A stretch of 64,000 bases of DNA. It comes from Micractinium sp. NFX-FRZ. Its lineage: Eukaryota > Chlorophyta > Trebouxiophyceae > Chlorellales > Chlorellaceae. This document shows, one piece after another, positions 1 through 64,000 of the stretch. The notes beneath the pieces were generated by a model. That model did no database searches, was not told the DNA's origin, and saw only the letters and a list, made by a program, of their open reading frames with translations. Where the stretch lies: assembly GCA_029339195.1 (NCBI GenBank), contig JAPTJF010000005.1, positions 1 to 64,000 of the forward strand, read 5' to 3'. Each line of letters begins with the position of its first letter. The stretch's first letter is position 1. Position numbers and translations under genes: made by a program.

Positions 1-759
1 CCACCGGCCCCGTGCGCTCTAAGAGTCTTTGGTATAGTGAAAAAGGCGTGTATATAGCGGCGGAGGGGGCGGAAGCAGTTTCAGGCTGAAATTTGGTTCG
101 GGGCGTTTTGGTGCACGGCTGATCTCAGGACTCGCCTCAAATGCGGCCGGCAGGCACCCTGCCTCGCTGCTGCCGCTACCGACCTGAGCACAAGACCTGA
201 CATGCATGACCAGCAGGTTTCTGCTGCAATCAAATTGCCATCGCGCCCTGCCAGCTTCTGACGCCGAAATTGTGAGGGCTATGAAAGCCTGTGCACTGCT
301 GATTGAGAGGCAGCCCTCTCGATCAATTGCTCGGCATCAAACTGCTGCCGGCACCGGCACCTAGACTCCTATGCGGGTGTGGTACTCCCGCACGCCCGAT
401 TCAGCGCCTTTGCGGAATGCTCCACAAAGCCACTCGCTCGGCAGACCGCATGCAGCTGCTTTTGGCACGGAAGCGGTCGAAGGGCTTCACACAATTTGCT
501 GTGCGACCTCCCGTGGCCTCCGATGGACTTCCTAGGGCATCAGCAGGGCTGCCACGTGCCTCCAGCATGCTCCAGCGTGGCTTTTCGTCAAAATTTTGTT
601 TTTTTCATATCCGCCTCTCTTTTAGCCAAAAAAGGGAGGAGGGAGGGTTGCCAAAACAAAAAATCCAGGCGCGGCGGCCTAAAGTACACATGGGGCTTAA
701 AGAGGAGCACTGCTAAGCTGCACATGTGCGTGGCCAGCATATTGCAGCTGCAGCCACGC
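1..759. other. Gene-free left edge, 3' flank of coiled-coil gene
   Basis: No convincing coding exon was found here. The stretch lies downstream of the minus-strand coiled-coil gene that stops at 760, so part of it is probably that gene's 3' untranslated region. It contains short T and A runs near 595-665. I see no TGTAA signal on the minus strand here, so the cleavage site cannot be placed. Confidence 0.4.
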
Positions 760-3700
760 TCACAAATTCATGTGGGCCAGAGCCCCCTCAACCGCAGCCA
801 ACTGAGCCAGCACCTCTGCCGCCGCCTGCGCACCCACCAAAGCTGAGCCCTTGCCGTGGCTGCTTGGCGGCCGCTGCCCGCCGCTGCACCCAGCTGCCGA
901 GCACTGCATCACCGCAGCCAACGCCTTGCTCAGGCGGGCGGCAGTGGCACGCAGCGTGCTGTTCTGCTGCTGCGCCTGCTCCAGCTGCTGCCGCAGGCGC
1001 CGCGCCTCGGCAACAGACGCAGTTGGGCTGGCAGCTGCCGGCGACAGTGCTGGCGATGCTGCCTGTGCTGCGCTGGAGGCGCGGCGCTGCATGTGGGCAA
1101 AGTGCATGCGGTCTTGCAGCGCCTCCAGCTGCATCTCCAGAGCACCTGCCAAGCCTGCACAGCAGCGGCAACAAACAGGGAAGGTGTGTGGTTTGATTCC
1201 CATGCACTTTGTGTGCTTTCGTCGCACTTTGTTATCCGTGCCTGCCAGCAAGCACCACTGCAACCAGCACTTGCAGTCAGCTGGAACCCTCCCTTCCGCT
1301 GCCACCCAAGCAACCACCACCCACCCTGGGCCGCCTCTTTCTCCCCTTGCAGCTGCTGCAGCATGCGACGCATCTGCTGTGCCTGCTGCTTCTGGTCTGC
1401 AGCCAAGGGCAGATGGGTGGACACATGTGCTCAGATGGGTAGACACATGTGCTCGATGGGAGGAGGTTCAGCCCTCAAAGCTGCTCACCAAGGCAGCTGG
1501 TGGTTACATCCTGTCAACCAAGCAATTCGAGGTGTGTGCTCACCTGACAGGGAGGCTTGCAGGCGGGCACGGTCCGCCTTGATAGCTGCCAGCTCAGCAG
1601 CAGCGGCGTCTTGCTGCGCCAGCAGCGCCTCCACCCTGGAAGGAGGCAATGCCAGCGGTGCCCTGTTGATGTATAGCAGTGCCATGCACGGCAGGGCGGC
1701 TTGCCACTGGTGCTCACATCCTCCCCATTGCCCTGCACACTGCCCCCCAATATTCTTGCGTCCACACCACCACGCGCACTGCACGACACCATGCGTCACA
1801 GTCCCGCACCTGCCCAGTGCCGCCTCCAGCCTCTCTTCGCCCTCCCGTGCCGCATGCCGAGCCATCCCAGCAGCCTGCTCTGCAGCCGCGCTGCGCTGCC
1901 GCTCCGCTGCCACCTGCCCCTCAGCAGCCTGAAGCTTGAACTTGAGGTCTGCTGCCTCTGCCTCCAGCAGGCGCAGCTCCAGGGTGTTGGGTGGCTCGTG
2001 CAGCAGCCTGCGTCAGCGGGGGCAGAGTGAGCAACAAGTGGGGGGACGACAGATGACAGACAGTAGCTTGAGCTTGAGGCCGGCTGCCGCCACCTCCGGC
2101 AGGCGCAGCGTCAGGCTGTTGAGCTCGTGCAGCAGCCTGCAGCAGCGTGCCTGACTTGGCCCTTGGCTCACCTTTCAACCTCCTGCTGCATTGCCAGCAG
2201 CTGCTGCTCCGCCTCCTGCCGGCGCTGCAGCTCGCGCCGGCCCTCGGCCGCCGCCTCTGCTGCTGCCTGCTGCGCTGCCGCCAGTTGGGAGCAGCAGCCG
2301 CGCAGCTCGCCCTGCATGGAAGCCAGCTCATCGTGCAGGCCCTGCATGGGAGCACAGTACAAGCAGTGCGCAAAGGAGAGCACTCGGAACAAGTGGAAGC
2401 CAGCACGCAGAATGCCAGCCAGCCAGCCGGCACGTTCAGCAACACTGTATGAATACGACTGCTGTAGCTGAGCTCAACCTTCTGTAATGCCCGCACCTGT
2501 GCTTGCTGCTGCGCCACTGCAAGTGCCTGCTGGTTCTGCTCCCGATGCTGCTCCATGCTGTCCTGCAGACACTCCACCTGCTGCTGTAGCCGGGCAGTCT
2601 CAGCCTCTGCTGCCGCCAGGCACTCTTGCAAGTGGTGCCTGTTCCCAGCCTCTCCCAGCGCTGCTTCTGCCGCTGCCAGCTCAGCTTGCACCGCCGACAG
2701 GCGCTGCTGGGCAGCAGCTTCTGCTGCCTCCACCTCTCCCAGCTGTTGCTGCTTGCGCTCCAGGCGTTGCTGCACTGCCTGGCAGGCGGCAACCGCCTGC
2801 TCGGCGGCCTGCTCGGCGTCTGGAAGGTGCTGCCTTAGCTGCTCCAGCCGCTGCTCTGCAGCCTGAGCCTCTTCACGCCAGCACTGTGCCTGATGCTGCG
2901 CCTGCTGTGCGTCATGCCGCGCCTGCTGCGCGTCCTGCAGTGCCTGACGTGCCTCCTGCTGCAGGGCCTCAGCCCCCTCATTTGCCTGCTGCCGAGCCTG
3001 CCGTGCTTCCTCTTTCGCCAGCTGCAGCATCTGCTGACCCTCCTGCTCTGCATGCTGCCGCGCCCGGGTAGCGGCTGCGTACTGCTGCTCTGCCTTGCTC
3101 GCTGCCTGCCGCACTGCCTGCAGTTGCTGCTGAGCGGCAGCCGCCGCCGCTGCTGTCTGCTGAAGCTGCTGCCTCTGTGCGCCCACCTCAGCTGCCACGG
3201 CATCAGCATCTGCCTGCAGAGATGCCAGCATTGTGTCTGCGCCCTCCAGCTGCTGCTGCACCGCCACCTGGCGAGCCTCGGCAGCAGCAGCCGCAGCCGC
3301 TGCCTCCTCCGCCCGCCGCTGCTCTGCAACAGCACGCTCCTGGCTGGCCGCCAGCTCGTGCTGTGTGGACTCCAGCAGCGCCTCGCAGCTGTGCAGCTGC
3401 TGCTCCGCCGCATCAGCCGCAACCTCGGCGTGCCCCAGCTCCTGCTGCTTGCACTCCAGCTGCTGCCCTGCCACCTCCAGCTGTTGCCCCACTGCTTCCA
3501 GCTGCTGCCGTGTGTCCACAAGCCGTTGCTCTGCAGCCGCTGCTTCCGCGTGCATCTGCACCAGTTGCGCATCTGCCGCCACCAATGCCTCCTGACGGTT
3601 CTGAAGCAGCTGCTCCGCATCCTGCGTCTGCGCCTCCACAATACCCAGCTTGGCCTCAGCAGCCGCCAGGTCGGTGGACAGCTGCTGCAGCCGGTGCTCA

Positions 3701-5771
3701 TGCTGCTGCCGCTGCTGCGCCGCAGCCCCCGCCTGCCGCTCCTCCCGCTGCCGCTGCTCCGCCACCGCTGCCAGCTGCGTCTGCGCCTCCAGCAGCTGCT
3801 GCTGCACCTGCACAGTAGACGGTGGCCACGCAGGCAAGCGCATTGGCAGGTGCTTCAGAGCGTTGTCATCTTGTCATCTTGAGATTCAGGAGCATGCACC
3901 ATGCAGCATGCATGCACCCACAGCATCCAACCTCAGCTTTCAACCAGCACCAGCGCCTACCTGTTGCTGTGCCGTCGCGACCTCCTGCTGCAGCGAGGCG
4001 CGCAGGCGCCCCGCTTTCTCGGCCAGCCGGTCCTCTGTGGTCCCCAGCTCCCTCTGGGCAGCTGCCAGCTTGGCACTGCAGGGGGCACAGGGATGGGCCA
4101 AACCGCAGGCGGATGGGCCCAAGCACACCTGCCGGCAAGCTGCTGGCATGAAAAGCAGCGTGTCTTAACAAGCAAATGCATCATGCATGTAATCATGCAT
4201 GCTGCCAGTGAAATGTGTGCAAGCGCAACCCCACTGACCACAAACTCGCTCGCATGGCAGACCAGAGCAAACATGGAGCAGAGCGCCACTCTCACCGTAC
4301 ACCCTGCAGCTGCTGCTGCGCCTCAGCAGTCTCAGCCTGCACCGCCTCTGCTGCCTGGCGCGCCTCCCGCTCTGCCGCCTCCTGCTTCCTGGCCCGGGCC
4401 TCAAGTGCCGCCAGGCGCTGCCCAGCAGTGGCTTCTGCATCTGCCAGGTCTGCTGCTGCCGCCTCCCGCTGCATTGCAGCCTGCTCTGCTGCCGCCAAGC
4501 GCTGCTGCGCCACTGCAGTCTCACTGGCGGCGCGTGCGGCAGCTGCCTGTGCCTCGAGGCGAGAGCGATCTGCAGCACCAATGTCAGCTAGCAGCTGTGC
4601 GTGCCGCTGCTGCAGCTCAGCCAGTCGATGACTGGCGCTGCCCGGAGGGGTGCCGCCGCCGGCTGCGGACGCTGCCCCAGGAGTCGCGGCTGGCATGGGC
4701 GATGCAGCGGCGGATGCGCCAGGTGGCGCCGCATGCAAGCCCACCGGCCCCGGCGGTGCACTCTGATGGCTGCTTGCAGGCCCAGCAGTGTCAGGGGCCG
4801 GACCTTGGGGCAGTGGCGGTCCTGGCAGAAGCTGGGTGGCGGGCGTGCCCTGCTGCTGCTGCTGCTTCTGCCCTGCAGCAGCACAGGCGCAATGTGAATC
4901 AGTGGATCTCAGCAGACACATACTCATTAACAAGCAGGTCAGCAGGGAATATAGCTGCCACACAGGGGGTGAGCAGCGCAGATGTTGCCCCGTGTTGTGC
5001 ACCCCGGGGGAACCAGGCAGCAGGCACGTTGTATGGAGCAAGGCGGCAGGGTGCCGGGACCACCTAGCTGCCCACCCACCCACCAAGAGCTCGCAACGCC
5101 ATATTAAGGTTGTCGACCAGTGCTGAGGTGGCACCGCCCTGTGCAGAGCGCGCACGCGCGGCCTGCTGGCATGGCAGTGTGGCCAGCGGTGTCGCGGCCT
5201 CATGGGTGCCACACCGACCGCGGCTGCTGCTGCTGCTGGTGACAGGGGCTGGCGGGGTGGCGGCTGCTCCTGCCGCCGCCGCTGCCTGCTGCACCCGGCA
5301 TGAATGCTGTGGCGAGCGAGGAGGGTTGACCAGGAAGTGGCCAGGCGAGATGCGCTGGTGGCTATAGCTGGCGATCGGGGGCGGCGGGAGATGGTGTGCC
5401 GGGAACGATGGGTGCTGATTCCACGGCGTGAAGTAGGCGCCAGCGCCATCGGTGGGGCTGTTCTCCTTGTCGACCCGTGCGCTGATGCCGGCATGCAGTG
5501 GGAGCGGCGATGCCTTGGCCACCCTCGCCTGCAGGCTCTGCAGCGTGCCTGCCGCCAGCTCCTGCCAAGGGGGAGGGAGGCGGTGTGGGGCGCAGGGCGC
5601 AACGGGCAGTGCAGTGAATGTGCGGCAAGCGCACGGGCAAGCCCTTGCACCAGCAGCAGCACAGCGATGCGTCCCAGGAAGATCCAACACCCTTGCAAAC
5701 AAGGCGCTCACCCGCTGCTGCTGCGCCGCCTGCAGCGTTGCCGCCAGCGCTCGTGCCGGCGACGCTTCCAT
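760..5771 (-). CDS. Large Gln/Ala-rich coiled-coil protein, function unknown
   Basis: Ten exons on the minus strand: 5712-5771, 5084-5561, 4296-4872, 3961-4075, 2479-3807, 2172-2341, 1810-2007, 1544-1635, 1325-1396, 760-1145. They join in consistent phase to give about 1158 residues. The first in-frame ATG is at 5771; an upstream TTG in the same frame was not used. Residues 1 to about 240 are Ser/Pro/Ala-rich and probably disordered. From about 245 to 1080 almost the whole chain is heptad-like, rich in Ala, Gln, Glu, Leu and Arg with no proline, which is typical of a long coiled coil. The 443-residue exon 5 lies wholly inside it. No motor, kinase, SMC hinge or membrane segment is visible. A scaffold, cytoskeletal or centrosome-type role is possible but only inferred. 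The neighbour at 6533 is transcribed divergently. Confidence 0.75.
1410..1453. repeat. 22-bp tandem duplication in an intron
   Basis: Two adjacent 22-bp copies with one mismatch lie in the intron between the 92-nt and 72-nt exons of the coiled-coil gene. The copies are recent, and no function is apparent. Confidence 0.9.
2065..2136 (-). repeat. Acceptor-side exon echo in coiled-coil gene
   Basis: On the minus strand this segment repeats the first ~72 nt of the real exon 1810-2007, including the preceding CAG, exactly 129 bp upstream of the real acceptor. The peptide it would encode starts LLHEL like the real exon (LLHEP) and ends with the same Lys/Leu-rich run, but the frame soon reaches a stop. 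It is therefore best read as a duplicated splice-acceptor region inside the intron. Confidence 0.85.
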
Positions 5772-6532
5772 CGGCACTGTCAAGCGAGCGCCGTCACGCC
5801 TGAGGCACCAAGGTCGCTCGCCTGCTGGCTCGGCAATGAGGAACCCACCGGGGCTCCTCTAGCTGTCGGCGTCTGGCAGCGAACAACGTGTCGGGAGGAA
5901 ATCCCTGCCGCTGCCGGCCGCAACAGGCGGCTGCTTGGCTGATACAAGGGCCAGATGGAGGTCTGACTGCCGCGGAGAAAGCACAAGTGAGCAGCACTGT
6001 CTGGGCTTTTCTCCGACCTGGCCTCCCTTGCGGCAAGGACCAGCTATATTTTATAACCCAACCGGCACGGTCTCAAACATGGAGAGTGCCACCTCAGGTG
6101 AGGAAGGCGGCGGACGTGGCGACCTAAAAAGGACCTGACGCCGCTTTCGCACCGCTTGCTGGCTTGCTCATCATCTGCTGTATGGCCACATAAGGCACAC
6201 TGCAACTGCCGAATTCGGGAAATTCTGCAAGTCGTCTCGTGGCCGCCCCACCTTGTCAGCGCCTGCAGCCGCTTCAGCCCAGCCCAAGGCAACCGGACAA
6301 GTGGTCCTCACCATCTAATACGAGCTGGACAAGTGGTCCTCACCATCTAATACGAGCTGCAGCACCCCCAAGGCGGGCTGGAGTCGGCCGCCGCTGCCCA
6401 GTCGCTGCCCGCCTGTTCCCGCACGCTGCCGCGGGCATTCCCACCTGCCACCCCGGGCCAGGGCAGACCAGGGCCTGGAGCCCCTGCACCAGCCTCTGGA
6501 CATAGCCGACTGCAGGCCAGCACCCAGCCAGC
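5772..6532. promoter_or_regulatory. Divergent intergenic region, likely shared promoter
   Basis: About 760 bp separate the start of the minus-strand coiled-coil gene from the start of the plus-strand phosphodiesterase gene. Promoters for both should lie here. No defined box could be assigned. It contains a perfect 32-bp tandem repeat about 175-240 bp upstream of the phosphodiesterase ATG. Confidence 0.5.
6295..6358. repeat. Perfect 32-bp tandem repeat upstream of GDPD gene
   Basis: Two identical head-to-tail copies, 6295-6326 and 6327-6358. They sit in the upstream region of the phosphodiesterase gene and could be a duplicated regulatory element or a recent slippage event. The lack of any mismatch shows the duplication is young. 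Confidence 0.9.
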
Positions 6533-8732
6533 ATGACGGCGCTGCTAGCCAAGCTGGGTCATGCGTTCTTCAGCGCTCCCGTCATCGTCCGGGCCTACCG
6601 TCTCTGCCTGCTCTCCCCCCGCCGTGGGCCCCGCCTGTTTGGCCTCGCCTGTCTCTTCTTCGCCTTCAGCGCTCGCACCGCGCGGCAGTGGGGCGACCGC
6701 CGCCTCAAGCTTCTGGCAGCCCTGGCAGTGGTGGTCTGTGAGGCGGTGCTGCTGGTGGCGCCACTGGACCTGCTGGCGGCTGCTGTGGTCGGTGCCTCCG
6801 CGCTGGTGCTGGCTGCCGCCACGCTGCCCGACGACGAAACCGGGCACCGCTGCGGGGCAGAGGGCTTTGAAGGTGAGGGTAGTTGGTATGCCTGGGTTCC
6901 AGATTGAGCTGCTTCAAGGCCGAGAGGATGCAGGCGCGGTGCAGCGGGGGTGGCAAGCCTGCCGAATGCATGGTTGCTGCCTGGGGCGTCTACCTCTTGC
7001 CTTGCACACCTCAATAAACCACTCCTACCAGCATGCCTTGCTGCCCGGCCAAACGCTAACCCTTGAAATGAAGACACCCCACCCCTGCCCTTGCAGGGCG
7101 GGAGTGTGAGAACACGGTGGAAGCGGTGGCAGCGCTGCTGCGGCGGGAGGCCGCCGAAGGGCCGCTGCCACACTTCCCCTACATAGAGTTTGATGTACAG
7201 GAGACACAGGATGGAGAGGTAAGGCTTCTGGGTGTTCTGGCTGGGCGCGCGCAGAGGGCCTGTAGGGGGCAGGCCTGGGCCTGGTATGGGCACGCCGTCT
7301 GCTGCCCTGCCCTGGTGCCTGCTTCCCTCCCCCGCTGCCTGCTGGCCTGCCTGGGCACTGCTGCCTGCAGGCAGCACTGTGCCCACCTCACCCTGTGCTT
7401 CCATGCGCCTCTTGCCCTGCCTAATTGCAGCTGGTGGTCTTCCACGACTCCCTGCTCTCCCGCGCCTTCCCAGCGGGCAGCGGTGGCGTGAACGCCGAGC
7501 CGACGGTGCAGCTGGTGGAGGCAACAGGTGGGTGCCGCTTGGTGTGTCCTGTGTGCTTGCAAGGGGTCCGTGGAGCTGGACAAGAGCTGGACAGTGCTTG
7601 CGGTGTGCTTTGTCCCGCTCAATGCCTCTCCAGTGGGTTCAGTTCCTGCAGTCAGCAGGGCCCGCTGCATGGTCCCCGCTGCACCGCTCACGGGATGCTC
7701 CCTCTCCATGCTGCTGCAGGCGTCCCGTTCCACCTGCTCACTGTGCAAGACCTCACGCTAGCACAGCTGCAGACGCTGCACATCGGGGGGCGCGCCGGGC
7801 TGCGTGTGCCCACGCTGCAGCAGATCTTAGAGTGAGCTCCCCACACCTGTCGCACTGCTTGCTTACTTGCGCTCCTCCTCTCTTCCTGCAGTGCCACCTG
7901 CATTGCCGAACAGCTCTTGCAGCCGCGCCCTCCAGCTGCTCTGGCCACGCTAGCTGGTGTTGACAAGCTGCGCTGTGCCCTGCCCTGCCGGTGCAGCGCG
8001 TGCTTGGCGGGATGCGCGCGGCGCTCGCTGGCAATAGAGGTCAAGCTGCTGCGCACCGATGCGGCGCGGCAGCGCTTGCTTGATGCCATCAGGTGGGTAG
8101 CGTCGCAGCACCACCGTTGTGGGGCCACCACAGCTGGCTGCACCACCTGGATTTGCATGCCAGGCTCGTGGGGGCTGCAGGGTCCTGTATATGAGGCCTG
8201 GCCCACCTTTTCCACCACAGCCGGTAGCCAACACGTGAGCTCTCCCTCTTGGCCCGCCTGCAGCGGCTACCTTGCGCGCTGCAGGCCGCGGCTGGACGCA
8301 GACCCGGCAGCGCGGCGCCAGCGCTGCAGCCAGCTGGGGTGGGCGGGGATCATCGCCTTCCCACACTTGTTTGCTGCCGCCTTTGGAGAGTACGGCAGCC
8401 CAGAGGTGAGCTTTGATGGTTAATGCTGAGCCCCACCAAAGAAGGTTGGTTGGTGTTTGCTGTGAGGGGATGCCAGGGGGCGTGCATGTGTCTCAAGCTG
8501 CCCGCCGTCAGCAAATGGTCGACTGTGCTGCTGCCTGTGCCTAACAGAGCAGGCTTCTTGTGCCTGAGGGAGCAGCGGTGTGTTCAGGGCACGCCACTAA
8601 ATTACGCCGCCCGCTCTCCACCCGCCTTGCATGCTGCAACCTGTGCAGTGGCGGCGCTGGGCAGCCGAGTTCAAGCGGCGCGGCATTCCGGCGCGGGCCT
8701 GCCACTGCCTGTGGCTCACACTTGTTGCATGA
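6533..8732 (+). CDS. Membrane-anchored glycerophosphodiester phosphodiesterase
   Basis: Seven exons: 6533-6872, 7097-7218, 7431-7527, 7720-7831, 7892-8092, 8264-8405, 8649-8732; about 365 residues. Enzymes of this family (GDPD, TIM-barrel) hydrolyse glycerophosphodiesters, or lysophospholipids in the membrane GDE types, to glycerol-3-phosphate or lysophosphatidate plus an alcohol. The N-terminus is hydrophobic at residues 33-47 and 58-97, giving one or two membrane helices. Family marks follow: His105 in an HRCG motif (normally HRGG), ENT at 118-120, a metal-binding Glu-x-Asp strand, and catalytic-type FHD with His159. Later exons carry the LPTLxxxLE-like and AIEVKLL strands and a short tail starting WRRWAAEF. 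The two-helix N-terminus resembles the GDE1/GDE4 layout. Cys107 replaces a normally conserved Gly. Exon 5 contains an extra Cys/Pro-rich stretch before the AIEVKLL strand that might hide another intron. Confidence 0.82.
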
Positions 8733-9388
8733 CGAGCGGCGGTGGAGGAGCTGCGGCTGCTGCCGTGCTTGCAGCTCCACCCTGCCCAAGGCGGTGCCAT
8801 GCATGGCAGCGGCGCGTAAGGTCAGCCTAGGCTTACCCTCCTGGCTGCCCCCCCGGATCATGGGACGCAGTGATCAGGCCCACACGCCATGTAACACCTC
8901 CTCAATTGAAGCCTGCAGCTCATCACGAGGTTCGTGCCAGGCATGCTGCGCAGGCCTTGACCACCCTCGCACAGGCTTGCCTGGCTGCGACATGCGCTTC
9001 TATCTTCGCTGCCGCTGCACTGCCGTCTCCCCACCCTAGCTGCCACAGCTTTAGGTGCCGACTAGGCCAGAAAGCCCTGCTCGCACCGCTACACCCCTCA
9101 GCTCGCCTGCACGGTGCGCCCGGAAGATACAAATGACGGTGATGGCCGGTTGTAGGGAAACAGACCCCCGATCGCGTGGGATTCAGCCGTGAGCAGGTAG
9201 TCGCCCTAGAGGGCTCTCGCCTCTGACCTCCTCTCGCGTGCCCTGCGTCTGTCGTGACTTACAGGTTCCAAAGGAGCGCCTGCAGCTTGCGAACCGGCTG
9301 ATCGGTTAGACCAGCAGCAGGCGGCAGCAGGCGGCGGCAGCACCCTACCGCGGGAGTCGACAGGAAGCAGCCTTTCACAGCAGTCACC
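8733..9388. other. Intergenic: GDPD 3' flank and MPC promoter
   Basis: No coding exon is recognisable in these 656 bp. The left part should hold the 3' untranslated region of the phosphodiesterase gene, with a TGTAA signal at 8890-8894. The right part should hold the promoter and leader of the pyruvate carrier gene. Confidence 0.5.
8890..8894 (+). terminator. TGTAA poly(A) signal, GDPD gene
   Basis: TGTAA, the usual chlorophyte polyadenylation signal, occurs 158 bp after the phosphodiesterase stop codon. The distance is typical for a short 3' untranslated region. Confidence 0.5.
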
Positions 9389-10773
9389 ATGGCAGCGCAG
9401 GCACCCGGCCTGGGGCACAAGCTGCGTGCCCTGTGGAACCACCCTGCGGGTCCAAAGTAAGCATGACAGCTGCTAACACGGGGGCGTCCTGCGCTGGTGC
9501 CGCCACGCCCACGCTGACCGCGTCGCCGCCCTGCCGTCCGCCCGACGCACTCTTTCACTCCTTACCCGCCCCCTCCCAACCCCACCTTGTTTTTGCAGGA
9601 CGATCCACTTCTGGGTGTGTGACGGGGGGCAAGGCAGGGTTGGGTTGGGCGGTGCAGTGCAGCTGGTTTCAGGGGAGGGCCCGCTTGGCTCAGGGGTTGC
9701 TAACGGCAGTCTGGGGCAGGACAGGGCCTGGAGTCTTGGCCTGCCTGTGCCCCAAGCTTGAGGCCCTTGTTCCTTTACACCGCCGTCCTTGTACCAGAGG
9801 CACTGGTTGCTGTCCGCCCATGTTCACCCTGCTGCCACCTGCTCCTCCCTCCCCCACCCAGGCACCCACGTTCAAGTGGGGCATCTCCATCGCTAACATC
9901 GCAGGTCGGTGGCTGGCGCGCCAGCGGTTCATGGGGCGGCGCGATGGGCGCAGCAGGGGCCGGCGCTTGGGCAACGATGCATGCGGGGCATGGGCGAAGC
10001 ATGCACGGTATCGCAGCACCTCAAGAAGGCATTCACACCTTTGCAAGGCACCCTGCTTTCCGCACTGGACGTTGGCATTGCCCACGACAACAAGGGCCCG
10101 CACGTGGTGGCAGGCCGCTGCCACGGGCAGACCCGCTGAACCATTCCTTGCGCCGCCCCGCCTGCGCCTCCCCGCCCGCCCACCCGCAGACATGCAGCGC
10201 CCCGCCGACAAGGTGTCCTACCCACAGCAGTGCGCCGTCACCGCCACGGGCCTCATCTGGTCCCGCTTCTCCACTCAGATCACGCCGGTCAGTGCTGCAC
10301 ATACTGTACTGCCAGCACGAGTAGGCGCACCCGCACTGCGTTGCTGGCACACTGGCCCGCCGGTGGGCTGCCCGGGCGCCAGTCCGCCACCCTGCCACTC
10401 TGGGCAGGCACAACCTGCTCTGAGCCTGCCTGTATCATGCGTCTTGCTTTTGCAGGTCAACTACAACCTCCTCGCAGTCAACGCCTTTGTAAGCCTTGCC
10501 TGCGCTGGCCTGCTGGCTCCCCTGCCCTGCTTGCCCGCCACTGCGGCACGTCTGCCCCCATCACTGCCTGCTGCCTTCTTGCCCAAGGGTGGCATGTGCC
10601 TGCCATGGCTTCTTTCGCTTGCCCCTGCTGAACAGCCGTTTGCTCTGGTGGCTCTGATTGGTGCGTTGCAGATGGCCGTCACAGGCATCATCCAGCTGCA
10701 GCGCAAGATCCGCTATGACATGGCGCAGGGCAAGGAGGAGAGCGCCGCTGCCGCCGCCACCACCCCCCCTTGA
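9389..10773 (+). CDS. MPC2: Mitochondrial pyruvate carrier subunit, MPC2 type
   Basis: Six exons: 9389-9456, 9599-9614, 9862-9904, 10190-10287, 10456-10488, 10672-10773; 119 residues, the normal size for this family. MPC2-type subunits pair with MPC1 in the inner mitochondrial membrane and import pyruvate to the matrix. The protein follows the family consensus almost throughout: WNHPAGPKTIHFWAPT, FKWGISIANIADM, the RPADKVSYPQQ loop, a TGLIWSRFSTQITP helix, NYNLLAVNAF, and a final helix ending RKIRYD. The C-terminus is a short Ala/Thr-rich tail. The second exon is only 16 nt, yet it is required because it encodes the end of the K-T-I-H-F-W motif in frame. The ATG follows a good CACC context. 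The partner MPC1 is not in this window. Confidence 0.95.
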
Positions 10774-11631
10774 GCGGCTCCCACCATTTCCTCTTGAGCT
10801 GCTGGCCGGGGAGACGCCGTGGAGTGCTCAAGCAAACAGCGGCACCGGCGCCACCCTCCGTTTACTGGACGGCGTGCTGCACAACCGCAAGCCAGTGGAA
10901 AGGCAGCGCAGCACACGTGGGATGGTCCCAGCCTAGCGCGCGCCGGCTGCGCAGAGGCGTTCGCAGGCTGTGACGCGGCTTGTGGCCGGCCAGCCTTTTG
11001 TTATGTACAATTGGCAACAGTGTGTGTTTTTCCGACAGTTGGGGCAAGGTCGGCGGCATCTTTTTGGCTGCCTGAGTGCAGCAGCCGTCCTCCTGCTGGC
11101 GCATGCCGCCTCCTGTCGCCCGTGCTGGTCTGGCCGTGCGACGGTCAGCTGCATCCCCCTTCTGCACTGCATTTTGGCCCCGCCCGTTTTTCCTGTGCAT
11201 GCCTGCGCCCTAGAATCGCCTTGTTCCTCCCGCATCTTGCCTGTACTGGCCCCATCCGTGTCTGTGACTGGTTACATCAGAGGGCCGAAACAAGAATGTC
11301 AGGGTTTCACGTCAGCGAGGGAGGGAATTGCAGTAGTGGAGGGCTAAAGAATGTGGAGGGTTCGGCGCAAACGCTGAGAGGCTTTGTGCCGGGAGGATGG
11401 TGGGGCAGCGCCTGCGGCTGTATCGTAGCCCGGCATGCGCCTGCCCGCAGGCATATCAGAGCTGAATTGTTGTTCATCAAATGTGTCCAGGAATGTGTTG
11501 TGAGCAGCTGGGCGGCTGTGCTGGGCAGCAGCGGGGAGATGGCTGTGATCCCAGCGCGTGCGCACGACCAGCAGGCGCCTGAAGCAGCCGCCTGCCATGT
11601 ACATGTGCGGCCGCCACGTCAGCGCGCGCGC
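10774..11631. other. Convergent 3' ends, no gene seen
   Basis: The pyruvate carrier gene (plus) and the OPR-like gene (minus) converge here. About 860 bp hold the two 3' untranslated regions. A minus-strand TGTAA lies at 11272-11276. No coding exon could be supported. Confidence 0.5.
11272..11276 (-). terminator. TGTAA poly(A) signal, OPR-like gene
   Basis: On the minus strand TGTAA occurs about 355 bp after the stop codon of the reductase gene and is the best candidate polyadenylation signal. Confidence 0.4.
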
Positions 11632-17754
<6,123 letters not shown>

Positions 17755-20700
17755 TCACGCGTACACGCACGCATTCAGCAGAGCTTTGCGCAGCATGCCG
17801 TCGCTGACGTCATGCGCTGAGTCCTCAACGGCAGACACCTCAGAGCAGGGCTGCACATCAGGAGACGAGGGGTCAAGTCTTAGAGGAACGAAATCACCAT
17901 CAATGCGTGCCCAGCGATTCAGGTGAACACGCAGTCGGAGTGGATTACAGCGAGTCAGATGAATACACAAACAGTTAGGTTGGTGGCCAGCGTGAGTGCC
18001 TGGGCCAAAGGCACCTGGCAGCACGCGTGCATGGCTGGGCACGCATAAACTGGCGGCAAGCACTACACCAGGGCAGCGTTTGTGACCACTAGCCCTACGC
18101 CTCCCCACCACCTGCCTCCTCACCTTGCATGCCGCACGGCCGGTGGACGCATACCAGAGGCTGACGGTGCCAGAGGGGCAGTCCTGCAGCCAGGCAGGGG
18201 GGCGGAAGGGCAGCGAGGAGAATGAAACCTGTCAGCACCCGGCATTGCTGTACATGACGCGCATGCGGGCGTGGTAACCCGTGCTGCTTGGGAGTGCATG
18301 GGGTGCGCGCTCTCCCTGCCCTTCCCTTTGCAGGTCATTCCCGCAGGGAGCGGAGCGCACCTTGCAGCTTGCCATGCCCGGCTCATCCTGATACGTGCCA
18401 GGGGCGCAGTCCTGGCAGAGTTGGGAGGTGCTGGACCCAAGCACGTTGGAGTGGGTGCCGCGGTGGCTGCATTCGCCAGGTGGCATGGACAGGGGTGGGC
18501 AAGTAGGGATCGGAAACCAGAGGGCTAAATTTATTTCCATTGTGGGTGCAGAGCCAAGTGCTGCTGTGCCAATGCCGGCGCACCCCCACGCCCTTCCCTT
18601 AGGGCATCACCGGCATCACTGCCAGAGCTTGCATGCACGTCCCACACACGGCCTGCCCAATGCCTGCTGTGCTGTGCTGTGCTGTGCTGTGTGGTGCTGT
18701 GCTCCAGCAGGAAGGACCTCCCGCCCGCCACATCCCAACACACACCCTCCCTCCTCACCAGGGGCGGCATGCGATGCTGCCGGGGGTGTTGGTGTAGGAG
18801 CCCTTGGGGCAGAACGTGCACAGGCGCGAGCCGGGCGCCTCGGCAAACCGGCCGGCGGGGCACTCCTGCAGGCATGCAGCGGGAGCGGCGGGCTGGTTGG
18901 CACACTGCACAGTGGCACGGAGGAATGGACGCATGCAGGTAGAACAGCACTCCTATTTGTATCCCCCTCAGTTCGCCACTGCTAATGCAGGCTGCACCAG
19001 CAGGCTGTCCCCCGAGCAGGTCCCTCCAGCATGCTGTTCACAGCAGCGCTCAGAGTGTCTGCTTGCCTTGCAGGTCGCAGAGCCTGGCAGGTCCTGGTGG
19101 GTCCCGGCGGGGCAGGCCTGCACACAGAGGAAGCAGTCGGAGTGATTCGTGCCAGAGTGAAAGATGCGTGCTCTGTCTTGTTGTTTCTCTCACGACAGGC
19201 ATGAAGGCTGGATGCTGCAAGTGGCTGGCTGGCAATGAGGCGGGGCTTGCCTGGCAGACGGCTGCAGAGCTGGCGCCATGCTGGCTGGAGTGCGTGCCCA
19301 CAGGGCAGGCCTGTAATTGTGAGGAAGGGGGGAGACACCCTGAGTCAATCACACTCGGGGCACACTTCTCAGAGTTTGAATAATAGCAATTTTGAGAAAC
19401 CGTCATAGCAGAGTGCACAGCAGCGAGCACGATGGCAACAGCAGCAGCGCTGCATGACCACAGTCAGAGCTTGGCGGCAGTCTTGGACCCGGCTGCACAC
19501 CTTGCAAATTGTCGACCCCGGCTGCTCGGCGTAGTGCCCCGCCTCGCACTCCTGCAGCAGAACAAACACACCGGGCCAGCCGGCAGGGTTGGCATGCTCA
19601 GGGCGCAAGCAGGTTTCGATTCGAACCCATCTTGAATGCGCCAGCGATGCATTGCACTGGTGCCGCTGCCAATCGGTGGCCATGGCCGTGCAGTGCGCAA
19701 GCTCTTTCTTGCTAGCTAGACGTGACACACACATCGCCCTGTTTGTTTGGCACATCTCTTACGAAGCATTGCCCCCACATGGCTAACAACACACGCCCCC
19801 CACTAGGTTGCCCCATATGCCATTCAGTGGGGAAGGCTTACAGAGTTGAAGAGTATCACTGCTTACTTGGCACATCTCTGGGAGCATCACTCCCCACATG
19901 GCCGAGAAGGTGCCAGCGGGGCAGGGCGTGCAGGCGGCGGCGCCCTCCTCCTCTGCATACGTGCCGGGCGCGCACATCTGCGGCAGGAAGCGAGGCGGAC
20001 GGGGAGCAGAACAAGGCCGGGTGAGGCAGCGCTGCCGGCAGCATCTGCCCTGTGGCATGTCAATCCCTAAGGCCTGTCTCAGTGCTGCTCCACAGTCGGC
20101 GTATGCACACACAGGCCAAGTCCCCCTCTCTCACCAGGCAGCTGCTGGCGCCCATGTGGTCAGAGTAGAAGCCACGTGTGCAGGGCTGCAGTGCGTTGGC
20201 AGGGTGAGGGAAGCAAGCATTGGCAGCGTTCAGGGACTGACAGCAGGGCTGGCAGGCTACGACTCCAAGCAGTCGGCACGGCAGAGATCCGTTATATCTT
20301 TTCGTTCTGAGTAAATGCCTTTGTAGTCAAGGCCAAGAGACCACTGCCTCTGTGCGGGCCACACGGCACGCCCGTGCCACCCTTGCACACTACCACCTTC
20401 CCACCTTGCATGACGGCGCGGGCTGCCCGAAGCCGTCCCAGTATGTGCCCAGGCCGCAGGCCTGGCAGGTGGTGGCACGGCTGGCTGGAGTGAAGGTGCC
20501 CAGTGGGCAGATCTGCAGGCAGGGGGCAAGCAATGAGGCAGGGCTAGGATGCTGGCGTCAGGTTCATTGCTGTACCGCCTGGGATAAGCTACGGGCATCA
20601 GTGATCCATGTGTTTGGAAGCACCCCTCGTGTGCCGAAGCATGGCCCAGCTGGCACTCCCCAACCATCTGCATTGCAGAGGCACTACGCGCAGCCCTGCA

Positions 20701-23467
20701 ACAGCACAATTGCAGGCGTGCAACATGCATCGCATCCCACACGGACCATGGCGGAATCCAAAGCGGCATGCCCACCTTGCATGCAATGGAGCCCGCCTCG
20801 TCAGCAAACTGGCCCAGCGGGCAGGACTTGCAGAAGACGGAGGCAGGGGCCCCGGTGTAGTTACCATATGTGCCAACGGGGCAGGCCTGGGGGAGGGAGA
20901 GCATGATATGTGCGAGGTGATGGGTTGGCAGCCAGCGGATGCCAGGGGGTGCCAGCCTTGCAGCATGTGGGCAACACTGGCAAGCAGGCAGGCGGGCAGG
21001 CAGGCAGGCAGGCATGAGTCTGCCACTACTGCCTGGCAGCTCTCACCGTGCAAGCGCTGGAGCCAACCTTGTCCGTAAAAGTGCCCAAGGGGCAGCGCTG
21101 CAGGGCAGGGTGTGGGAAACGTAAGGCGATGCTGAAAGCATCTGGTCACCCCAGCTAACTAGCAAGTAGATCAGGCTCAGTGTGTTGCATGGCACCCTGC
21201 TGCTGCTTGCAAGACCCAGCGCACGCGGCCGTGGCGGTTGAGAAATGCTCGACTCAGCTGCTGCCAATGTGCCATGCTGTCAGTCAGCCTCACCACGCAT
21301 CGCAGGGCGTCGTGCTGGTCAGAGTATTGACCCATGGGGCAAAACTGGCAGGAGAGGGAGGTGGCGTTGAAGAAGCTGCCAGGCTGGCAGTGCAGGCGCG
21401 ACCTGGCTGCCTGACGGGACATCTGCAGGGGGGTGGGGTGCATGGGGCAACGGCAGCAGACAGGTGGATGCACAATAACCCTGATGTGTGGAGCTGGCAG
21501 CCAGGGGGGTATCTGTGAGGCAGCCTTTCATGCTGTCCCCGCATGCAAACTCTGGGGGAGAGGCAGGCAGGCTCGGTTCCTTGCCCGAACCGTCAGCTGC
21601 CGATCCCAAGATGTCTCACCGTGCAGGCAGTGGCCCCGGCCTTGTCTGCATGAGTCCCGGTTGGGCACCGCTGCAGGGCAGATGGGTGGATGAGGGTTGT
21701 ATTGCTCACCAAGCAGCGGCCCAGGGCTGCCCTTTTTGAAGACACTAGAAGCCGCACGTGCAGTGCTGGCCGCCGGCAGCCAACACATGCAAACAAATGT
21801 GCACCAAAAACGCAGCAGCTTTGCCTGCACAGCTTTAGCTTCAATTAGCCTTGGAGATAGCGGTGGTGCAATGCTGCTGCCAGCACCCAGACATCCCAAC
21901 ACAGCAGGCGCCAGCCGTGGCTTTGGCCACCCTCACCGTGCAGTGCAGCGCGCCCTGCTGGTCCGAGTAGTGGTCCCGGGGGCAGAGCTGGCAGGAGAGG
22001 GTGGTGGCGTTGAAGAAGGTGCCTGGCAGGCAGTGCGCCATAGTCCTGGCCGCCCGGCGGGATTGCTGCAGGGGAGAAGGGTGTAAGGGGAGAATGGGAT
22101 GAGGAACTGGTAGTAGACCCCCCCTCAGGTTCCTCAAACCCGAATGACACAGGCAAGGAGAGAGGAATGCATGGACGCAGCAGGGCATCAGTCAACCAGC
22201 AGTCACCTGTCAGTGGTCAGCCACTGAGCCATCAAGATCGCATGCATGCAGAGCGAGGATGCAGTGTGTAGGAACGAACAAACAGCACTGAAGGGTTCAT
22301 TCGCACGCATGCCCACCCCTCACCATGCAGGTGGTCGCCCCGACCTTGTCTGTGTGAGTGCCCATCGGGCAGCGCTGCAGGGCAGGGTGGGAAGCAGGGC
22401 GTGCCACTGGGTTGGCAGGTCTTGGCATGGCAATGTGCAAACATCAGCAGACTCCGCACTGCAATGCTGGCCGTTAGCACACACAGCTGGGTAACGCCTT
22501 TGCCTTTGCATAACGCAAAGGCGACGCCTGGGTAACGCCACACAGGACGCCCGTCGCCGAGCCAACCTCGTCTCCCTCTCCAGCCAGCCAGCCTCACCAT
22601 GCAGCGCAGCGCGCCCCGCTTCTCAGAGTAGTGGTCCCGTGGGCAGGGCTGGCAGGAAAGGCTGGTGGCGTTGAAAAAGGTGCCGGGGTGGCAGTGCAGC
22701 CGCGAGCTTGCTGCCTGGCGGGATTGATGAGGCTCCGTAGGCTGCTGCTGCTGCTGCTTGACATGTTGCTGCTGCTGCTGCGGCTGCTTGACATGCTGCT
22801 GCTGCTGCTGCTGCTGCTGTTGGTTGATATACTGCTGCCGGCCACCCAGCTGCCTGGGCGCCTGAGTTTGAGTTGACTGCTGCTGCCGCTGCTGCTGTGG
22901 CTGCCGCTGCCAGGAAACGGAACCTGAGGGGCCTGCTTCGTCTGGCCGCTCACGTGGCGGCTGCGGGCGGGTGGCCACATGACCATGCAGCGGCGGGATG
23001 GGCCGCCTGACATCGCCTGCAGTGCTGCGGGTGCCGGCTGCCTGCATGTCGAGCTCCGTCCGATTGACTGCTGGCAGCGAACGGCTGGCTGCCGCTTGAG
23101 TGACGTTGATTACCAACGGGCCGGTGGCCTGTGCTGAGTTCATGGTAGCGGCCCGCCCGGGACGCAGGACGGGGCGGTTCCCCACGCGCCGCATGGAGCC
23201 AGCTGCAAAAAGATGCAGGGCGACAGCAAGCTTCAATTGTAGGCGCTCACCGAGCTGCCTGCCAAACCAAGAGGCCCGCCAGAGGCTTGCAAAGCGGTGG
23301 GACATGGCAGTTGGCCACCATCTGCTGCTGCATGTCGGGGTGCATTTCTGGCGACGCGCAGCCCGCCAGCCGGCGCAATCACCCCGTAAAAGCTCACCCG
23401 AAGCATGAGCCGTCGCCAGCGCCAGCATAAGCGCGACCACTGCGAGCAATCTGGCGAGTGTATACAT
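17755..23467 (-). CDS. Secreted Cys-rich protein with ephrin-receptor-like GCC2/GCC3 modules
   Basis: Eighteen exons on the minus strand: 23398-23467, 22598-23202, 22324-22374, 21937-22065, 21620-21670, 21294-21422, 21047-21097, 20776-20886, 20405-20512, 20135-20185, 19867-19977, 19501-19551, 19251-19310, 19067-19117, 18759-18865, 18361-18466, 18124-18183, 17755-17850; 665 residues. Residues 1-22 are a signal peptide (LLAVVALMLALATA core). A Gln-rich linker follows in exon 2. The rest is a string of short modules of the pattern C-x-x-G-T-x(n)-G-x(n)-C, the GCC2/GCC3 (ephrin type A/B receptor-like) repeat. Most module exons are 51, 108, 111 or 129 nt and begin and end in phase 0. No transmembrane segment is seen at the C-terminus, so the product is probably secreted or in the cell wall. 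Two introns (donors at 19250 and 19066) need GC donors. Ligand and role are unknown. Confidence 0.85.
19747..19792 (-). repeat. Donor-side exon echo in Cys-rich gene
   Basis: On the minus strand it repeats the end of exon 19867-19977 (GCCATGTGGGG ... AGAGATGTGCCAA), about 120 bp downstream of the real donor. It is about 80% identical with one 3-bp gap. The donor GT itself has been lost. Confidence 0.85.
21047..22374 (-). repeat. Triplicated exon pair (module duplication)
   Basis: Two full pairs consist of a 129-nt exon and a 51-nt exon: 21937-22065 with 21620-21670, and 21294-21422 with 21047-21097. A related first pair is formed by the end of exon 22598-23202 with 22324-22374. The long exons share PGTFFNAT/PGSFFNAT, LSCQ and a YS...AL.C end. 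The short exons share RCPxGTxxDKxG. All junctions are phase 0, so each pair can duplicate without breaking the frame. Confidence 0.85.
22488..22542. repeat. Direct repeats around a small hairpin in an intron
   Basis: Two copies of CTGGGTAACGCC flank an inverted pair GCCTTTGC / GCAAAGGC with a 5-bp loop. It lies in the intron after exon 22598-23202 of the Cys-rich gene. It could be the footprint of a small mobile element, but no ends or target duplication can be defined. Confidence 0.5.
22742..22828 (-). repeat. CAG/CTG microsatellite coding poly-Gln
   Basis: Interrupted CTG runs on the plus strand encode poly-Gln stretches of the Cys-rich protein, broken by His-Val-Lys triplets. They are likely length-polymorphic. 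Confidence 0.85.
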
Positions 23468-24360
23468 TGTGCTAGGGCTCACAGGTGGCGGAAGGCTTCT
23501 CTGGTTGATGTACCGTGTCGCATGCGAGTGGAGGGCGCAGCCTTGGAGGCTCTCGAGCTCCAATTTTCCAGGCAGGGGAATGGGCTGCTGCACAGCAGTA
23601 TGCCAGGGTGTCCACCCGTGGGTGAATTTACCCGGTTCAAGGCGGCGGCGAAAGCAGGATTATCGGCGGAAGAACTGTAAGATGTGCCACCGGGGGTCGG
23701 CCGGAAAACAAGTGAGCAGTGCAAGCAAGTGAATGCAGGCCGACGCTGGCTGGACAGCAGGCACGTCGTGTCGCACGCAGAGCGGCAGCACATGCACCAA
23801 AGCTGGCGGCCCATTCTGACGACGCCGTGCTCAACGCACGTGCGCACACCACGCGGTAGAAAGCTGCTTCCTGGGGCGCCCCTCTTTCAGCGGCCATCCT
23901 GAAACACCGAAGAGTGGCACCGCCACGTTGCGTGTGCCATGGGCGGTTCACCGTTGAGCTCTCACAAGCTCTCCCACGAAAAGGCTACATCTGGATGCAC
24001 ATTTACTCTGTAATCGTGATGCGAAATGCCCATTCCACAAGAAAGGATGCCTTTCTTTTCGTGCCCTGACGGCACGCGGTAGTGTGCCGCCCGCCGGCCT
24101 ACCGGGTTGGCGGATGTACAAAGCGGTGCCAGCATGACCTGAACACGTGGTGGTCCATAGGACACGGTGTAACCACACCTGGTGTGCCCGCAAGGCATGT
24201 GCGTGTGCACCAGTAGAAACACCAGCCTGTGCAGAGCGGCGTGTGAAGGTTGTAGTGCCCCAGCGGGCGGGACACCGCCTGCCGAGGCCCAAGGCGCCTC
24301 CTTTCTGCGGCGCGTCCATTTCGGTGGACAACCTTGCTCGTTACAAGAAAATCAGACCCC
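23468..24360. promoter_or_regulatory. Divergent intergenic region, likely promoters
   Basis: About 890 bp separate the start of the minus-strand Cys-rich gene from the start of the plus-strand ABC1 kinase gene. No coding exon was supported. Promoters for both genes are expected here, but no box could be assigned with confidence. Confidence 0.5.
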
Positions 24361-27300
24361 ATGAGGGCCGCAGCAGCAGGCGCTTTGTGGTGCCAGCAGT
24401 CTGCGACACCGTCTGGTCGCCCGGTTGCAGCGGGGGTTGGCGGTCGCAGGATCGGAGTTCGACCATCCCATGAAGCCACGCGCCCCGCCGTCAGAGGTGT
24501 GGCCTCCGGCGAGTCGCGCGCGAGGTCCGCCACGGCGCTGGCCTCTGCAGAGCGGAGCATAGACGCGGCAGAAATCGGGTCCCTGCAGGCAGGCGACTGG
24601 TTCTTTACCGAGACTGGGCAGAAGACTTGGTGAGGCGGTGCAAGGCGGGCGGTGGGCGGCACCTGCCTGGCAGCGCGCCGCTGCCACAGAATTGTTGTTG
24701 GCCTGCTGCCGTGATGCTCTGTGATGCTGCATGAGTGACTGTGCTGGCTTGCTGGCAAAACCGTAACACCACGGATACCGCCTTTGCTGCACCGCCTGGC
24801 AGTACGTCTTGGGGTGCCAAGCGAAACCCGGCACCCCAAGACGGCTCTCGATGTTGAGCCGCCGCTCGCAGGCCGAACTACAGAGACCATGCCATGGCGT
24901 GCCCAAGTTTGCTTGCTTCGCATTGCTGATGCTGCCCGTATTGCTGCCTTCCATGCTGGCGCCTCACAAGCGCTGCCCTTTGGCGCTGCTGCGTGCAGGG
25001 GCCGCGCTGCTCCCCTCACTGCTGCTGTGCTCACTCCTGCCTGCCGCCGTGCTCTTGGGTGCTGCTGCTGCCGCTGCCGCCGTAACTTGCCATGCTGGCG
25101 CCCGCGCTGACTGTGCAGGGTGGATGCCATGGAGCTCAGCACCCTCACACCTGAGCTGCCCCAGCTGCTGGCGGAGATGGGGGTGAAGTACGACCCAGAT
25201 AGGCTGGCAGCCGCGCTGAGCAGCAGGCCCACCGGTGAGGAGGGAGGGGGTGCAGTAGCCAAGGGCGGGCGGGGCTGCTAGAGCAAGGGCTGCGTGCCTT
25301 TGCAGGGTGCGTCACTGCCCGCCTGGTGAGCCCGGGACGAGTACGGCCCGGACAGGCTGGCAGCGGCGCTCAGCAGCAGGCCCACAGGTGAGGATGCAGA
25401 GCAGACGAGGAGGGGTGTGTGTGCACAGCTTGCGGTCTGACATGTCGCGTGGTGCGGTTCAGGAGGAGTGGGGAGTGCCCAAGGGAGGGGGGGCTGCGGG
25501 TGCCAGGGTGGGCGGGCAGACGTGGCGGGACGGCGACGCCTGCACAGGGTGCGTCACCGCCTGCCCGCCTGGTGAGCCAGGGTGAGCTACATGGCACGAC
25601 AGGCCCAGCAGTACAGGACTTGAGGAGAGGCTGGGGTGGGTCAGGCGTGCAGGCAGGGAGGAGGGGAGTCTGGAGGTGCGCAGCATGCGGCCGCGGCAGT
25701 ACGCCCTCCAGCAATGCGTTGTGCCGGGTTAAGCGGAGCATGGAACAGCGGACTGGAAGCAAGCAAGCCAGGCATGTGCCAGGGCAGCCGCGGCGTGCGT
25801 GGCACACGGGGGCAGATCGTCAGATCCAGGCCCGACACCTGCTGCGCAAGCTCACTCACCGCTGTCTACTCCTCCCCCTTTTCTCGCTGCAGAGCTGGCG
25901 GCTCGGTCAGTGAAGGTGGCCACCTCCCTGGGCGGTTTCATCACGCGGGTGCTCGCTGACCTGGCATCGGGCTCCATCGAGGCCAACACACCACAGCGCG
26001 CAAAGCAGCTGCGCAGCGTGCTCAGCACGCTGGGACCCAGCTTCGTCAAGACCGGCCAGGCGCTGAGCGGTGAGAGGGGGCCTCAGAGTTGGCAAACGCA
26101 CACAGCGAGGGGTGGCGAAGCAGACCACATGATTTTGCCCCAGCACCTTGCCCACCCACTGCCGAAGCCCTGCCCAGCCGCCCGTGCATGCAGCTCCCCT
26201 GCGTGCACACATCGTATCATCATCACATTATGTGTGCTTGGTGATTGTGCCATGCCTTGGGGGGCTAGGCTTGGTGAGACCCTCCTGTGGCCTGCCTCAG
26301 CCTGCCCTGCCACTTCCCGCCCACCTTCCTGCTGACCCCACTGCCGCTCCTTCCTCCTTGCCCTCCCTGCAGCCCGCCCCGACCTGCTGCCCAAGCCCTA
26401 CCTGGACGCCCTCTCAGAGCTGCAGGACCGCCTGCCCTCCTTCCCATCCAGCATTGCTTTCGAGGTGGGTCTCCGGAGTTGTGGTCACCTGACTTTGTGC
26501 AGTGTGGTCTGCAACCGAAGATGGGTGCTTGGGCATTTGCGCAGCGCTGCGAATGGATGTGGTGCTATCGCTCATGTGCCCTCACCTCTGTGCTCACGTG
26601 CTGTGCTGTGCTGTGCGCTGTGCCTGCCGTGGTCTGCAGGTCATGCAGGAGGAGCTGGGGCGGCCGGTGAGCGAGGTGTACAGCGAGATCACGCCGGAGC
26701 CGGTGGCGGCGGCCTCCCTTGGGCAGGTAAGGTTGCCTCGGTGGGCAGGTGGGTGAGACAGTGTGCGTCATTGCATGTCTGTGTGTGCGTGGCAAAGGTT
26801 TCGCAGGACCGCATAGGACTGATGTTGCGGGTAATTTATTTGTGGGGAGCTGTTGCAGCTGCCCGCCAGGGGCAGGTATTGGCTGCCTCCCTGCTTGGTG
26901 CAGGCGGGCAGGGGTGGGAGAGGTGCTAGCTTGGGAGGCTGAGGGGCCCGCATGCATACGCCGCGCTTTGGTGCTCCAACAATCACAACTTGCTTCCGCT
27001 GTTTGCCACCTGCCTGCAGGTCTACAAGGCGCGGCTGCGCAGCACGGGGGAGGAGGTGGCGGTCAAGGTGCAGCGGCCGGGCATCGGCGAGAACATTGCC
27101 ATCGACATGGTGCTGCTGAGGCGCCTGGTGGCGGCCATCGACAAGAACATCCCGCAGGTGGGGTGCGGCTTGTGTCATCCCTGCATTTGTTACAGCTGTG
27201 TCTGGTTGCCGGGTGGCAGGCGTGCTGCCCGCTTTGCCCGGCCCAGGGTTTGACTCTCACCCCTGAACTCAAGAACTATGCTTAATGTCTCGTGCCCGCT

Positions 27301-30300
27301 CACCTCCCCGCCTCTGCAGATCTCGCAGCCGCTGACGCCGCTGGTGGACGAGTTTGCTGCCCGCCTGTTTGGCGAGCTGGACTACATGCAGGAGGGGAAG
27401 AACGCCGAGAAGTTTGCCAGCCTGTACAGGTGAGCCCCGCCAGCCTGCGATGTTCAGAATCCTGGTGGATTAAGTGGGGTGGGGTGCTGGGCGGGGTGAA
27501 GATGGGCAGCGCGCAGAAGCTTGCGGGCTTGAGGAGGTGGGGGCTCCTGATGGGGTCCATGGGGGCGGCGGGATGAATAAGGCTTAGAAGTGCTGCAGGG
27601 GAGGGACTCCTCCCATAAGACGCAGTGGAAGGAGTGGAGTAGGGGTGGTTGCAGGAACTGTGGCTGTCCCGCTGGCTCGCGCCCGCCTTGCGCATGCCTT
27701 GCCCCGCCCTGCCCTCCCTCCCTCCCTCCCTCCCTGTGTGCAGTCGCATGCCGCGTGTGCCTCTGCTGCGCACCAAAGTGATGTACACATACATAGCTGG
27801 CCACATTCGCTGCATTTCCCTTGTCACCCCCCCACGTGCAGCCACGTGCCGCGTGTGCGTGTCCCGGGCATCAAGTGGGAGGCCACCAGCAGGCGGGTGA
27901 TCACGATGGAGTGGATTGACGGCGTGAAGCTGACCGACGAGAAAGGTGGGCGTTGAGCTGATGGAAAAGCATTTGGGTTGAAACAGGCGGCTGGCCTGGG
28001 TCGGATTGACGGGCGTGGATCACCGTGGGCTAGAGTGGTGGGATGTAGAGGACACGTGTGGGAGAGGAGGCACAACACGCGCATGTTATCTGATCCACCA
28101 CCTGGGGTGGTGAACATGGGTCGGGGCGCGGGTGCGTGGTGCACGACCTCTCTGCCTCGACCGACCCATGCACCCATCCGAACCACCCAAACCGCTCTTC
28201 TTTCCGCCGTTGCGACTGTGGCCATATAAGTCGTCCCAGCTGCTAGCCCACCTGCCCCTCCTCTCCTCCCTCCTGTCCTGTGCAGCCATGTCTGCCCTTG
28301 GGCTGGACATTGTGGACTTTGTGACGGTGGGCATTGAGTGCACGCTGAGGCAGCTGCTGGAGGCGGGCTTCTTCCACGCGGGTGGGTGCGGTTGCGCGCA
28401 GAGGAAGAGTGTGTTTGTGTGTGTGCTGTGTGCTGTGTCCTGTGCTGGCTGCTGTGCAGCTGCTGTGCAGTTTGTGTGTGTGCTGGCTGCTGGGGGCGGG
28501 TGTGATCCACGCCATGAGAGGGGACGGGTGGGTCTGGGGGCGTGTTTGAGCACCTATCTTAGGCTGGGAGTGAGGAGTAGGTGTGGGGAGGGGACGGAGC
28601 ACACTGGCTGCCTGCCCCTTCTCCCCTGTCCCATGCCCTGCCACCCCTACCTGCTCTGGCCAGCCCCCACCCCCCGCCATCCTGCACCACAACTGTTGCC
28701 TTTACCTTATCTTCTGATCTGAATTCCTGCAGAACCGCATCTTGGCAACCACCAGCACGGCCATGCCTAACTGTCAATGTAAACCCTGCGACTTGCCCCC
28801 CGCAGACCCACACCCCGGCAACCTGCTGGCCACCACCAGCGGCGACCTCGTCTACCTCGACTTTGGCATGATGTCGGAGGCGCCCCAGTCAGGTGGGGCA
28901 GCGTTGACCGCAGCCATGCACTTGTGGCTGAATGGTGTGGTGTGGTGACACCTCTGTGGTGTCGGAGGCGCAACAGTCAGGTGTGGCAGTGTTGAGTGCA
29001 GCCTTGCACCCTTCCATCGCAAGCAGAATCGCGCAGCGTGGCCCCGCCGTGGCACGTTGCGCCGCCCTCACCGCTCATCAGCCATGTGGGCCCCATCAGT
29101 GGGCACGGCCCGTGTGTCACCACCGCATGCAGCCCGCTGCGCCACCATCGCCCATGTGGGGCAGCTGTTGAATCGCAATTTGCTTCCATCTTCGTTTGCT
29201 AGTAATCTGCAGCCCGTTATGCCATCATTGTCCACGTGGTGTACTACACAGCTGAACTGATATACATTGTTTCCATCTTCTGTCACTGACAATCTGCAGC
29301 CCGCTACGCCATCATCGCCCACGTGGTGCACCTGGTGAACAGGGACTACCTGGCCATGTGCTACGACTACTACACGTGAGGAGGAGGGGGGGGGGTGATC
29401 TGTCAAATCCCTTTGGTGTTCTCGTCTCCCTCGGTGGACTGTGCCCCCATGCCCTTTTGATCTCCCAGTGCTACACTGCCCTGTACAAGCGCTTGCCCTG
29501 TCTTGACTGCCCATTACCGAGTCGAGCCGAATGACCCTTTGGGGAATACCGCCCCCTTCCCCTCGGGCACACCAAAACTTGTCTTGTTGATAGAGGTCAG
29601 CTTACCTCGCACGCTGACACCCACCCAACCCAAGTGCCTGCCTTTCAATCAACGCTGCGTGCAGGCTCGACTTCATGGACCCCTCTGTCGACACCACCCC
29701 CATCGCCCCCTCCCTGGCCGCCTTCTTCGACGACGTGCTGTCAGACAGCGTCAGCCAGCTCAACTTCAGGTAGGTTGGGGGGCAGCACTGGGCGGACAGT
29801 GTGCACTTGGGACAGGGGTCGGCAGGGGGAGGACGGATTTGGCCAGCTAAACTGCAGGTGGGCACGCGGGTCACCTCCCGCCCACTGGCACCCGCAAAGG
29901 GACGCACATGCACACCCCCACCACCTGCCATGCCCAGCACTCACCCACCCCCAACCTCAAACCAACCCAACCCGCTGCCCATCCCCCGCTGCCCGCGCAG
30001 GGCCATCGTGGACGGCCTGGGCGGCGTGCTGTTCCAGTACCCCTTCCGCGTGCCCGCCTACTACGCCCTCATCCTGCGCTCACTCACAGTCCTCGAGGGC
30101 CTGGCGCTGACGGCGGATCCCAACTACAAGCTCATTGCACGCGCCTACCCCTACATGGCGCGCCGCCTGCTGACCGACCCAGCGCCCGAGCTGCGGTGAG
30201 GCGGGCTGGAGGGACAGGAGGGAGAGTGGGGGTGGCTAGAAGATGCGGGCAGCAGGCGGAGCAAGCATGTGGCCGGTCCGGGGGTGGGGCTGGCGCGGGG

Positions 30301-31817
30301 GGCTGCAGGGGGGGCTGTTGAGCTGTGCCGCTGCAGGGTGGGCAGGGTTGTTAGTGCTGTGTGCCCCTGCCCTACCCGCAAATCCAGTTATTGCATGGGC
30401 TGGTTTGTGTGGTGTTGATGCCTGTTGGGTCATTCACCCCCTTCCTCCCCCCTGCAGCTCCTCGTTTGAGGACCTCGTGCTTGTGAACGGGCGCATGCGG
30501 TGGAACCGGCTGCAGGGGCTGTTTGAGGAGGGGGCAAAGAGCCAAGACTACGACCCCGCCCAGGTAATGCAGTACAGGGCAATACAGGGCAACACCACAG
30601 GGGGAGATGGACAGATGAAGCGGTCAGGGGAGGGGCCAGTAGGGCCAGGAGGATGATTGCACACGGGTGGGAGTATACTGAATCAGTAGTGAATACAGGG
30701 CTGGGCATGCCCACCCGCTATCCGGTGCATTAGGTCCCTGCTGTCGCTGGTAAATCCCACCTGCCTCATATGCCCCGCCTGGCTCCCCCTCCCCCGCCCC
30801 CTGCCTGCCGCAGCTCTGGCTGCTGGCAGAGTGGGTGTGCAGCGAGGGCGGGCGCCCGGTGCGCAAGCCTCTGGCCAGCGAGCTCGTCCGCTTGGTGGAT
30901 GCCACCATCACGGCAGCGGTGCGGCGGCAGCTAGAGGAGCGCAGCGGCAGCGCGGCGCTGGCGGCGCGGCTGGTGCCGCGGCAGCCGGAGGAGGAGCTGA
31001 GCGTGGAGCGGGCGGAGCTGCTGTGGGCGGTGCTGACCAGCAGGGCGGGGCAGGCGGTGCCGATGCCGCAGCTGTCGCCGGGGCTGTTTGGCCTCCCGGG
31101 TGAGTGCGCAACATAGGAAGCGGTTGTAATGCATGCCGTGCTGGTGTCTAGTGGAGCGCAGTGGCTCGCGGTCATGAGAGCGTGCCTCGCGTGAGCCTGG
31201 TACCCAGCCTGTGCATGCGCTGGCACCAGCAGCAGCTGCACCCTCCCTCCCCACCCTGGCTCTATTTGCTCCCCAGGCACCCTTCTCCCTTCCCGCCGTC
31301 ACGCGCCCTCCTCCTCATCCTTTCTTGCCCCTGCCCCTTGCTGCAGGCCCAGCCGAGGTGCAGCGGTATCTCTCCCAGCTGCAGGCGTCCCTGTCTGAGT
31401 CGGCGCCACGTCTGCAGGTAGTGCTGCTGCCGCGTATGCTGTGCCCTTTCAGCAGACACTGCGAAGTTGGCTCATCCATGCCTCCATGCCTCGGCTGCAT
31501 TATGCTTGGCACTTCTCGCTTCTGTGTGCGAGGCCCGTGCCGTCCTGCACTGTGATCCTGCAGCAGAGACCGACCCCTTTTCTTTCTTCCCTCCTTTACC
31601 TGTCCTCCCACAGGCCGTGTTTGAGAAGCCCGGGGCCCAGGAGCTGCTTGCCGACCTGCAGTGGGGCCTGCTCCAGCGCTTCATGGCGCGGGGCGTCAAG
31701 TTTGTGGCCGGCATCTCCGACCCCAACGGCAGCAGCAGCGCCAGCAGCGCCAGCACGGCTGCCAAGGTGCCGCCCTTCCTGCAGGGGCGGCTGCAGACCA
31801 CGCGTGCCGTGATGTGA
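24361..31817 (+). CDS. Plastid ABC1 (UbiB/ADCK-type) atypical kinase, ABC1K3-like
   Basis: Seventeen exons: 24361-24629, 25119-25234, 25893-26069, 26373-26464, 26640-26726, 27020-27157, 27320-27429, 27842-27945, 28286-28381, 28806-28892, 29300-29375, 29665-29769, 30001-30195, 30458-30563, 30814-31099, 31347-31417, 31614-31817; 772 residues. ABC1 kinases are atypical kinases/ATPases that affect prenylquinone metabolism; plastid members sit in plastoglobules and thylakoids. Exon 1 is Arg/Ala/Ser-rich like a chloroplast transit peptide and joins in phase to exon 2. Family motifs: KTGQ at 181-184 (KxGQ), AAAS at 241-244 in place of a Gly-rich loop, VAVK with Lys263, catalytic HADPHPGN at 395-402, and DFG at 415-417. 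The C-terminal part (YALILRSLTVLEG, AYPYMARRLLTDP, MRWNRLQGL) is closest in my memory to plant ABC1K3/ABC1K1; the exact subgroup is uncertain. Several introns carry exon-edge echoes. Confidence 0.93.
25333..25387 (+). repeat. Donor-side exon echo, ABC1K exon 2
   Basis: Copies the last ~55 nt of exon 25119-25234 with its GTGAGG donor, 153 bp downstream. It would encode YGPDRLAAALSSRPT, against YDPDRLAAALSSRPT in the real exon; nearly all other differences are synonymous. A second short duplicated block (GGTGCGTCAC...) lies around it at 25304 and 25545. Confidence 0.9.
27744..27785 (+). repeat. Acceptor-side exon echo, ABC1K exon 8
   Basis: A GTGCAG acceptor followed by a copy of the exon 27842-27945 start (real SHVPRVRVPG, echo SRMPRVPLLR), 98 bp upstream of the real acceptor. 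Confidence 0.8.
28940..28995 (+). repeat. Donor-side exon echo, ABC1K exon 10
   Basis: Repeats the end of exon 28806-28892 and the first ~25 intron bases (GTCGGAGGCG, CAGTCAGGTG, then the same GCAG...GCAGCC spacing), 88 bp downstream of the real donor, with about 80% identity. Confidence 0.85.
29055..29255 (+). repeat. Two or three acceptor-side exon echoes, ABC1K exon 11
   Basis: The start of exon 29300-29375 (CAG then CCCGCTACGCCATCATCGCC) is copied at 29213, at 29133 and, more weakly, near 29060. The spacing is 87 bp, then about 80 bp. The nearest copy also keeps the upstream intron sequence (TTCCATCTTC...TAATCTGCAG). This shows stepwise tandem duplication of the acceptor region. Confidence 0.85.
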
Positions 31818-32673
31818 TGTGATGTGATGCAGCTGGCCCCAGTTGTTTTATGTGACACCAGTATTCGTGTGTGCGAGTCTGCAGCTTCCTCCCAATTCGA
31901 TTGCGCGCCGCCCCCCCGGCGCGCACTCCCGCAATTTTCTCAACATAAACCCCCTCTGTTCCGTCCTGTTTTCCTGATACTATTGATCTTCATCAGCCGC
32001 CCCTTGGCGGCATCCATACTTGATCGTGTTGTTGACCTCAGTGGGCGCAGTGGGCTTTTTGAGCGCGCTAGCGCTGCCCCGTGCCTGGCCCTGGCAGCTC
32101 CCACCAGGCGATCTGATTCCGTCCCACATTCCCAGCCTACAGTAATTAAATCGTATAAGTATGATTTACAACAGAACCCAAACAACAGAACCCAAACGTG
32201 CATGCATGCCTCGTTCAGAAGAAAGCCGGCGTTCTCAATCGGGCAAGCGCAGAGTGTCACGGAACCCAGTTCTGTGTGTGCCTCCTCACCTTCTCCAAGG
32301 CCGCCTTTGTCGGTGAGCAGGGTGCTGCGCTCCTTGGGGGCGGGCCAGCGCCCCTGGGTGGCTGCCCGCACGCTGCGGCTGGCATGCTGCCGGAATTGCG
32401 TGCGGGGACATCGTGCGAGGCGATGCAGTTTGGGCAGGCACCGCCTGAGGCCGCCGCCGGAAGCCGCCGCAGCCGCCCCCGCCTGGCGCCTGCGTCACAC
32501 ACTGCCCCCGGCCGCCAACACTGTGTCTGCTTGCAGTGATCATTCCAAGCCATCATCGACCTGTCTTGACTCTCCGGTAACTCGTCCAGCACCTCCCGTT
32601 CAGCTCAGCCCACCCTACCTGGCAGCGCTTCCCTAAAACAGCCACAGCCGGCGGCGTGGCGAACGGCCCGGCA
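31818..32673. other. Intergenic: ABC1K 3' flank and antiporter promoter
   Basis: About 850 bp lie between two plus-strand genes. No supported exon was seen. The stretch should contain the 3' untranslated region of the kinase gene, although no TGTAA was seen, and the promoter of the antiporter gene. Confidence 0.5.
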
Positions 32674-35600
32674 ATGGCGGCGCTGCAGGCGGGCTGGCAG
32701 GCCACGCTGGGCCTGCTGGGCATCGGCGTACCCGACTCCGACTTTTGTGCCAATGCCACATATGAGCACCGGCTGGACGACCCATCCACCTACAACTGGT
32801 GCAGGTGGGTGGGCGGGTGGGTTGGGTGCAGAGCAGCGCAGTGCGGTTGGCACAGGCCAGCCTGTGCCCATGCCTTGCCAAGTGTCGCCAGGCTTGGACA
32901 CTTGCCTCCCGGAGAGGAAGTCGCCGGCAAGCGGAGACGGCAACGCCTGTGAGAGCGAACCGGCCCATGCTTGAGGCAGACGCACTGATCAAATGTGCCC
33001 TGCGCATGCACCGCCCTAGCTCTCTTGCAGACTGCCCTCCCGCCAGGCCTCCCCTCGTCTTTCTCAACCACACTGAGCGACCCCAGTGCCCCCCCCCTAC
33101 CCCACCCCAACCTCCCCCCGCCCCGCAGCGTCCCCGGCAGCGGCCCCGATGCCTTCCTGTTTGCCGCCCTGGCCGTCCTGGTGGCCTGCTGCCTCCACTT
33201 CTCCTCCCTGTCGGCAGTGTTTGTGCTGGTGGCGGGGGCGCTGTTTGAGGCGCTGGTGTACCCCATCAACATGGGCAGGTGGGTTGTGTTAAAAGCCCCG
33301 GCAACCTGGGCAGGTGGGCCTGATCAACCTGGGCAGATGGGGTAGGCTGCTGTGGCAGCGGCACCTGTGGAGCCTGTGCTGCTTCCGTCCGCCGCACCAT
33401 GCCGCCCGGGCGCGCGTCCCTGCAGCCGCCTGTCATTGTCCAGCGCGCCTCAACCCACCGGTCACTCCCTCACCACCGCCTCCACTCCGGCCCACCTCAC
33501 CCTAGGCCTACCCTTCCTTGTCTGCAGGCTGGGCAACTCATTCACGCTGTGGCTGGGGATCAACCCCCCGGAGCTCTTCTTCTACGCCTTCCTGCCCCCG
33601 CTGCTGCTCGACTCTGCGCTGTCCATAGACTACTTCCTCTTCAACAAGGTGGGAGGGGCATGCTTGTATCCTCCGTCATACCTTGCTGGTGAGCACCGCC
33701 AGCTGGCGATGCGATGCATGACCGCCTCCTTTAGCAAGCAACAGCACCTGTGTGCCGGCCGTGCAGCCACTCGCGCCCCCGCTGCTCCTCTGTCGCCATG
33801 TGACAACTTGTTGAACCCCCACTTCTACGTGTCCTTCCCCCGCAGCAATGTCACCTCCCGTGGCGCCTCCGCTGGCGCCGGGGCACGCTCCAAATCTTGT
33901 TGTCTGCTGCCCTCACTGGGGTACTGTTCTCACCTTTGGTTTCATTCCTGTCCTTCCTCTGGGGCAGGTCATGCTTCAAGTGTTTGTGTTTGCCTTCCTC
34001 ATCGTCCTCCTCTCCGCCCTCCTCACCACCCCCGTGCTGCTCTACGGCCTGGGGCTGGCCGCGCACGGCTGGCGCTGGCAGCACGGGGCGCTGTTCAGGT
34101 GCGGTCAAGTGGCCTCTTGGGTGGGCTCCTACAGGGGGGGGCAGGGTGAGGGGGCACTCAGCTGCATGCTGCAAAGTGCACAGCCAGCTGGCAGCAGTTT
34201 GCGTTGTGCCCAGTCCACTCGGTGCTCTGCTGTGTGTTCTGCACTCAGTCATACACGGCGGTGCACCCACCCCACCCACAACTATGCTAATTCTCCCTCA
34301 TTCATCCCTACTTGGCCCCCCTTCCCTGCCACGTCAGCGCCATGCTGGCCTCCACCGATGCGCTGGCCATCGCCGCGGTGCTGCGCAATGCTGGGGGGCC
34401 CGAGAGCCTGATCACCCTGATGGAGGGCGAGAGCCTGCTGAACGATGCATCAGGTGAGGAGTGGTGGCTGCTTAGCAGGGCTGCCTGTAATTTTAGCTGA
34501 CTGGGTGTGTAGACCGTTGGAGAGGGGCAGCCTGCCGAGCGATGCCCTTGATGAGCAGTGGTTTAGGTGACTCCTTTGCTGTGACGGTTGTGTGTTTCAC
34601 AATTGACTAGGCTGAAGGAGGGGGAGAGCCTGCTGAGTGTTGCTTTGGGCGAGTATTCGCCGTCTTCCCTTTCTTGAAGTGTAATTCACTTTCATCAAGT
34701 GACGTACGTAACTACATTTGCAGGCATCGTCCTCTTTGAGCTCTTCCACCGCCTGGTCGCCGGCCTGCCCCCCGATGGCGACGACCAGCCCGCCGGCCCC
34801 TCCCCCCTCTCCGTCCTGCCGCTGCTGGCACGGGAGATCGTGCAGCTGGCGGCAGGCGGGGTGGTGGTGGGGCTGGTGGCGGGGGTGCTGACGAGGCGCC
34901 TGCTGCGCCTGCTGAGGTGGTACGGCGCCTCCACCAGCCAGGTCAGCATGCCGCGCCTGCTGTGCCTGCTGTGCTTGCTCGTAGACTCCCAGGGCCAGGG
35001 CATGTGGCCCGCTTGGCTGGCAGCCTGTTATGGTTGCTCAAGGGGGTAGGGTTGCCCAGCCTTCCCTGGTCTGCTTTTCCTCCATGTCACCACGACCCGC
35101 GCCACCCCGCTGTCACCCATCCTGGCTCATGGCCATCTGCCTTGTGCCCACCCTCAACCCCTTCCTAATCTGGGATTTATAAGATGAACTGTACACCCGT
35201 GAACAACCTCCTATCCCCTCTGGAGGTGCCCACCCTTTCCCCTCCGCATTTGGACATCTAGAAAATGAACTTTATACCCTCACTCATCTGCCCTCAGGAG
35301 GTGGCCACCATCCTGGCTGGAGCCGATCCGACTCCCCCCCTCCCATCCCTTCGCTAATGCCAAGTTTACTAACATTTCGAATACACACCCTCTTTCCACC
35401 TCAGGAGGTGGCCACCATCCTGGCTGGGGGCTACCTGGTCTTCTATGTCGCCAACTCACCCCTGCACGTCTCAGGCGCGTGCCTGCTGACTCAGCATGGG
35501 CAGGCCAGCTAGCCTGCGGGGCCTGGCCTGAGAGTATGCTGAGACAGACAGCGCTGCACTCTGAGCACCACCCCCGCGCAAGGTCCGGCTGCCGCTGGGC

Positions 35601-38600
35601 AGCACACAGCTCCAACCTGGCGTCAAGGCACTCCCCTGGATTTAAAGCCAAGGACAAGCGGTGGGCGACCCCTGCCCTCCTCCTACCCACCCTGCACGCT
35701 ACTCATTGTGCACCGCCCTCTTACTCGTTCCCAGCGCAGGCGTGATTGCGGTGGTGGTCTATGGCCTGTACGGCAACTCCACCTCACATTTTGAGCTGGG
35801 CTCCTCACGTCACATGAGAGAGTCGGGTGGGTGGGCGGGTCGGTGGGGCTCAGCCGTATGTAGGGGAGGGCGGGGTGTTCGGGAGGGCGCCCTCGCCGGA
35901 GGCGGGCGACTGTGGGATGGGGCACATGTATTAGGATGGGGGGCACACGTGTTGGGAGGTACCCAAGGCAGGGCACACCTGCCAGCACCCCGCCCACACC
36001 CGCCTCCCTCGTTGTGCCCTGCCCTGCGCACTGCCACCCTCCTTGCAAGCGACTCTCGGCTTTGCTCCGACGCCTGGCCCCTGCTTCCACCGTTGCTACC
36101 CCCTCCCCCCGCCGCCCCCGCTGCAGCTGCGGTGCAGGCCACCGTTGCCTTTGCCCTCAACGGCGTGGTCTTCTTCTTTGCCGGCGCCTCGGCCGTCAAC
36201 TTCATGGTTCGGGCTGTGGAGGGGCTGGCCGACTACCGCCGCTCCTTTGCCCTCTTCCCGCCCATATACCTGGCACTCTTTGCCATCAGGCGCGTGAGCA
36301 CGGGTGCATATGGAGTGGCAGCAGCTCAGGGGCTGGCTGGGCGGGCGGGCCACCAGTGGGGCATATGTGCTCACATGATGTGATGCTGGCCTGGGGTAGC
36401 ATGGGGAGCAGGGGTAGCATGGGCGAGGTGGGTGCGCCTCGCCCCGTGTGGTGCTGTGCATTGCATGCCGGCGTGCTTCGCTCCCAACCTGCCGGCATGC
36501 TTCACACCGTGGGTGTGCTGCCCTCCTCTTGTTACATCTCCGCCCCCGCAGGGGCGTGTGCATCCTGTTGTTTAACCCGCTGTTCCATCTACTGGGCAGC
36601 CAGGCGCTGAGCCTCAAGGCGGTGGCCTTTGCCACGTGGGGTGGCCTCAGGTGAGGAGGAGGCTCAGCCGGGCCAAGCCTAAAAAATGCCAGGCAGCGAG
36701 GCAGGGAAGGCGTGGACAGACAGTGGGTGCAGGAAGCCTGGGGGGAAGCGTGCGCAGCGGTGGGGTTGTGGCAGACCTCTCGTTGAGCGGCCGAGAGCAG
36801 TGTGTGTGCACTTGGCCGCCTCGGCGCTCTCAACGTGCCGTGCCATGTCAGCAACCTTGCGCCAGCGCACCATCTCTTGTCTGCCTGCAGGGGCGCCATC
36901 TCCCTCATTATGGTGCAAGTCATTGTGACAGATGAGAACTTTGTCAGCCACAGCCAGCTGGTGTCCGCTCAGGTGGGTTAAGACTGGGGTGGCCTTTTCC
37001 TCACACATTCAAGGCTTTGACAACGGCAATGTGTCGCTAACGCCGGGATGGACCGCTGCCGGCTGCTGGGCTGCACTCGCGGCATGCACGCTCTGTGTAG
37101 CGACGTGCCTCACACCAGTGCTTGCCCGTCTCCACTGCGCATGCCGCCGCTCCCTGCCCCCCGCAGATGGGACTGTGGACCAGCCTGTTTGTGCTGTGCA
37201 CGCTGCTGATCAACGCGCCCACCATCCCCGCCGTGCTGCGCTTCACGGGTCTCACCAAGGCAAGGCAGTGCCGCCGCAGTGCCGCCGCAGACGCCTGCAC
37301 TACCAGTTTTGACTGCTGCTGGTGCTGAGCTGGTGCTGTCTCTGAGAACCCCTCTGTGCTTGGCCCAACAGCCCAACCTTGTTGCCTGTTCCACCGACAC
37401 TCCGCACCTCACCCGGCGCCCGCTTTCCCGCTCTTCTTCTGTGCCAGGTGTCCCCTGTGAAACTGAGCATTCGACAGAAGGCCAAGCGAGCGCTGCTGCG
37501 CTACACAGCTGCCGCCATCCAGGCGAGCGCTCACCACGCGCCAGCAGCAGCCGTGCTGCCCGGCCTGCACTTGCAGCTGCTCCTTGCTCTGCCTGTGTGC
37601 TTTCTATCGGCTTTGCTTCCAGCATGCTTGCGGCCGGTGCTGAGCCATGCACGTGGGGCGTGCCTCAGGCAGCCGTCAGCACAGCCACGGTTTTGTGATA
37701 TGCCCTGCCCAGCCCACCTCCGCACCCCGCCGCCCACCCACCCACACCCTGGGCCGGCCGGCCGGCCTGAGGATGAGAAGCTCTGGGGGGCTGGCGCTCG
37801 CACACGCACCTGCTGACATGCCACCTCCCCCTGCCAACCGCCTCCTAGCTTCCCCTTCAGTGCAGGACCTGAAAGCAGATGAGGACGAAATGCTGCGTGG
37901 GGTGGACTGGGGCGCTGTGGAGCGTTTTGTGGATCTCTCCGAAGAACTTGAACTTTTCAACCCTCCTGCGGCTCCTGCTACACCTGCTGTGCCTGCTGTG
38001 CCGCCAGCTGGCGCTGGCGCCGGCGCCGGGGCCGGCAGGGACGGCAGCACCGGGACGGAGGCAGGGGCGGCAGGGGCGCCGGTGCAGCAGCCTGAGCAGC
38101 AGGGGGCGGTGGCCGGCAGCGTGGCACAGCAGGAGGAGCTGTTTGAGTCCCCAGGGTGGGGCGCCCCCTCCACCCCACGCGACACCGCACGCAGCCGCCG
38201 TGCGGCTGCTCTTGCAGACCTCAGGCAAGGGCGCTGCTGTGCGCTTGTGTCCTGCTTCTGAATGCCGCAAGGGCGTTCGTTGTCATGCGCATGTGCCTGA
38301 CTCTGGGAGCCTTGCTGAGCGGGGGTGTTGCTGAGCTGGCTGTGCTGCTCCGACAGTTACATCCCTGCATTCAGCTCACGGGGGGGTATGGCTGACCAGA
38401 TTTTCACAGCAAGACGGCAAGCTTGGCGCCGCTGCCCCCGCATCTTCTTGCTTGCCTCCCCTGCCTGCCAGCCTGCCAACACGGCGTTCTGCCATTCAGC
38501 CCAGACTGCCCTCTGATCCTTCACCCCCACCTGCCGTTTTCCCTGCCTGTCTGCAGGCACGTGTCTGGCCGCCAGCTGAACAGCAGCCGGCGCCTGCTGG

Positions 38601-41600
38601 GTGCCAGCTACACACACCTCAGCCATAAGTGGCGAGACCCACGCGGTGCGGCTGCAGGCGGCTCTGCCCAGGAGGAGGCAGCAGCAGGCACGGATGAGGA
38701 GGCAGATGAGGAGGGAGTTGATGACATGCACGGTATGGGCGGTCCCTTTGCTGGCTCAGAACTCGAGGCGCCGCTGCTGCCGGCAGCGGCGGCGCCTGTG
38801 CCACCCAGGGCTGCGGCTGGCGGCCACCTGCACCGCACCTGCACCGCAGGCTCAGCAGCCAGTTCGGCAGCCAGCTCAGCAGCCGGCCCAGGTGGAGGAG
38901 GAGGAGGAGGAGGAGGAGGGTTGGGCGGGGTGGGCAGGAGCAGCAGCGTGGACATGCTGACCAAGTATGGGGGCCAGGAGTTTGCTGATGAGGCGCCCTT
39001 CTGGCCCGGGCGGCCCTCCGCGGCTGGGCAGGTGAGCAGCACAGAGGATAAGCTCGTCCTGCAGGGTCTGCTGCCTGTTGAGAAGAGTTGTGGTTGCGAT
39101 TGATGGCTCACCCAGTCGGAAGTTGGGCACAAAGCTGGCTGCCAGGACGGCTCCAGTGCCGCCTCTGCCTCCTTCCTACAAGGCATGCATTGCAGCTTGC
39201 CAAGCCGTGCATTCAATGCCAAGTTGGTGTTGTTGCTGCTCATCTTCTTCCTGGCTTCCCTCAACTGCCGTTGGTCTTGCCTGCTGCAGGAGAGGGCGCC
39301 CCGCCTGGCTGGCGCCAAGTCAGTGCCAGCCATGCACACCATTGTGGAGGTGGGGTCCAGCTCTGAGGTGAGGGGGCCCTCGTTTCTTATGATCATGCTT
39401 ATGCTTATGATCAGCTTATGCTTATGATCAGCTTATGATAGCCATCTGTTCACAACGCCCCAGGCACCTGTGCTGTGTGGTGTTCAGCTCATCAGGAGCA
39501 GGGTGTTTTGCTGTTACGCACACATGATTGCAAAGGTGGGGCGGAGCGCCTAACTGAGAGTATGTGACGTTTGAACAAAATCGTCCGGCAAGTGTTTGTT
39601 AACAGCACTGTGGCAGTGGGAGCGGGCTCAGAGCTGTGAAGAGGGCGGCCGGGTGTGCGGCCCCGGCATCCCAGAAGTGTGGGTGAATAGAGTGCCAACC
39701 TATGCTGCCTGTGCCAGACTGGCGACCGTTTGCAGTAAGACAACCATGCTTACGATGCGGTTGGTTTTGCTTGGTTGCTGGGCACGGTGCCTGCCCCTTG
39801 CAGGAGGATAGCGGGGATGGCGGCAGCCAGGGAGGCGGCACCCGCGGGCCGCCACTGGCAGCAACCCGCCCACCTGCCCCGCAGGAGCAGGCCAAAGTCC
39901 AGCATGAGCCAGCAATGGGGTGGACGCTGTCTGGCCCGGAGGACAGCAGCAGTGCGCTGCCTCCGGGCGGCGGCGGCGGCGGCGGCGGTGCTCAGCGCGC
40001 CCAGCGCGGCCAGCAAGCGCAGCACGTGTCCTTCTCCCAGCAGGCGCATCCCTTCCTGCACGCCCAGCAGGCTCAGCACACTCAGCATGCGCAGCACGCG
40101 GAGCGCCAGTTTGCCTCGCTGGACTTTGACACGGGGCTGCCCAGCTTCCCCTCGGATGCCGCCTTCAGCCTGGGCACACCTGAAGCCCCCGCAGCAGCCC
40201 AGCAGCCCAGCATCGCACAGCATGAGATCTATGTACCCGCCCAGCAGCCCAGCATGCCCAGCATGGCCAGCATGCCCCCACACATCAAGGCTGCCAGCAG
40301 CGGCAGCGGCCTCAGCACCGCCGGCAGCAGCACCGGTGCCAGCCAGCAGTCGCTCCAGCATGCGGCATCTGGAGCGGGCGCTGCTGATGGCGCCCCTGCC
40401 GGCAGGGGGACTGCCCCCCAGGCTGCCGCTGCTGGCGTCCCCGCTGAGCCTGCTGTCGCCGCCGCCGCGCCGCCTCCATTGCAGCTGCCCCGGCTGAAGC
40501 TGGGCAGGCTGTCTGCACCCCCAGCAGTGCTTGCCAGCCCTCGGGCGGCTGCAGCCTCGGCCCCAGGCTCCCCCCGAGCGCCCGGCACCGGTCGGGCTGC
40601 TGCCCTGGCGGCCTCCGAGGCGTCCATATCAGCGCCCATGTCGCCACGCGGTATGCACGGCTTGGTCCGCACCAGCCTGCTGCCAGCGGCAGCTGATCGG
40701 CAGGCGGTTCTGCAAGTGGGGGAGCTGCTGGGTGCTGACGAGGCGCCACCTGGCAGCCAGGATCGGCAGCCGGGATCTGCCACCTCCCAGCAGTCAGTCC
40801 TCAGCAGCAGCGCCAGTTTCAGCCCACGCACGGCCCCGCTTTCCGCTCGCGCTGGCACGGCAGGGGCAGTGGGACAGCCCAGCAGCAGCAGGGGTCTGGG
40901 CCCCTCCCGCCTGCTGCGCCAAACCGCCAGCGACAGCGGCAGGTTTGGCGGCCGGACCGTAAGCGGCGGCGGCGGCGCCGGGCAGCGCGGCTTTGGGTCG
41001 TTGATGCAGCAGCAGCGGCCGGGCGCCGGGCTGGCATCGCTGCTCAAGCCACCGTCCCCTGGCAAGATCAGCTCCCTCCACACTTCTCCCGCTCACTCCC
41101 CAGAGCCGCCCACACCCACCACAGAGGGCGGGCCAGACGACCTTGCTGAGCTGGCGCCCACTCACGCTGCTGTACTGCCTGGCAGCATGGGCAGCCCGTC
41201 GGCAGCGCAAGCAACAGAGGTGCCACCTGCGGCGCCTCCCAGCGCTGTGCTGCTCCCAGCCGGCAGTGTTGAACTGGATAGCCCTGCAGCGAGCCCAAAG
41301 CCAGCAGCAGCAGCGGAAGCACTAGAGGCAGCAGGGCTGTCTCCTGCGCCGCGTGCCGCTGCTGGCGCTGAGGCGGTGCTTCCTGGGGCGGGCAGGCAGG
41401 CGGCACGGCTGGAGCGGGCAGCCTCTGCTGGGCCCAGCAGAAGCCTGTCATTGGCACCACCCAGCGACATGGAGCGGCCGGAGCAGCCGGGCTGGGGGCA
41501 GCACGAGGCCGCACCCCACCACAGGCACTTTGGGTCCTCTGGTCTGATGCCCCCAGCGGCCGGGGCGGGCATGGCAGTGACCGCCAGCCTGGCAGGGGCA

Positions 41601-44600
41601 GCGGGCACGGCAGCCGTCAAGCCCTGGCAGGCAGGTGCCCTGCTGCTGCGGCGCAGCATGAGCACGCCGCTGGCCGGCGTTGCTGAGCAGCTGGGCGGGG
41701 CAGCTGGAGGCGGGGCCGAGGGCGGCGCGGCGTGCGGTGGGCCGCCTGGCGAAGGGCCGGATGGGGCTGGGCTGGGCAAGGGAGCGCCCTGCAGCAGCCA
41801 GTGGAGCCATGAGGTGGTGGCGGAGGCGCGCGTGCGGCTGGCGGCAGGTGACGTGGAGCTGGGCCTGGGGTGGGCGCATGAACGGCAGCGTGGCGCGTGC
41901 CTGGCTGTTTGCGTGTGTCGCCCCTGCTTGCTCACTTCTGTTCTGCAAGCTTCGTCCCTCTGCCTGCTGGCAAGCGCTCCCCACCCAAGCGAACCCTGCC
42001 GCTCATGCTGGCCCACCATTCAAAGGGTCCTTTCCCACTGTGCCGAGCACACATCCCCCACACGAACGGATCCTGCCCCACTGTGCCACATCAAAAGCCC
42101 CCCCGCACCGCCCCTCCCGCAGGACTCAAGCGCTACTTCCACTCCAAGCGGGGCGAGGGCCTGCTGTCCTCCCAGGGCCTGCGCATTCTGGACTACGCCT
42201 GCGACCGGGCAGCGGACTGCGCACACCAGCCGCTGGTGAGCACGTGGGTGGGTGGGTGGGTGGGAAGGGTGCATCGGTGGCCGAGGGGTCCAGCCGCCCC
42301 GCCCTCAAGCCTCTCTCTGCCCGGTCCATCTTTCTGGCCTGTCGCCCTGCCGTGTCTGCCCTGCCCTGTTCTGCCCTGCTTGGCACCTAACCCTGCCCTC
42401 ATCTGTGCGCTTTCCCCTCCCGCCAGGACATTTGGTCGGTTGCCGAGCGCGAGGCGGTGGGCAAGTACATGGTCAAGTGAGCGCCCCTCCTGTGCACTGC
42501 TGCTGCTGCTGCTGCTAGGAGCCACGCTGAGCTTGACACACAGCGGCTGTGAAAGGATGCTGCCAGGCCACTCACTGGTGATTGGCATCATGCTGCTGGG
42601 AAGCTGGAGAGCTGAGGAGGCCAGTGGCAGGAGGTGTCTGCCCAGACCCAGGTTTGGGCATTCTATGACAGCACCCACCCATGATGCTTGTGCAGGCTGC
42701 TGGCCTGGCTGTTCTTCAAAACCAAGCGCCTCACCGGTCGCCTGCCGCGCGCGCTGCGCTGGCCGCTCATGCCGCTCCTGCGCTGGTTCTCAGGCACGCG
42801 GGGCCGGGCTGCATTTATGGCCATCCTGCTGCCTGCAAGCCGATGTCACAAGCTGCCTTGCTCCACATTTACCTGGTGCTGCAGCTGCGTCTCCGTTGGC
42901 TTCCCCTGCACCCCTGTGCCGCCCCTGCTGCATCCCCCCCATGCAAGCCGCCCTCCCCGCCCTCCCCGCCCGCTGTGGCGTGCAGGCCTGATAGGCGGCG
43001 TGCTCAGCAGCACGATGCTGGTCGCCTCTGAGGTGGCTGTCGAGTACTGGCTGGCACTGGCCTGGAGCCCTCAGGCGCAGTGGCTGCGGGAGTCGCCGCA
43101 GGCGGGGCCGCTGCAGGTTGGTTGGTTTGGGGGGGAGCGACGCATGCGCGTGCCCTCCCTGCGCAGTGGGGGAGGCGTGCGGGTTTGTCTCACCCAAGCG
43201 CAGGGTGCGCTGCTGGGGCTGGGGCTGCGGCCAACCTGGTGCATCCCATCCCAGTTAGCATTTGTGACACCAGGGCCCTCCTCCTGCCAAGCCGTGCCCA
43301 GCTCGTGCGTTGCTGACACACGCCCTCCCCACCATTCACTCCTTCCATGCCTGCTCCGCCTTCTCTAGCGCATGCAGACATGTGTACACAGATGTTCCCG
43401 CCAATATGCAAGCGCCTCTCTCGCCCCTCAGCCACCCCCGCCCCCGCCCCGTCCCTGCCCCTCATCCCTCCCTGCCCACCTTGCCCCCACTGCCCACCCT
43501 GCCCAGGCCGAGATTGCCGCCGAGAGCGAGCGCGTGTGCAAGTTCATTGTGGACCGGGAGATAGAGGCGCCCGAGCGCTTCCAGGCAATCCAGTCCTACA
43601 GGTGTGGGGAGGGACGTGCTGCTGCTGCCCTGCTAGATTGTAACAGTGCCAGTGATTGAACTGCTCAACACGCTGAACAGGAGAGGGGCGTGCTGCTTCC
43701 TTGCTTGGTTGTTGATTTGATGTGGGCACTGGACGAAACTCGGCGCTGGCACGCACTGCACTGCCCCTGCCGCCACCTGTTACGTAGCCTCACTTGCCCT
43801 TTAAGCAACGCCTGCCTGCCTGCAGGGCGGCCATGGCCATCCTGCGCCAGCAGGCCGCCTTCATTGAAGAGCTCTACTCCTCGGGGATTGTGAACGAGGC
43901 GGAGCGGCAGGCCATGCAGGTAGGTGACCTGCAATTTGGGTGGGTGGGTGGCCAGTGGCTGATGAGCAGGCGGGGAGATCTCCAGCCAAACTTTGCGGGA
44001 TTGATGCTGCACACACGCTGCCTCCCGGGCATGAGGATAAACTGCCTGACGCAATAGCTGAAGGTTGCCAGTTCGATTCCGCCACCTGCGCTTTCGGTCC
44101 GGCCAACTGTTAGCAACCCAGCACAGGCTTCTATAACGAGGAGTTTGTAGCCCGACTTTCGTCGCCTCTAGGGGTTCTCCTCGACGCATCAGCTGCGCAC
44201 ACAAGTGTGTCGCGGCTGCGCTGTGAAATAATAATAAAAAAAAAAAAAAACACGCTGCACCCTGCCTCACATCACCGCGCGCTGACTGCCTCCCCCGCCC
44301 CCTCTCTGACCCCTCGTTTTTGCCCTCCCCTCCCGCCCGCCCACTTGGCTCCCGTCCTCTGGCGCAGGAGCCGGTGCAGCGGCGTGCGCGGCAGCTGGAG
44401 GTGCAGGGCCCGGTGTGGCGCGCCCCCTCGGTTCGGGAAGTGCTGCGGGCACTGCCCTTCCTGCACCACCTGCCGGAGCGCCTGTTCGACTCCCTGCTGG
44501 ACCAGGGCACGCTGCTGGGTGAGAGCAGCAGCTTTGTGGACGGACGCACTGCATGCCCCAGCGGTGCGTGCTTTGGTCTAGCGCCCGTGCTTCGTCTGTG

Positions 44601-47169
44601 CAGCCAGGATGGCGGGCAGGCTCGCGCCCACTCCCCCCTCTCTTTCTAAATGTGCCGCCCTTCCCTGCCCTGCCGCCCAGAGTACACGAGCGGCGAGGTG
44701 ATCTGGCCAGGCAGCGAGGCGGTGCCGCCTCCCCGCCCCTCTGGGCTGCACATTGTGGTGTACGGCCTGGTGCGCAGTAGCTTCGCAGGTGGGAGGGCAG
44801 GAGGCACCGGTGCGCCGTCGGGAATTCTGCTGCTCGCTGGAGGCTAGGCTGCACCATGTGCACTATCTAGGCATACAACTAAGCGTCTGGGCTGGCCCAG
44901 GTGGTGCCTGCCCGACTTGCGCCCTCTACAAAAGGACCCCGGCTGGTGTCCCCACTGCCACTGACCTAGCCATCCTGCCTGCCCACCTGGCATGCTGATT
45001 GACATGCGCTGATTCATCACATAAACATGCACCCCTGACAATGCAAGTACAGACCACCGTGGCGTGGCTCACGAGTACTTCCTGGGCAGCGGCGGCGTGC
45101 TGGGCCTGCTGGGCACGCTGACGGGGCGCCCCATGCCGGGTGCGCTGCGCTGCCGCCGGGAGGAGCACCCCCCGTGTGCGTATCGCCCTGCTTTGGCTGC
45201 GCCCACGTGGCAGTGTGGATCCCTGCATCCCTCTGGTCAGGCGGGGACCGCCTGGGCCAGGCTGCTTCTGATCCGATTCAAAGACTGTGGCTTGCCGCTC
45301 AGCTCCCCACTCCACGATCCTCCGCCACCCGCTGTGCCCGCTCCACTCCCCACGCAGGGTCGGGCCCCGCCATCGCCGAGACAAATGCGCTTGGAAAGGG
45401 GCCCGTCGTGTTCCACATCCCTCAGGTGGGTTCTAGAAGAGGCAGAGGTGGGTGCTAGAAGAGGCAGTGCCCATGGGAAGGTCTGCCTCCCAGCTGACGC
45501 TGCCTGCCGCCTGGCTGGCGAGCACCAGCAACCGCACCGTCGGCTGCACCGTCCCTGCCTCGCCCCAGCAGGCATTGTCACCGCTTGCAGCTGCAATGCC
45601 GTGCGAGCCGTCTCCCGTGGGGTTTAGGTAAAGCTATGTGCCCTGACATGTCAGTCACAGTTCCCTTCAATCCTCACCATTTTGTCGCGGTCACCCCACC
45701 TGCTGTGCTGGCCTGCAGGGCGTCATCCGGCGCCTCCGCCAGCGGGCATCTGCCGGGGACCGCGATGCTGGGCAGCTGGAGCTGGACGTGTTCAGGCAAG
45801 CCCCGCTGAGCAGCTGCCTCTCTCTCTAACAATGTGTCCACTCAAGGAGCAACGCAGATGGGGGGCATGAGTGCACAGGAGACGGTGCGCCCTGTTGACC
45901 AGCGCCGCTGCTCACGAGTTGATGTGGCGCCTCCTTGCCTCCCCGCCTCTTCCATGGGCCTTCCCCTGCAGGGTGACAGGGCTGTATGTGGCTGAGCGCC
46001 TGAAAGGGCAGGTGCTCGCCACCCTGGCAGCCGCGTACCAGCACGCCGCCGCGGACCGCGAGCGCCGCCACGCCATCCGGCGCGCCGCCGCCGCCAGCGC
46101 TGCTGCGGCGCGCGCGGCCGGCGAGAGCAGCGCGGGCGAGGGGGTGGCTGGAGAGCGGGCCGTGGCTGCGGCTGCAAAGGCGGCCGCCGCCGCAGCCAGC
46201 GTGCCCCTGAGTGATGAGGAAGCTTTGGGGCAGCTGGATCGTGGCCGGCTGTGGCGCAGCAGCCAGGCGTTTGCCAGGCACGTGCTGGCAGAGATCAGGT
46301 GCGCCAACTGAAGCGGTGCAGGGGTGGCTTGCAATGCGTGGTTGTCAGGGGCCTGCTTTTGGGTTGCTTACTATGGGCTCTGCTCCCAGGCAGGTGCCTT
46401 GCGCTGTGCGAAGCTACCGCCCCTGGCCTACCGCCACCATGCGGGCCTTCTCTTCCCCTGTGCACCCTCCCCTGCTTAACTCTACATTTTCAAGTGGACG
46501 CTCCCCTGCAGGCACCAGCTGCGAGACGCCGAGCTGCTGCAGCTGAAGCCAAGGCAGTCCTACCACCAGCGCAGCCACGCGCTGCTGATGCAGGGCAGCC
46601 TGCACACCGGCGGCAGCAGCGGCGGCGCCCCGCTGGGCGGCGGCTGGCGGAGCGCAGGCGGCCTGACCGCGCCTGCGGTGCTGCCCTGGCTGGCAGGCCA
46701 CATGCAGGCGGGGGCGGCAGCAGGCGGGGATGCGAGCGTCCTGCCTGTCAGCCCCCAGGCCGCTGCCGCAGCGGCGGCCGCACCCCCGCTGGTGGCTGGC
46801 AGCGGCGGCGCAATTCTGCTCGTGTGCCCAGAGGAGGAGGCGGTGACTCCCTCCTCTCCAGCCTCAGACAGCGAGTCAGACACGGCGGGCAGCTTCTTCT
46901 CTGGGGCACATCAACCAGGCGGCATGCAGCGGCAGAAGAGCAGGGCCTGGATGCCGCCTGTGGAGCCGCAGCTCGCGCCCGAAGCACAGCAGGCACAGCA
47001 GCAGCAGCAGCAGGCGCAGCAGGGGGCGGGGCAGCAGGGGGCAGAGCAGCTGGAGCCCCTGGGGCCGCGGCTGCACCGCGTGCGCAGCCGGCGGCTGCCA
47101 CTGTCCTCCGCCATGCTGGGCATGGAGGGCATGGAGATGCACACCCCTCCGGCTGAGGGTGGCGCCTGA
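32674..47169 (+). CDS. Giant SOS1-like plasma-membrane Na+/H+ antiporter
   Basis: Thirty exons join in frame to about 2182 residues; plant SOS1 is near 1150. Exons: 32674-32804, 33129-33278, 33528-33648, 33968-34098, 34338-34453, 34724-34941, 35405-35474, 35740-35826, 36127-36289, 36552-36650, 36891-36972, 37167-37259, 37448-37522, 37866-38224, 38557-39031, 39290-39367, 39804-41847, 42123-42235, 42427-42476, 42696-42793, 42986-43116, 43507-43601, 43826-43919, 44368-44518, 44681-44788, 45053-45139, 45358-45425, 45719-45795, 45972-46298, 46512-47169. Residues 1-512 are the multi-helix CPA1 exchanger: FFYAFLPPLLLDSAL, ASTDALAIAAVL (Thr184-Asp185), the core EGESLLND (Asn213-Asp214), and GLRGAISL. 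Residues 513 to about 1497 are Ala/Gln/Ser/Pro/Gly-rich low complexity. The C-terminal part has SOS1-like helices and a cyclic-nucleotide-binding-like fold (about 1690-1830). An in-frame stop upstream fixes the ATG. Seven introns need GC donors. Confidence 0.9.
33299..33345 (+). repeat. Donor-side exon echoes, antiporter exon 2
   Basis: Two short copies of the junction ATCAAC-x-TGGGCAG|GTGGG follow the real donor at 33279, at offsets of 35 and 58 bp. The second has lost the GT. Confidence 0.7.
34419..34655 (+). repeat. 97-bp tandem triplication across antiporter exon 5 donor
   Basis: The exon end AGCCTGCTGA...GATGCATCAG and its donor recur at +97 and +195 bp. The third unit is nearly identical over 28 bp (GGAGGG.GAGAGCCTGCTGA) and the middle unit is more diverged. 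Only the first unit is coding, and it holds the active-site motif GESLLND. Confidence 0.88.
35210..35326 (+). repeat. Acceptor-side exon echo(es), antiporter exon 7
   Basis: The start of exon 35405-35474 with its acceptor (CCTCAG then GAGGTGGCCACCATCCTGGC) is copied exactly for about 29 bp at 35294, 107 bp upstream. An older, weaker copy (CTCTGGAGGTGCCCACC) lies near 35217. Confidence 0.9.
39385..39440 (+). repeat. Minisatellite of TTATGATCAGC units in intron
   Basis: Short tandem units of CTTATGATCAG/CTTATG lie just after the donor of exon 39290-39367. AT-rich against the surrounding GC-rich sequence. Confidence 0.75.
44015..44250 (+). repeat. Possible A-tailed retroposed element in intron
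   Basis: Within an antiporter intron a block ending in ATAATAATA plus 15 A (44236-44250) contains GTTCGATTCC at 44071-44080, which resembles a pol III B box. This suggests a short retroposon, but no clear A box, tRNA fold or target-site duplication was found. Confidence 0.3.
45426..45468 (+). repeat. 21-bp tandem duplication at an intron start
   Basis: GTGGGT.CTAGAAGAGGCAG is repeated twice directly after the exon 45358-45425 donor, creating a second potential GTGGGT donor 21 bp downstream. Confidence 0.85.
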
Positions 47170-48055
47170 CCACAGCTCGTGCACCAACACGGCCTCGTTA
47201 CAGGGCAGGACAGGGGCGAGACAGCAGAGCGGGGACACGGGAGAGAGAGCAGCAGTGGGAAGGGAAGTGACACTCCGCACGACACTAGGGCGCGCCGCTA
47301 AAGTGGGCGCACATATGTAAATGTGTAAGCTTGCGGGAGGGGGAGCGGTAAGGGCTGGCGGAACAGAATAGTGGAGGAGGGTTATTGAGGAAAGAACTAA
47401 CACTACAAGAAATTGTGAATAAGCTACAGGGCCGGTAGGGGGGTAAAGCAATCTGTCGTCTTTGCATGGCAGGTAGCGCTGTAAAGGGAGGGTGACGTCC
47501 ATAAATAGCCATAGGATCGCCGCTGCGTTTGTAGTGCGCCAGCCACACACTTGTGGCGCTGGCACAGCGGCGTGACTTCAGGCTCCAGTGAATGAATGGG
47601 TGGGGCAGCACAGGGTGGGGGCGGCGCACACACTCTGCGCAGCGCCGCCTGCCCTGGCACGGGGGGTAGAATCCAATTGGCAGCAAAATAGCATTAGCAG
47701 AGGAGGGAGGCGGGGGGGGGGGGGTCCATATCGTTGACGTAATGTCTGGGCCGGTGCACGTCATGAATTGGGGGGAGGGCAGTGGGGGCGCCGACGAAGA
47801 ACGCAAAACGGCGCCCCTTGCGAGGTTTCCTGTTGCGGGCCGGCGCGGCGTGCACGCTGTGTGCGGTTATAGCCAAGGGCAATGAGCCCGCTCCTGCCTG
47901 CCGGTGTGAAGGGTTTCCCACGCCAGAAAAAGAAGCTCTGTTGGTGTGAGCGTGGCTGGGCCAGACAGAATGGGTGCCGCCAATGTAGGAGGCGGGGTGC
48001 CGGCAGGCAGTGTGGAGCGGCCCACGCAGCGGCAGGTGTTGCCGGCAGCGCGGGC
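47170..48055. other. Convergent 3' ends of antiporter and GATA-like gene
   Basis: About 890 bp between convergent genes. Two TGTAA motifs near 47316-47328 suit the antiporter transcript. No exon was supported. A G-run of about 11 lies at 47712-47723. Confidence 0.5.
47316..47328 (+). terminator. Double TGTAA poly(A) signal, antiporter gene
   Basis: TGTAA at 47316-47320 and again at 47324-47328, about 150 bp after the stop codon. Confidence 0.6.
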
Positions 48056-49160
48056 TCAGAGCAGGCCCAGTTTGCGCTTCAGGCGCAGGCCTGCAGGTCA
48101 GGGGGTGGAAAGGGAGAAGCTTCAGCTGGTGGACAGGGAGGAAGGAGGTGGGTGCTCGGCGGAGGTGGGCAGGAAGCAGGCGGGAAGCCGGCGGGACCGA
48201 CGGAGGGCGCGCACCACATTTGCAAAACTCACCGTCTGCGTTGCAGTACGTCAGGCCGTTGACTTGGCGCCACATGGGGGTTTGGCCTGTTGAGGGCATT
48301 GGGGCGTTGGGGAAGCTCAGGGTAAGTGTGCAGGGAGCGGGGAAGCTCAAGAGGCGCCACGGCACGGAGCGGGAGAGGCCGGCGCGCCACACGCCAGTTA
48401 CGGTGTGAGGTGGACAGCTTTAGCAGCACCCACATGCCCAGAATCCATACCAGCAACTCTGGTGCAGGTGCTGAGGTGACATGCATGTTGTGAGGGGGAG
48501 CAGGCACAAAGCAGCATGCGCACGGCAGATGCAAAGTGTCAGCCTCACTTTCAACCCGGCCCCAAGCGCAGTGACTCACTTGTGCCGCACTGCACGCAGA
48601 CCTTCATCGCGCCTGCGGGTGCGGCAGCTGCCGCTGCCAGGAAGGGCGGCGGCGGCAGCACCGGCAGGTCAAACGCCGCGGCCAGCTGATCGGGCGCCGG
48701 CGACGACGGCAGCGGGTGCTGCAGCGAGGCTGCGCGCTGCGGGCGCGCGGGGCGGCCCACGCGCTGCGCTGCCGGGTCTGGCGAGGCCGAGCCGCGGCGT
48801 TCCTTGGCCCGGGTCTCAGTCTCCTCCTCCTCTGCCGCCTCGGCGCCCAGTGGCGCCGGCTCCGCCCCGTCCAGCGCCGAGCGGTGCGGCTGCGCCGCCT
48901 TGCGCTTGTGCTTCCTGCGGGGCAAACGGCCGGGTGCGGCGACCTGGCGTCAATGGGGGCCATAGGGCTCGTCCTGGGCGCCCCGGCGGCAGGTGGGTTG
49001 CAACCGGAGTGGCCCAACTGCGCCCTCACCTCAGCGGCGAAGACGCCCGCTGGAAGGGAGGCGGCGCCGTCACGGTGCTGTCCGCCACAATGTGAAGCTG
49101 CGGCGACCCGCTGGGCACCGCCTTTTGCGGCTCAACCGCGAGGCCCAGAAAAAACTGCAT
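48056..49160 (-). CDS. Small GATA-type zinc finger protein, degenerate finger
   Basis: Four minus-strand exons: 49030-49160, 48580-48914, 48233-48286, 48056-48090; 184 residues. GATA factors bind DNA through one Cys4 zinc finger followed by a basic tail. Residues 1-149 are Ala/Pro/Glu-rich with a Lys/Arg cluster (RKHKRK) at the start of exon 2, a possible nuclear signal. The finger spans the last three exons: CVQCGT (Cys150, Cys153), TPMWRQ, NGLTYCNADG (Cys170, Asp173), then LRLKRK and a stop. TPxWR, NGLxxCNA and GLRLKRK match the GATA family, but Asp173 stands where the fourth zinc-binding Cys normally is. The spacing between the two metal-binding pairs is 16 residues, against 17-20 usually. 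Asp can bind zinc, so the finger may still fold, or the protein may have lost DNA binding. The ATG at 49160 is inferred from the open frame. Confidence 0.72.
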
Positions 49161-50960
49161 GGCGCTCTCGACGTCCTGAAGTCACGGGTGCAGGTTCCAC
49201 ATACGCAATTGAGGTGAAGGTGCAGGGAACAGCGAGTTGATCGGTGTTGGGAGGCCGGAAACCGCCAAGCAAGGGGGCGGCGGCGCGGTGGAATGGAAAG
49301 TCGGAATCGGAAGTGCCCGCAGGTGGGAGTTTTCAACATCTGACCCGCTCAAAAACTTCTGATCGTTGCGTATATCACCGTAGCCACCGAGGCGCGCCCA
49401 CGGTGTGAAGGCTGGTCACCATGCACGGCCCCGGTTTACAAACACGGTCCAGCACCCGCCTGCCTGGTGAGGGGCCGGCGACAGGAAATGTTGTGATTGT
49501 GGGACGATCAGCGGACAGAAGCTGTTTCCCCCGTTCCGGCCGCCCCTCCGGACCAGCCACCAGGTAACCCCGGCGGCACTGGCAGTTGTGGGTGCTGCTG
49601 GGGTGCTGTCCAGTTGCTACTTGTCAAACTGCACAACGACACAAACCCTTCGTGCAAGTGAGCTGAATAATGTTGCTGGACCAGTGCTGAGGCAAGCTTG
49701 CGTACTCTGCTGTCGCCCGCAGCGCCCCACAACCTTGGCACCAAGAATCAAAAGTCGTGCGCCGCATCACAAGCACCGGCGATTAAACGCGAGCGATTGG
49801 GCAAGTCATGTATTAGGCTGTCCCCGAGGGGGAGCCCTGATGTTCTCATAGGTGTCACGGAAAGCGAGGCACTGCTGATCAGCCAATGCCGGTGTTTGCC
49901 ACCAGGCCAACGCGCGCTGCCTGCAAGTGCCGCAGCTGCTGGCACGAACTGCCTCACGCAGGGCATGCTGCGGCATGCGCAACAGCGCTGCTTTGAAGCG
50001 CTGCCCAAGCACTGAGCTCAGCCCTCGCCAGGCATCCCGCCTTGCTGGGTGCCACTGCCGCACCCACCTTCCCATTGGGGGGAGGCAGCAGAGCGTGGCC
50101 CCGTGCAGCTGTCACATGCAAGGCACCCACCGGTGGCTACAGCCCTGCCGAGAGGGCATACAGCAGAATGCATGCAGCACTGTGGCCATTCACTCGCATG
50201 CCACTGTGGCCTTGAACCAGTAGAAACGCCAGCGCATGCAGGCATTGCTGATGTCAACACGTGTACGCATGGCGGGAGGAGGCGTTAAACGTTAAAGCAA
50301 GCCTCTCAAGTGCTGCCCATGCGGCCTCCCAGCCCTGGCATTGCACTAACACTGCAGGCACCAGGCACTTGCTGTTCATGCGTCCACCTGCTTGTCAACA
50401 AATACGCCTGCGTGCAACTGTGCATCGTGGCTGGCTCAACTCTCGGGTTGACGCTGCCGAGCGTGACGCTGCCGTGCCGCCTGTGCTGCTGCTGCCAGGG
50501 CAAGACGCTGCTGCCGCCGCGGCTGCCTTCTGCGGCGCGGTGCTCACGGCATCATGTGAGCTACAAGACGGAGAAGTGTGCAGCAGCACCCTAGCCATGC
50601 TGGTCCATGCTTGGCAGCCCAAAGCCAACGGTTCGGACCACAGCTCCTGCGCACTGCAGACACGTGACGCAGATGGACAGGGCTACCTCGCACGTGAGAT
50701 GAGAAGGCAGTTGTATAAGGCCAACTCAAGTTGACAACTGGCGGTCGCCATGGCGCGGTCTCTGCATGCAAACTGACTGGTGATGCGCATCTGTTGACAC
50801 AGCGAGGCCATCATCCGGTGGACAGGCTGTCGTTTGGCATTCACAGACCGCGTTTCGCAGCGCTGGGGGAGCTCTAGTTGCTAGGGCACTCTGGCCCCTG
50901 ACCCCCTGGCCCCTCTCGCCCCGTGCGCGTCACTGGTCGCCCCTTGCAGCCGCGATCACA
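49161..50960. other. 1.8-kb divergent intergenic region, no gene recognised
   Basis: Lies between the starts of the GATA-like gene (minus) and the gamma-glutamyl hydrolase gene (plus). Several short open frames exist, but none shows splice structure or family motifs. It should include both promoters and leaders. The length is large for this compact locus, so a small unrecognised gene or non-coding RNA cannot be excluded. Confidence 0.45.
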
Positions 50961-53900
50961 ATGCGCTGCGCCGCCCTGTGCGCGCTGCTGGCCCTGACAG
51001 CCTGCGCGCTGCCGCCAGCAGTGGCGGCACGGCAGCTTGCTGGCGCCGAGCTCGTCGGCGGAGGCAGGCCCTGGGAGGACAAGCCCGGCAAGACCAGCCA
51101 GCCTCTGATCGGAATTCTGGCGCAGGTGCGCACGGGATGGGATCAGGCAGCGCGGGGAAATGGCCAGGTTCGCGGTGCAGCCGTCGTGCCAGCTGGCGGC
51201 CGCCCCTCAACTGAGCGAGCAGAGGGGGCGCCCTGTGGCTGGCCGCTCATTGCCCAGCAGAAGCTTCTGTGCTCGTCTCCTTGCACAGGGGACTGTTGCT
51301 GTCCAGTGGGCCGTGCCAGCCACCATTGCCTCAATGATCGCCGTTTGCAAAGCGCCCGCCTGTTGGTGCCTGCGTGCAGGCATGCCACTACTGCCCGGGC
51401 CGCAGCTACGTCGCCGCTGGTTTTGTGAAGTGGATCGAGGCAGCCGGCGCCCGTGCGGTGCCCATCCGGTGCGCAATGCAGTGGCGGCGTTTAGGGCAGG
51501 CTGACTGGCTGACTGCTTGCTCATGCCGTGTATGCTGTTTTCCCGCCTTGTGGTCCCTTGCCCAACTCGATCACCGCCCCTCACAAATGCTTTTGAGTGC
51601 TTCGGACCGCTGCAGGTTCTATCACTCTGAGCAGGAGCTGCACCGCATCTTCAAATCCGTCAACGGCATCATATTCCCGGGTGGCCTCACCGATCTGTGG
51701 ATGGACTCGCCCTACGTCATCGCCGCCCGCAAGCTGTGGCAGTGGGCCAAGGAGGCAAACGACAACGGTGGGCGGAGAGGGGTTGGGGCAAGCAGGGAGG
51801 ACAGGAGAGGGAGCCAATGGGTAGGTGCTGTTGAGGATGACGCTGATTCAATCAGCGCCGCGGCCGACGTTGCTGCCATGCCGCTGCCGCCGCTGCCGCT
51901 GCCGCTGGCGGGTCACCCGGACCCCTGTGCCTGCCCCACCCGCGTGCCCGCCCACCTCGCTTGCAGGCGACGTGTTCCCCATCCACGGCACCTGCCTGGG
52001 CTTCCAGCTGCTGGTGAGGACTCAAGGGCAGAATGCTGACTGCAGGCACACATGCCTGAAGTTCTACATGACGCGCCTGCTGGTGCTCATTTGTTGGTGC
52101 CGCCAGGCCTGGGCATTGCACGGCTTGGCAGCAAGCTGCGCCCTGCCATGTACCCGTGGCCCACCACACTGCACAGCCACCCCACACTTCACCGCGCCAC
52201 CCCACCCTGCACCTCGCCCCTGTTGACCCTGCACCTCCCACCAATGCCCCTGCACCTCACCCCTTCCGGCCTTGCACCCCTCATCACATGGCCCCTCCCC
52301 TGCCCCCTGCAGCACATCCTGGAGGCCAATGTGTCGTTCACCGAGCTGCTGGTGGACACTGACTCAGGTGGGGTGGCAGGGAAAGGAGGGCAGGGCAGGG
52401 CAGGGCAGGCATGGCAGTGGGGAGGCAGGGCAGGGAGGGCGGGGTAGGGCAGGCAGGGCAGTGGGGATGTATTGAAGGGAGGGCGCTGCGGGGCAGGCAG
52501 GGCATTAGGGATGTAAGGCCAGCAGGGCGGTGGGATGCGAGCCGGCGGGGTGCGGCAGTACATGCCCAGGCTGCTGGTCGTGGGCACTGACTCGGGTGTG
52601 TGGTCGTAGGTGGAGGCGGCTGGGAGGGATTGCTGTGGGCGGAGTGGCCCTCCGGGCGTTTGAAGCAGGGCTAGGTTGACAAAAGAGGGGCGCAGAACGG
52701 AGCAGGCGCGCCGATGGGGTGCACTGCGCCACCATCTGCAGCCTCGCTGCCTTCCCTGCCTCATTGCTCACCTGCTACCCTGCCCTGCACTGCATGCGCC
52801 TCCCCCTCCCCCCTCTCCCCGTGCAGTGGCGCACGCCTCCACTCTTGACTTCACTGACGGTGCCGCCGACAGCTCCATGTTTGGCGGCATGGGCAAGGTG
52901 GGGCAGCGGGCGGGGAAGCAGACAGAGCAGGAGCTGAGGGGGCTGAGGGTGCATGCTGTATCAGTGGGAGGCTGAGGAGGTGGGGGCGAGCGTGGCACTT
53001 GTCAAGCACGTGTGCCTTGATTGTGCTGCGCATTACCGTCTCCCTGATCATTTTTTCCCCCCGCGGCCCCCCGCTGAGGGGGCGGTGGCGGGGATGGCAT
53101 GCCGGGTGCTACATCGATTGTTGCCGCTGCTGACCACCTTCCCGTGGAACCCGTGTTCCTCCGCCACCCCCACCCACCCCACTGCAGGACCTGGTCTCCA
53201 AGCTGTCCGACCCCGCCCACAACATCAGCATGGAGAACCACATGTTTGGGCTGCCCCCGCCCCACTACGACCGCTGGCCCGCGCTGCGCCAGGGCTTCCA
53301 CATGCTGACCACGAGCCGGGACCGCAACGGCGTGGAGTACGTGTCCACCGCTGAGCACAAGCAGTACCCCTTCTTCGCCACCCAGGTGTGCTTGTGGGCT
53401 GAGCAGTGGGAAGGCGGGCGGGCAGCGTGCTGGGCACGCGGGGCCGCGGCGGCGTGGAACACGGTGTGGATCGACAGCGGAGGGCAGCACAGTGCCCCGT
53501 CTCCATGATGCCTGTGGATATGGGGTGCGAGGGTGCAGTGCATGCGGATGACAGCAGCAGGCGCGTGGTGGAGCTGCAGACCGCCCGCTGCCCTGCCCTG
53601 CCCTGCAGTGGCACCCCGAGAAGCCTCCCTACGAGTTTGGCATGAAGGAGATCCCTCACTCCCTGGACGCCATCCTGGTGTCGCAGCACCTGGTGAGGGC
53701 AGGCCTGTGGCCCCTGTTTTCTGCTGGTGTTTGATTGATTGGGCATTCTAGTGTGGCGGCGGGTGCGCCGCTGCACCCGAGTTTGGGGCTCTCGTCTGAG
53801 TTAGTGGGGCCACCCTGCGCGGCACCTGGTGAACCTCGCAGTCAGGCTGCAGTCGCCCCTGCCAAGAGCGCACAGAGGCGTTGGCCGGCGGCCTTGGGAC

Positions 53901-54947
53901 GTGGCTGGCCTGCCTGCCTGCCTGCGTTCCACTTGTGTATCGGTGTCTCGGGCAGCGCAGCAAGCCACCCGACCCCCCATTTTTCTGGCACTGACCGCCG
54001 CAGGCCAACACTTTTGTCGAGACGGCGCGCAAGTCTTCCCACGCCCCCGAGTCCCCGGAGCAGGTGAGGGCAGCTAGGCCCCGTTGTGGCACCCCGAACT
54101 GGTCTCCTGCCTGCCTGCCTGCCTGCCCGCCTGCCGGTGCCACCGTGCTTGTGTGCCTGCGCGCCTGCCTGTGCTCTGCACTGCAGCAAGCAGAACCCTG
54201 GCTGCCCCCTCACTCCCACGCTCTGCGCTTCCCTGCCTGCTTGATCCACCCTCCCTGCCTCACCCTCCCTGCCTCACCCGCTGCCTCACCCGCTGCCCCA
54301 CCTTCCCTCCCTCACCCGCCGCCCCGCTCTTGCTGCTTCACCTCACTTCTCTTCTCTCGATGCCTCCCCCGCTGGCGCCTGCCAGGAGCTTGAGATGATG
54401 ATCTACAACTGGAAGCCGTACTTCACGCTCAAGGACTCGGTGATGGACCCCTCCTACGACGGCCCCGACATGACGTGAGTGTGTGGGTGTGTGGGGCCAG
54501 GGCGTGGTAACAGCTGTCACCGCGTCATTGTGCGGGAGTGCAGGTTTGTTGATGCCAACAGGCCCCGACATGACGCGAGTTGTTTGTGGAGCGGGGGAGC
54601 AGGGGTGTGGAGAGCTGCTCCTTCCTGGGGGTGCCTTCCTACCGGAGGTGTGGGTGTACTATGGTGCAATATGGTGCGTTGCCGGGCACCCTCACGGGTC
54701 CCTCCTACACCAAAAAAAAAGCGGCAAACAAAAAAAAAAAAAAAAAAAAAACACTCCCGCTTCCGCCTGCCTGCCTGCCTGATTGCCTGCCTGCAGGTAC
54801 TTTTTTGACCGGCCTGATGACGAGGCCCCAGAGAACGGTCTGGACCTGGGCCGCACCGCCGCCTCCAAGTCGTTTGCCGGGCACGTCTCTGGCGGCGCCA
54901 GCACGCAGCACAAGGGCGAGCCCGCAGCATACCTGACGATGGCCTGA
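50961..54947 (+). CDS. GGH: Gamma-glutamyl hydrolase (folate polyglutamate hydrolase)
   Basis: Eleven exons: 50961-51125, 51380-51468, 51616-51767, 51967-52013, 52313-52367, 52827-52897, 53188-53385, 53609-53692, 54004-54063, 54386-54474, 54797-54947; 386 residues. The enzyme removes gamma-linked glutamates from folate polyglutamates and in plants is vacuolar. Residues 1-23 form a signal peptide, consistent with entry to the secretory pathway. The class I glutamine-amidotransferase fold shows IGIL, the GGLTDLW turn, the nucleophile elbow HGTCLGFQLL (Cys145), and QWHPEKPPYEF with His261 of the catalytic pair. The region SMENHMFG and the C-terminal YNWKPYFTLKDS block also fit the family. The tail after the catalytic domain is slightly extended. 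Two introns carry donor-side exon echoes, and the last intron has a 22-A run. Confidence 0.95.
52566..52600 (+). repeat. Donor-side exon echo, GGH exon 5
   Basis: GCTGCTGGT..T.G.CACTGACTC followed by GG|GTG copies the end of exon 52313-52367, 228 bp downstream of the real donor. Confidence 0.75.
54558..54582 (+). repeat. Donor-side exon echo, GGH exon 10
   Basis: The block AGGCCCCGACATGACGCGAGT repeats the exon 54386-54474 end and donor (GGCCCCGACATGACGTGAGT) exactly 100 bp downstream. The donor GT has become GC. Confidence 0.85.
54712..54751 (+). repeat. Long A-runs in GGH intron
   Basis: Nine A at 54712-54720, then GCGGCAAAC, then 22 A at 54730-54751. Extremely unlike the GC-rich surroundings. 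It could be a retroposon tail or simple-sequence expansion. Confidence 0.85.
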
Positions 54948-56052
54948 GCGCTGCCCTGTGCAGCGGCGGGGTTGGTGCTGGCTTGAGCGCCGTGGCCCTG
55001 GCTGGTCAGAGTGGCTCGCATGCCGCTGGCCAGCACCCACTCACGTCGCTGCTAGCTCACTGGTGGCACGCCTGTCCTTGCTTGGGCCGAGCGGCGTCGG
55101 CCCTCCTTGCGCATCCGCCCCGCAAAGCGACTCTAGAGCTAGGCATGCACATGCCATGAAAGGATGCATGCGCGCGCCTCAACTGGGTGGCCGTGACCGG
55201 GCATGCTGAAGTACGAAGCATTGCAATGAGGTGGTTTTGGAGCGGCGGGGCGGCCCGCAACGCCACGCGGATGCGAGCAGCCCCGTGCCTGCGTGTTCCC
55301 GCAGGTGCACTTTCCTGTGCCTTGAGTGCTCAACCCTGTTCCCTGAGTTCCCTATCACCTACACCCCTGCCTCACCTTTTCCCCAAGCTGTATCCTTCCA
55401 TTTGCGTCACCAGCGCTGCGCTGCGGCTGGGGGTTTCAGTGTCCCTGCTTGGCGACGCAGGCACACACCGTGAGCTCACACCACCAGCCCTGCTACATGT
55501 GCAAGCATCCTCAATTTCTTTGTGTAACCTACACCACGAAGTAAGGGACGGACCAGCATTGCAAGGGGTGCCGGCAAGCAACTTGTGATCAGTGGCAGCC
55601 GCCTGCGGCGGACGCTTGCGTGGCGCGCCAGGTGGCGGCGGCCACCGTGTCTTGCGCGACTTGCGTTGCGGGGCGCCAATTCCGCGCCGCGTTGGTCCAT
55701 CTTGATGTTCAAGATCCACTGGCTCTTAGTGCCACTGCTTTGCTTTCAAGCTCTGCGACTCCCCGCACCATCTGCAGCGCGGAGCTTCTTACTCGGCCGG
55801 CTGGGCACGTGCTCTGCTGCACCAGCCTTCAGCGCCATTTGAGAGAGCAGAGCGACACCGAAGCGAGCTTCTGAGCGCTGCTGGGGAGAGGAGATCTGCC
55901 CAAGTCTCCTCGAATTTCGGTGAGCAGGGGCGGGGCACGGGAGGAGCGGTCGCCTACGCAGGCTGTTGGCACTGCGACACGTTAAATGCGCGCCCTAACG
56001 CTGCGTGCAGGTCTCCGAGGGCCCGGGCACGGCGTTTCGCCTGGGCGCCACA
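54948..56052. other. Intergenic: GGH 3' flank and hydrolase promoter
   Basis: About 1.1 kb with no supported exon. TGTAA at 55523-55527 is a candidate poly(A) signal for the GGH transcript. The right part should be the promoter and leader of the first alpha/beta-hydrolase-like gene. Confidence 0.45.
55523..55527 (+). terminator. TGTAA poly(A) signal, GGH gene
   Basis: TGTAA about 575 bp after the GGH stop codon; long but within the range for algal 3' untranslated regions. Confidence 0.35.
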
Positions 56053-58988
56053 ATGCGGGTCTTGGCAGCGCTGCTGCTGGCCCTGGCGCTGCCGTGCCCC
56101 GGCATGGCTGCAGTCAAGCTAGATGGCAATGCGTCGCAGCAGCCAGGCAGCGGCGGCGCCTCCACAAGCAGTGCCGGTGTCAGCGCTGCTGCCGCCGCCA
56201 CCGCCGCCGCCACCGGCCCGGTCCGCTGGCAGTGGTACGAGTCCCTTTTCCCCTCTGCTGCCCTGCTGCCCACCGTGACCGGCATGCGGGGGCACGAGGT
56301 GGTCTTCCAGATACCCGACAGCCCGCGTGCCACCCTGTTCATCGCGCCCGGCTGCTCGCACGCCGCCCACGACTGGTGGCCGCCCAGCGCCGCCTGCCCC
56401 GAGTGCCTGGGCCTCCCAGAGGAGGTCGGGCAGACACAGCAGGCCCTGGCACGCGGATACGCAGGTGGGTGGGTGCAGGGGCTGGGCAGCAATCAAGCCA
56501 GCAATGTGGTTGGCCATGGGGCGGCTGGGCACAGGGCAATCGCTCGTGTGGCAGCAAGGCTGCTCTCTCACTGCCGGGGTACCAGTGCTCCCACCCCCAT
56601 CCCCGCGCTTCACAATGCAGACGAACCTTCACAGTCCACAGCGCTGCATTCCCCCCCATCCCCACCCTTGCCCCCGCCCTTGCCCTGCCCGCAGTGCTGG
56701 CCATGTCTGCTTCTTCCCAGAGCAACGAGCAGTGCATGGACTGGCCGAACAACCACAGAGATGCGGTGGAAATCATCAAGGCGTTCCGCAAGGAGCACAA
56801 GTGAGTGAGGTGGTCGTGCGGGCAGCGCAGGCAGCACAGCCAGGTTGGAGGGCGGCAGCAGTGAGGCGGCAGGCAGGATGCATCAGAAATCATTGTTGCA
56901 TTCCATAACCCATCAAAGCAGCGCAAGTGGGGTGACGGGCCACTGGGGAGGTGGCATCGGCAGAGGGGGTGGCAGCACGGCAGCGTGCTGGCTGTGGAAA
57001 GGGGGGACGCAGAGCGGGTTGCAGGGTGGGGTGCTATGCAGGGCGCAGGGCTTGGCAGTGTCCCCACTTCCTGGAATGATGCTGCTAGTGGTCCCAGGGA
57101 CCCACCTTTTGCGTGACTGCCCTCCCCTGCACCACCCAACCTTCATCCCGCCTGCCCCCTGCCCCCCGCCGCCCGCCCCCTGCAGGCTCCAGGAGCTGCC
57201 GCTGTATGCGCTGGGCGTGTCTGTGGGTGGCGGCTTTGTGATGAAGCTGCCTCAGTATCTGAAGATGGACGGCGTGCTCTCAGAGGTGCTGGGGCCCAAG
57301 CCAGCAGGCTTTGACCCCTGGACGTACAAGCACGGTGAGCTCAGCGGGGGTGCCTGTGGGTAGCCCAAGCAAGGAGAGCGCGTCTCATGGCGACCGCCTG
57401 ACACTCGCTGTATCGCGTGCCTAGCCTTCCTGCTGGCATGCGGGCCCGGTGTGTGCTCCTCCTCCATGATTGCGCTGATGGATCGACCCTCATCGTGCCA
57501 TGCAGGCATGTTGTCTCCTCAGTGTCGCTACACCCTAAACCCCCTCATCACGCTTGCCTATCCATCCGCTTCCTCAGTTTCTATGCATGTCCCTGTGCCT
57601 CCCTCCCTCCCCTTCTTGCAGGCATGCCGCCCTCCGTCTTTGTGTCGATGGACCAGGATCCAGCCATGGCCGCCAGGATCAGCCAGGACTCGGCCACGCT
57701 GCGCACGCTGGGCGTGCCCACCGCCACCGTGCGCGTCCCGCCGCGCCCCGTGCACCCCACCTTCTTCTCGAACCGCAGGTGGGCCTGCTGGGCGTGCTGG
57801 GCGTGGCATGGGGCGTCCCATGTTATGCCTGCCATGCACTTGTTGTCAGGGAAGGATGCCAAAGAGCAGTGGGGATTGGCCGCCCGGCCCCGGGCGCGCC
57901 CCGACCAGCCCCTTCACTCCTGCCTTGCCTTCGCCCCCCCTGCTGCTCACCTCCCTTCCTCCCTCCCGCATCCCCTGCCTGCCTGCAGCCCCCGCATCGA
58001 CCCGGACACGAGCGCCCGGGTGGTGGCCGCCCTGCACCAGATAGGCATGCTGGATGAGCAGGGCATGGTCACTCAGGACCCCCGGTGAGCGCGCACTTCA
58101 TACTCAATCAATCAATCAAACAATAATGATAATCGGTAGTATGATTGAATTCGGCACTTCATGACCTTGTTTGGTTGTATGACTGGCTGAACCTGAGTCC
58201 AGTGCACATGTGCGTGGTCAGCTACCACAAGCAGGGCTGCACAAGCATGGCCGATACTATCTTGTGCACCCCTGCCTCGCCCCCGCTGTGCAGGCACACG
58301 CGCAAGCCGTGGGTGAAGGAGCTGGTGGAGCTGGTGCCCGAGCTGAGGAGCGGGATGACCGAGGACCACAGCCACGTGAGCGCAGCGCAGATGCATGCAT
58401 CCGTGCTGTGGGGGTGGGCATCCCAGGATTGCAGCAGCAGCAGCGGCAGTTGGGACAGTAGAAGCGGCGGCAGCAGCAGCAGCAGCAGCAGCAGCAGCGG
58501 TGGCTGCCACAAACTCCCCGACCGCTTCCTACCACCGCCACCGCCCCTGCAGGTGTGGGAGGAGATTAACCTGGCGTACAGCGCCCACGAAATAATTGCA
58601 GACTTCACCACCGCTGCCTTCCTGTGGTTTGAGAGCGGGTGAGCCGAGGCGGGCTGGGGGCGGAGGGGCAGGGCGGGGCTGGAGGGCCTTGCCTGTGCAT
58701 GCACAAGAAGGCGAGCACTGCAGGGGGCGGCGGCAGGCAGGCGTCAAGGTGGGACCTTGGCCGCCGCTTCCTGTGACCCTGGTGCCTCATTCCCAGCCTA
58801 ACTCTGGCTGTCTGCTCCCGGCTTTCCCTCTCTTACCACTGCAGCGGGAAGGCCGACTTTGCGGAGCTCGTGCGCCTGCATGCTCCCCCCGGCAGCGGGA
58901 TTGTGGGGGATGCGGGAGACGTGCTCCGCCCGCTGCCCTCCGCCAGCGGCAAGGAGGCGGCGGCAGGGTCAGCAGCTGCCCAGTCTGC

Positions 58989-59056
<68 letters not shown>

Positions 59057-59754
59057 CTGGTATCCAGCTTGGCGGGCAGAGGCAGGCAGAGCAGGCATCT
59101 TCTGTGCGCGACCTGGGCGCTGGCAGGCTGCACGCAGCGACAGCAGAGGAGGAGGCGGAGGGGCGGGTGAAGGTGCAAGTGCAGGTGGAGCAGCCGATGC
59201 AGCAGGTGCCGCAGCAGAAGCAGCAGGCACAGCAGACGCAGCAGACACAGCAGGAGCAGCAGGAGCAGCAGCCACAGCGGGAGCAGCAGCCACAGCAGCC
59301 AGAGCAGCCGGCACAGCCGGCCGACAAGGCGGCACAGGTGCAGCCAGCGCAAGAGCAGGCGCAGCAGCCTCGGGCAGAGGATGGCAGCAGCGGCTTAACA
59401 GCTGCTGCTTCTCTCGCCTCGGCCCCGGCCCTCGCGCGCGAGGCAACGCCAGCCGGCCCCGCTGACAATGCAACCGCTGCTGCAGCCATGGATGGCGCGC
59501 ACGGCGCGGCGAGCATAGTGGGCGGCGTGGCTGGCACGCTGACGGGCGCTGCGGTACTGCTGGTACTGTACCGCCTCTCGGAGAGGAAGCGCGCCGGCTT
59601 TGCTGCGCTCCCCACGCACGGGGCGGAGCCGTGGCAGCGGGGCCGCGGCCATGGGCCGCCCATGCCTGCGCCCAAGCTGTTGCCAGTAATCATGGAAGAG
59701 GGCCCCGTGGAAGAGGTCGAACAGTACGACAAGAGTAAACTAAATGGATGCTAG
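56053..59754 (+). CDS. Secretory alpha/beta-hydrolase-like membrane protein (paralog 1)
   Basis: Eight exons: 56053-56464, 56695-56800, 57186-57334, 57622-57778, 57989-58084, 58294-58375, 58553-58638, 58845-59754; 665 residues. Residues 1-19 are a signal peptide. The catalytic-type domain (about 70-350) has an oxyanion-loop-like FIAPGCSHAAHDWWP, a conserved ACPECLGLPEE segment shared with the next gene, and the nucleophile elbow G-V-S-V-G (Ser185) of alpha/beta-hydrolases. The substrate is unknown. The last exon encodes a long Gln-rich linker, with an uninterrupted Gln22 at residues 412-433. It then has a single membrane helix at about 586-606 (VGGVAGTLTGAAVLLVLY) and a short basic/acidic tail. 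This predicts a type I membrane protein with the hydrolase domain in the lumen or outside. It is a tandem duplicate of the gene at 60914. Confidence 0.82.
57505..57540 (+). repeat. Acceptor-side exon echo, hydrolase paralog 1 exon 4
   Basis: A GCAG acceptor followed by GCATG...CTCC...GTGTCG copies the start of exon 57622-57778, 117 bp upstream. Moderate similarity, with small gaps. Confidence 0.6.
58426..58500 (+). repeat. AGC/GGC microsatellite in intron
   Basis: Interrupted CAG/GGC triplet runs in the intron before exon 58553-58638 of hydrolase paralog 1. Confidence 0.8.
58990..59055 (+). repeat. (CAG)22 microsatellite coding Gln22
   Basis: Twenty-two uninterrupted CAG codons in the last exon of hydrolase paralog 1. 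Pure repeats of this length are usually unstable and length-polymorphic. Confidence 0.95.
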
Positions 59755-60913
59755 CTGCCGTGATCTTTCAGATATCGTGCAGGCACTCACCAGCCACCGT
59801 ACTGCATTGCCCTGCCAGAGAGCACCATGCCTTTCTGGATCCCTTGCGGCCCCACAGGGTCCCGCCCTCCTTCAGCCTCACCTCCTCGCTCCTCCCGCAT
59901 TGACACTGCCCGCCGTGCGCTTGCACGCGCTGAGGGCAGCAAACCCAACCCCCCGACTGGCGGCCCGCCTCCAACCTTACCCTCGCCCCGTACTGGTGCT
60001 GAAGCCGCATTGCCCCTCGATTCCCCTACACATACCTCACCCCCGATTTCTGATACTGGACCGTCTAGAGATTTCTACCGCCTCTCCTTGGAAGCGGCAA
60101 CCTGCGCTGCCTAATGCATGAGGCAGGGTCTTGCCTGCCGCATCAATGTTGATCACTCCTTGATTTGTCTGGCGCGATTAAAGCGCCCTCCTGCTTCTGC
60201 CTTTTCTGCCTTCACCTTGTTCCTCTGCAGTGCGTCGCTGCGCCCTTTTCCCTCCGTGGGATAATGTTACTTGCATGTACGCTCCTCTGTCTCTACCCTC
60301 GCTCTCTATTTCGTTGCCGTCAAGACCTCTGCATTGCTGTAAGTTGCAACTGTTGAATAGGGCTCACCCAGCCATTAGTGGGCGCCGCCATTGGCGCGCC
60401 ATGGCGCCAGCCTGGCGCCGGTCGGCAGTTGTGTGTGATGGACATGAGGAGCTGCACAAGACGCAGCGGTTGGTGTAACAGCTTTTTAGGTGCTCAAAAA
60501 ACTCTGGAAGAGACACACACGCACGTGCGGGCCCTGTGGCAAGTGGGTCCCCCGCGCTCTGGGCGTGCCCAGCACCGCCGGGCCAGCAGTTGCTTCTGTC
60601 GCTGCTCGCAGACATCTCATAAGAGTCTGAACTAGACTGTGCGGCCGGCTGACTGCCCAACCACCCGCAACCATGTGCGGGTTGTCGCGCCAGGTGAGCG
60701 TCGCAGCACAACAGCAGGCGCCCTCGCCTGAAATGATATTGCGGAAAGGCTGAGCCGCTCTGCTGGGCACTGCCTGCAGCCGGTGGCAGCGCCGCTGGGT
60801 GTACGGCGGCGTGTGCGTGCCGCCTGTCCACTCACTGTTTCGCCCCCTGGGCCCGCGGAGTGTTGCAGGGTGGCAGGCATGCTGTCCAGGGCTATGCTGC
60901 CTCTAACCGCCTA
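59755..60913. other. Intergenic region between tandem hydrolase paralogs
   Basis: About 1.16 kb with no supported exon. TGTAA at 60338-60342 may end the first paralog's transcript, and the promoter of the second paralog should lie to its right. Confidence 0.45.
60338..60342 (+). terminator. TGTAA poly(A) signal, hydrolase paralog 1
   Basis: TGTAA about 585 bp after the stop codon of the first hydrolase paralog. Confidence 0.35.
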
Positions 60914-63900
60914 ATGCCGGCTGCCGCTCTGCTCCTCCTGGCAATGAGCGGCCTCGCCCATGCCGCCGACAAAGACTACGGTGCGTGGTGTGTTGTGGGC
61001 ATCCAGGGCAGGGTGTTTCTCTCCCCAGCTGTGGGTGCCATAGCTGCTTATCAACGCCACCACGCTTGCAGCTGCCTGTGCAGCAGGACATGCGCCACGC
61101 ACGCACCGCCCAACCCCTGTCGTCCTGCAAGCCCTCTGCCCGGGCGTCCCGCTCAAATGCCTGCCTGCCCATCCGCCTCCACCCCGCCTCCCTCTTGTGC
61201 GTGCTGCAGAGAAGGACTTCCGCTGGGAGGTGTGGTACGACCAGCTCAAGCCGTACACCGCCCACAAGTACAAACACGACTACTACTTCCAGGTGGGCAT
61301 GGGGGCCGGGGCCAGCGGGCACGGTGGCTGGGTGCAGGCAGCGGTGGGCAGGGTTTCGGGGTGGAGGAGGCCAGTGGGCTGGTTGGCTGGGCACAGAGGA
61401 GGGACCAGGGGGCTGGAGAAGAGGGGCACTGCTGCGCGCGCAGCCGCACAATCCAACATGCACGGTGCTTGCACTGCTGCCATGTGGGGACACTCCCAGC
61501 ACAGCGCCCTGCTCTTCCAAGTGGCATCACACAGGCTGCGGCTGTGTGGGGACACCCCCAGCCGAATGCCCTGTCAGGCCTTGGCTGCCGCAGCCACCTT
61601 CCCACCACGTCCCACCCGCCCCATGCCCCCACCCTTCCCCCCCACTGCACAGGTGCCCGACAACCCGCGCGGCGCGGTGCTCTTTGCGCACGGCTGCGTG
61701 CACAGCGGCTACAACTTCTGGCCCGAGAGCGAGGCATGCCCCGAGTGCCGGGGCCTGCCCGAGGAGATGAGCCACACGTTGCAGGCGCTGCGCCGCGGCT
61801 ATGCAGGTAGGCAGGGGTGCAATGGGGGCTCTTGCTGGACTGTTTCTTTGTGGCATTGCCCAATCCAGGGCGCTGCGCCTTGTTGGGAAGTAGGCCTGCT
61901 AGAGTAGATGAGCAGCACGCTGCGTGCGCTGCGCCGTGGCTGAGCAGGCCGACAGGGGCAGGGAAGTGGTGATTCCGAGCCAGGGGCGGGCTGGGCCGCA
62001 CTCTCTGCTCCGAAATGCATGCCTGCAGCACCCAAGCCATGTGCTGCGCAGCCTGACTCCACGTCACCCTTTGGCTCCAATGCCCGGTCGTTTCCCCAAT
62101 CTTCCCCCCGGTGCCTCCCGCTCCCCTTCTTGCACCTGCACCCCCCACCCCATCTCACACCCGCTCCCTCTGCCTCTGCTGCTCCTATGCCATTACTCCG
62201 CCCTGCAGTCATTGCCAACTCCTTGCTGGAGGGCAACACCGGCTGCTCTCTCTGCGCCGCTGCCCACCCTCTGTCACATAAATCAGCATGCTGTGACGGA
62301 AAACAAATACGTGTGTCTGATTTGCAGTCATTGCCATCTCCTCGCTGGACCGCAAGACGGGCTGCTTCTCCTTCTGGGACGACTGCTTTGACGTGGCCGA
62401 CATTGTGACAGAGTGGAGGGAGGAGTGGGGGTGAGTGGCCACGTGGCAAAGGGAACGGCTCACGGCTTGCGGGGAAACACGGGAGGGCAGCTGCATGGAT
62501 GAGTCTGAGATGGTGGCGCAAGTCGTGGGGGCCTAAACAACCGAGACAAACCGAGCATCCTGCCGGCAGGCTGCTGCTGCGTGCGACATGGATGTTCAAG
62601 TAGGGAGGGGTTGGGGATTGCCGTCGAGCTGTGTTACACCAATGTGTTGCTTGTAACCCCTCCCTGGTTTGCCTGCCCCCCCATGCTGCATTCCTCCAGG
62701 CTGGACAAGCTGCCTCTTTATGGCATGGGGGTCTCCGCTGGGGGCGCCTTCCTGCTCAAGCTTCCACGCTACCTGAAGGTGTGTGGCTGCCCCAGAGGCT
62801 GCAGGCCAGCCTGTGTTGCTACCAGAGTTACTCTTTGCTTCGGTGTGCACGGTCGTCAAATGTCCGCACATGGAGACGCACGATGCATCCCACTCATCTC
62901 CACCCGGTGCATGCTGCCGACATGTTCACACCTGTTGTGCTGTTTTTGGCCTGGCAGCTAGGCGGTGTTGTGCGCACTGACCCCAGGAGCCATGCCTGCC
63001 TGTACCTTTCCAATGTGACGACCAGGCGTGCCTGCTCGTCTCCCTCCCTTCCTTGTGCAGCTGGATGGCGTGGTGTCAGAGGCGCTGGGCATCGACCCCA
63101 ACTCGGGCGGCTTCCGCGACATCCCGGGACGTGAGAGGGGGGAAGTGCAGCTGTGAGGGAGGCGGGACACACCCGCTCTTTTTAGAGTTTGAGGGGCCTA
63201 GATACAAAGTGCCCGCCGGTGGGTTGGCATGTCTGACTTGACTGCTGCCCACGCCTGCCTCACGCACCCACCTGCAGAGTGCGCCCGCCTGCATGTGTCC
63301 ATGAGCCCGGCACCACTCCTTTCAATGCAACATGACACTCGCACCGCCCGTGGCTGCTATCTGATTAGGTATCTCTGCCTTGCGTGGCCCCCATGCACCC
63401 TCTGCAGAGTACCCGCCCGCCATGTTCTTCAGCATGCAGCGCGACGACAAGCAGAAGGAGCTGATCAAGTGGAACCAGGAGATCCTGCGGGACCGCAACA
63501 CGCCCGCCGAAGTCATCGACGTGAGCCCTCCTCCCAGGCTGCTTTTTGGTTCAGCAGTAGCTTGTTGCAGCCTAACTGGGCGTGCTGGTCCCTTGCGTGT
63601 TGGATGCTGGGGGGCTGCACTGGCAGGCTGTGAGCAGGGCTGGCTGGCCGGCTCACCCTGCCCCTCATAAATTCTCCATCCCCGTCCTCGTGCCACCCCG
63701 CGCTTCCCCATCCCCTCCCTTGCACCCCGCACCCCGCTCCCATGTCGTGTGCCCATTCGACCCTCTTCACCCCATCCCTTGTGCCCCTCTGCCCTTCCCC
63801 ACCACCCCTCCCTTGCGCCCCGCCGCCCCGCAGGTCTACCCCCGCCAGGTCTACCCCACATACTTCTCCGACCGCAGCCCGTACTACATCGATGAGAGTG

Positions 63901-64000
63901 AGTGTGGTTTGTCATGACGAGATGATGCAAAACTGTGGCACGTGGTGTCTGCCCATGGCCCCTCCCTCCTGCCCCGCCCCATCCCTCCCACCTGGTTCAA
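60914..64000 (+). CDS. Secretory alpha/beta-hydrolase-like protein (paralog 2), 3' truncated by window
   Basis: Exons found: 60914-60980, 61210-61292, 61653-61806, 62328-62430, 62700-62778, 63061-63130, 63408-63520, 63834-63897, then past the edge; 244 residues so far. The ATG at 60914 is chosen because the ATG at 60881 soon meets a stop. Residues 1-17 are a signal peptide (AAALLLLAMSGLAHA). Shared with the upstream paralog: the GAVLFAHGCVHSGYNFWP loop, EACPECRGLPEE, an alternating strand-helix core, and the nucleophile elbow G-V-S-A-G (Ser148). Then come LKLDGVVSEALG and a YPTYFSDR segment. The last acceptor region has two in-frame candidates 15 nt apart. Introns 3, 5 and 6 carry exon-edge echoes; intron 3 has one at each end. 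Confidence 0.85.
61906..61950 (+). repeat. Donor-side exon echo, hydrolase paralog 2 exon 3
   Basis: GATGAGC..CACG.TGC..GCGCTGCGCCG.GGCT repeats the end of exon 61653-61806, 141 bp downstream of the real donor, at about 83% identity over 53 bp. An in-frame TGA near the end shows it is not coding. Confidence 0.9.
62200..62270 (+). repeat. Acceptor-side exon echo, hydrolase paralog 2 exon 4
   Basis: CTGCAGTCATTGCCA.CTCCT and the following ~40 nt copy the start of exon 62328-62430 with its acceptor, 111 bp upstream. The peptide would be VIANSLLEGNTGC, against VIAISSLDRKTGC in the real exon. Confidence 0.92.
62953..62990 (+). repeat. Weak acceptor echo, hydrolase paralog 2 exon 6
   Basis: GGCAGCT.GG.GGTGTTGTG resembles the acceptor and start of exon 63061-63130 (GTGCAGCTGGATGGCGTGGTG), 104 bp upstream. 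Short, therefore tentative. Confidence 0.45.
63272..63345 (+). repeat. Acceptor-side exon echo, hydrolase paralog 2 exon 7
   Basis: CTGCAGAGT.C.CCCGCC then ATG..TTCA.TGCA copy the start of exon 63408-63520 (real YPPAMFFSMQRD), 130 bp upstream, with small insertions. Confidence 0.75.

Follow-up and report, generated by a model that had tools for sequence, protein, structure and literature searches.

Among the closest described cases is the potato RdRp gene, in which a tandem duplication reportedly crosses an exon–intron boundary and a new intron has formed within the duplication (PMC4974935). The duplicated stretch there contains an intron end, complete with its branch site, its pyrimidine tract and the acceptor, together with an exon start, and in this it resembles the copies of exon edges ('echoes') that we describe here in introns of a green alga. 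In contrast to the potato case, which concerns one gene and a new intron, the echoes occur at many junctions, donors included, and it is an existing intron that seems to grow. In the Rogers model, an exonic segment containing AGGT is duplicated in tandem and an intron is thereby gained (PMC2891723, PMC4974935). Local direct duplication involving splice signals is common to that model and to the echoes, but the ends of the model's new intron resemble the opposite exon edges (its 3′ end the end of the upstream exon, its 5′ end the start of the downstream exon). This signature is absent in the alga (0/372 and 0/369 at 15/25 matches, with 0.35 and 0.55 expected); intron gain by tandem duplication was rejected on this ground, and the distinctness from it claimed in an earlier note on this DNA is borne out.

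Small tandem duplications also arise, reportedly, through fill-in of protruding ends at staggered breaks in mammalian cells (PMC8355091, PMC5730883). Such repair products are short direct duplications and a plausible source of echo units, but the evidence for them is mammalian and draws no link to splice junctions, and the echoes have narrow offsets, mostly without a full-unit match and with unmatched flanks. Introner elements reshape exon–intron structure in organisms that reportedly include some algae (PMC9860276). Introners form dispersed families, whereas each echo region or spacer that we searched genome-wide (simple repeats and very common words skipped) matched its own locus only, and four spacers searched alone had no other occurrence in the genome. 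Viral contigs, likewise searched for relatives, yielded nothing. A Chlamydomonas comparison calls the advantage of introns well above the minimum length unknown (PMC8226300). Among the open-licence papers searched, we found no description of exon-edge echoes.

Exon-edge copies in the window and the wider sample

Our sample comprised 24 stretches, 304 kb out of a 66 Mb Chlorellaceae genome, in which genes were called by our own HMM gene finder. With 46 of 418 introns dropped before testing (exon <30 nt or intron <100 nt), the tested set held 372 introns and 744 exon edges from 61 genes. Each edge was matched against its own intron, with mismatched introns and the reverse complement as controls. 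At a score of at least 30, a direct copy was present in the adjoining intron for 67/744 edges, in 59/372 introns and 27/61 genes, compared with 1.4 edges expected from mismatched introns; the reverse complement matched at 0/744 edges, that is, all copies are direct. Chance was rejected as their source on these counts. A stricter set of 267 introns gave 52 edges with a copy (1.1 expected), and echoes were present in 18 of the 24 stretches. Low complexity was likewise rejected, the copies having been searched by BLAST with dust on and the sliding-scan tables being free of low-complexity segments. The direct copies include both exon edge and splice motif, as expected of a junction-crossing tandem duplication. 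About one-sixth of introns carry exon-edge echoes; the phenomenon is confirmed as real and extends beyond the window, the 64,000-nucleotide stretch of Micractinium sp. NFX-FRZ in which it was noticed. Among the sampled stretches L012 is an outlier, unusually rich in echoes, and we excluded it only where stated; events within arrays are not independent of one another. Some EI/EI events are echoes mistaken for exons by the gene finder, such as L006:4245-4277, which is missing from the protein of the paralog L027.

Of 14 junctions in the window listed in the earlier note, 12 were recovered exactly by the gene finder, and at all 12 the match to the own intron exceeded each of 200 length-matched pieces from other genes' introns, which places the empirical p at its floor of 1/201. 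Three of these junctions lie on the minus strand. The acceptor edge of junction 2007 (1925–2018) has an echo at 2057–2147 (80% over 94 columns), the donor edge of 12441 (12433–12463) one at 12339–12369 (offset 94, 90%), and the acceptor edge of 14366 (14337–14370), whose joint is covered by solved OPR structures, one at 14421–14454 (offset 84, 91%). On the plus strand, the copy of the donor edge of 28892 (28869–28921) at 28957–29009 spans exon and intron parts (offset 88, 85%). The acceptor edge of 29300 was copied twice: the nearer echo, at 29180–29244 (real 29267–29331; offset 87, 80%), matches in its intron part, whereas the farther one, at 29128–29172 (real 29295–29339; offset 167, 87%), has an unrelated intron flank. 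Two echoes without GT follow the donor edge of 34453 (34417–34458), at 34514–34555 (69%) and 34612–34653 (79%). The acceptor echo of 35405 (real 35399–35427) at 35292–35320 is identical at 29/29 positions (offset 107) between unrelated flanks, and its spacer, 35321–35398, has no other copy in the genome. The donor edge of 54474 (54461–54480) recurs at 54561–54580 (19/20, GT changed to GC); the gamma-glutamyl hydrolase match there stops at residue 331, by our own count about six residues short of the junction. Echoes of the donor edge of 61806 (61752–61817) and the acceptor edge of 62328 (62323–62370) lie at 61893–61958 (offset 141, 79%, without GT) and 62204–62252 (offset 119, 86%). Two of the 12 are weak, both of them acceptor edges: 27842 (27836–27874, echo at 27738–27776) scores 33 and 63408 (63389–63421, echo at 63258–63289) scores 28, each against a control maximum of 26. 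In the genes at 760–4474 and 60944–66290, the junctions are those of the gene model, with no outside protein support.

The gene finder did not recover the two remaining junctions. At 25234 the copy of the plus-strand donor edge (25187–25241) is clear (25340–25394; 55 nt, 89%, offset 153, GTGAG retained), but the gene finder missed the exon; translated in frame, the DNA reads KYDPDRLAAALSSRPT, which continues into ELAARSV in relatives. At 19867 there is a duplication (19859–19902, copied at 19739–19783, no strand assigned; score 37), but no gene model was recovered to confirm the junction. Over the window and the next 10 kb, introns could be tested in 11 modelled genes, of which 6 carry echoes (p<0.005 and a score of at least 26), fewer than the 'at least eight of eleven' claimed. 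The ranges given earlier proved too narrow: offsets of about 25–230 nt for donors and 80–130 nt for acceptors became 22–263 and 50–172 nt, and a typical identity of 75–90% became 76–100% for the exon part (51 matches, score of at least 34).

Spacing, extent and decay of the copies

The offsets cluster near 100 nt, with 34/49 copies at 75–131 nt compared with 9.6 ± 2.7 expected from uniform placement. Since most copies lie about 100 bases from the real junction, introns seem to lengthen stepwise at their ends. Echo-bearing introns exceed echo-free ones by about one unit, and once the offset is subtracted the medians are alike (230, n=35, versus 232, n=282; p=0.58). Growth steps of introns may be visible in this alga, as the echo-carrying fraction rises with intron length from 0/19 at 100–150 nt to 17/38 at 400–600 nt. 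In a placement simulation, a tandem model fitted (p 0.37–0.54) better than plain insertion (p ~0.01); insertion targeted in proportion to intron length was compatible with the lengths (p 0.25–0.33).

The flank test used 45-nt flanks of 47 echoes, after exclusion of 4/51 matches with an offset below 60. In 39/47 echoes, an upper figure because one of the 39, L013:7783, sits in a full-unit array, the clear match is limited to the exon edge and core splice motif, and the neighbouring intron flanks show no clear match. Full-unit duplication is clear in 8/47. Repeat arrays occur in L012, L013 and L027, and L012:1163-1777 is a full-unit tandem duplication with a unit of ~106 nt at 98–100%. Homology and the constraint on the real site both end at the splice motif (5/24 acceptor echoes, falling short of −3, were excluded from this profile). 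Simulated neutral tandem decay with indels left a rest-of-unit z >3 in 70–81% of detected cases, compared with 9/47 observed; the simulated median z was 5.6–7.6, with z<2 in 12–21%, whereas z was at most 2 in 30/47 observed echoes. Duplications of intron sequence only numbered 3/47 without L012 and 12/76 with it, against ~37% expected. Among class 2 echoes (n=24), own flank pairs exceeded permuted pairs (p=0.003) and reversed flanks (p=0.012), but flank homology was not clear against dinucleotide-preserving shuffles (mean z 0.27), so that the group signal is weak. Echo flanks also retain splice-site composition (acceptors p=0.006–0.018, donors p=0.01–0.05).

The copies decay like non-coding DNA: mismatches amount to 9.7, 11.3 and 17.5% at codon positions 1, 2 and 3, and among the 47 echoes 6 have frameshifts and 4 in-frame stops. 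Offsets do not favour multiples of three (13, 16 and 18 for remainders 0, 1 and 2). A coding or alternative-exon role is disfavoured by this codon-position pattern, the stops and frameshifts, and the offsets modulo 3. Wherever the joint is covered by proteins of relatives or solved proteins, it is the outer site that yields the conserved protein; for the ABC1 kinase, relatives' proteins show the outer junction only.

Possible origins of the copies

We tentatively favour duplications that span the junction and add ~100 nt at each step; short-range conversion from exon to echo may then keep the exon-derived part of the echo alike. Duplications of ~80–130 nt across a splice junction would recur at both intron ends; staggered breaks or paired nicks, repaired by fill-in, are the probable source of the unit. 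The outermost junction would stay in use and, as splicing keeps it, the protein would be unchanged; the inner copy would be left within the intron as a spent splice site, and the intron would gain one unit. The spent copy would then drift as non-coding DNA. Now and then, conversion over a short range or template switching, with the exon as source, may refresh the exon part of the echo only, while the intron flanks would diverge beyond recognition; exon and echo would stay alike at exon and splice motif because selection holds both constant in the exon. Echo mismatches are unclustered (p=0.49, n=36), so no conversion tract is visible. This explanation is weakened because conversion should aid intron-only pairs too, yet these are scarce. 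With somewhat more reserve, we suggest that exon edge and core splice motif are specifically copied into, and maintained in, the adjoining intron in ~100-nt steps: as the unit is not a random stretch, a junction-tied process may drive intron growth, leaving near-working decoy splice sites. Should introns indeed grow in such steps, their growth, the decoy splice sites and the local repair would become open to direct test.

A local templated insertion, in which an intronic break is repaired by copying in a short piece of the exon edge ~100 nt away, would account for the young cases, whose flanks are unrelated and whose copies end sharply at either side, for the even identity within a copy and for the four unique spacers. 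We consider it unlikely: echo introns are too long for 40 nt added, unless targets were chosen by length, echo flanks resemble splice-site flanks, and both the rarity of intron-stretch copies and the absence of inverted copies are left unexplained. A bare copy at a random intron place is disfavoured by lengths and flank composition. Exon-edge specificity would also follow if selection retained echoes as decoy or alternative splice sites, and acceptor echoes do score near real sites (median 5.3 versus 6.7; other intronic AG −1.7, 95th percentile 4.8), with a motif identity of 90/94. That reading is distinctly unlikely, since GT is retained in just 12/23 donor echoes and AG in 18/24 acceptor echoes, multiples of three are not preferred among the offsets and the exon-derived part drifts at every codon position.

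The earlier note had read the echoes as tandem duplications across junctions. This reading is partly supported. The direct-only orientation, the offset cluster, the lengths, the full-unit cases and the conserved protein obtained from the outer site speak for it, and the codon-position pattern fits a neutral copy, but the flanks of the 39/47, the decay simulation and the rare intron-only events speak against it as a complete account. That neutral duplication acts alone, the exon part being better kept only because the exon is static, is quite improbable. A splicing-linked process that copies exon edges and splice motif along with new spacer DNA would match the exon-edge specificity with its step at the motif, the added length of about one offset and the spacers without a genomic source; we know of no such mechanism, full-unit tandem cases occur alongside, and we regard it as very improbable. 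Assembly error, such as the joining of two strains or two haplotypes at exon edges, seems highly improbable. Two diverged genomes would indeed agree in exons and splice motifs and differ in introns, and L012 contains 100 N; against this stand the graded identities, the decay at all codon positions, the stops and frameshifts, the spread over 18/24 stretches, and whole-genome searches with three echo regions that returned no second haplotype.

Copies in three paralogous genes

The sampled L006 gene, which from our own reading of the sequence we take to be an acyl-CoA synthetase, has paralogs in L027 and L028. Among the 8 pairs of homologous introns that we compared, none scored above the best of 60 unrelated introns. 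An echo is found at junction B in all three paralogs and at junction C in two; by a rough estimate this sharing is not significant, because the paralog genes are echo-rich. L028 contains a nearly fresh echo (53/54) with unrelated flanks, for which the favoured duplication with conversion needs a very recent conversion. In the L028 donor array, the intron part (40/45) is better kept than the exon part (34/46), a difference that is not significant (p=0.11). L027 and L028 carry their own echoes, which resemble their own exons.

Gene models and the excess of exon-edge copies

Contig C5, of a genome of 66 Mb and 838 contigs, begins with the window. An HMM gene finder, written and trained for this analysis, was applied to the window and 240 kb of sampled stretches (304 kb of this one genome), giving ab initio models of 66 genes and 418 introns with the consensus splice sites CAG/GTGAG (donor) and TGCAG/G (acceptor). 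Twelve of the 14 junctions at which the earlier note had reported echoes, that is, diverged direct copies of an exon edge and its splice-site context inside the adjoining intron, were found again exactly. Solved 12-oxophytodienoate reductase structures align unbroken across junctions 14366 and 12441, the ABC1 kinases of relatives align across 28892/29300, and 34453 and 35405 lie inside a Pfam Na+/H+ exchanger match; for the remaining junctions in modelled genes, the basis is the gene model. The ABC1 kinase encoded in the window is 88% identical to Chlorella sorokiniana and Micractinium conductrix proteins and 94% identical to the protein of a Logan record, which places the alga in the Chlorellaceae, close to these species. 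The genes at 56053-59754 and 60944-66290 are adjacent paralogs, with further family members on C51, C218, C31 and other contigs; the latter gene has no Pfam match.

For every exon edge, taken as up to 60 nt of exon and 20 nt of intron, the match to its own intron was set against three kinds of control: 200 length-matched intron pieces from other genes, the reverse complement, and Markov shuffles. At a score of at least 30, own-intron matches were found for 34 donors and 33 acceptors (372 of each compared), against 0.8 and 0.6 expected from mismatched introns and 0.3 and 0.4 from shuffles; the reverse complement gave no match among the 372 donors and 372 acceptors. The proposal that introns carry copies of their own exon edges is borne out by a clear excess over shuffled and mismatched introns across the 304 kb (67/744 edges, 59/372 introns, 27/61 genes), and at the 12 testable reported junctions each own-intron match exceeded all mismatched-intron controls. 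A stricter intron set retained 52 echo edges in 267 introns, with 1.1 expected. The window is not exceptional in echo content: together with the next 10 kb, it has echoes in 12 of 102 introns.

Decay, spacing and intron length

Mismatches between echo and exon fall at 53/545 first, 62/547 second and 94/538 third codon positions, with frameshifting gaps in 6 and in-frame stops in 4 of 47 echoes. These are the marks of a non-coding copy next to a constrained exon. AG is retained in 18/24 acceptor echoes and GT in 12/23 donor echoes. Learned matrices give echo acceptors a median score of 5.3, between real acceptors (6.7) and other intronic AG (-1.7), and echo donors one of 3.0, between real donors (6.3) and other GT (-1.2), which makes the echoes plausible candidate decoys.

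Offsets from the real junction are concentrated, with 34 of 49 in 75-131 nt where uniform placement expects 9.6 +/- 2.7; some of the larger ones correspond to two units; junction 34453, for instance, has echoes at 97 and 195, and junction 29300 at 87 and 167. Introns that bear echoes are longer, those with class 2 echoes having a median of 352 nt (n=30) versus 239 (n=317; p=1.7e-7). Subtracting the offset from echo-bearing introns removes the difference (230 versus 232, p=0.58), and subtracting only the copied stretch still leaves 313 (p=7e-6). Longer direct repeats (offsets 573-661 nt, 75-82% identity) occur at 21041-22729, an area without an HMM gene model. At 45424-45467, a 22-nt tandem duplication (95%) across a donor site yields two GTGGGT donors 22 nt apart.

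The intron half of the presumed unit

Under neutral tandem duplication, a match would be expected to persist in the unit's intron half. Simulated neutral decay gave this remaining part a median match z of 5.6-7.6, with z <2 in 12-21% of detected cases; observed values exceeded 2 in 17/47 echoes and 3 in 9/47. The flank test classed 8 of the 47 as full-unit and 39 as not, at least one of the 39 being misassigned. In the 19 acceptor echoes that extend as far as -3, positions -5 to -1 show an identity of 0.84-1.0. Farther into the intron it drops to 0.58 at -6 and 0.37-0.47 at -7 to -12; on the exon side it is 0.74-0.95 over 0 to +12 and declines gradually. The cleanest case, in sampled stretch L028, lies 121 nt from its own acceptor and is identical to the exon edge at 53/54 nt; its flanks are unmatched (z 0.8), and a genome search found no second match to its spacer.

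Evidence for common ancestry of echo and real-site flanks is mixed. Own flank pairs of class 2 echoes exceed permuted pairs (p=0.003, n=24), and echo flanks retain splice-site composition beyond random intron places (acceptors p=0.006-0.018, donors p=0.01-0.05). Because the mean z against dinucleotide-preserving shuffles is only 0.27 (p=0.012 against reversed flanks), common local composition may largely explain the permutation signal.

Intron-only duplications number 3 versus 44 exon-involving events when sampled stretch L012 is excluded, and 12 versus 64 when it is included. Neutral placement expects 37-38% intron-only, a deficit with p about 1e-6 and 2-5e-5, respectively. L012:1-10000 stands out among the gene regions: many of its introns carry echoes, one array of ~106-nt units (98-100%) is intronic, and the stretch includes 100 N. 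Its segments 3280-3378 and 5552-5656 recur many times at other genomic sites (75-93% identity). L006:86-154, a CAGCA-type minisatellite within an intron, has ~40 other genomic matches (79-95%).

Origin of the echoes

The earlier note had read the echoes as tandem duplications spanning splice junctions, and this holds in part. Going by direct orientation, spacing, length gain and the full-unit cases, the echoes most likely originated by junction-spanning duplication; the unmatched intron half in most echoes and the scarcity of intron-only events speak against neutral tandem duplication as the whole explanation. Templated insertion of splice edges may be an alternative. In placement simulations the tandem model fits (p 0.37-0.54), plain insertion is disfavoured (p about 0.01), and insertion with targets chosen in proportion to intron length is also compatible (p 0.25-0.33). 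Echoes may also be maintained by selection.

Junction-spanning duplication alone is insufficient for the retained exon edge, and a further process is needed. Short-range conversion from exon to echo would renew the copy where selection keeps exon and splice motif constant and, acting only there, would end at the motif. Duplication combined with such conversion is a tentative account, to which we give somewhat less than an even chance. Against conversion, no clustering of mismatches was found within echoes, and intron-only pairs should have been helped too. In an array in L028, the intron part is better kept than the exon part, a difference that is not significant.

Known systems include a single duplication crossing an intron-exon boundary in a potato gene (PMC4974935) and small tandem duplications from filled-in staggered breaks (PMC8355091, PMC5730883). 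Introns arising from exonic duplications are discussed in Drosophila work (PMC2891723); the signature of such introns is absent here. A search of open-licence literature turned up no account of such exon-edge copies as a feature spread across a genome. At L028:820-1127, a predicted intron starts with a junction-spanning repeat (offset 95) where the paralogs in L006 and L027 have an uninterrupted exon; it is possibly a recent intron gain.
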